Shown here piece by piece: positions 1-37,215 of a stretch of DNA of 37,215 nt; the stretch's first letter is position 1, and each line of letters opens with the position of its first letter. Source of the stretch: Lentzea tibetensis (GTDB taxonomy: Bacteria > Actinomycetota > Actinomycetes > Mycobacteriales > Pseudonocardiaceae); NCBI RefSeq assembly GCF_007845675.1, contig NZ_VOBR01000048.1, forward strand, positions 1-37,215, in the 5' to 3' direction. The position numbers and the translations under genes are program-made. The notes below the pieces were generated by a model, which searched no databases, had not been told where the DNA came from, and was given only the letters and a program-made list of their open reading frames with translations.

Positions 1-117
1 GAGGGGCTCGCTGATCACCAGAGGTCGCCACATCGAAAATGCCCTGTCAAGGCGGAAAAGCTGCCTTGACAGGGCATTTTCGATGTGGCAAGGCTTCGCC
101 TGATCAGCGAGCCCCTC
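1..117. repeat. Complex palindromic element, copy L (117 bp)
   Basis: Seen directly: outer arms 1-17 and 101-117 are perfect reverse complements (17 bp, starting GAGGGGCTCGC). Inner arms 27-53 and 63-89 are a perfect 27-bp stem closing a 9-nt loop (54-62). Between the stems lie an unpaired 9-nt left side (18-26) and an 11-nt right side (90-100). The left side can fold as CC-AGA-GG and the right as GGC-TTC-GCC, so the whole can form a four-way junction or cruciform. A second copy with the same frame but a different inner stem lies at 37100-37215 in the same orientation. Similarity runs past the arm: 118-125 here matches, in reverse complement, 37092-37099 beside the other copy, so the element is probably longer than the window shows. 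No coding capacity is supported. Its function is unknown. Confidence 0.9.
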
Positions 118-234
118 CCCACCCCCTGCCCTCCGGGAAAGTTTGTTCTGATCATTTGGCTGCCGGTTTGTGTTCGGGGGCCGCGCCCGTTTGGCAGTGC
201 GGGGGGTTGGGAGTGCGGCGGGCGCTCTTTTCTT

Positions 235-470
235 TTGGTATCTGCCGGTTTCGTCGGGCTCTCTTGGTGCCTGCCGGTTGGGGCGGTGGTCTGTTGGTAT
301 CTGGCGGTTGGGGCGGCGCCCCCTTGGTGCCTGCCGGTTCGCTGGGCTCTCTTGGTGCCTGCCGGATTCGCCGTGCTCGCCAGGTTCGCGGCGGTGTCGG
401 CGGCGCTCCCTTGGTGCCCGCGCTTTGGTCTGTGCTTCCTTGGTGCTGCGGTTTTCGCTGTGCTCTTGGG
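235..470. repeat. Degenerate tandem repeat, period 29-30 bp, about 9 units
   Basis: Copies of a core resembling TTGGTGCCTGCCGG begin near 235, 264, 294, 324, 352, 381 (badly decayed), 411, 440 and 466, so the spacing is 28-30 bp apart from the last, shorter unit. Units are contiguous, without unique spacers, and drift away from consensus to the right. The rest of the 118-547 gap holds no gene I can support: frames open on both strands here are low-complexity and lack a ribosome binding site. The array ends about 80 bp before the start of the small secreted-protein gene. It could be a replication-slippage array or a protein-binding array; nothing in the sequence decides which. Confidence 0.7.
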
Positions 471-547
471 ACAGTCCCGTTGACCGCCGGGGCGGACAGT
501 CGTTGAATGTCGCACGCGGCGGCACCCCGGACCTGAGGAGAAGCGCG

Positions 548-926
548 ATGCGGCGCACCCGAGCAGGCTTGACCGCACTACTGACCGCACTGTTGCTCGG
601 CGGCACGATCACCGTCGCCACCCCGGCCCACGCTGATGACCGAGACGGTCGTCCAGCTCAACGGCGTCATCCCCGTTGAGGTCGACGAACTGGTGTTCGC
701 CGATGGCGGCGCCACGGTGTTCGACCAGCCTCAGACCACGTCGTTCCTGATCACTGACGTGGGGACCGATCCCATCGAGTACGCGAAGGGCCTGACCAGC
801 GGCTCAGGGGACCAGCGGCTCTGCACGGTGACCTCGTCGTTCTCCAACCAGCCCACGATCGTCCCCATCACGATGCAGCGCGGCGCCGGGACCGACTGCG
901 TGTACTTCCGCATCAAGCAGAACTAG
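548..926 (+). pseudogene. Small secreted protein gene split by a frameshift
   Basis: The ATG at 548 has a good ribosome binding site (GAGGAG at 535-540, spacing 7) and opens a textbook signal peptide: MRRTR, a hydrophobic core rich in L/A/T, then ATPAHA as the cleavage site. That frame stops at 679. The frame beginning at 636 encodes a plausible mature domain of about 95 residues with two cysteines (within QRLCTV and TDCVYF), ending at 926, but it has no ribosome binding site and no signal. Joining the two near 632-638 needs a one-base change and would give one secreted protein of about 125 residues. So this is either a recent frameshift mutation or an assembly error. I do not recognise the mature domain; two cysteines suggest one disulfide. 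A hairpin terminator follows at 931-969. Confidence 0.65.
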
Positions 927-930
927 CGCG

Positions 931-969
931 AGGCCGGTCTCGGGTCGGCCGGCGACCCGAGACCGGCCT
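931..969. terminator. Bidirectional hairpin between convergent genes
   Basis: A perfect 17-bp stem (931-947 with 953-969) with a 5-nt loop sits between the 3' ends of the small secreted-protein gene (+) and the beta-galactosidase gene (-). There is no T-tract on either side, so it is either a T-less actinobacterial terminator or an mRNA 3'-end barrier. Confidence 0.7.
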
Positions 970-977
970 GTCGGGAG

Positions 978-3900
978 CTAGGCGCGGCAGCGCACCGTGG
1001 CCGCGGCCCAGTCGGCGTGGTCCCAGCCGTTGCCGTTGCCGCCGTCGGTCACCACTAGCCGCAGCGTGGTCGCACCGGACACGTCCACGTCGACCGGCAC
1101 CCCCGCGGCCGTGCCGGTGACCACGGGACTCGCATACCGGCGCTCGCCGTCGGCGTACACCTCGAAGCCGACGCTGCCCTGGCCGCCGGTCTCGTCGTCG
1201 ACCCCGGCCACCGCTGTGAAGCGCGTGCAAGCGCCACCGAGGTACAGCTCGACAGAGGACTCGGCGTGCGCGCCCAGGCCCGTGGCGAACTTGGTGCCGC
1301 GGATGCTGATGCCCGCGCCGTCGCCGCGCTGGTTCTCGCCGTTGCTCGTGTCGCGTTCGACCGGGCCCCAGCCGTTGGACTCGCTGACGAAGTCCAGTTT
1401 CGACACCACCGTGTCGCCGCGAGGTGAGGGTGGGGTGGCGGCGAAGTCGAGTGACGTCGTGGTCGACGCTGCGCCCGCGCTCACCTCGGCCAGTACCGGG
1501 CGTGCGCCGACCGGCGTGCCTGGGCCCCGCGTGAGGGTGAAGCGGACTGACTTGGTGTCGGTCACCGAGCCTAGATCGAACTGGGCCGGTGACGCGGTCC
1601 AGCCGGTGGGGGCGTGCACGGCGCCGCGCACCGCGGCGAGCGGGGCACCGCACGGGTTCGAGACGACCAGGTCCACCGGTACGGACTCGCCCGGCTCCAC
1701 GGAGGTGCGGGTCGCCTTCAGAGTGGCCTGCGGCGTGCAGTCGACGCGGGAACCCAGCTTGCCCGTCATCACCTCGGTCGGCGTGAGGGGGCGCAGTAGC
1801 ACCGAGTACGCGTACTCGCTCGACGCGTTCACGCGGTACTGGGGCAGCGGGGCGTGGAAGGTCTCGGACACGCCGGTCACGCGGTGGTCGACGTGCAGGG
1901 TCGTGCCATCCTTGTTGGGCTGCAAGGCGAACGGATACGCGGCGCGGTCCAGGTCGTCGTAGCGGGACACCCGGACGTCCAGGTCGCCCGCGACCATCAG
2001 GCCGCCGGTGCGGCCGTCGGACAGGGTTGCCCAGCGGGTGTCGGCGTGGTTGCCGTTGTCCTGCGGCTTGTAGTAGTCCTGGTGCTCGCGGTCCACAGTG
2101 GACTGGTAGACGCCGAGCGGGGTGCCCAGCTTGCGGTCGTCGTAGTTCTCGCCCGGACCGCGGCCGTACCAGGTGAAGCGCTGGAACTCGTCCGGCACCT
2201 TCAGCTTGAAGCCGATGTTCGGCAGGTACGACAGGTCGCGCATCCTGCCCGCCGCGGCCACCCGGTGGGTCAGGCGGATCTCGCCGTCGCCGGACACGCG
2301 GTAGGTGAACGTCTGGCCGAACGACGCGTCGGTGACGCCGGACGCGGTGGAGCGCACGGTGATCAGCGCGTCGTCGCCGTCGCGCGTCACCTCCACCGCC
2401 GAGGGCGAGGTGGCGAGGCGGTCCAGGCCCGCGCGGTACCACGACGAGTCCTCGCTCATGAACTCGTTGCTCAGCGGCGCGCGCCACGCGTCCAGCGACG
2501 GGCCGGTGCGCAGCAGCTCGGTGCCGCGGACGCGCATGGAGGTCAACGTGCCCTGCGCGCGGGAGAGTGCGTAGCGGAAGCCGGGGCCGGTGACCACGAC
2601 CTCGCGGTCGTTCGACTGCACGGCTACCGGGTCGCGTGGTGCGCCGGTGTGCAGGCCCGCCACGAGTGAGCCGCCGACCTGGAACTGGGCCACGCCCACC
2701 TCGGCGCCGGTCTTGCGGTTGATCGCGCGAGTGGTCAGCGTTCGTTCCACCTGCGAGGTGAAGGACGGCAGCTTGGTGGTGCCGACCTTCAGCGGGCGGT
2801 TCTCCGCGGCCACGGTGCGGCCGTTCTCCTCGACGCGCCAACGGAGTTCGAGGTCATCGGTGCCGGTGAACACGCGTTCGCTCGCGATGGTCAGGTCACC
2901 GTCCTGATAGGACATGTGGATGGGGGAGTGCACGGCCGCCAGCTCCGCCGCCTCCGGCTGGAGCCTGCGGTCGGACCACACCACGCCGTCCACACCACCG
3001 GTGCCGGCTCCGTAGGACTCCTTGCGCCCCTTGTCCTCCAGCGTCTCGAAGTCCAGTGCGAGCACGGCGGTGGACTTCGGGTCGGCGGTCAGCTCGGACT
3101 CGGTCAGCGCGCGGTGGTAGACGCGGACCTGGTCGATCACGCCGTGCGCCATGCGCGCGGTCGTGTTCTCCTGCATCTCCTCCGCGTCGCGGCCGATGTT
3201 CACCGGCCAGTGCGAGAACGCGATCTCGCCGGTCCACGCGCGGGTGCCGACTTCGCGGCCGTCGACCAGCAGGCGCAGCAGGTTCCCGTCGAACGTGCCG
3301 GTCACGCGGTGCCAGTTGCCGGTCCAGTCGGCGGGCACCTTCGCCTGCGCGACGTGCCAGCCACCCGCGCCGTACACGTGGAACTCCAGCGTGTCCGCCG
3401 ACGGCATCTTCAGCGCGTACTGGTGGTTGCCCTTCGAGATGATGGTGAAGCTGCCGGACCACGAGTCCGGCTTCACCCACGCGTCCAGCGTGAGCCCCTT
3501 GGACACCGCGTCGAACTTGCGGTCGCGGTAGACCTCGACGAAGTCGTCGAGACCGCTCAACGACAAGGCTTTGCCGACGCGACCGTCCACATGTGACGGA
3601 GCGCCGGTCAGATACGTGAAGATGTCGTTGCCCGACGAGTCGGGTGTGGTGAGCAGCGGCAGCTCGATGTTCTGCTCCGCCCAGTCCCAGATGAAGCCGC
3701 CCTGCGTCTGCGGGTGCTTGCGGATGACGTCCCAGAACTCCTTGAAGTTGCCGAGGCTGTTGCCCATCGCGTGCGCGTACTCGCCCATGACGATCGGCTT
3801 GGTCGTGCGCTGCGCCATCGACTCCAGCCCGGCGGGCGACGGGTAGCGCGGACCCCAGATGTCGGCGAACGGCGCGTCGCCGTCCGGCCCGTTCGACTGG

Positions 3901-5342
3901 TGGTACAGCGGCCTCGTGTCGTTCTTGCGCGCGTACTCGGCCATCGAGTAGTGCGCCTTGCCGAGTCCCGCCTCGTTGCCGGTGTCCCAGATGATGACGC
4001 TCGGGTGGTTCTTGTCGCGCTGCATCATCGCGGTGAACCGGTCGAGGAACGCGGCCTGCCACTCCGGCCGCTCGGCCAGGCAGTTGTTCGGGCACGCGTC
4101 GTGGTGGTGCGTCTCGACGTCGATCTCGTCCGCGATCATGATGCCCTCGCGGTCGGCCAGCTCGTACAGGTACGGGTCGCTCGGGTAGTGCGACGTGCGC
4201 ACGGCGTTGACGTTGAGCCGCTTCATCAGCTCGACGTCGCGTTCCTGCTCGGCGCGGGTGAGGTGCCTGCCGCCCTTGACGGACGTCTCGGCCCGGTTCG
4301 TGCCCTTGATCAGCACGCGCTTGCCGTTGATCAGCAGCTGCTTGTCGCGGACCTCGACCTCGCGGAACCCGACCGGCTGCCGCGCCACCTGCACGACCCG
4401 GCCACCGGCGTCGAGCAGCTCGATGACGAGCGTGTGCAGGTTCGGCGTCTCGTCCGTCCACTTGGCCGGGTTGCTCACCCTGCCGCCGGTCACCGGCACC
4501 ATGCGCCCGTTCGCGTCGTACAACGTGGTGCGAGTGCGGTGCCGCGCAACGGAACCGCCGATCTCGACGTTCGCGGACAACGTCGCGTCGCGGTACTCGG
4601 CGTCGAGATCGGTCTTGATCGTCACGTCGCGCAGGTAGGCCGCGGGGGTCGAGTAGAGCCACACCGACCGGAATATCCCGCTGAAGCGCCACTGGTCGAC
4701 GTCCTCCAGATGAGACCCGGAGCCCCAGCGGTGCACCTGCACGGCCAGGATGTTGGGGCCCGCCTTGAGGTGCTTGCTGATGTCGAACTCCGCGGGCGTG
4801 TAGCCGCCCTGGTCGTATCCGGCGTAGTTCCCGTTGACCCAGACGAAGTATCCGCTCGTCACGCCTTCGAACCGCAGCACCGTGCGGCGCGCGGCCCAGT
4901 CGTCCGGCAGCTCGAACGTCTTGGTGTACGCGCCGGTCGGGTTGACGTCACGGGGTACGCGCGGCGGGTCGTCCGGCCACATCTCGGTGGGGATGTTGCG
5001 GAACATCGGGTGATCCAGGCCGTCCGTTTGCCACGTGTGCGGCACGGAAACGCTGCGCCAATCGGCGTTTTCCCTGTTCTGGAAGCCTTTCGGCACGTCC
5101 TGCGGCCGCTGCGCCATCCGGATGCGCCACTCGCCGTCCAGTGAGCGCACCCACGGGGAGTCGGCGCCGCGCACCGCGTCCCGCACGTTCGCGTACGGTT
5201 TCAGCTCCGCGTGCGGCGGCACCTGCCCCTCGGCCACCATCTGCGGATTCTCCAGGTATGACTGGACGTCCGGATCCGCGGACGCAACCGCCGCAGGGGT
5301 GAAGGAGAGCGTCAACAGCACTGCGAGCGCGTGTCGGAGCAT
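978..5342 (-). CDS. Secreted GH2 beta-galactosidase, multidomain
   Basis: Glycoside hydrolase family 2 enzyme of about 1454 residues. Numbering from the ATG at 5342: signal peptide 1-22 (MLRHALAVLL to ASA); GH2 sugar-binding domain about 60-235; Ig-like domain to about 330; TIM barrel about 330-565. The acid/base Glu is in TGNEAG (about E457, E. coli GNESG) and the nucleophile is in GEYAHAMGNS (about E521). A LamG/concanavalin-like domain (about 570-760) is inserted after the barrel, followed by the beta-galactosidase C-terminal domains, a NEW3-type Ig-like domain and a C-terminal NPCBM-like module. It probably hydrolyses beta-galactosides of plant or microbial polysaccharides outside the cell. 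Start choice: an upstream ATG at 5366 lies between the -35 and -10 boxes of the likely promoter, whose -10 ends 8 nt before 5342. It is convergent with the gene at 548 and divergent from the MMPL gene. Confidence 0.93.
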   Translation of the reverse strand: MLRHALAVLLTLSFTPAAVASADPDVQSYLENPQMVAEGQVPPHAELKPYANVRDAVRGADSPWVRSLDGEWRIRMAQRPQDVPKGFQNRENADWRSVSVPHTWQTDGLDHPMFRNIPTEMWPDDPPRVPRDVNPTGAYTKTFELPDDWAARRTVLRFEGVTSGYFVWVNGNYAGYDQGGYTPAEFDISKHLKAGPNILAVQVHRWGSGSHLEDVDQWRFSGIFRSVWLYSTPAAYLRDVTIKTDLDAEYRDATLSANVEIGGSVARHRTRTTLYDANGRMVPVTGGRVSNPAKWTDETPNLHTLVIELLDAGGRVVQVARQPVGFREVEVRDKQLLINGKRVLIKGTNRAETSVKGGRHLTRAEQERDVELMKRLNVNAVRTSHYPSDPYLYELADREGIMIADEIDVETHHHDACPNNCLAERPEWQAAFLDRFTAMMQRDKNHPSVIIWDTGNEAGLGKAHYSMAEYARKNDTRPLYHQSNGPDGDAPFADIWGPRYPSPAGLESMAQRTTKPIVMGEYAHAMGNSLGNFKEFWDVIRKHPQTQGGFIWDWAEQNIELPLLTTPDSSGNDIFTYLTGAPSHVDGRVGKALSLSGLDDFVEVYRDRKFDAVSKGLTLDAWVKPDSWSGSFTIISKGNHQYALKMPSADTLEFHVYGAGGWHVAQAKVPADWTGNWHRVTGTFDGNLLRLLVDGREVGTRAWTGEIAFSHWPVNIGRDAEEMQENTTARMAHGVIDQVRVYHRALTESELTADPKSTAVLALDFETLEDKGRKESYGAGTGGVDGVVWSDRRLQPEAAELAAVHSPIHMSYQDGDLTIASERVFTGTDDLELRWRVEENGRTVAAENRPLKVGTTKLPSFTSQVERTLTTRAINRKTGAEVGVAQFQVGGSLVAGLHTGAPRDPVAVQSNDREVVVTGPGFRYALSRAQGTLTSMRVRGTELLRTGPSLDAWRAPLSNEFMSEDSSWYRAGLDRLATSPSAVEVTRDGDDALITVRSTASGVTDASFGQTFTYRVSGDGEIRLTHRVAAAGRMRDLSYLPNIGFKLKVPDEFQRFTWYGRGPGENYDDRKLGTPLGVYQSTVDREHQDYYKPQDNGNHADTRWATLSDGRTGGLMVAGDLDVRVSRYDDLDRAAYPFALQPNKDGTTLHVDHRVTGVSETFHAPLPQYRVNASSEYAYSVLLRPLTPTEVMTGKLGSRVDCTPQATLKATRTSVEPGESVPVDLVVSNPCGAPLAAVRGAVHAPTGWTASPAQFDLGSVTDTKSVRFTLTRGPGTPVGARPVLAEVSAGAASTTTSLDFAATPPSPRGDTVVSKLDFVSESNGWGPVERDTSNGENQRGDGAGISIRGTKFATGLGAHAESSVELYLGGACTRFTAVAGVDDETGGQGSVGFEVYADGERRYASPVVTGTAAGVPVDVDVSGATTLRLVVTDGGNGNGWDHADWAAATVRCRA

Positions 5343-5350
5343 GTTCCCTG

Positions 5351-5380
5351 ACGCTAGGGACGGCATGACAACGTCGTCAA
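5351..5380 (-). promoter_or_regulatory. Promoter of the beta-galactosidase gene
   Basis: On the minus strand, TTGACG (5380-5375), an 18-bp spacer and TAGCGT (5356-5351) make a good -35/-10 pair. Only 8 nt separate the -10 from the ATG at 5342, so the transcript would be leaderless or nearly so. Confidence 0.55.
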
Positions 5381-5406
5381 GAAATGTCCGATGAATCTGT
5401 CCGGGT

Positions 5407-5412
5407 TAAGGT
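5407..5412 (+). promoter_or_regulatory. -10 box of a leaderless start (MMPL gene)
   Basis: TAAGGT fits TAnnnT and ends exactly 6 nt before the ATG at 5419, which has no ribosome binding site. I see no convincing -35. Confidence 0.45.
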
Positions 5413-5418
5413 CCTTCG

Positions 5419-7446
5419 ATGCGCTGGACTCTGCCCGCTCTGCTGGTCGTGTTGTGGCTCGTCGTCGGTGGCATCGGCGGACCGTTGCAGGGCCAGTTGG
5501 CCGACGTCCAGAAGAACGACAACGCGTCGTTCCTGCCCGAGTCCGCCGAGGCGACCGAGGTCGCCGACCTGCAGAAGCGGTTCGCGGACAAGCAGTCCCT
5601 CCCCGCGCTCGTCCTGTTCGAACGCGACACCGAGCTCACGCAGGACGACCTCATCCTGATCAACGTCAGGACGAACGCGGTGCGCGGCAACGACTTCGTC
5701 GTCGGCCAGGTGTTCGGGCGGCCGTCGGAGGACCGCAAGGCGTTCCAGGTGCTCGTGCCCATGCGGCCTGCCGGGTCGGAGACGACCGAGCTGGTCGCCG
5801 ACCTGCGGACGCAGATGGGGGAGGCGCTGCCGGACGGGCTGCGCGTGTACGTGACCGGCCCGGCCGGGCTGCTCGGCGACTTCGCCAAGGCGTTCGACGG
5901 CATCGACGGCCTGCTGCTCGGCGTGACGGCGATCGTGGTCGCGGTGATCCTGGTGATCGTCTACCGCAGCCCGATCCTGCCGCTCGTGGTGCTGATCAAC
6001 GCCGGGCTGGCGCTGTGCGCGGCCGTGCTCGTCGTGTACGGGCTGGCGAAGTCCGACGTGCTCACGCTGAACGGCCAGAGCCAGGGCATCCTGTTCATCC
6101 TCGTGTTCGGCGCGTCGACGGACTACTCGCTGCTGCTCGTCGCCCGGTTCCGCGAGGAACTGCACAGCGAGGAGACGCGCTGGCCCGCGCTGCGCACCGC
6201 GTGGAAGCAGTCGTTCGAACCGATCGTGGCGTCCGCGGGCACCGTGATCCTCGGCCTGATGTGCTTGCTGCTGTCCGACCTCAAGTCGAACCAGGGCCTC
6301 GGCCCGGTGGCCGCGATCGGCGTCACCGCGTCCGTGCTGGCGACGCTGACGTTCCTGCCCGCCGTGCTGGCGCTGCTCGGGCGCTCGGCGTTCTGGCCGT
6401 TCCGCCCGAAGACGGGCACGGACCCGCACAGCCCGCGTTCGCTGTGGACGCGGGTGGCCGCGTTCGTCGGGCGGCGGCCGCGCTGGACGTGGCTGGCCAC
6501 GGCCGTCGTGCTGCTCGCCGGGGTGGCGTTCGTGCCCCAGTTCAAAGCGGACGGCGTGCCGCAGACCGAGCTGTTCCTGACGCCCGTGGAGTCCGTGCAA
6601 GGCCAGGAGGCGCTGAACAAGCACTTCCCCGGCGGCACCGGCTCACCGGTCGTGATCATCGCGCCAGAAGGCTCCGATGTGGAGGCCAGGGTGCGGGCGT
6701 TCGACGGCGTGAACGACGTCCAGCGCAACCCGAAGACCGTCGACGGCCTGGTCGAGCTGCGCGCCACGCTGAAGTACCAGGCGGACAGCCCCGAGGCCGT
6801 CGCGACGGTGCGTCAGCTGCGGGCCGACCTGGACGCGAAGGTCGGCGGCTCCACCGCCGTGCAGGTCGACGTGCGGGACACGGCCAACCGCGACCTGCGC
6901 ACGATCATCCCCATCGTGCTGGTGGTGATCTTCCTGGTGCTCGCGCTGCTGCTGCGCGCCCTGCTGGCGCCGGTGCTGCTGATCGCGACCGTGGTGCTGT
7001 CGTTCGCCGCGACGCTCGGCGTGGCCGCGCTCGTGTTCAACAACGTGTTCGACTTCCCCGGCGCGGACCCGAGCGTGCCGCTGTTCGCGTTCGTGTTCCT
7101 CGTGGCGCTGGGGATCGACTACAACATCTTCCTGATGACGCGGGTGCGCGAGGAGTCGCTGCTGCACGGCACCCGCGCGGGCACCCTGCGCGGCCTGACC
7201 GTGACCGGCGGCGTGATCACCTCGGCGGGCGTCGTGCTGGCGGCGACGTTCGCCGCGCTGTCGGTCCTGCCGCTGCTGTTCCTGGCCCAGATCGCGTTCC
7301 TGGTGGCGTTCGGCGTGCTGCTCGACACGCTGCTGGTGCGATCACTGCTGGTACCGGCCCTGACCGTCGACATCGGCGGGCGCGTGTGGTGGCCTGCGCG
7401 TTTCCCAGCAGACGGAAAGTCCGCTCCAGCGCTCCGCTCGGGTTAG
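5419..7446 (+). CDS. MMPL family transporter (RND superfamily)
   Basis: 675 residues with the twofold MMPL architecture. There is one N-terminal membrane helix (about 4-20), an extracytoplasmic loop (about 25-160) and a membrane bundle (about 165-350). The pattern then repeats with a helix at about 355-375, a loop, and a second bundle at about 490-655. Family members are proton-driven exporters of lipids, siderophores or drugs at the cytoplasmic membrane; the acidic/tyrosine-rich membrane motifs [10 protein letters not shown] and [10 protein letters not shown] are present. The substrate cannot be read from sequence. It lies 10 bp upstream of mshC in the same direction, and its stop codon overlaps the likely mshC -10 box, so mshC can be transcribed independently. 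Confidence 0.9.
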
Positions 7447-7449
7447 ATT
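7444..7449 (+). promoter_or_regulatory. -10 box of a leaderless mshC transcript
   Basis: TAGATT ends 7 nt before the mshC ATG, and its first three bases are the stop codon of the preceding MMPL gene. There is no ribosome binding site before mshC. Confidence 0.45.
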
Positions 7450-7456
7450 CGAGGCC

Positions 7457-8695
7457 ATGCAGACCTGGTCAACGATTCCTGTGCCGCGGGTTCCGGGTGA
7501 ACCCCGCCCCCTGCGGCTGTTCGACACGGCTACGGGCGAGACAAGGCCCACCGCGCCGGGAGACACCGCCAGGTTGTACGTGTGCGGCATCACGCCCTAC
7601 GACGCGACGCACCTCGGTCACGCGGCGACGTACCTCGCGTTCGACCTGGTCAACCGGGTGTGGCTCGACAACGGCCACGACGTCCACTACGTCCAGAACG
7701 TCACCGACGTCGACGACCCGCTGCTCGAGCGGGCCGCGCGCGACAAGGACGACTGGGTGGTGCTCGCCATGCGCGAGACCGCCCTGTACCGCGAGGACAT
7801 GGAGGCGCTGCGCGTCCTGCCCCCGCGCGAGTACGTCGGCGCGGTCGAGGCCATCCCCGAGGTGGTCGAGATCATCGCCAAGCTCCTGGCCGACGGCGCC
7901 GCCTACCGCGTCGACGACCCCGAGCACCCCGACGTGTACTTCTCCCGTGACGCGAGCGGCCACTTCGGCTACGAGTCGAACTACGACGAGGAGACGATGC
8001 TGCGCTTCTTCGCGGAGCGCGGCGGCGATCCGGAACGGCCTGGTAAGCGCCATCCTCTCGACGCACTGCTGTGGCGCACGGCGCGTCCCGGCGAGCCGTC
8101 GTGGGCGTCCGAGCTGGGGGAGGGGCGGCCCGGCTGGCACATCGAGTGCAGCGCCATCGCCCACAACCGCCTCGGCATGGGCTTCGACGTCCAGGGCGGC
8201 GGGTCGGACCTGATCTTCCCGCACCACGAGTACAGCGCGGCGCACGCCGAGGCGCAGACCGGTGAGCACCCCTTCGCCCGGCACTACGTGCACGCCGGGA
8301 TGATCGGGCTCGACGGCGAGAAGATGTCCAAGTCCCGCGGCAACCTCGTGTTCGTGTCCAAGCTGCGGTCGCAGAAGGTCGATCCCAACGCGATCCGGCT
8401 GGCGCTGTTCGCGGGGCACTACCGATCCGACCGCGCGTGGACCGACTCGCTGCTGGCCGAGGCGCAGTCCAGGTTGGACCGGTGGCGGCTGGCCGCCGCG
8501 CTGCAGGCCGGGCCGTCCTCTGTGGACACCATCGCCCGGTTGCGGGACCACCTGGGCAACGACCTGGACACGCCCAAGGCGCTGGCCGCGGTGGACGCGT
8601 GGGCCGATGAGGCCCTGTCGACGGGCGGGAACGAGACCCACGCCCCGGCCCAGATCCGGGTGGCCGTGGACGCTCTGCTCGGCGTAGCTCTCTAG
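7457..8695 (+). CDS. mshC: Cysteine:GlcN-Ins ligase, mycothiol biosynthesis (MshC)
   Basis: 412 residues, the usual MshC length. It activates cysteine with ATP and joins it to glucosaminyl-inositol, the penultimate step of mycothiol synthesis in the cytoplasm. It is a class I cysteinyl-tRNA-synthetase paralogue lacking the anticodon-binding region. The MQTWS start is typical of MshC; the HIGH-like segment is [11 protein letters not shown] (about 46-56), with the zinc ligand Cys in VCGI (about C43). Further likely metal and substrate residues are in HIECSA and [11 protein letters not shown], and KMSKS is at 289-293. In M. tuberculosis mshC belongs to the same conserved neighbourhood as the PAC2 gene and metH; here an exoenzyme and exporter block of about 10 kb separates them. 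Transcription ends at the hairpin 8706-8735. Confidence 0.96.
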
Positions 8696-8705
8696 GAAAT
8701 GCCGC

Positions 8706-8735
8706 GGGGGCACCTCCACGGATGGAGGTGCCCCC
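8706..8735. terminator. Hairpin between convergent mshC and subtilase genes
   Basis: A perfect 13-bp stem (8706-8718 with 8723-8735) with a CGGA loop, between two convergent stop codons (8695 and 8752). There is no long T-tract. It probably serves both directions. Confidence 0.75.
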
Positions 8736-8751
8736 GACGGTTCTTCAGCAC

Positions 8752-10560
8752 TTACAGGTCGAGCGTCCAGCTGTCGATGTTGCCGGTGTCGAGGAAGGCC
8801 TTGTCACTGGCCCGCAACGTCCACGTGCCGTTGGCCGCCTCCGACGACAGGTTCACGGTGTAGGTCTCGTGAATGTCGTTGGCGGAACCACCGGTGCGGT
8901 TGTGCAGGTTGTAGACGGTGCCGTCCGGCGCCACCAGGTCGACGACCAGGTCACCCTTCCAGGTGTGGATGATGTCGACCTTGACCGAGGCGGTCGCGGA
9001 GCCGTTGCCGGAGCAGCCGGAGATCGCGATCGGCGAGGACGCCGTGCCGAGGTCGGGGATGTTGAAGTTGGCGTCGTTGGTCTTGGCGGCGCAGCCGGTG
9101 CCGACCGGGTTGACCGTCCAGCTGAACGACGCGCTGCCGGTCTTGCCCGCGCTGTCGGTCACCGTGGCGGTCACGGTGGACGTGCCCGCCGTGGTGGGCG
9201 TGCCGCTGATCAGGCCGGACGACGACGCCGACAGGCCGGCCGGGAGGCCGGTGACGGACCACGTGTACGGCGAGGTGCCGCCGGTGGCGGCCAGCTGCAG
9301 GCTCACCGCGGAGCCGACCGTGCTCGTCTGGGCACCGGGGTTGGTGACCGACGGGTTGCCCGGCTGGGTGCCGCTCGGGTTCGTGAACAGCAGGCGGTTC
9401 GGCGAGCCGGTGCCGGGGTTGGTGACCTTGTTCGCGGTGGACGCGGCGAACAGACCCGCAGCCACCTGCGCCGGGGTGTCAGTCCGGTGAGTTTCCAGCC
9501 ACAGCGCTGCGGCGCCCGCGACGTGGGGGGTCGCCATCGACGTGCCGCTGATGGTGTTGGTGGCGGTGTCGTTGGTGTTCCACGAGGACGTGATGCCCTC
9601 ACCCGGCGCGAAGATGTCCGTGCAGGTGCCGAAGTTCGAGAACGAGGCACGGGTGTCGGTGCGGGTCGACGCGTTCACCGTGATCGCCTCGGTCACGCGG
9701 GCCGGGGACGTGGTGCACGCGTCGGTGTTCGAGTTGCCCGAGGCGATGGCGTAGGTGATGCCGGCCGCGATGGAACGGCGGACCGCCGAGTCCAGGGTGG
9801 CGTCCGCGCCGCCGCCGAGCGACATGTTGGCGACCGCAGGCTTCACGGCGTTCGCGGTCACCCAGTCGATGCCGCCGACGACGCCGGCGGTGGTGCCGGA
9901 GCCCTGGCAGTTCAGCACCTTGACGGCGACGACCTTGGCCGCCTTCGCGAGGCCGTACTGCGAGCCTCCGATGTTGCCCGCCACGTGCGTGCCGTGGCCG
10001 TGGCAGTCGCTGTTGTTGCCGTCACCCGAGGTGTTGGTGCCCCAGGTGGCGCGGCCGCCGAACGTCTGGTGCGTGGTGCGCACACCGGTGTCGATGACGT
10101 ACGCGGTGACGCTGCTGGCGGTCGTGTCGTAGGTGTAGCTGTTGCTCAGCGGCAGGTCCCGCTGGTCGACGCGGTCCAGACCCCACGACGGCGGGTTCTG
10201 CTGCGTGTCGAGCAGCTTCACCTCGGCGTCCTGCTGGACGAACGCGACGCGCGGGTCCGCGGCCAGGCGGGCGGCCTGTGCCGCGTTCATCTTCACCGAG
10301 AAGCCGGTCAGCGCGTGCTGCCAGACGGCACCGACCTGGCCGCCGTACTTCTTGGTGAGGTCGCGGGACGTCTGGGGTGCGGCGGCCCTCGACACCGACA
10401 CCTCGTTCAGTCCCACGATGTAGCTGTCCGCGACTCGGTCGGCGCGATCAGCGCCGAGGATCGTCCCGGTCAGGTCCTGTGCGGATGCGGCGGGAACAAC
10501 AGCGGCAGCGAGCGTTACGGCAGCCGCTGCGGCCAATCCCATACCGACGATTCTTCGCAT
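8752..10560 (-). CDS. Secreted subtilisin-like serine protease (S8) with P domain
   Basis: 602 residues. Signal peptide 1-27 (MRRIVGMG to ASA), then an I9-type inhibitor prodomain (about 45-117). The proteinase K/aqualysin-type catalytic domain has Asp157 in VIDTGV, His189 in DCHGHGTHVAG, Asn276 in ASGNSN and Ser341 in GTSMATPH. An Ig-like He_PIG-type domain (about 402-482) and a C-terminal P/proprotein-convertase domain (about 485-602, with HTWKGDLVVDL) follow. It is an extracellular endopeptidase made as a self-processed zymogen. A purine-rich ribosome binding site (GGGAG) lies about 12 nt before the ATG. Convergent with mshC, divergent from the lipoprotein gene. Confidence 0.95.
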   Translation of the reverse strand: MRRIVGMGLAAAAAVTLAAAVVPAASAQDLTGTILGADRADRVADSYIVGLNEVSVSRAAAPQTSRDLTKKYGGQVGAVWQHALTGFSVKMNAAQAARLAADPRVAFVQQDAEVKLLDTQQNPPSWGLDRVDQRDLPLSNSYTYDTTASSVTAYVIDTGVRTTHQTFGGRATWGTNTSGDGNNSDCHGHGTHVAGNIGGSQYGLAKAAKVVAVKVLNCQGSGTTAGVVGGIDWVTANAVKPAVANMSLGGGADATLDSAVRRSIAAGITYAIASGNSNTDACTTSPARVTEAITVNASTRTDTRASFSNFGTCTDIFAPGEGITSSWNTNDTATNTISGTSMATPHVAGAAALWLETHRTDTPAQVAAGLFAASTANKVTNPGTGSPNRLLFTNPSGTQPGNPSVTNPGAQTSTVGSAVSLQLAATGGTSPYTWSVTGLPAGLSASSSGLISGTPTTAGTSTVTATVTDSAGKTGSASFSWTVNPVGTGCAAKTNDANFNIPDLGTASSPIAISGCSGNGSATASVKVDIIHTWKGDLVVDLVAPDGTVYNLHNRTGGSANDIHETYTVNLSSEAANGTWTLRASDKAFLDTGNIDSWTLDL

Positions 10561-10676
10561 GGCAGGGTTTCTCCCTCGTGCAGGGAATCAGGGAGTTCTG
10601 AAACTAACCCCTGGACCGATGCCGGAGCGATACTGTCGAGAAAGGACATTCAACTGTTGCGCTGCTTGGGGGAACT

Positions 10677-11285
10677 GTGCTGCGGGTGTTCGGGGTAATT
10701 CTGGCCCTGGCTACTCTGTGTGGGTGTGGGGTCCTCGCTGGCCCCAGGCCGAATCTTGCAGACCCCGCAACCGTCGTTGTGCCTGGTCAACCCCCTGATC
10801 GTCCGGAAACCTTGACAGAATTGGAAGTTCCGGGTGAACGAATGCCCGGCGCCGAGGAACGATTGCGCGCGGCCGTGGGTGCAATCGCTCCCACGCTGAA
10901 GATCGATCGAACGGCTTCCGCGATGTCCGGTGAATCCCGATTCGTCGCCGCACTCGTCGGCGACGGATCCGGGGGATTCGGTGTCGTGACACTCGCGTGG
11001 GAGGTTCCGCCGTTCACCCAGTCCGAGATCGCGTGCGGCAAGTCGCCGGACTGCCGCGCCGAGATCCGGCCGGACGGTTCGGGAGTCGTGATCATCGAGC
11101 GCGCGGGCTACGGGTCGGTCGAGCGCTACCGGGCGGACGGGATCCAGGAGCGGTGGGTGACCGCTGAGAACGAGCCCGAGGCGGTCGGTGCGCGGTTCTG
11201 GACCGGAGGACCGGGGCTCGGCGAGGCGCCGCTGACGGTCGCCCAACTGATCACGCTGGCCGATGATCCCGCCCTCGTCGAGTGA
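10677..11285 (+). CDS. Putative lipoprotein of unknown function
   Basis: 202 residues from a GTG at 10677, with a G-rich ribosome binding site just upstream (GGGGGA, 10668-10673). The N-terminus is a lipoprotein signal: MLRVFGVILALAT then LCGC, giving lipidated Cys at about residue 17. The remainder is soluble, acidic, and has two further cysteines close together (IACGKSPDCRAE), probably a disulfide. I recognise no family. A TACTGT at 10631-10636 could be its -10 box. It lies between two secreted proteases, divergent from the subtilase and 286 bp upstream of the S1 protease. That gap (11286-11571) has no gene I can support; it holds an A/T-richer patch at about 11297-11350 where a promoter for the S1 protease gene would fit. 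Confidence 0.75.
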   Translation: MLRVFGVILALATLCGCGVLAGPRPNLADPATVVVPGQPPDRPETLTELEVPGERMPGAEERLRAAVGAIAPTLKIDRTASAMSGESRFVAALVGDGSGGFGVVTLAWEVPPFTQSEIACGKSPDCRAEIRPDGSGVVIIERAGYGSVERYRADGIQERWVTAENEPEAVGARFWTGGPGLGEAPLTVAQLITLADDPALVE

Positions 11286-11571
11286 CGCTGAGTCACTGAA
11301 ATAGGCACGGGAGATACATCAAGTAGTCCTATAGCACGAGAAAAATCGACGTCTACCCGTCGATCGGCCCTAGCCATGTGACGGCACGACTGCTTAGCGT
11401 CACCCACACGGAGGATCGAACTGATCGGGCAGTTCGACCGCTGGGGACGCCTGTTCGTCTGGTGTCGTGCGGACCACGTAGCGGCGTGGTCGATCTCCTC
11501 ATCGCGGTTGTCCTGCCCGGCGTTACAGGCGGTTCTCCGACCCTGCAGCCGAAGGAAGAGGAGAAGTGCCT

Positions 11572-12669
11572 ATGAAGCGCATGGGTGTCGCGGTCGTCGC
11601 CGTGTTGGCGGCCGGTGCATATGCGACGGCAACCCCTGCCGCCGTCGCCGAACCGTCCGCCGACCTGCTCGCCGCCGTCCAGCGCGACCTCGGGCTGAAC
11701 CCGCAGCAGGCTGCGGAGAGGTTCCGTCAGGAGAGCAAGGCCGCTGTCCTGCAGCACGTCGTCAAGGGCCTCGCGGGCGAGCAGTTCGCCGGGGCGTGGT
11801 TCGACGCGGCGAGCGGCAAGCTGGTGGTCGGTGTGACGGACGCGGCGAAGGCGGCCGCGCTGCGCAACCTCGGCACCGAGCCGAAGGTCGTGGCGCACAC
11901 GGCACAGGAGCTCGACGCCGCGAAGGCCGAGTTGGACGGTGCCGGCAAGGCGCCTGCCTCGGTCACCAGCTGGTTCGTCGACGAGGCTGCGAACATCGTG
12001 ACGGTGAACGTCAAGCGCGGCCAGGCCGACACCGCGAAGTCCTTCGTGGACGGTGCGGGCCCGCTGGTTCGCGTGGTGGAGACCGACGACGCGCCCAAGC
12101 TGTTCAAGGACATCCGGGGCGGCGACGCGTACTACATCAACAACGCGGGTCGCTGCTCGATCGGGTTCGCGGTGGAGGGCGGGTTCGTGTCCGCCGGTCA
12201 CTGCGGCTCGCCCGGTGACTCGGTGGCCGGTGTCGACCGGACGCCGCTCGGCGAGTTCGAGGAGTCTTCCTTCCCCGGCAACGACTACTCCTGGGTGCGG
12301 TCGAACTCCTCGTGGACGCCGACGGCGAAGGTGAACCACTACGGCGGCGCCGACGTCATCGTCAGCGGTTCCACCGAGGCCGCGGTCGGTGCCTCGATCT
12401 GCCGTTCCGGCTCGACGACGGGCTGGCACTGCGGCACGGTCGGCGCGAAGAACCAGACCGTGAACTACCAGGAGGGCTCGGTCAGCGGACTCACCCGCAC
12501 GAACGTGTGCGCGGAGCCCGGTGACTCGGGTGGCTCGTGGGTCAGCGGCACGCAGGCGCAGGGCGTCACGTCCGGCGGATCGGGCAACTGCACCAGCGGT
12601 GGCACGACGTTCTTCCAGCCGGTCAACGAGATCCTGTCCACGTACAACCTGACCCTGATCACGGGCTGA
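11572..12669 (+). CDS. Secreted streptogrisin/alpha-lytic-type serine protease (S1)
   Basis: 365 residues from the ATG at 11572, chosen over a GTG at 11566 because AGGAG (11559-11563) sits 8 nt before the ATG. Signal peptide 1-26, then an alpha-lytic-protease-type prodomain (about 27-178) that normally chaperones folding and is removed by self-cleavage. The mature chymotrypsin-fold domain starts about residue 180. The triad is His210 in SAGHC, Asp238 in GNDYSW and Ser319 in PGDSGGSW. Six cysteines (195, 211, 277, 287, 313, 340) fit the three disulfides of streptogrisins. No C-terminal binding domain is present. It is extracellular, probably nutritional. A 21-bp hairpin follows it. Confidence 0.95.
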   Translation: MKRMGVAVVAVLAAGAYATATPAAVAEPSADLLAAVQRDLGLNPQQAAERFRQESKAAVLQHVVKGLAGEQFAGAWFDAASGKLVVGVTDAAKAAALRNLGTEPKVVAHTAQELDAAKAELDGAGKAPASVTSWFVDEAANIVTVNVKRGQADTAKSFVDGAGPLVRVVETDDAPKLFKDIRGGDAYYINNAGRCSIGFAVEGGFVSAGHCGSPGDSVAGVDRTPLGEFEESSFPGNDYSWVRSNSSWTPTAKVNHYGGADVIVSGSTEAAVGASICRSGSTTGWHCGTVGAKNQTVNYQEGSVSGLTRTNVCAEPGDSGGSWVSGTQAQGVTSGGSGNCTSGGTTFFQPVNEILSTYNLTLITG

Positions 12670-12674
12670 GGTTG

Positions 12675-12721
12675 ATGAGGGGAGCTTTCATCAACCTCAC
12701 GTTGATGAAAGCTCCCCTCAT
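12675..12721. terminator. Perfect 21-bp hairpin between convergent genes
   Basis: Arms 12675-12695 and 12701-12721 are perfect reverse complements with a 5-nt loop, lying 5 bp from each flanking stop codon (S1 protease + and regulator -). It has no T-tract. Its base resembles GAGGGGAGC, only superficially like the GAGGGGCTC arm of the terminal palindromes. Confidence 0.75.
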
Positions 12722-12726
12722 GAAGA

Positions 12727-13224
12727 TCAGCCGTCCTGGTTCGCCAGCCACTTGTCGCGGTGGGCGTGCCAGCGTTCGAGCATGCTGGGCAGCTCGGAGT
12801 GCATGAACTGGAAGAACTCGAGCGACTCGCCGAGCCTGATCCCGGCTCTGGACTTCGCCCCGACGGCCGCGATGCCCTCCCGGAGGGTCTCCTCCCAGAG
12901 CTTCCACATCTGCTCCTTGCGGATCGAAGCCTCGTACCAGGCGTCGTCGCGCATCCGGTAGTAGTCACGCCGTGAGCCGGGCTCACGCTCGCGGGTGACC
13001 AGGTTGACCTGACTGAGGTAGCGCACCGCTCCGGACACCGCTGCTGGGCTGATCTGCAGCGACTCCGCGATCTCGGCCGCGTTGAGCCGTCCGGAGTCCG
13101 TGGCGAGCAGCGCGGCGAGAATGCGCGCGGGCATGCGGGCCATGCCTGCGTCGGCCATGGCGGCACCGAACCGTTCGACGAACTGGCTCACTGCCTGTTG
13201 GTCACGCTCTGTCACCTGTGTCAC
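12727..13224 (-). CDS. GbsR/MarR-family transcriptional regulator
   Basis: About 165 residues from the GTG at 13224. A winged helix-turn-helix (ILAALLATDSGRLNAAEIAESLQ then ISPAAVSGAVRYLSQ, about 35-75) is followed by a charged helical C-terminal region, as in the GbsR subgroup that commonly regulates adjacent exporters. The start is uncertain: the frame is open to a TTG at 13260, but the GTG at 13224 has GGAAGAG about 11 nt upstream, and a GTG at 13215 is also possible. Divergent from the ABC exporter genes with a dyad in between, so it most likely represses that operon in response to an exported compound. Confidence 0.85.
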   Translation of the reverse strand: MTQVTERDQQAVSQFVERFGAAMADAGMARMPARILAALLATDSGRLNAAEIAESLQISPAAVSGAVRYLSQVNLVTREREPGSRRDYYRMRDDAWYEASIRKEQMWKLWEETLREGIAAVGAKSRAGIRLGESLEFFQFMHSELPSMLERWHAHRDKWLANQDG

Positions 13225-13271
13225 CGCCGCATCATCTCTTCCGCTCCCCCGAACGAGCAATATTTACGTAC

Positions 13272-13300
13272 TTCACGAAGTTGTGAAAGAAGTGTAGCTT
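13272..13300 (+). promoter_or_regulatory. Exporter promoter with overlapping dyad operator
   Basis: TTCACG (13272-13277), a 17-bp spacer and TAGCTT (13295-13300) precede the ATG at 13307 by exactly 6 nt, suggesting a leaderless transcript. The inverted repeat TTCAC-N6-GTGAA (13272-13287) covers the -35 box, the right place for repression by the divergent GbsR-like regulator. Confidence 0.55.
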
Positions 13301-13306
13301 ACGGCC

Positions 13307-14194
13307 ATGACATACGCGATATCCGTGTCGGACCTGGTCAAGACCTTCGGTCCGACGCGTGCACTGGACGGGCTCGACCTGACCGTCCGGACCGGTGAGG
13401 TGCACGGCTTCCTCGGCCCCAACGGCGCGGGCAAGTCCACCACGATCCGGGTTCTGCTGGGCCTGCTGCGGGCCGACTCCGGCACCGCGCGGCTGCTCGA
13501 CGGCGACCCGTGGCGGGACACCGCCGCGCTGCACCGCCGGCTCGCCTACGTCCCCGGCGACGTCAACCTCTGGCCGAACCTGACCGGTGGCGAGGTGATC
13601 GACCTGCTCGGCAGGCTGCGTGGCGGCCTGAACGAGAAGCGGCGCGCCGACCTGCTGGAGCGCTTCGAGCTCGACCCGCGCAAGAAGGGCCGCACCTACT
13701 CGAAGGGCAACCGGCAGAAGGTGGCGGTCGTCGCGGCGCTCTCGTCCGACGTCGAGCTGCTCGTGCTCGACGAGCCGACGTCCGGGCTGGACCCGTTGAT
13801 GGAGGCCGTCTTCCAGGAGTGCATCAACGAGGAGCGCGAGCGCGGCCGCACCGTGCTGCTCTCCAGTCACATCCTGGCCGAGGTCGAGGCGCTGTGCGAC
13901 CGGGTGAGCATCATCCGCACCGGCAAGATCGTCGAGACCGGCACGATGGCCGAGCTGCGGCACCTGACCCGCACCAGCATCGCCGCCGAGCTCGCGTCCC
14001 CGCCGAACGGCATCGCGAACCTGCCCGGCGTCCACGACCTGAAGGCCGAGGGCAACCGGGTCCGGTTCGAGGTCGACTCGGACAAGCTCGACGCCGTGCT
14101 CAAGCAGCTCGTCGACTCCGGCGTGCGCACGCTCACCAGCCAGCCGCCGACGCTCGAAGAGCTGTTCCTGCGCCACTACGAGGACGCGAAATGA
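13307..14194 (+). CDS. ABC-2 type exporter, ATP-binding subunit
   Basis: 295 residues. Walker [10 protein letters not shown] (about 38-46), a signature region in the variant YSKGNRQK (typical of this exporter subgroup in place of LSGGQ), Walker [14 protein letters not shown] and the switch His in SSHILAE are all present. A C-terminal extension of about 80 residues is as in DrrA-like subunits. It powers export by the permease encoded next, with which it shares a 4-bp ATGA start/stop overlap, implying translational coupling. Likely substrates are drugs, antibiotics or lipids; the sequence does not decide. Confidence 0.93.
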
Positions 14195-15786
14195 TCGGCA
14201 CCTGGAACCTCGTGCGGCTCGCGCTGCGCCGCGACCGGATCATCCTGCCGGTCTGGATCATCGCGATCGTCGGCATCACGTTGTCCACGGCGACGGCGCT
14301 CGAGGAGCTCTACCCGGTGGGGCAGGCGAGGCAGCAGCTGTCGCTGACGGCCAACACCAACCCCGCGTTCCTCGCCATGCTCGGCCCGCTGCGCGACGCG
14401 CACACGCTCGGCGGCCTGCTCGCCTGGCGCTGGGGCCTGCTCGCGGCGCTCGCCGCGGGCGTGATGAGCATGCTGCTGGTCACCCGGCACACCCGTGCCG
14501 AGGAAGAGGCCGGACGGCTGGAGCTCATCGGCTCCACCGTCGTCGGCAGGCACGCGCCGCTCGCGGCCGCCGTCCTCACGGCGTTCGGGGCGAACGTCCT
14601 GATCGGCGGCCTGATCGTGGCCCTGCTGCTGGGCAAGGGCCTGCCCGCCGAGGGTGCGATCGCGTTCGCGTCGTCGATCACCGTGACCGGCTGGGCGTTC
14701 ACCGCGGTCAGCGCGTTCACCGCGCAGCTGTCCGAGAACTCCCGCACCGCCAACAGCATGGCCGGTGCCGTCGTCGCGGGCACCTACCTGGTGCGCGCCG
14801 CCGGTGACTCGGCGGGGGACAGCGGCCCGACCTGGCTCACCTGGCTGTCGCCGCTCGGCTGGGCCGAGCAGGTGCACGCGTTCGCCGGTGACCGCTACTG
14901 GGTGTTCGCGCTTCCGCTCGCGCTCGTCGTCGTGCTGCTCACGACGTCCGCGGTGATCGTCACGAAGCGCGACGTCGGCCTCGGCCTGCTGCCGACCCGG
15001 CTCGGCTCCGCACGCGGCGCCCCGTCGCTGCGCAGCCCGTTCGGGCTGGCGTGGCGGCTGCAGCGCGGCTCGCTGATCGGCTGGACGGCCGGGTTGTTCC
15101 TCCTCGGCGTCGTCTACGGCAGCATCGCGCAGGCGGTCGGGGACATGGTCAACGACAACCCGTTGATGAAGAAGGTGATCAGCGCGATCGGCGGCTCGGG
15201 CGGCCTGATCGACATCTACCTGGCGACGATCTTCGGGATGATCGGCATGATCTCGTCGATCTACCTGGTGCAGGCCACCCTGCGGCTGCGCTCGGAGGAG
15301 ACGTCGTTCCGCGCCGAGCCGCTGCTCGCGACTCCCGTGAGCAGGCCGGCGTGGGTGGCGAGCCACTTCCTGTTCGCGATCGTCGGCGGCGCGCTGGTGC
15401 TCGGGGCCGCAGGGCTCGGCGTCGGGCTCACGCACGGCCTGCGCGAGGGCGACGTCGGCGGCATCCTGCCGCGCATGCTCGGCGCGGCGCTGGCCCAGCT
15501 GCCCGCCGCGTGGGTCGTCGCCGGGATCGCGCTGGTGCTGTTCGGGCTGTTCCCGCAGCTCACCGGCGTGACCTGGGGCGTGCTCGGCGCGTGCCTGGTG
15601 CTGACCATGTTCGGGCCGGTGATGAAGCTGCCCCAGCTGCTGATGGACCTGTCGCCGTTCACGCATCTGCCGAAGCTGCCGGGCGCGACCTGGACGGCCG
15701 AGCCGCTGCTGTGGCTGGTCGGCGCGGCACTCGTGCTGGTGGCGGCCGGGTTCGCCGGGTTCCGGAGGCGCGACTTGACCACGTGA
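14191..15786 (+). CDS. ABC-2 type exporter, membrane subunit
   Basis: 531 residues from the ATG at 14191, which overlaps the stop of the ATPase gene. About twelve hydrophobic segments are arranged as two repeats of six, the layout of the large single-chain permeases annotated as exporters of polyketide antibiotics (TnrB-like). The N-terminus is short and basic ([16 protein letters not shown]), and a basic loop follows the sixth helix (around [19 protein letters not shown]). It forms the membrane channel with the preceding ATPase. The next gene starts 47 bp downstream with its own operator. Confidence 0.9.
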
Positions 15787-15801
15787 CGTCGCGGTGAGAA
15801 T

Positions 15802-15833
15802 CTGAAAGATCCCTTTCGAAAGGACTCTTTCAG
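15802..15833 (+). promoter_or_regulatory. 32-bp dyad ending at the ArsR-type start codon
   Basis: The arms CTGAAAGA (15802-15809) and TCTTTCAG (15826-15833) share their centre with the perfect inner palindrome CCTTTCGAAAGG (15812-15823); 14 of 16 positions pair. The dyad touches the ATG at 15834 and contains the ribosome binding site AAGGA (15820-15824, spacing 9). It is very likely the autoregulatory operator of the adjacent regulator, but as RNA it would also hide the ribosome binding site. Confidence 0.7.
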
Positions 15834-16385
15834 ATGACGCAGCCCCGTCGGATCCGCGACCTGGACGCGCTGAAGGCGCTGACGCACCCGCTGCGCGTCT
15901 CGCTGCTGGACCACTTGCTCGCCGTCGGACCGCAGACGGCGAGCGAGTGCGCGGAGGCGGTCGGCTCGTCGGCGTCGAACTGCAGCTGGCACCTGCGTCA
16001 GCTGGCCAAGTTCGGCTACGTGGAGCGGACCGACGGGACCGACGGGCGGGAACGGCCGTGGCGGTGCACGGAGGTCGGGTTCGAGATCGGCGGGTTCGAC
16101 GACGACCCGGAGGTCCGCAGCCAGCAGGACGCGCTGATGGCGTTGCGGCTCAACGAGGACAACAAGCTCGTCCAGCGGTTCCTCGACGGGCACGAGAAGC
16201 TGCCCCGCGAGTGGCAGCTCGCCTCGACGATGCACGACTACACCGTGAACGTCACGGCCGAGGAGCTGGGCGGACTGCTCGGCATGATCGACGACATCCT
16301 GCGGCCGTTCCTCGTACCGGTGCGCGAGGACGCTCCTGAAGGCGCTCGACCCGCGCACGTCGGCATCAAGGCGTTCCCGAGATGA
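15834..16385 (+). CDS. ArsR-family winged-helix regulator
   Basis: 183 residues. The ArsR-type DNA-binding domain is at about 8-85 (LKALTHPLRVSLLDHL, then recognition region SASNCSWHLRQLAKFGYVER). The C-terminal half is helical and unrecognised, probably the effector or dimerisation domain. No metal-binding cysteine pair is seen: a single Cys in the recognition helix (SNCSWH) and one in SECAEA argue against a classical ArsR/SmtB metal sensor. Its gene overlaps the MFS exporter gene by 4 bp (ATGA), so the two form one unit controlled from the dyad at 15802-15833. Confidence 0.88.
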   Translation: MTQPRRIRDLDALKALTHPLRVSLLDHLLAVGPQTASECAEAVGSSASNCSWHLRQLAKFGYVERTDGTDGRERPWRCTEVGFEIGGFDDDPEVRSQQDALMALRLNEDNKLVQRFLDGHEKLPREWQLASTMHDYTVNVTAEELGGLLGMIDDILRPFLVPVREDAPEGARPAHVGIKAFPR

Positions 16386-17665
16386 GCAGGGCGTTCGTCA
16401 GGCTGTGGATCGCCGGGTTCGTCTCGGAGATCGGCGACTGGCTGCTCCAGGTCGCCATGCCGATCTTCGTCTACCAGCTGACCGGCTCGGTCGGCGCGAC
16501 CGCGACGACGTTCGTCGTGGCACTGCTGCCGAGCCTGGCCCTGTCGCCGCTCGCCGGCGTGCTCGCCGACCGCTGGGACCGGCGCAAGCTCATGATCGCG
16601 GTGAGCCTGCTGCAGGCCGCCGCGTTGCTGCCGCTGCTGCTGGTCGACGGGCCCGCGGACCTGGTGCTGGTCAACGTGGTCACGGCCGCGCAGGCCGGGC
16701 TGGCCGCACTCTTCGAACCGGCCAAGAACGCGTTGCTGCCGACGCTCGTGCCCGCCGACCGCCTCGCCGCGGCCAACGGGTTGATCGGGCTCAACAGCAA
16801 CCTGGCCAGATTGATCGGCGCCTCGCTGGGCGGGATCGTGCTCGGCTACGCGGGGCTGCCGGGCGTGCTGCTCGCGGACGCCGCGTCGTTCGTGCTGGCC
16901 GTGCTGTTCCTGGTGCGCCCGTTCGGCGTGCCGCACGAGGCGCGGGTGCGTCCGCCGGTGTGGCGGGCGTGGCTCGAGGGCCTGCGGGAGATCAGGGATC
17001 GGCGGCCGCTGCGGCGGATGGTGGTGATCGTCGGCCTGATGGCGATGAGCCAGGGCATGTTCGTGGTGCTGTTCGTCGTGTTCGTGACCGAGCGGCTGGG
17101 CGGCGGTGCGGCGGAGACCGGTCTGCTGCGCGGCGTCCAGGCCGTCGGCGGGCTGCTCGGTGGGTTGCTGGTGGGGTTGGTGGCGCGGCGGCTGTCCGCG
17201 CGCCGGATGCTGGGCTGGGCGCTGGTGGTGTTCGGGCTCGTCGCCGCGGCCGGCTGGAACGCGCCGTGGTTCACGACGTTCTTCGGGTTCTTCCTGGCGT
17301 TGTTCGCGGTGGCCGGCGCACCGGGCGTGGTCGCGGGCGCGGGCATGCTGTCGGTGCTGCAGCAGGAGACCGCCGACGAGTCGCGCGGCCGGGTGCTGAG
17401 CAGCTTCTTCAGTCTGTACGACGGGTTTCAGGCACTCGGGATGGTGCTAGCGGCCGTCGTTCCGCTCGGTCTCACCGGTCTGCTCGACGTCCAGGCCGGC
17501 CTCTACGTGCTGGCCGGGCTTCTCGCGCTGCAGCACCGCTGGTGGCACGAGCACGAGCGCCGCGGCGGGAACGACGAACGCGGCGACGGTGCTGGCCTGG
17601 TAGAGCGGCACGAAGGCGAGCGGGGCGACCGCACCCCCGAGGAACCGGAGCGACTGCACCACTGA
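16382..17665 (+). CDS. MFS exporter (EntS/MFS_3 type)
   Basis: 427 residues with about 12 membrane helices. The loop 2-3 motif ADRWDRRKLM matches the G-x-L-x-D-R-x-G-R-R-type MFS signature; the N-terminus MSRAFVRLWIAGFVSEIGDW is typical of the EntS/MFS_3 group of drug or siderophore exporters. It is coupled to the ArsR-type regulator by a 4-bp overlap. Oddity: the last helix ends about residue 388 and is followed by a hydrophilic tail of about 40 residues encoded entirely opposite the 3' end of the convergent MFS gene. The two genes overlap by 219 bp (17447-17665). Confidence 0.9.
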   Translation: MSRAFVRLWIAGFVSEIGDWLLQVAMPIFVYQLTGSVGATATTFVVALLPSLALSPLAGVLADRWDRRKLMIAVSLLQAAALLPLLLVDGPADLVLVNVVTAAQAGLAALFEPAKNALLPTLVPADRLAAANGLIGLNSNLARLIGASLGGIVLGYAGLPGVLLADAASFVLAVLFLVRPFGVPHEARVRPPVWRAWLEGLREIRDRRPLRRMVVIVGLMAMSQGMFVVLFVVFVTERLGGGAAETGLLRGVQAVGGLLGGLLVGLVARRLSARRMLGWALVVFGLVAAAGWNAPWFTTFFGFFLALFAVAGAPGVVAGAGMLSVLQQETADESRGRVLSSFFSLYDGFQALGMVLAAVVPLGLTGLLDVQAGLYVLAGLLALQHRWWHEHERRGGNDERGDGAGLVERHEGERGDRTPEEPERLHH

Positions 17666-18640
17666 CACCGCGCCACCCCGGTTGGCGCCGGTGCTGAGGA
17701 CCAGCGTGTTGAGGCTGACGAGCACACCCTGGCTGCACGCGCCGGTCAACGCCCAGCACAGTCCCACCGCCACGAGCGACGGTGCCGTACCGATCGCCAC
17801 CAGCAGACCCGCGCCCGCGAACGTCGCCCCGAGCACGCACGTTCGCGCCCCGAACCGGTCCACCGCGCGCCCGACGAACCGCGCGGCGAGGAACCCGGCG
17901 ACACCGAACCCGGTGAGCAGGACACCGCGCTGACTCGCGCCGAGCCCGAACGCGTCGTCGAGCCGGAACGCCACGAGGAACCCGAGCCCGCCGAGGCAGC
18001 CCCAGCCGACGAAGGCGACCAGCGCCGCCCGGAGCGTCGTCGGCACGAACGCGCTGCGCAGGCTGGGCCGCTTCTCAGCCGCCTCGGTCCGCGGGACGCC
18101 CAGCACCGCCAGCGCCGTGGCGACCGCCGCCGCGCCCACGAACGCCCACCGCCACGACGCCTCCGCGACCAGCCCGCTCACCAGCGGAGCCGACGTCTGG
18201 CCCGCCGCCTGCATCGACGCGAACAGCCCCAGCGTGCGGCCGAGCCGTTCCTTGGGCACGATCGCCGCCAGCGCGCCCAGCAGCACCGGGGTGACGAAGG
18301 CGTTCGCCGCGCCCTGGACCGCCCTCAGTCCGATCAGGACCGGGAACGCCCACGAGACCGCGCACAGGATCGAGGCGGCCGCGTAGACCACGTAGGCGCC
18401 GCGGACCGTTCGTTGTGGACCCCAGCGCTGGGCCAGGGTGCCCGAGACGAGCAGCAGGCCCGCGAAGGGGAGGAGGTAGTAGGACAGCGTCGCCGCGGCC
18501 TCGCCTGCCGAGCGGTCGAAGTCCGCGCCGATCTCCGGGAGGATCGACGACGTCATCGCGCCGCCGAACGGGCCGAGGAAGCCGCCCGCGTACAGCCCGG
18601 CCCGCGCCAAACGCCCCTCTGCCAGGCGTCGAGGGTTCAC
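17447..18640 (-). CDS. MFS transporter
   Basis: 397 residues, 12 predicted helices, with the MFS loop motif in degenerate form (LAQRWGPQRT). Related to DHA1-type drug efflux proteins; substrate unknown. The GTG start at 18640 directly abuts the TAG stop of the PAC2 gene (18641-18643), so it is probably read as the second gene of that minus-strand unit. Its C-terminal tail (QHVEAGLDVEQTGETERNDGR) and last helix are antisense to the end of the other MFS gene. Confidence 0.88.
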   Translation of the reverse strand: MNPRRLAEGRLARAGLYAGGFLGPFGGAMTSSILPEIGADFDRSAGEAAATLSYYLLPFAGLLLVSGTLAQRWGPQRTVRGAYVVYAAASILCAVSWAFPVLIGLRAVQGAANAFVTPVLLGALAAIVPKERLGRTLGLFASMQAAGQTSAPLVSGLVAEASWRWAFVGAAAVATALAVLGVPRTEAAEKRPSLRSAFVPTTLRAALVAFVGWGCLGGLGFLVAFRLDDAFGLGASQRGVLLTGFGVAGFLAARFVGRAVDRFGARTCVLGATFAGAGLLVAIGTAPSLVAVGLCWALTGACSQGVLVSLNTLVLSTGANRGGAVSVVQSLRFLGGAVAPLAFVPLYQASTVAAFVVPAAALVLVPPAVLQREKPGQHVEAGLDVEQTGETERNDGR

Positions 18641-19537
18641 CTACCCGAGCGTCCCGCGCCCACCCGGCCCACGCCCGCGCCGCCGCAGGTAGCGCTCGAA
18701 CTCGGCGGCGATGTCGTCGCCGGAGGCTTCGGTGATCTGCAGCTCGGCGTCACCGCGCTCCTCGAGCGCGCGGACGTAGTTGCGCACGTCCTCGTCCTCG
18801 TCGGCCATCTCGGAGACGGTCCGCTCCCACTCCTCGGCCTGCTCGGGCAGCGCACCCAGCGGCACCTCGATGTCGAGGACCTCCTCGACCCGGTGCAGCA
18901 GCGCCAGCGTGGCCTTGGGGGAGGGCGGCTGCGACACGTAGTGCGGCACGGCCGCCCAGAACGAGATCGCCGGGATGCCCGCCTGCACGCATGCGTCCTG
19001 GAAGACGCCGACGATGCCCGTCGGGCCCTCGTACTTCGAGTGCTCCAGCCCGAACTTGGCGGCGGCCTCCGGGTCGTACGCGGTTCCGGTGACCGGGACG
19101 GGCCGGGTGTGCGGGGTGTCCATCAGCAGCGCGCCCAGAGTGACCACAGTGGTCACACCCAGCGCGTCGATGTGGCCGAGCAGTTCGGCCGCGAACTTGC
19201 GCCAGCGCATGTTCGGTTCGATGCCGTGCACGAGCACCACGTCCGAAGCGGAACCGGGCGGGCGGCAGACGGAGAGCCTGGTCGTCGGCCAGTCCACGCG
19301 GCGGGTCACGCCGTCGACCAGCCGCACCGTCGGGCGGGTGACCTGGAAGTCGTAGTAGTCGTCGGGGTCGATGTCCGCGAGCGGGGTGGCGTCCCACGTC
19401 AGCTGTAGATGCTCGATCGCGGTGCTGGCAGCGTCTCCAGCGTCGTTCCAGCCCTCGAACGCCGCCACCAAGATCGGGTTGGTGAGCGGTTCACGCGGGT
19501 GCGAGGGGGTTTGGGGTGCCTGGACCGGATCGTTCAC
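18641..19537 (-). CDS. PAC2 family protein
   Basis: 298 residues from a GTG. The PAC2 fold region (about 18-250) starts with LVAAFEGWNDAGDAAS, the family hallmark, and includes VLVHGIEPNMRW and a C-terminal charged helical segment with EEWERTVSEMADEDEDV. The family is named after a eukaryotic proteasome-assembly chaperone; M. tuberculosis Rv2125 is, to my knowledge, the equivalent gene next to metH. Its biochemical role in bacteria is not established, and the proteasome link here is by name and neighbourhood only (arc/mpa is 16 kb away). Divergent from metH across 48 bp; followed without a gap by the MFS gene. Confidence 0.9.
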   Translation of the reverse strand: MNDPVQAPQTPSHPREPLTNPILVAAFEGWNDAGDAASTAIEHLQLTWDATPLADIDPDDYYDFQVTRPTVRLVDGVTRRVDWPTTRLSVCRPPGSASDVVLVHGIEPNMRWRKFAAELLGHIDALGVTTVVTLGALLMDTPHTRPVPVTGTAYDPEAAAKFGLEHSKYEGPTGIVGVFQDACVQAGIPAISFWAAVPHYVSQPPSPKATLALLHRVEEVLDIEVPLGALPEQAEEWERTVSEMADEDEDVRNYVRALEERGDAELQITEASGDDIAAEFERYLRRRGRGPGGRGTLG

Positions 19538-19543
19538 TGCGCC

Positions 19544-19579
19544 AGACTAAGGCCTCCCGTCCTGGGGGCCCCGTAGGCT
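19544..19579. promoter_or_regulatory. Back-to-back leaderless promoters of PAC2 and metH
   Basis: On the plus strand TAGGCT (19574-19579) ends 6 nt before the metH ATG. On the minus strand TAGTCT (19549-19544) ends 6 nt before the PAC2 GTG. The whole intergenic region is 48 bp, so the two -35 regions must overlap. No ribosome binding site is seen for either gene, and no cobalamin riboswitch precedes metH. Confidence 0.5.
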
Positions 19580-19585
19580 TGCCCC

Positions 19586-22500
19586 ATGCCGGACCGCTTC
19601 ATGGACGCCCTGGCCGCACGAGTGCTCGTCGCGGACGGCGCCATGGGGACGATGTTGCAGTCGGCTGACCTCACGCTCGACGACTTCGACGGGCTCGAGG
19701 GCTGCAACGAGATCCTCAACGTCACGCGCCCGGACGTCGTGAGAGACGTGCACCGCGGCTATCTGGAAGCCGGCGTGGACGCCGTCGAGACGAACACGTT
19801 CGGCGCGAACCTCGCCAACCTGGCCGAATACGACATTCCGGACCAGATCTTCCTCCTGTCCGAACGCGGTGCCGCACTGGCGCGCGAGGTGGCCGACGAG
19901 TTCAGCACGCCCGACCGGCCGCGGTTCGTGCTCGGCTCCGTCGGGCCGGGCACCAAGCTGCCGACGCTGGGCCACGCGCCGTTCGCGACCCTGCGCGACG
20001 CCTACGAACAGCAGGTCAAAGGCCTGCTGGTGGGCGGCGCGGACGCGGTGATCGTCGAGACGTCGCAGGACCTGCTGCAGACCAAGGCGTCGATCATCGG
20101 CGCCAAGCGGGCGATGGCCGCCGAGGGACAGCGGGTGCCGATCATCGCGCAGGTCACCGTCGAGACGACCGGCACGATGCTGCTCGGCTCGGAGATCGGC
20201 GCCGCGCTGAACGCGCTGGAACCGCTCGGCATCGACCTCATCGGCCTGAACTGCGCGACCGGGCCCGCCGAGATGAGCGAGCACCTGCGCCAGCTCGCCA
20301 AGCACTCCCGCGTGCCGCTGTCCGTGATGCCGAACGCCGGCCTGCCCGAGCTCGGCCCGCACGGCGCGGTGTACCCGCTCTCGCCGGAGGCGCTCGCCCA
20401 GGCGCTGGCGGGCTTCGTCACCGAGTTCGGCGCGCGGCTCGTCGGCGGGTGCTGCGGCACGACGGCCGAGCACCTGCGCCAGGTGGCCGAGGCCGTGCGC
20501 GACCTGCCCCGCGCGGACCGCAGGCCGCGGCCCGAACCCGGTGTCTCGTCGCTGTACCAGGCCGTTCCGTTCAAACAGGACGCGTCGGTGCTGATGATCG
20601 GCGAGCGGACGAACGCCAACGGCTCCAAGGCGTTCCGCGATGCGATGCTCGCCGAGCGCTGGGAGGACTGCATCGAGATCGCGCGCGACCAGACGCGCGA
20701 GGGCGCTCACCTGATCGACCTGTGCATCGACTACGTCGGCCGCGACGGTGTGGCGGACATGACGGCGCTGGCGTCTCGTCTGGCGACCGCGTCGACGCTC
20801 CCGATCGTGCTCGACTCGACCGAACCCGAGGTGCTGCGCGCCGGACTCGAGTGCCTCGGCGGGCGCTGCGCCGTCAACTCGGTGAACTACGAGGACGGCG
20901 ACGGGCCGGACTCGCGCTTCCAGAAGATCATGCGGCTCGTGTCGGAGCACGGCGCGGCCGTGGTGGCGCTGTGCATCGACGAGGAGGGCCAGGCCCGCAC
21001 CGCCCAGTGGAAGGTGCGCGTCGCGACCCGGCTGATCGACGACCTCGTGACGAACTGGGGCCTGCGGCACTCGGACGTCATCGTCGACTGCCTGACGTTC
21101 CCGATCTCCACCGGCCAGGAGGAGGTGCGCCGCGACGCGGTCGAGACGATCGAGGCGATCCGCGAGCTGAAGCGCCGTTTCCCCGACGTGCAAACGACTC
21201 TGGGACTGTCCAATGTGTCCTTCGGGCTGAACCCGGCCGCGCGGCAGGTGCTGAACTCGGTGTTCCTGCACGAGTGCGTCCAGGCCGGTCTGGACACCGC
21301 GATCGTGCACGCGTCGAAGATCGTGCCGATGGCGCGCATCCCGGACGAGCAGCGCGCGGTCGCGCTGGACCTGGTCTACGACCGCCGGCGTGAGGGCTAC
21401 GACCCGCTGCAGCGGCTCATGGAGCTGTTCGAGGGCGTCACGACGTCGTCGAACAAGGCTTCCCGCGCACAGGAACTGGCCGCGCTGCCGCTGTTCGCAC
21501 GGCTGGAGCGGCGGATCGTCGACGGCGAGCGCAACGGTCTCGAAGCGGACCTCGACGCGGCGCTCGAGGAGCGTCCGGCGTTGCAGATCATCAACGACAC
21601 GCTGCTCGCGGGCATGAAGACCGTCGGCGAGCTGTTCGGCTCCGGGCAGATGCAGCTGCCGTTCGTGCTCCAGTCCGCTGAGGTCATGAAGACCGCGGTC
21701 GCGCACCTCGAGCCGCACATGGAGCGCGCCGACGACGGTGGCAAGGGCCGGATCGTGCTCGCCACGGTGAAGGGCGACGTCCACGACATCGGCAAGAACC
21801 TCGTGGACATCATCCTGTCCAACAACGGCTACGAGGTCGTGAACATCGGCATCAAGCAGCCGATCACCACGATCCTGGAAGCGGCCGAGGAACATCGCGC
21901 GGACGCCATCGGCATGTCCGGCCTGCTGGTGAAGTCGACCGTGATCATGAAGGAGAACCTGGAGGAGATGAACTCGCGCGGTGTCGCCGCGCGGTGGCCC
22001 GTTCTCCTCGGCGGCGCCGCTCTGACCAGGGCCTACGTCGAGAACGACCTGACCGAGATGTACCTCGGCGACGTCCGCTACGCCCGTGACGCGTTCGAGG
22101 GCCTGCGGCTGATGGACGCGATCATGGCGGCCAAGCGCGGCGAGACACCGCACGCCGACCAGGAGTCTCTCGCGAAGGCCGCCGAGCGCAAGGCGCGCCG
22201 GGAACGCTCGTTGCGGATCGCGGCCGCCCGCAAGGAGGCCCAGCCGGAGCCGGTGCCGATCTCCCGGTCCGACGTGGCCGCGGACAACCCGGTCCCGGTG
22301 CCGCCGTTCTGGGGCAGCCGGGTGGTCAAGGGCATCCCGGTCGCGGACTACTCGGCGCTGCTCGACGAGCGCGCCACGTTCATGGGCCAGTGGGGCTTGA
22401 AAGGCTCGCGGGGCGGCGGCCCGACGTACGACGAGCTCGTCGAGACCGAGGGACGGCCCCGGCTGCGCTACTGGATGGATCGCCTTGCCACGGAAGGGGT

Positions 22501-23110
22501 TCTGGCGCACGCGGCCGTCGTGTACGGCTACTTCCCGTGCGTCTCCGACGGCTCGGACCTGATCATCCTGAAGGAGCCGTCGCCGGACGCGTCCGAGTGG
22601 TTCCGGTTCACGTTCCCGCGTCAGAAGCGGGACCGTCGGCTGTGCCTGGCGGACTTCTGGCGGCCGCGTTCGTCAGGCGAGGTGGACGTGATCGCGTTTC
22701 ACCTCGTGACGATGGGGCAGCCGATCGCGGACTACGCCAACGAGCTGTTCGCGAAGAACTCCTACCGCGAGTACCTGGAGGTGCACGGCCTCGGCGTGCA
22801 GCTCACCGAGGCGCTCGCCGAGTACTGGCACAAGCGGATCCGCGAGGAGCTGACCTGGCCGTCCGGCGGGTCGGTTGCCGCCGAGGACCCGGCGGACGTG
22901 GAGGAGTTCTTCAAGCTCGGCTACCGCGGTGCGCGGTACTCGTTCGGCTACGGCGCCTGTCCCGAGATGGAGGACCGGGCACGCATCGTCGAGCTGCTGG
23001 AGCCTTCGCGGATCGGGGTGGCGTTGTCGGAGGAGCTGCAGCTGCACCCGGAGCAGTCCACGGACGCCTTCGTGGCGCACCACCCCGAAGCCAAGTACTT
23101 CAACGTGTGA
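19586..23110 (+). CDS. metH: Cobalamin-dependent methionine synthase
   Basis: 1174 residues, all four MetH modules present. The homocysteine-binding barrel (about 1-310) starts VLVADGAMGTML, with zinc ligands in LNCATG (about C222) and GGCCGTT (about C288, C289). The methyl-THF (pterin) barrel is about 330-620 with IGERTNANGSKAFR. The cobalamin domain (about 640-870) has DVHDIGKN, with His733 as the lower cobalt ligand. The activation (AdoMet) domain is about 880-1174 with RYSFGYGACPEM. It makes methionine from homocysteine and methyl-tetrahydrofolate in the cytoplasm. The cobalt transporter genes under a B12 riboswitch 1.6 kb downstream fit its cofactor need. Confidence 0.98.
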   Translation: MPDRFMDALAARVLVADGAMGTMLQSADLTLDDFDGLEGCNEILNVTRPDVVRDVHRGYLEAGVDAVETNTFGANLANLAEYDIPDQIFLLSERGAALAREVADEFSTPDRPRFVLGSVGPGTKLPTLGHAPFATLRDAYEQQVKGLLVGGADAVIVETSQDLLQTKASIIGAKRAMAAEGQRVPIIAQVTVETTGTMLLGSEIGAALNALEPLGIDLIGLNCATGPAEMSEHLRQLAKHSRVPLSVMPNAGLPELGPHGAVYPLSPEALAQALAGFVTEFGARLVGGCCGTTAEHLRQVAEAVRDLPRADRRPRPEPGVSSLYQAVPFKQDASVLMIGERTNANGSKAFRDAMLAERWEDCIEIARDQTREGAHLIDLCIDYVGRDGVADMTALASRLATASTLPIVLDSTEPEVLRAGLECLGGRCAVNSVNYEDGDGPDSRFQKIMRLVSEHGAAVVALCIDEEGQARTAQWKVRVATRLIDDLVTNWGLRHSDVIVDCLTFPISTGQEEVRRDAVETIEAIRELKRRFPDVQTTLGLSNVSFGLNPAARQVLNSVFLHECVQAGLDTAIVHASKIVPMARIPDEQRAVALDLVYDRRREGYDPLQRLMELFEGVTTSSNKASRAQELAALPLFARLERRIVDGERNGLEADLDAALEERPALQIINDTLLAGMKTVGELFGSGQMQLPFVLQSAEVMKTAVAHLEPHMERADDGGKGRIVLATVKGDVHDIGKNLVDIILSNNGYEVVNIGIKQPITTILEAAEEHRADAIGMSGLLVKSTVIMKENLEEMNSRGVAARWPVLLGGAALTRAYVENDLTEMYLGDVRYARDAFEGLRLMDAIMAAKRGETPHADQESLAKAAERKARRERSLRIAAARKEAQPEPVPISRSDVAADNPVPVPPFWGSRVVKGIPVADYSALLDERATFMGQWGLKGSRGGGPTYDELVETEGRPRLRYWMDRLATEGVLAHAAVVYGYFPCVSDGSDLIILKEPSPDASEWFRFTFPRQKRDRRLCLADFWRPRSSGEVDVIAFHLVTMGQPIADYANELFAKNSYREYLEVHGLGVQLTEALAEYWHKRIREELTWPSGGSVAAEDPADVEEFFKLGYRGARYSFGYGACPEMEDRARIVELLEPSRIGVALSEELQLHPEQSTDAFVAHHPEAKYFNV

Positions 23111-23304
23111 CCCCCATGCGGCACCGGAATTCGTCGGTGCTGGCGGGGAGAATGAAAGCAGGGGGACCCCTGGGCGGGGACGCCTGCGAAAGCGCGCGAC
23201 GTGACGTGGATGGCGCGGCTGAGCTGTTCGTCACCGGAGAAGCCCTGGTGGCGGCCTCAGGCCGTAAGTTGGACGGGTAGCCGTCAACTGATCGAGGAGT
23301 GCTC

Positions 23305-23967
23305 GTGGGTCGCCCTGCCGCCGTGTTGTGGGACATGGACGGAACGCTGCTCGACTCGGAGAAGCTGTGGGACATCCCGCTCTACGAGTACGCCGAGAAG
23401 CTCGGCGGCGAGCTGTCGCTGAAGACCCGGCAGGCGATGGTCGGCACCAACGTGCCGACGACGCTGTCGCTGCTGTTCGGTGAGGTCGGGGTCACGCCGA
23501 CCCAGGACGACCTGAGCGACGCGGCCGCGTGGATCCTGCGGCGTACGGAAGAGGTGTTCCGGTCCGGCCTCGTGTTCCGGCCGGGCGCGCAGGAGGCGCT
23601 GCGATCCGTGCGCGCGTCCGGCGTGCCCATGGCGCTCGTGACGTCGACCGACCGGGCGCTCACCGAGATCTGCCTCGACACGATCGGGCGCGAGCTGTTC
23701 GACGTGACCGTGTGCGGCGACGAGGTGTCCGGGCTCAACAAGCCGCTGCCCGAGCCGTACCTGCGGGCCGCGCGGCTGCTCGGTGCCGACGCCGAGCGGT
23801 GCGTCGCGATCGAGGACTCGCCAACCGGTGTCGCCTCGGCCGTGGCGGCCGGGTGCACGGTGCTCGTCATCCCGTGCGACGTGCCGGTGGACGCGGGCGA
23901 GCGCCGCGTGTTCCGGTCCTCGCTGGAGGGCGTGGAACTCGCGACGCTCGCCGACTTGCTGAACTAG
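23305..23967 (+). CDS. HAD-superfamily hydrolase, phosphoglucomutase-like
   Basis: 220 residues from the GTG at 23305, which has GAGGAG (23294-23299) at 5-nt spacing; a GTG at 23299 overlaps that site and is unlikely. HAD motifs in order: DMDGTLLDSE (nucleophile Asp10, acid/base Asp12), motif II in VTSTD, motif III Lys in NKPLPEPY, motif IV in IEDSPTG. A helical C1 cap lies between motifs I and II. It is a phosphatase or beta-phosphoglucomutase-like enzyme; the substrate is not predictable. It lies 194 bp after metH, and the gap holds small hairpins but no gene I can defend. Confidence 0.88.
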   Translation: MGRPAAVLWDMDGTLLDSEKLWDIPLYEYAEKLGGELSLKTRQAMVGTNVPTTLSLLFGEVGVTPTQDDLSDAAAWILRRTEEVFRSGLVFRPGAQEALRSVRASGVPMALVTSTDRALTEICLDTIGRELFDVTVCGDEVSGLNKPLPEPYLRAARLLGADAERCVAIEDSPTGVASAVAAGCTVLVIPCDVPVDAGERRVFRSSLEGVELATLADLLN

Positions 23968-23980
23968 ACGGTTCGCCGAA

Positions 23981-24727
23981 CTAGGCGGCCGCTGAGGCCT
24001 TCACCTCGGTCTTGCGGGTGGCGGGGTCGACCAGCAGGCCGAACACCACGCCGATGCCGACGTACAACGTGGCCGTCTGCGCCAGTGACGACAGGCGGAA
24101 CTGCCACAGCACGGCGACCGGCATGTCCGCCGGGATGGCGTCCGGCGGCGCCGGGAACGCCAGCAGCACCACGGCCGTCGCCGCGACCGCGGCCAGCAGC
24201 ACCGCGGTGGTGCGGCCGGGCGCCGTGAGGTGGGTCAGCCGCGACGCCAGCCAGCTGGCGCCGTAGACGATCAGCAGACCCGCGGCGATCACGCCGAGGT
24301 ACAGGACCGTCCGGTAGTTGACCGTCTCCGGGTCACCCACCGCTGGCGGGTTCGCCGGGTACTTCACCCACGGCAGGAACGCTGCCGCCCCGAACACCGC
24401 GACCGCGAGCGTGAGGCTGCGGTGGAACGGTGTGCCGTCGGCGAACCAGCGGCGGGCCATGGCGTACGCGGTCGCGAACACCAGGCCGATCGCCAGTCCG
24501 ACGATGACCGCGGCCAGCACCCCGCCCAGTACCTGCATGGGGCGGCTGACCAGCGCTTCCTCGTGCGAGTGACCAGCGCCCTCGGTGGCGGCGCGGGACT
24601 CCTCGACGAGCAGCGCGGCGCGGATCGGGATCTCGGTCACGAAGAGACCGACGAGGCCCGAAGCGAGCCCGGCGATCCCTCCTGCCGCGAGTCCGCGCAG
24701 CGCGAGGCCCTGATAAGTGGTCGTCAT
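23981..24727 (-). CDS. cbtA: Cobalt transporter subunit CbtA
   Basis: 248 residues from the ATG at 24727; a GTG at 24748 would overlap cbtB and is less likely. Five to six hydrophobic segments; a His-containing loop EGAGHSHEEALVSRPMQ after the first helix and WVKYPANPPAVGDPETVNYR in the middle are characteristic of the CbtA family. With CbtB it forms a predicted cobalt uptake system, known from its regular occurrence behind cobalamin riboswitches. It is cotranscribed with cbtB (11 bp between the cbtB stop and this ATG). Convergent with the HAD gene (13 bp). Confidence 0.92.
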   Translation of the reverse strand: MTTTYQGLALRGLAAGGIAGLASGLVGLFVTEIPIRAALLVEESRAATEGAGHSHEEALVSRPMQVLGGVLAAVIVGLAIGLVFATAYAMARRWFADGTPFHRSLTLAVAVFGAAAFLPWVKYPANPPAVGDPETVNYRTVLYLGVIAAGLLIVYGASWLASRLTHLTAPGRTTAVLLAAVAATAVVLLAFPAPPDAIPADMPVAVLWQFRLSSLAQTATLYVGIGVVFGLLVDPATRKTEVKASAAA

Positions 24728-24738
24728 GCCGGGGCGCC

Positions 24739-24927
24739 CTAGTGGCACGGGACGCCGAGCGCGTGCCGGCCGTCGTGGAAGAACTCGTGGAGCGTTTCAG
24801 AAGCGGCGCCGAGTGCGAGGCCGTTCTCCTGCAGCACCAAGTAGGTGATCAGGAGTCCGAGCAGTGCGACGGCGAACGCCCACCTCGGTACCTGGACGGC
24901 GGACAGATGGGCAGCGGGGCTCGTCAT
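24739..24927 (-). CDS. cbtB: Cobalt transporter subunit CbtB
   Basis: 62 residues from the ATG at 24927, which has GGAGGAG 6 nt upstream; an upstream in-frame ATG at 24942 would put this ribosome binding site inside the gene. One membrane helix (VPRWAFAVALLGLLITYLVL) is followed by the CbtB C-terminus HEFFHDGRHALGVPCH, whose His and Cys residues are thought to bind cobalt. It is the first gene after the cobalamin riboswitch, so transcription or translation should fall when B12 is plentiful. Confidence 0.93.
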   Translation of the reverse strand: MTSPAAHLSAVQVPRWAFAVALLGLLITYLVLQENGLALGAASETLHEFFHDGRHALGVPCH

Positions 24928-24967
24928 GACGGGCTCCTCCATACCTCGTGGAAGGTGAACTTTTCAG

Positions 24968-25133
24968 CGCCGCAGCCGGTCTCCTGACTCCCGGATCAAC
25001 GCTGCCCCGCGTCTTCCCAGCCCCGAGGTGGGACCAGTGACGTGCTCGGCGGGGTTCGCTTCCCGGTCACAGTGGCGAGGACCGCGCCGGATTTTCACCG
25101 GCTTCCCGTCACTGCGGCGGTGGAACCGTAAGT
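24968..25133 (-). ncRNA. Cobalamin riboswitch controlling cbtBA
   Basis: Read on the minus strand, the region contains the conserved cobalamin-aptamer blocks in order: GGGAAGCCGGTGAAAATCCGG (B12 core start, near 25110-25088), then CCTCGCCACTGTGACCGGGA and, at the 3' side, GAGTCAGGAGACCGGC (near 24990-24975). The structured part ends about 40 nt before the cbtB start, leaving room for a ribosome-sequestering switch; I see no T-rich intrinsic terminator. Boundaries are approximate. Confidence 0.93.
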
Positions 25134-25179
25134 GCATTTGCCACCTGTGCACAACCGGCCATCCGAGTTGTCGCGTTCG

Positions 25180-25842
25180 TCACTTCGCGAGTGGACAGTC
25201 GCCGCAGGTCCCGCCACCTTGCAGGCGGTAGTAAAGGCAACAACTCCGACGCCGGAACGTGACCTCGCCGGGAAACGGGAGGAATTCTCCGGTTCCGGCG
25301 AACGGTGGATTCGCGAGCATCTGTTCGCCGCGCGCTTCCGCTTCTTCCGCGGTGAGCGCACCCGTGCGGCTCATCGTGCGCAGCGCACCCGCAATCGCTG
25401 ACGCCGCGTTACCCCAGAGCAGTCCACGTGCGACTGGAACGATCTCCCTGATGGCCTCGACAACACCGTTGAGCGCGTCGGAGATGCCCGGTCCCGCTCC
25501 CGGCACGTCGAGGCGCACGCTGAGTCCGTTCGCGTTGTCGTAGTGCCACCACAGGTTTTCCGGCCGAACGTCCGGCGTGATTCCGTCGAGCGTCGACGTC
25601 GCCGTCAGCGGGCAGAGCAACCGCGCGGTGTAGCTGAGGAAGAACAACGACGCGGCGACCCGCGGCTCGTTCGTCCGATAACGGTCGGCGATCGTGCCGA
25701 TCGTTTCCTTCAGCGCGGGTCCTTCGAGCAATGCCGTTCCCGGCAGCCACGTCTCGTCGGGGCGGCCGACGTCGAGCACGAAGAAGGGGCTGATGCCGCG
25801 TACCCGGCGCAGCGTCGCGAGCACATCGGCGAATTCGGACAC
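25180..25842 (-). CDS. FhuF-like [2Fe-2S] ferric-reductase-type protein
   Basis: 220 residues from the GTG at 25842. The C-terminus has CC-x10-C-x2-C (Cys201, 202, 213, 216), the unusual cluster motif of FhuF, which reduces iron in siderophores at the inner face of the membrane. The remainder fits the FhuF/IucA-related domain (SLFFLSYTARLLCPLTAT and LWWHYDNANGLSVRLD). Start choice: the frame is open far upstream, but TAACTT (25855-25850) lies 7 nt before this GTG, fitting a leaderless start. Its stop is about 47 bp upstream of the cobalamin riboswitch on the same strand, so the riboswitch does not control it unless transcription reads through. Role: siderophore-iron release (family knowledge). 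Confidence 0.82.
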   Translation of the reverse strand: MSEFADVLATLRRVRGISPFFVLDVGRPDETWLPGTALLEGPALKETIGTIADRYRTNEPRVAASLFFLSYTARLLCPLTATSTLDGITPDVRPENLWWHYDNANGLSVRLDVPGAGPGISDALNGVVEAIREIVPVARGLLWGNAASAIAGALRTMSRTGALTAEEAEARGEQMLANPPFAGTGEFLPFPGEVTFRRRSCCLYYRLQGGGTCGDCPLAK

Positions 25843-25849
25843 GTGGCCG

Positions 25850-25855
25850 AAGTTA
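25850..25855 (-). promoter_or_regulatory. -10 box of a leaderless start (FhuF-like gene)
   Basis: On the minus strand TAACTT ends 7 nt before the GTG at 25842, which has no ribosome binding site. Confidence 0.4.
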
Positions 25856-25927
25856 CTAGGTGTATCTGCCCGCGCGCGTCGCACCTCTGACCTGGTGAGG
25901 GAAAGCTCATCCGGGGGGATGATGACG

Positions 25928-26176
25928 ATGTTCGCCGAACTGACCGCAGATTTCTGGCGCTGCACCGCCGAGCGCGCGGTGCGCACGTTCCTGCAGACGC
26001 TCGTCGCCGTGCTCGGCGCGGGAGGCATCGGACTGCTCGACGCGCCGTGGGTGACCGCGCTGTCGACATCCGGGATGGCGGCGCTGCTGAGCGTGCTCAA
26101 CGCTGTGGTCGCCGCTCCGATCGGCACGCCGAACTCGCCGAGCGTCCTGAGGCCGCGTTCACGCGTCGGCGTCTGA
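25928..26176 (+). CDS. Orphan r1t-type holin-like small membrane protein
   Basis: About 82 residues. Starts ATG 25919, 25922 and 25928 are all in frame; 25928 is chosen because the G-run at 25913-25918 is then 9 nt upstream. The sequence FWRCTAERAVRTFLQTLVAVL, then a GIGLLDAPWVTALSTSGMAALLSVLNAVVA stretch, closely resembles the phage r1t holin family: two membrane segments joined by a short LLDAPW turn. Holins make holes in the inner membrane to release endolysin. No endolysin, tail or integrase gene is near, so it is either a prophage relic or a domesticated chromosomal membrane protein. It converges with the antitoxin-like gene (27 bp between stops). Confidence 0.75.
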   Translation: MFAELTADFWRCTAERAVRTFLQTLVAVLGAGGIGLLDAPWVTALSTSGMAALLSVLNAVVAAPIGTPNSPSVLRPRSRVGV

Positions 26177-26203
26177 GGTCGGTTCTCGCGGCCGGCGGTG
26201 AGG

Positions 26204-26362
26204 TCAGTCGCCTTGCGGGAACGGCACCTTGACCGGGCGCACGGGGATGCAGGTGGCGACGGGCTTGCCGTCGCGGGTCACGAGGACGCTCTCGCCGTTC
26301 TCGACGATGTCGAGCAGGGAGTGCAGGTCGCGGGACGCCTCGGACTCGGTCATTGACCTCAT
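26204..26362 (-). CDS. Phd/YefM-type antitoxin, no toxin partner
   Basis: 52 residues ([18 protein letters not shown], then [23 protein letters not shown]). This is the DNA-binding N-terminal core of the prevent-host-death family; the pattern MRxMxxSEASR is common at actinobacterial Phd starts. An ATG at 26353 (49 residues) is the alternative start. Third codon positions are almost all G or C, supporting real coding. The toxin-neutralising tail is very short ([11 protein letters not shown]), and there is no PIN, Doc or RelE-type gene on either side: downstream is the convergent holin-like gene and upstream is non-coding. So this is an orphan or truncated antitoxin that may keep only a DNA-binding role. 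Confidence 0.8.
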
Positions 26363-26424
26363 GGGGCGTCAGGCTGTCAGACTCGTTGTGCCGCAACCAG
26401 TTCGTTCACTCGATTCAGTGAGCG

Positions 26425-27255
26425 TCAGATTCGGCCGGTCGCGACCTGGTGCTCGGCGAGTGCGCGCACGCGCCTGCGGACGGAGGTGTCCTTCCGGGGC
26501 GCCAGGAACTGGGCCAGCGAGAACAGGTCCAGCTCACGGCCCCGCTGGACCGCTTCGTCGTCCGCTCCAGCGCCTTCGCGGACGCCCAGCGCGAACGGCG
26601 TCGGCGGCTCGTCGCGCGGTTCGAAGCGCAGCAGGTTGCCGAGGTCGGTCTCGCGCGGGCCGGCGAACGTGAACTCCCAGTCGAGCAGTGCCGCGACCGC
26701 GCCGTCCGGCCTGAGCAGCACGTTCTTCGGGTTGAGGTCGCCGTGCACGCGCACCGGGGCGGTCACCAGGCCGACCTCGTGCGCTCGTGCCAGTTCCGCC
26801 CATCCGGGTGGTGCGTCGGTCGCCCCGGCGACCAGTTCGGCGAGCATCTCGGTGCCCGCCGCGGGCCAGGGCGTGACGTGCCAGCCCCGGTTCCAGGTGA
26901 GCTCGCCCGCTGCCTCACGCCTGCGCTCGGTGACCTTCCGGATGAGCTCGCCGAGCGTCCGGCCCAGCGCGCGGTCCTGGGGCACCAGATCCGCGCGCAC
27001 ACCGTCCACCCAGGACAGCACCGCGCGTTCTCCCGCCGCGGCAAGGACTTCCGGCACCGGGATGCCGTCTTTCCCGGCTTCCTCGATGGCCGCGAGCTCG
27101 AGCTGTGCGGCACCGGGCCTGGTCCACCGGCGCAGCACCACCCGGTTGTTCACCCGGAACACCTCGTTGACGAACCCGCCGGACACCGGTTCGACCGTTT
27201 CCACGCGTGTGATGCCCGCGACCCGCAGGAGTTCGACGTCCACGGGCTGGAACAC
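26425..27255 (-). CDS. Aminoglycoside-phosphotransferase-fold kinase
   Basis: About 276 residues from the GTG at 27255 (a GTG at 27264 is also possible). APH/choline-kinase fold: the N-lobe starts [29 protein letters not shown], the catalytic loop is VHGDLNPKN (about 169-177), and the metal-binding Asp is in [20 protein letters not shown]. It transfers phosphate from ATP to a small alcohol or amine; a true antibiotic substrate is not implied, because most chromosomal members have other or unknown substrates. Divergent from hisE across about 50 bp; M. tuberculosis lacks it in this neighbourhood as far as I recall. Confidence 0.85.
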
Positions 27256-27304
27256 AGTGCCCACGTTGCAAGCCGCCGTTCGGAGGATGGGAGGATGCGG
27301 AGCC

Positions 27305-27568
27305 GTGAAGACCTTCGACGAGTTGTTCGCCGAACTCAGCGACCGCGCCCGCACCAAGCCAGAAGGATCCGGCACCGTTGTAGCACTGGAGGCCGGCGTC
27401 CACGCGCAGGGCAAGAAGGTGCTCGAGGAAGCCGGCGAGGTGTGGATCGCCGCGGAGCATGAGAGCGACGAACGGCTGGCGGAGGAGATCTCGCAGCTGC
27501 TGTACCGGCTGCAGGTCCTCATGCTGGGCCGCGGGCTGACCCTGGACGACGTCTACAAGTACCTGTGA
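27305..27568 (+). CDS. hisE: Phosphoribosyl-ATP pyrophosphohydrolase
   Basis: 87 residues from the GTG at 27305, with GGGAGG (27289-27294) 10 nt upstream. All-alpha HisE fold: [13 protein letters not shown], then [19 protein letters not shown], whose E-x-x-E Mg-binding acidic residues hydrolyse the pyrophosphate of PR-ATP in step 2 of histidine synthesis. Usual length for a stand-alone HisE. Directly upstream of hisG, as in mycobacteria. Confidence 0.95.
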
Positions 27569-27582
27569 CTGGAGACCGGACC

Positions 27583-28443
27583 ATGCTGCGCGTAGCAGTC
27601 CCCAACAAGGGCGCGCTCGCCGAACGCGCCTCCGCGATGCTGACCGAGGCGGGCTACCGCCAGCGTCACGAGCCGCGCGACCTCACCGTGCTCGACCCCG
27701 CCAACGACGTCGAGTTCTTCTTCCTGCGCCCCAAGGACATCGCGATCTACGTGGCGTCCGGCGACCTGGACCTCGGCATCACCGGCCGCGACCTCGCCGA
27801 GGACTCCGGCGCCGACGAGAACGGCGACGCCGTCCAGGAGATGCTGGCACTCGGCTTCGGCGGCTCCACCTTCCGCTACGCCGGCCCGCGCGGCACGGAC
27901 TGGCAGATCTCCGACCTCGAGGGCAAGCGCCTCGCCACCGCGTACCCGAAGCTCGTCGGCAAGGACCTCCGCCGTCGCGGCATCACCGCCAAGGTGATCC
28001 GCCTCGACGGCGCCGTCGAGATCTCCATCCAGCTCGGCGTGGCCGACCTGATCGCCGACGTCGTCGGCTCCGGCCGGACCCTGCGCCAGCACGACCTGGT
28101 GCCGTTCGGCGAGCCGATCTGCAATTCCGAGGCCGTGCTCGTGCACCGGCGCGGATCCGAGGAGTCGGCGGCCAAGCTGCAGCTCAAGGCCCGGTTGCAG
28201 GGTGTCGTGTTCGCGCAGCAGTACCTGATGATCGACTACGACTGCCCCCGGTCGCTGCTCGAGAAGGCCATCGCGTTGACGCCTGGGCTCGAGTCGCCGA
28301 CCGTCGCGCCGCTGGCGCACGAGGACTGGGTGGCCGTGCGGTCCATGGTGCCGCGCAAGGACGCGAACCAGACGATGGACGAGCTGGCCGCACTGGGCGC
28401 CAAGGCAGTGCTCGCGTCGGACATCAGGTTCTGCCGCCTGTAA
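27583..28443 (+). CDS. hisG: ATP phosphoribosyltransferase, long form
   Basis: 286 residues from the ATG at 27583 (GGAG at 27571-27574, spacing 8); a GTG at 27565 overlapping the hisE stop is the alternative. It catalyses step 1 of histidine synthesis, ATP plus PRPP. The catalytic domain has [15 protein letters not shown] and the phosphate-binding [14 protein letters not shown]; the C-terminal regulatory domain (about 210-286, including [19 protein letters not shown]) makes it the long, histidine-inhibited form that needs no HisZ. It forms an operon with hisE. Confidence 0.96.
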
Positions 28444-28448
28444 GTGAG

Positions 28449-29066
28449 CTAGGCGTTCAAGAGGTGCTGCACTTCGGCGTCGTCGAGTTGGTGGAAGCGT
28501 TCGTACCACCGGCTGACGGCGCCGAAGTTGCGCAGGGTGTGCACGGCGACGACCTCGTCGGTGAACGTCCGCACGGACTCGGCCGCGGCCACCGGCACGG
28601 CGAGCACGATCCGGGCCGGAGCGTGGCTGCGCACCCATTCGAGCGCGGCCCGCGCGGTGACACCGGTGGCGAGCCCGTCGTCGACGACGATGACGTCCCG
28701 GTCGGTGAGCTTCAGCGGTTCGCGGTCGGCGCGGTAGAGCCGGGTGCGGCGCTGGGCCTCGGCGCGTTCGCGTTCGCAGTGCGCGCGGAGACCGGACCTG
28801 GTCAGGCCGAGTGCGCGGAGCGCGCGTTCGTCGTAGATCGGGTCGCCGTCCGCGGTGACCGCGCCGATGCCGTACTCGGGGTGGCCCGGCACACCGATCT
28901 TGCGGGCGACCACGACGTCCAGCTCGCCCTTGACCGCCTCGGCGACCTCGGTGGCGACCGGCACGCCGCCGCGCGGGAGGCCGAGCACGATCGGATCCGA
29001 CCAGTGCCGCTGGGCGAGCAGCTCACCCAGCGCGCGGCCCGCCTCGGTGCGATCGACGAACCTCAT
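28449..29066 (-). CDS. Phosphoribosyltransferase-family protein
   Basis: 205 residues. The PRPP-binding motif VIVVDDGLATGVTA (about 126-139) and the flexible-loop region around ARKIGVPGHPEYGIGAV are present, together with LGLPRGGVPVA near the N-terminus. This matches the group of stand-alone PRTase-domain proteins found in actinobacteria, often in stress (DosR-type) or conserved hypothetical contexts; no nucleobase specificity can be assigned. Convergent with hisG (5 bp apart). The 106-bp gap to the thioesterase-like gene behind it must hold its promoter; no clear box is seen. Confidence 0.85.
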   Translation of the reverse strand: MRFVDRTEAGRALGELLAQRHWSDPIVLGLPRGGVPVATEVAEAVKGELDVVVARKIGVPGHPEYGIGAVTADGDPIYDERALRALGLTRSGLRAHCERERAEAQRRTRLYRADREPLKLTDRDVIVVDDGLATGVTARAALEWVRSHAPARIVLAVPVAAAESVRTFTDEVVAVHTLRNFGAVSRWYERFHQLDDAEVQHLLNA

Positions 29067-29172
29067 CGCTGCGCACTCACCGTCCCGGCCGCGCCGGCGT
29101 CACCCACGTTCGTGTTGCGGGCCCACGCCACGGCCTTCGTGCACCCACGGTACGTCCGCGCCAGTCTGTCGG

Positions 29173-29964
29173 TCACCCGGAACGGCTACCCCTTTCCCGC
29201 ACGAACAACGCCTGGGCGGTCCGGCCGACCGGCCCGGTCTCGTCGTGCAGGACGCTCGCCGCGACACCCACGCCGTCCGGCCCGATGACGGTGTTCGCCT
29301 CCAGCGCGAACCACTCGCCGGTCGGCTGGCGGAACAGGTGCACCGACAGATCCGTGTTGATGGAGAACCACTTGCGGATGTCCAGCCTGCTCGACACCCC
29401 GCTCGCCGAGTCCGCGATCGCGAACAGCTTCTGCAGCGGCGACGCCTGCTCACCGTCGACGGTCTCGACCTTCGGCCGTCCCCACACGGTCGCGTCGCCG
29501 GGCGTGAAGATGCCGCCGCCGCGCAACGCCAGCCACTCGACAGCCGCGAGGTAGCCGCCGCCCCAGCCTTCCGGGACGCGCATGGGCTCGGCCGCGTCCG
29601 GCGGGTCCACACGCGGTGGGGCACCGGCGCGCACGGCCTCGGTGTCACTCGTGACGATGCGCCACGCCTTCGCCGCCAGCACCGCGCGACCCTCGTACCG
29701 CAGCTCGCCGCGCAGCAGCTCGACGCTGCGCCCCGGCCGTTCCACCTCGGCGTGCACCTCGAGCTCGGCGACCGGCACCGGGCCGAGCACCTCGAACGTC
29801 ACCCGCGCCAGGTGCGCGTCCTCGCGCGGCGCGGTGCGCTCGAACTCGCGGACGAGCAGCGCGCTCGGCGGGCCGAGGTGCTGGCTCTCGGCGTTCCACG
29901 GACCCACCGTGTGCTGGGTGCTCCGGTACCGGTTTTCCCCCGCGGGGATGAAGAACGCGCCCAT
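29173..29964 (-). CDS. Acyl-CoA thioesterase-like protein (double hotdog)
   Basis: 263 residues from the ATG at 29964, whose A is the last base of the preceding RecB-like gene's TGA stop (TGATG), so the two are translationally coupled. The composition and segments fit the TesB-like/thioesterase superfamily: an N-terminal half with GPPSALLVREFERTAP and a C-terminal half with DLSVHLFRQPTGEWFALEANT and TGPVGRTAQALFVR. It probably hydrolyses acyl-CoA thioesters. The catalytic Asp/Gln/Ser set cannot be assigned with certainty from sequence alone. Confidence 0.82.
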   Translation of the reverse strand: MGAFFIPAGENRYRSTQHTVGPWNAESQHLGPPSALLVREFERTAPREDAHLARVTFEVLGPVPVAELEVHAEVERPGRSVELLRGELRYEGRAVLAAKAWRIVTSDTEAVRAGAPPRVDPPDAAEPMRVPEGWGGGYLAAVEWLALRGGGIFTPGDATVWGRPKVETVDGEQASPLQKLFAIADSASGVSSRLDIRKWFSINTDLSVHLFRQPTGEWFALEANTVIGPDGVGVAASVLHDETGPVGRTAQALFVRERGSRSG

Positions 29965-30845
29965 CAGTCCGCCCTGTCCAGGATCGTCTCGTCCTCGTCC
30001 GGCTCCGGCCAGCCGGGGTACGGCGGGGGAGTGCCGTCGAACTCCGGGCAGAGCGCCTTGTGGTCGCAGTAGTCGCACAGCCTGCTCTTGCTCGGCCGGA
30101 AGTCACCGGTCGGCGCGGCCCGCATGATCGCAGCCCAGATCGCTTCGAGCGTCCGCTCGAACCGCTTCAGCTCGGCCTCGTCCGGCTGGTACGCCAGCGC
30201 CTGCCGGTCGGCCAGGTACATCAGCCGCAGCTGCCGCGGCACCTCGCCGCGCAGCCGCCACAGCACCAGCGCGTAGAACTTCATCTGGAACAGCGCCTTG
30301 GCCTCGTTGACCTCGCGCGGCGCCGCCCCGGTCTTGTAGTCGACGACGCGGATCTCACCTGTCGGCGCGACGTCCACCCGGTCGATGTACCCGCGCAGCA
30401 GCACACCCGATGGCAGCTCCGACTCGACCAGCAGCTCCCGCGACTCCGGCTCCAGCCTGCGCGGGTCCTCCAGGCCGAAGTAGCCGTCCAGCAGCGACTC
30501 CGCGGACCTCAGCCACTCCGCTTCCTCCTCGGCGCCGTCCGCGAAGAGGCCTGCGAACTCAGGGCGTTCCGCCTTCACCCGCGTCCACGCCGGACTCAGC
30601 AGAGCTTTCGCCTGATCCGGCATCCGTTCCTGGGCGGGCAGGCCGAAGAGGTCCTCCAGCACGGCGTGCACGACCGTGCCGCGCACCTGCGCCTTGGTCG
30701 GCTTCTCGGGGAGACGGTCGACGGCGCGGAAGCGGTAGAGCAGCGGGCACTGCTTGAAGTCACCAGCGCGCGAGGGGGAGAGCGCAGGTCTGCGCACAGG
30801 CCTCTGAGCCGTCACGGGTGGATCTTGGTGCAGTGGTTCCGCCAT
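29964..30845 (-). CDS. RecB-family PD-(D/E)XK exonuclease, Fe-S type
   Basis: 293 residues. The nuclease core has LSPSRAGDFKQCPLLYRF, the active-site His in GTVVHAVLEDLF, then the Asp of RGYIDRVDV and the D-Y-K of VVDYKTG. Cys33 with Cys257, Cys260 and Cys266 (CDYCDHKALC) gives the C-xn-C-x2-C-x5-C iron-sulfur cluster seen in AddB, Cas4 and related RecB nucleases. A single-domain protein with no helicase; equivalent, to my knowledge, to Rv2119. It probably acts in DNA repair. A TAACCT box lies 8 nt before the ATG. Not a Cas4: no CRISPR repeats or cas genes are nearby. Confidence 0.9.
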   Translation of the reverse strand: MAEPLHQDPPVTAQRPVRRPALSPSRAGDFKQCPLLYRFRAVDRLPEKPTKAQVRGTVVHAVLEDLFGLPAQERMPDQAKALLSPAWTRVKAERPEFAGLFADGAEEEAEWLRSAESLLDGYFGLEDPRRLEPESRELLVESELPSGVLLRGYIDRVDVAPTGEIRVVDYKTGAAPREVNEAKALFQMKFYALVLWRLRGEVPRQLRLMYLADRQALAYQPDEAELKRFERTLEAIWAAIMRAAPTGDFRPSKSRLCDYCDHKALCPEFDGTPPPYPGWPEPDEDETILDRAD

Positions 30846-30853
30846 GACTCGAA

Positions 30854-30859
30854 AGGTTA
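30854..30859 (-). promoter_or_regulatory. -10 box of a leaderless start (RecB-like gene)
   Basis: On the minus strand TAACCT ends 8 nt before the ATG at 30845; there is no ribosome binding site. Confidence 0.4.
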
Positions 30860-30913
30860 GGCGAGGGGTCTGACAGTCTTGGACGCCGCGCCGCCTCGCT
30901 CGGCTTCGCGCAC

Positions 30914-31020
30914 ACCTCGCGAGGTCGCGTCGGTCGTCCGGACGCCCGGTCTCGTCGGAATCGGCGAAGCCCATTTCGGCGAGAGCGAGTGGCCGGACGA
31001 CCGACTTCCCGGCGACCTCG
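30914..31020. repeat. Structured inverted repeat in a divergent intergenic region
   Basis: The left arm 30920-30941 (22 nt) is fully complementary to two blocks on the right: 30993-31005 (13 bp) and 31012-31020 (9 bp), separated by a 6-nt bulge. Inside, 30950-30957 pairs with 30977-30984 (8 bp, one G-T). The 12-bp palindrome ACCTCGCGAGGT (30914-30925) overlaps the left end. It fills much of the 241-bp gap between the divergent RecB-like and site-2-protease genes. It could be a structured RNA, an operator or a REP-like element. Confidence 0.6.
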
Positions 31021-31074
31021 CCGCCGTCTGCGGAGCAGCGGCCATCCAACACCGCATCCCTACACCCGTACGCC

Positions 31075-31080
31075 TAGGCT
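31075..31080 (+). promoter_or_regulatory. -10 box of a leaderless start (site-2 protease gene)
   Basis: TAGGCT, identical to the metH box, ends 6 nt before the GTG at 31087; there is no ribosome binding site. Confidence 0.45.
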
Positions 31081-31086
31081 CAGCGG

Positions 31087-33085
<1,999 letters not shown>

Positions 33086-33088
33086 GCG

Positions 33089-33814
33089 TCAGGCGCCGGT
33101 CAGGTAGCGGTTGTCGCAGAGCTGCCAGTCGCCGCCGGACTTCTTCCAGGTGTAGGTGACGTCCTGGTTGATCTTGCGCTCGCCGAGGTTGCCTTCGACG
33201 TGCATGGTGACCTCGGCGGAGTCGCCCGACTCCGTCACGGACTTGACCGTGGCCTTGGTCGACGTGTTCTGCTTGATCTTGTCCAGCTCGGCCTTGGTCC
33301 TCGGGTCCTTGTTGACCGCTTCCAGTGACTGCTCGACCTTCGTGCGGATGTCGGGGCAGATCATGGACATGTACTTGGCCTCGTCCTTGGCGCTCACCGC
33401 CGCGGCGTACTCCTCGGCGGCTGCCTTGGCGCCACCGCCCCCGAAGTACATCAGGGCCGCGACGGCACCCCCCACGAGCACCAGCACACCGGCGATGACA
33501 CCGATGATCAGGCCGGTCTTGCTCTTCTTCGGCAGCGGAGGGCCGTAGCCGTAGGGCTGCTGCGGGCCGCCGTATCCAGGAGGCGGCTGCTGCCCGTAAC
33601 CCTGCTGCTGGCCGTAACCCTGCTGCCCGTAGCCCGGCTGTTGCCCATAGCCCTGCTGCTGCCCGTATCCGGGCTGCTGGCCGTACGGGTCGGGCTGGCC
33701 GTAGCCCGGCTGGGGTGGCTGCTGCCCGTGCGGTCCCGGCTGACCGGGCTGCTGCCCGTACGGTCCCTGGGGCCCAGCGCCTGGGGGACCCGGAGGCTGT
33801 GGGGGGTACGTCAT
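33089..33814 (-). CDS. Membrane-anchored protein with Q/G/P/Y-rich repeats (paralogue A)
   Basis: 241 residues from the ATG at 33814 (a GTG at 33823 is also open). Residues 1-95 are disordered low-complexity repeats of the type GYGQQ/PYGQQP. One membrane helix ([22 protein letters not shown], about 103-124) follows, then an extracytoplasmic domain of about 115 residues ([28 protein letters not shown] to [10 protein letters not shown]) that resembles DUF4878/NTF2-like domains, with two cysteines probably forming a disulfide. Function unknown. It lies 3' to its paralogue at 33906 and separated from it by a terminator; convergent with trmI (3 bp apart). Confidence 0.85.
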
Positions 33815-33867
33815 GCCGCCCACCGTGCCCTAACTCATCCCGATTTGCCCAGTGAATCGGGACACGC

Positions 33868-33897
33868 AAAAGAGGCCCGGCCGATCGGCCGGGCCCC
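33868..33897 (-). terminator. Intrinsic terminator of paralogue B
   Basis: The perfect 22-bp palindrome 33874-33895 (GGCCCGGCC-GATC-GGCCGGGCC) is followed on the minus strand by TCTTTT. It sits 10 bp beyond the stop of the gene at 33906, separating its transcript from paralogue A. Confidence 0.88.
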
Positions 33898-33905
33898 TGG
33901 GCGCA

Positions 33906-34667
33906 CTACTTGACCTTGATGTCCTCCGGCCGCATGCAGTACTTCCAGTCGCCGGACTCCTTCTTGAACTTGATGTCCAGCGTCGACTCCTGCTTCTTGC
34001 CCACGACCGTGATCTCGTACTTCACGTTCGCGGTCGCCGTGTCGCCCGAGACCGTGACGTTGTTGACCGTCACGGTCGGGGCAGGCGTGTTCTTCGAGAG
34101 CTCCTCGGCCCTGCGCTGGAGCTCGGGGTCGACCGACACGGTCGGCTTTCGCTCGAGCGCGTCCAGCACCTCCTTGCACGTCAAGGACTTGAGCTTGCTC
34201 TCGTTCTTGCTGCGCATCGCGCTGTAGAACTCGTCGACCGCCTCCTTGGCGTCGGCGTCGCCGCCGCTGTCACCGGAGTTCGAGTTCGTGTTGGTGTTGC
34301 CGCTGTTGCCCGACGCGCTGTTGCTCGAACCGCCGCCGCTCGAACCCGACATGGCCGCGATGCCGACGATCACGCCCACCAGCACGAGCACGCCGGCGAT
34401 GACGCCCACGACCACGCCCGTGTTGTTCTTCTTGGGCGGCGGGCCGTAGCCGTAGGGCGGCTGCGGGCCCCCGTACCCCGGCGGCGGCTGCTGGCCGTAC
34501 GGACCGGGCTGGCCAGGCTGGCCGTAAGGCGGCTGCTGGCCGTATCCCTGCTGCGGTGGCTGACCATAGGGCCCCGGCTGCTGGGGCTGTTGGCCATGAG
34601 GCTGCTGCCCGTATCCGGGCGGCGGCTGCTGGCCGTACGGGCCCGGCTGCTGTGGCGGGTAGGTCAT
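33906..34667 (-). CDS. Membrane-anchored protein with Q/G/P/Y-rich repeats (paralogue B)
   Basis: 253 residues from the ATG at 34667, with GGGGGAAAG about 4 nt upstream. Same layout as paralogue A: disordered repeats 1-78 ([25 protein letters not shown]), a membrane helix (about 84-106, [20 protein letters not shown]), a Ser/Gly/Asn linker, then a DUF4878-like domain with cysteines in LTCKEV and KYCMRP. It ends DIKVK. The two genes are an old tandem duplication: the repeats, the helix and the final D-W-x-x-C motif match, while the linker is unique to B. Function unknown; such proteins are common and multicopy in actinobacteria. Confidence 0.87.
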   Translation of the reverse strand: MTYPPQQPGPYGQQPPPGYGQQPHGQQPQQPGPYGQPPQQGYGQQPPYGQPGQPGPYGQQPPPGYGGPQPPYGYGPPPKKNNTGVVVGVIAGVLVLVGVIVGIAAMSGSSGGGSSNSASGNSGNTNTNSNSGDSGGDADAKEAVDEFYSAMRSKNESKLKSLTCKEVLDALERKPTVSVDPELQRRAEELSKNTPAPTVTVNNVTVSGDTATANVKYEITVVGKKQESTLDIKFKKESGDWKYCMRPEDIKVK

Positions 34668-35235
34668 CTGCTTTCCCCCGATGTGGTGTCCTGGTACTGA
34701 TAACGATTGAGCCACCCTGGCGTCACCGGACGGCTGTTCGTGGCCGGTGGGCCGGATGCGCGGCCAAAACCACCCGGTTGGCCGCACGGTCGCTGACCGT
34801 ACTGGCCCCGCTCCCCGCCGTGTCGCGGACCCGTCGGAGATGTCCGGATCGCTGTGGGTGACGAGCACCAGGCCCGGTGGTGGTCCACTCTGTGAGAACT
34901 AGGTGAATTCCGCCCCGAACCCCCAGGCCCGGACCGATACGTCCGCTTCGTCGCGGTCGCTCTGCGTGGGGATCAGTCCGCCCCGGTGGGACTGACATCG
35001 GATCTCCCGGCACTTCTCGCAGGTCGCGGGCGTGTTACGAGATCGACACGGCGACGCCGGTTACGAGACGCACCGTAGTGGGTAGGCGGTGGCTCCCGAC
35101 ACCGAGATGGAGCAGTTCACCCTCCAGCCGGGGGGAATCTTGCGTCACACGCCCGAAGATGATGTTGTGGGTGGCCCATTTTGTCGGTGATCGCCGGTAC
35201 CGTAACTGGTACGAACACGGGAGGAGGGTGCCGAC
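34668..35235. other. 568-bp divergent intergenic region before arc
   Basis: No gene is supported here. The open frames are short, unsupported by ribosome binding sites and show no recognisable protein. It holds several small inverted repeats: CGGCCAA/TTGGCCG and the adjacent ACGGTC-GCT-GACCGT near 34760-34800, TCAGTCC/GGACTGA near 34973-34996, and GTACC-N6-GGTAC near 35197-35212. There is also a direct repeat TTACGAGA at 35035 and 35061. The promoters of paralogue B and arc must lie here. Confidence 0.5.
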
Positions 35236-37026
35236 ATGCAGCACGGTCATCCCGGCAGCCAGCCTGACGAGGGCGGCGAGCTGAACCAGGGCAACAATTC
35301 TGAGCTGACAGCGCAGATCAGGTTCCTCGAGGACGAGATCGCGCTGCTGCGCCGCAAGTTGACGGAATCCCCGCGGCACGTCCGCTTGCTGGAGCAGCGG
35401 TTGGCTGAGGCGTCCGAGCGCGTCAGCCAGCTGACCGAGCGCAACACGAAGCTCATAGACACCCTCCGCGAAGCACGAAGCCAGTTGCTGGCGTTGCGTG
35501 AGGAGGTCGACCGGCTGGCCCAGCCACCCAGCGGGTACGGCGTCTTCATGGCGCGCTTCGAAGACGGCACAGTGGACGTGTTCACGTCCGGCCGTCGGAT
35601 GCGCGTCGCCGTTTCCCCGGCGGTGGAGGCCGAGAAGCTCTCCTTCGGTCAGTCGGTGCGTCTCAACGAGGCGCTCACGGTGGTCGAGGGCGGTGGCTTC
35701 GAACGCTCCGGTGAGGTCTGCGCGCTGCGCGAAGTCCTCACAGACGACGACGACACGATCGCGCGGGCGCTCGTGGTCGGGCACGCGGACGAGGAGAGAG
35801 TGGTCTGGCTCGCCCAGCCGCTGCTCGAGTCGCCGCTCAAGCCCGGCGACTCGTTGCTCGTCGACACCAAAGCGGGCTTCGCGTACGAGCGCGTGCCGAA
35901 GGCCGAGGTCGAGGACCTCGTGCTGGAGGAGGTGCCCGACATCGACTACAGCGACATCGGTGGCCTCGCCCGGCAGATCGAGCAGATCCGCGACGCGGTC
36001 GAGCTGCCGTTCCTGCACGCCGACCTGTTCCGCGAGTACGAGTTGCGGCCGCCCAAGGGCGTCCTGCTGTACGGCCCTCCCGGCTGCGGCAAGACGCTGA
36101 TCGCCAAGGCGGTGGCGAACTCACTGGCCAAGAAGGTGCTCGAAGCCCGTGGCGAGAGCAACAAGCAGGCCAAGTCCTACTTCCTGAACATCAAGGGCCC
36201 CGAGCTGCTCAACAAGTTCGTGGGCGAGACCGAGCGGCACATCCGGCTCATCTTCCAGCGGGCGCGCGAGAAGGCGTCCGAAGGCACCCCGGTGATCGTG
36301 TTCTTCGACGAGATGGACTCGATCTTCCGCACCCGCGGCTCCGGTGTGTCGTCCGACGTCGAGACGACGATCGTGCCCCAGCTGCTGTCGGAGATCGACG
36401 GCGTCGAAGGCCTCGAGAACGTCATCGTCATCGGCGCGTCCAACCGCGAGGACATGATCGACCCGGCGATCCTGCGGCCAGGCCGCCTCGACGTGAAGAT
36501 CAAGATCGAGCGGCCGGACGCCGAAGGTGCGAAGGACATCTTCACCAAGTACCTGACGCAGACGCTCCCGCTGCACGCCGACGACCTCGCCGAGTTCGGC
36601 GGGGACCCGAAGGCCTGCATCGAGGGCATGGTGCAGCACACCGTCGAGCGCATGTACGAGGAGTCCGAGGAGAACCGCTTCCTGGAGGTCACCTACGCCA
36701 ACGGTGACAAGGAGGTCCTGTACTTCAGGGACTTCAACTCCGGCGCGATGATCCAGAACATCGTCGACAGGGCCAAGAAGGCGGCGATCAAGTCGCTGCT
36801 GGACACCAAGCAGCCAGGGTTGTCCGTGCGGCACCTCATGGAAGCGATCGTCGACGAGTTCGCTGAGAACGAGGATCTGCCGAACACGACCAACCCCGAT
36901 GACTGGGCTCGTATCTCCGGTAAGAAGGGGGAGCGGATCGTTTACATCCGCACCCTGGTTACTGGGAAGAACCAGGAGTCTGGGCGGGCCATCGACACGG
37001 CCACCAACACTGGGCAGTACCTGTAG
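35236..37026 (+). CDS. arc: Proteasome-associated AAA+ ATPase (ARC/Mpa)
   Basis: 596 residues; a strong ribosome binding site (GGAGGAGG) precedes the ATG. An N-terminal coiled coil (about 22-95), which in Mpa captures the Pup tag, is followed by OB-fold interdomains (about 98-240) and an AAA+ module with Walker A GPPGCGKT (280-287), Walker B VFFDEMDS (Asp358, Glu359) and the arginine-finger region RPGRLD. The C-terminus is QYL, the motif that docks into the 20S core and opens its gate. It unfolds pupylated proteins for the proteasome. In related genomes dop, pup and the prcBA genes lie next to it, presumably just beyond the right end of this window. An intrinsic terminator follows. Confidence 0.97.
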
Positions 37027-37040
37027 GTCCTGTGTGGAGG

Positions 37041-37070
37041 GAGCCCCCGGTCGTTGCCGGGGGCTCTTTT
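37041..37070 (+). terminator. Intrinsic terminator of arc
   Basis: A perfect 10-bp G/C stem (37041-37050 with 37057-37066) with a TCGTTG loop is followed by TTTTCTTT, 14 bp after the arc stop codon. Confidence 0.93.
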
Positions 37071-37099
37071 CTTTGTGTGGGCTTTGGTGGTGGGGTGGG

Positions 37100-37215
37100 G
37101 AGGGGCTCGCGGATCACCAGAGGTGGCCATATTTTCAGGTCGGGGTCAAGACAAAAAGACGTCTTGACCCCGACCTGAAAATATGGCAAGGCTGCGCCTG
37201 ATCCGCGAGCCCCTC
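37100..37215. repeat. Complex palindromic element, copy R (116 bp)
   Basis: Same architecture and orientation as copy L. Outer arms 37100-37116 and 37199-37215 (perfect 17 bp); left bulge 37117-37125 and right bulge 37188-37198; inner arms 37126-37152 and 37161-37187 (perfect 27 bp); 8-nt loop. The bulges match copy L at 8 of 9 and 10 of 11 positions and keep the mini-hairpins CC-AGA-GG and GGC-TGC-GCC. The inner stem keeps 6 of 7 base positions and 7 of 8 tip positions, but only 2 of 12 in the middle. It lies downstream of the arc terminator, so it is not needed to end arc transcription. The window ends at its last base. Confidence 0.9.

Follow-up and report, generated by a model that had tools for sequence, protein, structure and literature searches.

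Two palindromes at the ends of a Lentzea tibetensis contig belong to a repeat family that lies after genes in many related species

The two palindromes at the ends of the window, the 37,215-nt stretch of DNA that was analysed and that forms one whole contig (C53), belong to a family of repeats found after genes in many related species. Across copies, the hairpin tip and the asymmetric bulges at a four-way junction are conserved, and the stems vary between and within genomes, yet remain mostly Watson-Crick paired. We describe the family, its distribution and gene-end position, two orthologous sites that are empty in congeners, covariation that is Watson-Crick only, and the reassortment of its modules. 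That the arms vary with a near-constant match to themselves speaks for arms being rewritten from each other and exchanged from copy to copy, not for an isolated oddity.

Results

Anatomy of the window palindromes

Copy 1 (1-117) and copy 2 (37100-37215) lie one at each end of the window, copy 2 past the 3′ end of mpa. The features, all on the + strand, are as follows.

1..17, +: copy 1 outer stem, left arm; 17/17 pairs with 101-117; the window start is the contig end
18..26, +: copy 1 left bulge CCAGAGGTC; from its sequence, a CC-AGA-GG mini-hairpin and a 2-nt linker
27..89, +: copy 1 inner hairpin (I7, 27 nt, 100% complementary); 27-bp stem, type A middle
54-62, +: copy 1 loop GGAAAAGCT, within the inner hairpin
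90..100, +: copy 1 right bulge AAGGCTTCGCC; 3-bp mini-hairpin
101..117, +: copy 1 outer stem, right arm, pairing with the left arm
118..240, +: right-hand module (CCCTCCGGGAAAG type), which follows class-1 copies; about 150 bp conserved
241..470, +: degenerate iterons CTTGGTrCCTGCCGG (repeat families D5 and D10), after the right-hand module
35236..37026, +: mpa, proteasome ATPase (TIGR03689, 843.9 bits, cut-off 504.75)
37042..37074, +: terminator-like hairpin and T-run of mpa, ahead of copy 2 (by eye)
37086..37099, +: copy 2 left edge GGTGGTGGGGTGGG, the approximate start of similarity between copies
37100..37116, +: copy 2 outer stem, left arm; 17/17 pairs
37117..37125, +: copy 2 left bulge CCAGAGGTG
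37126..37187, +: copy 2 inner hairpin (I8, 27 nt, 100% complementary); 27-bp stem, type B middle
37153-37160, +: copy 2 loop AAAAAGAC, within the inner hairpin
37188..37198, +: copy 2 right bulge AAGGCTGCGCC
37199..37215, +: copy 2 outer stem, right arm; the contig stops here

Sequence and pairing counts bear out the initial annotation, which had reported an outer stem, bulges and tip shared by both ends, a fully paired 27-bp stem despite near-total divergence of its middle, a compensated outer-stem difference and mini-hairpins in both bulges. The outer stem is Watson-Crick paired at 17/17 positions in each copy, including position 12, which is T-A in one and G-C in the other. The inner arms are complementary at 27/27 positions in each copy, despite agreement between copies at 15/27 bases over the whole arm and 2/12 at positions 8-19. 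Both copies carry the tip GTCAAG (GTCAAG...CTTGAC in the family), and both the left and the right bulges are able to form mini-hairpins; among 29 aligned copies, the CC/GG pairs of the left bulge and all three pairs of the right were invariant (29/29). The outer stem is about 7 bp longer where a copy has both flanks (5/231 cells unpaired), an extension that the contig ends hide in the window copies. For L011, a copy from the same genome, the predicted single-stranded DNA fold has an energy of -71.8 kcal/mol, compared to -20.9 (sd 2.7) for 200 shuffles (z -18.7).

Size and distribution of the family

The right-hand frame occurs 57 times (54 and 3) in the host genome at 0-1 mismatch. A covariance search of the host and its relatives, which the initial annotation had proposed, recovered many copies. 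There are at least 75 places in the host genome, partial copies included, as counted from 145 two-strand rows with 150 of 6368 candidates scored. Of 200 genomes from the host's family, 30 (its own included) matched the covariance model, R1; they fall in 11 of 46 genera, four of which have a single match. Among the congeners, G000, G024 and G013 are rich in copies, and G014, G018, G020 and G004 had no match at 18 scored candidates. Match rows, which include some copies twice, once per strand, numbered 128 in G069, 78 in G110, 55 in G236, 26 in G157, 23 in G188, 20 in G223, 2 in G232, and none in G063 or G035. An alignment, A4, of 20 type-II sequences from five genera has the common tip GTCAAGGCGGGAAAG.GTGCCTTGAC plus GGCTnnGnATCGGG. 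By R1, none of 12 genome-contig stretches that match the 19-position frame has the structure. The idea that the window holds two sole copies explained by chance is contradicted by the 75 places and by the folding z-score.

For the analyses below, a strict frame pattern retained 63 copies (47 class 1, 10 class 2 and six from G024) and dropped incomplete or altered ones such as L018, L019, L037, L044, L045, L062, L063 and L064. Class-1 tests were run on 33 internal copies, without the 14 at contig ends. The set from other genomes comprised 80 of 81 rows, a double reading of L298 being dropped; it is the best-scoring part of the R1 lists. L294 had no tip, and L302, an atypical member, was kept.

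In the host genome, 26 of the 75 places lie at a contig end or within 130 nt of one, and thus the two window copies mark assembly breaks. The arm chimeras L054 and L071 are also located at contig ends. It is nevertheless hardly credible that chimeric or perfect arms are assembly artefacts, as the same pattern occurs in internal copies and in the single-contig chromosomes of G069, G110, G157 and G223, and another arm chimera, L240, lies within a single-contig chromosome.

The arms change together

Across the alignment, 98.4% of 1361 cells were paired, with 286 two-sided and three one-sided cells; 0/500 shuffles reached the observed number of paired cells or the covariation score. A minimum spanning tree of the 33 internal class-1 copies has 39 two-sided and four one-sided pair changes; the copies being related, its steps do not count as independent. 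G069, from a distant genus, gave 49 and nine. One-sided steps were more frequent than in class 1 in G236 (27:10), G223 (27:9) and G110 (6:3). The exception was class 2, with eight two-sided and nine one-sided steps and an inherited A.C mismatch at pair 4, carried by five of its 10 copies; correction is therefore not universal. Type-II stems were also less perfect (84/1840 cells non-Watson-Crick, many at fixed positions), and those of G032 have several unpaired positions in common.

These counts bear on two points of the initial annotation. That every copy is perfectly palindromic holds insofar as pairing is near-perfect despite strong divergence in several genera, but class 2 and type-II copies of G032 carry mismatches. 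Gradual divergence with mismatches, regarded as evidence against copying between arms, is seen in part: many steps involve one or two pairs, and class 2 and G032 have mismatch-bearing copies.

Mismatches in the inner stems give no sign of a preference for G.U. In 1701 pairs from 63 copies, non-Watson-Crick cells were A.C (15), G.T (12) and others (four); in 1840 pairs from the 80 further copies they were G.T (eight), A.C (14) and other (62). As G.T is not favoured, pairing is apparently kept at the DNA level. An asymmetry of 51 A.C to two G.T across 30 loci, a set in which seven loci are closely similar copies of one genome and L130 was misparsed, was absent from the 80 further copies, and we rejected strand asymmetry of mismatches.

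Perfect stems could also result from ordinary recent duplication of a few perfect ancestral palindromes that have had no time to decay. Identical stems are indeed common: there are 20 distinct stems among the 33 class-1 copies, and one 15-bp middle recurs in 10 copies of G157. We consider this explanation unlikely, as the downstream modules of the same 33 copies show a mean divergence of 14.8% and 28 private changes, and close copies differ by single compensated pairs (for example, L061 and L033 at pairs 3 and 18). Moreover, private unpaired changes in inner stems numbered four, where the flank rate would predict 11.7 (Poisson p 0.009). The outer arms, however, count against arm correction: they match in only 21 of 33 copies (7.8 expected by shuffling) and have 10 such changes, with 10.4 predicted from the flank rate; comparing inner with outer stems gave p 0.10.

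Middles move between copies

Copying of one arm from the other and exchange of the middle as a unit had both been proposed, and both left traces. For arm copying, these are the excess of two-sided steps in class 1 and G069 and a flipped loop, AGCTTTTCC, found in L030 (1/63 parsed copies). For exchange, middle types A and B showed no association with either the left mini-hairpin or the downstream module (12/13/4/4 and Fisher p 1.0 for each). Since two unrelated middles are equally frequent on both tested frame backgrounds, the middle moves as a unit. By eye, L301, from a single-contig chromosome, has a frame inverted relative to its tip.

The middle is not, however, a sharply bounded 12-bp cassette within a constant frame, as the initial annotation had it, since outer stems vary too and are wholly different between subfamilies (class 2, G024). 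We also rejected the middle as a hypervariable cassette. Its variability was 0.319 in the main G069 subfamily (left frame 0.265, right frame 0.100), 0.101 in G110 (0.119 and 0.046) and 0.364 in G236 (0.404 and 0.253), little or no more than that of the left frame.

Copies lie past gene ends

In the host genome, a sense gene stop lies upstream of 32 of 40 copies, compared to 244 of 1903 positions placed at random. On the right side, the mirror test gave 0/30 but is confounded because the right-hand module and iterons occupy that side. Across six other genomes, at least one side of 64 of 80 copies has a gene end no more than about 330 nt away; in a control from different genomes, made of random pieces cut from this window and L222, the figure was 696 of 2000. 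Sense orientation to the upstream gene, considered as a general rule, failed in two of them: G110 has a convergent gene end on the right in 16 of 20 copies and a sense one on the left in nine, and G223 has these in 13 and six of 17. A polarity relative to the replication strand, hinted at by the first 10 G223 copies, was lost with 20 matches (nine minus and three plus, and four minus and four plus, in the halves split at 3.9 Mb); by eye and with origins not located, strands are mixed in G069 and G110.

This position raises the possibility, which we regard as improbable, that the repeat is a structured RNA at mRNA 3′ ends (a terminator, stabiliser or processing site) in which selection on RNA keeps the pairing. 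The sense-oriented copies just past gene stops in the host genome, the gene ends near copies elsewhere, the predicted RNA fold of L011 (-122.7 kcal/mol, z -20.4) and the A.C excess at 30 loci, which would be G.U on the other strand, are consistent with it. However, that excess did not recur in the 80 further copies and G.U was not enriched, sense orientation is not general, and no Rfam family reached its gathering score on the elements. Unlike an intrinsic terminator, the hairpin has no T-run after it: TTTT within 22 nt past the outer stem occurs in 1/49 copies on the + strand and 0/49 on the - strand.

All of 24 congeners lack the element at the mpa and sucB sites, and R1 matched 0 of 48 congener loci but both of the host's own. 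The gap after sucB is 1415 nt in the host, compared to 104-183 nt in the congeners. Boundaries of the insertions are obscured, at sucB by added repeats and at mpa by the contig end, and no target-site duplication is resolved. By eye, most of the 24 congeners also have a hairpin like the mpa terminator downstream of that gene. An upstream terminator was rejected as a required target: a strict scan was positive in 3 of 40 class-1 upstream flanks. In all 40 class-1 copies with flank, the right-hand module matches at least three other copies co-linearly; in class 1 of the host genome, the repeat is fused to this module and the iterons.

Searches for an enzyme or source

A co-occurring Y1/HUH nuclease gene had been suggested. 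Y1_Tnp (PF01797) is absent from the host genome and from the most copy-rich ones (no match in G000, G024, G223, G032, G110, G069, G236, G188, G157, G010 or G011). It matched 6 of 21 genomes (G007, G013, G017, G018, G020 and G035), among them three copy-bearing congeners (G007, G013 and G017), and 5 of 14 named control genomes. On the question whether middles match phage or plasmid DNA, plasmid, phage and viral sequences gave no match to the elements. None of the copies retrieved bears a gene. In G288, a transposon lies beside the hairpin; its IS481-like transposase and its ATPase both score below the NCBIfam cut-offs. Since the transposon's likely inverted repeats (L221, 268-294 and 3481-3507) leave the hairpin outside, the transposon is not the autonomous parent on present evidence. 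Rfam 15 had no hit above the gathering threshold on the elements in the window or in 12 loci; 16 hits fell below threshold, mostly miRNA hairpins.

Discussion

On balance, we favor a joint reading in which the family is a non-autonomous REP/MITE-like repeat, non-coding, about 115-135 bp long and larger than known REPs, that spreads to gene 3′ ends, and in which template switching and conversion between copies homogenise the arms. Each copy, as extruded or single-stranded DNA, can fold into a four-way junction whose tip and bulges are conserved. The arms would stay identical because one is recopied from the other (template switching or quasipalindrome correction), either at replication or as the repeat propagates, and recombination between copies would swap whole middles. 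The constant tip and bulges may be the recognition features for a putative trans-acting protein. Since template switching alone would randomise the loop, its near-constant orientation means that strand-specific selection must be added.

In integron attC sites, the folded strand is recognised through bulged bases and carries a variable paired stem. Constant bulges with a variable stem follow the same logic here, modules reassort between copies, and copies lie past gene ends. Even so, it is very unlikely that these are attC-like sites for folded single-strand recombination: the R boxes RYYYAAC (left half) and GTTRRRY (right half) are absent from 49/49 copies, and the retrieved copies are dispersed over many contigs.

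REP sequences and REPINs are high-copy, non-coding palindromes of lineage-specific sequence, most of which lie past gene ends and in the gaps of convergent or co-directional gene pairs (PMC3733652, PMC3116915); REP stems are 5-13 bp long with a GTAG or CGTC tag at the foot (PMC3733652). Our repeat resembles these RAYT-associated elements in copy number, palindromic non-coding sequence and position. It differs from them in its 27-bp inner and at least 17-bp outer stems and its four-way junction; GTAG occurs in 0/49 left arms and CGTC in 6/49, and the most copy-rich genomes lack Y1_Tnp. Bacterial MITEs and enterobacterial RU repeats are non-coding intergenic units of about 100-170 bp with non-autonomous mobile behaviour (PMC2229807, PMC2759123). 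Similar size, intergenic location and mobile-like behaviour link our repeat to them, as do its terminal inverted repeats (the outer stem) and the two sites empty in congeners. Unlike those elements, it has a conserved apical tip with variable stems, and no target duplication or related transposase is shown.

Quasipalindrome correction, or template-switch mutation, predicts homogenised arms, compensated jumps of several pairs and loop inversion (PMC8794818, PMC8604942), and all three traces are present here. The cases in those papers concern RNA genes and yeast genes; here there is a dispersed repeat family with exchange between copies.

A more tentative and rather doubtful idea is that the repeat is a new mobile DNA hairpin with a folded single-stranded intermediate, recognised at tip and bulges by a putative non-Y1 enzyme, in which fold-back synthesis rewrites one arm at each copying. 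If so, every copy would be born perfectly palindromic, and its stems would then drift and be swapped.

For the host, the family accounts for part of this assembly's contig breaks. For the bacterial family, it adds a widespread repeat that is absent from the literature searched, which was covered in part, and that a Y1 transposase does not explain. With hundreds of matches in several genera, it is a natural system for counting arm correction and middle exchange, which makes it possible to test a mutation mechanism against selection as the keeper of perfect palindromes.

A repeat family at the contig ends

The palindromes at 1-117 and at 37100-37215, the latter after mpa, have the positions and architecture described in the initial annotation, with 17/17 outer and 27/27 inner pairs formed in each copy. 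Just two of the 12 bases at inner positions 8-19 are common to both copies, and the sole outer-stem difference is compensated, again as described. The finding is real, and it is wider than the window sequence could reveal. Since the window is all of contig C53, one of 105 in a 9.36-Mb assembly, the two copies mark assembly breakpoints; contig ends hold 26 of the genome's 75 repeat places. These 75 places, partial copies counted, derive from 145 two-strand rows found with R1, a covariance model built on 29 sequences and 47 pairs. Strict parsing gave 63 copies, six of them from the congener G024, and the genome has 57 occurrences of the right-hand frame GGCAAGGCNNCGCCTGATC with zero or one mismatch (54 and 3).

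Two subfamilies are present. Class 1 begins ~30 nt to the left of the junction. In 40/40 copies with flank, a conserved ~150 bp module comes next, and decaying iterons then extend to ~+900. In class 2 the outer stem (TCTCCGTACGGCGCA) is unrelated and the flanks differ, but the bulges are similar and the tip, the conserved hairpin end, is identical. The inner hairpin is missing from three loci (L019, L044, L045), whose breakpoints differ by eye, the pattern expected of deletions across a hairpin. By eye, three G024 loci (L092, L099, L105) carry module-like stretches (GGGCCGCGCCCG...) without an adjoining class-1 palindrome, one just past a gene end.

The window also contains:
24957-25131, minus strand: cobalamin riboswitch (RF00174, 107.4 bits)
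33571-34650: tandemly repeated short units of ~18 nt (GCTGCTGGCCGTAACCCT type), forming two adjacent stretches

The stretches at 33571-34650 resemble minus-strand genes with low-complexity ends.

Paired bases change together

In the alignment A2, two-sided changes, in which both bases of a pair differ and pairing is kept, occur in 29 of 47 pairs (286 two-sided cells vs 3 one-sided, counted as cells rather than events because the rows are related copies). Pairing was retained in 98.4% of cells, a value as high in 0/500 shuffles; sliding the partner by 1-3 columns left 32.5-42.5% paired. On minimum spanning trees, the inner stems of 33 internal class-1 copies gave 39 two-sided and 4 one-sided changes. 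G069, with 16 different 15-bp middles among 20 copies, gave 49 and 9, and other genomes 27/10 (G236), 27/9 (G223), 15/3 (G188), 6/3 (G110) and 0/1 (G157). The perfect pairing despite divergence first noticed in the window therefore recurs in distant genera, though with more imperfections than in class 1; the exception is class 2, whose ten copies gave 8 two-sided and 9 one-sided changes.

Under selection on an RNA, G.U is expected to be the commonest exception to pairing. Among 1701 inner pairs, the non-Watson-Crick combinations were A.C (15), G.T (12) and others (4); a second set of 1840 contained 14 A.C, 8 G.T and 62 others. A published account describes the impact of G-U pairs as benign (PMC8794818). 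Private unpaired changes in inner stems numbered 4, compared to 11.7 predicted by the flank rate (p 0.009), and in outer stems 10, compared to 10.4 (inner vs outer, p 0.10). These counts, weak alone, are consistent with correction that is strongest on the compact inner hairpin. Template switching is known to homogenise arms and invert spacers (PMC8604942). The loop of L030 is flipped, L240 is an arm chimera located in a complete chromosome, and L031, from the host genome, is a possible arm chimera with one mismatched pair. In L301 (G188), the bulged frame points the opposite way from normal with respect to the tip, which makes this copy an isomer of the common form.

Middles reassort as units

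Exchange of the middle as a unit, one of two routes proposed in the initial annotation, is borne out in the 33 internal class-1 copies. The two unrelated middles, types A and B, are evenly split over the two left mini-hairpins (12/13 and 4/4; Fisher p 1.0) and show the same distribution over the two downstream types (12/13 and 4/4; Fisher p 1.0). Thus, the middle reassorts against both the adjoining mini-hairpin and the downstream module. Outer left and right arms were concordant in 21/33 copies, compared to 7.8 in shuffles (0/20000 as high), indicating that they are still partly linked across the middle. The simplest account we infer is that short tracts are converted between copies, with the junction and tip that they share as boundaries.

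Distribution in other genomes

By blastn, similarity was confined to 4/61 genomes, including the host's own. R1 structure searches matched 30/200 genomes of the host's family (own included) in 11/46 genera, four of which had a single match; as 18 candidates were scored per genome, copy numbers are floors. When 150 candidates were scored in nine genomes, each assembled into one to three contigs, match numbers ranged from 128 (G069) down to 2 (G232), some copies matching on both strands, with none in two of the nine, G063 and G035. In A4, an alignment of 20 type-II sequences from five genera, the tip elements GTCAAGGCGGGAAAG.GTGCCTTGAC and GGCTnnGnATCGGG are common to distant members whose stem sequences are little alike, so the members are homologous and not just long hairpins of any kind. 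The canonical tip pattern occurred in 2/394 genomes of the class, once in the host and once in another family; because the host's family is thinly represented in this sample and class-1 tips escape the pattern, the result informs on the class at large only. The second of these copies (L221, G288 contig C23) is the only one that this search found outside the host's family.

Position past gene ends and probable insertion

A sense gene stop lies 27-228 nt ahead of the class-1 junction in 32/40 copies, compared to 244/1903 random placements in the same loci; the mirror test on the right side (0/30) is confounded by the module occupying that side. In six other genomes, 64/80 copies have a gene end no more than ~330 nt away to one side or both (control, 696/2000 random pieces drawn from the window and the host locus L222).

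We compared two sites with 24 congeners: mpa, identified by TIGR03689, and sucB, a partial protein scoring 399.8 bits with TIGR02927, under the whole-protein cut-off of 423.45. R1 matched 0/48 congener loci and both own loci; for G004 and G023, the sequence covered downstream of mpa was limited to 110 and 328 nt. The distance from sucB to the next gene start is 1415 nt in the host and 104-183 nt in the 24 congeners. Given the empty sites and the long sucB gap, the natural reading of these sequences is that the element was probably inserted at both sites in the host lineage. By eye, the sucB insert (L193) contains one more long palindrome, of a different type (GGGCCTTGACTTGGGG ... CCCCAAGTCAAGGCCC). 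Past mpa, again by eye, G020 and G023 carry a hairpin of another kind based on GATGAAGGG...CCCTTCATC, and G004 a stretch related to that hairpin (loci L166, L176 and L169 across the three congeners).

What may spread the repeat

The initial annotation had raised a co-occurring Y1/HUH nuclease gene and a phage or plasmid match for the middle. Y1_Tnp is missing from the host and from the most copy-rich genomes, indicating that a genome-encoded RAYT is not required, at that sensitivity. Three further congeners that do carry copies have it, as do three genomes that lacked a match or bore no copies at the tested depth. No match came from plasmid, phage or viral collections, and no gene was seen in any of the copies fetched. 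Membership in REP/RAYT, attC or intrinsic terminators is ruled out by the features tested.

Two neighbourhoods are leads only. At C88:221814 in the host (L219/L222), a type-II copy adjoins by eye a tRNA 3'-end-like stretch and a GntR-type-looking gene, surroundings that resemble those of an integrative element; no complete tRNA was detected there by ARAGORN. The G288 copy lies ~140 bp from, and outside, an IS481-like transposon, a unit in L221 that comprises a cysteine-rich small protein, an IS481-like transposase and an ATPase and has its inverted repeats at 268-294 and 3481-3507.

A bolder reading, that the repeat is a mobile hairpin copied by fold-back, seems to us improbable. The repeat works like a large REP or MITE, its arms probably held near-identical through DNA-level correction and its middles swapped between copies.
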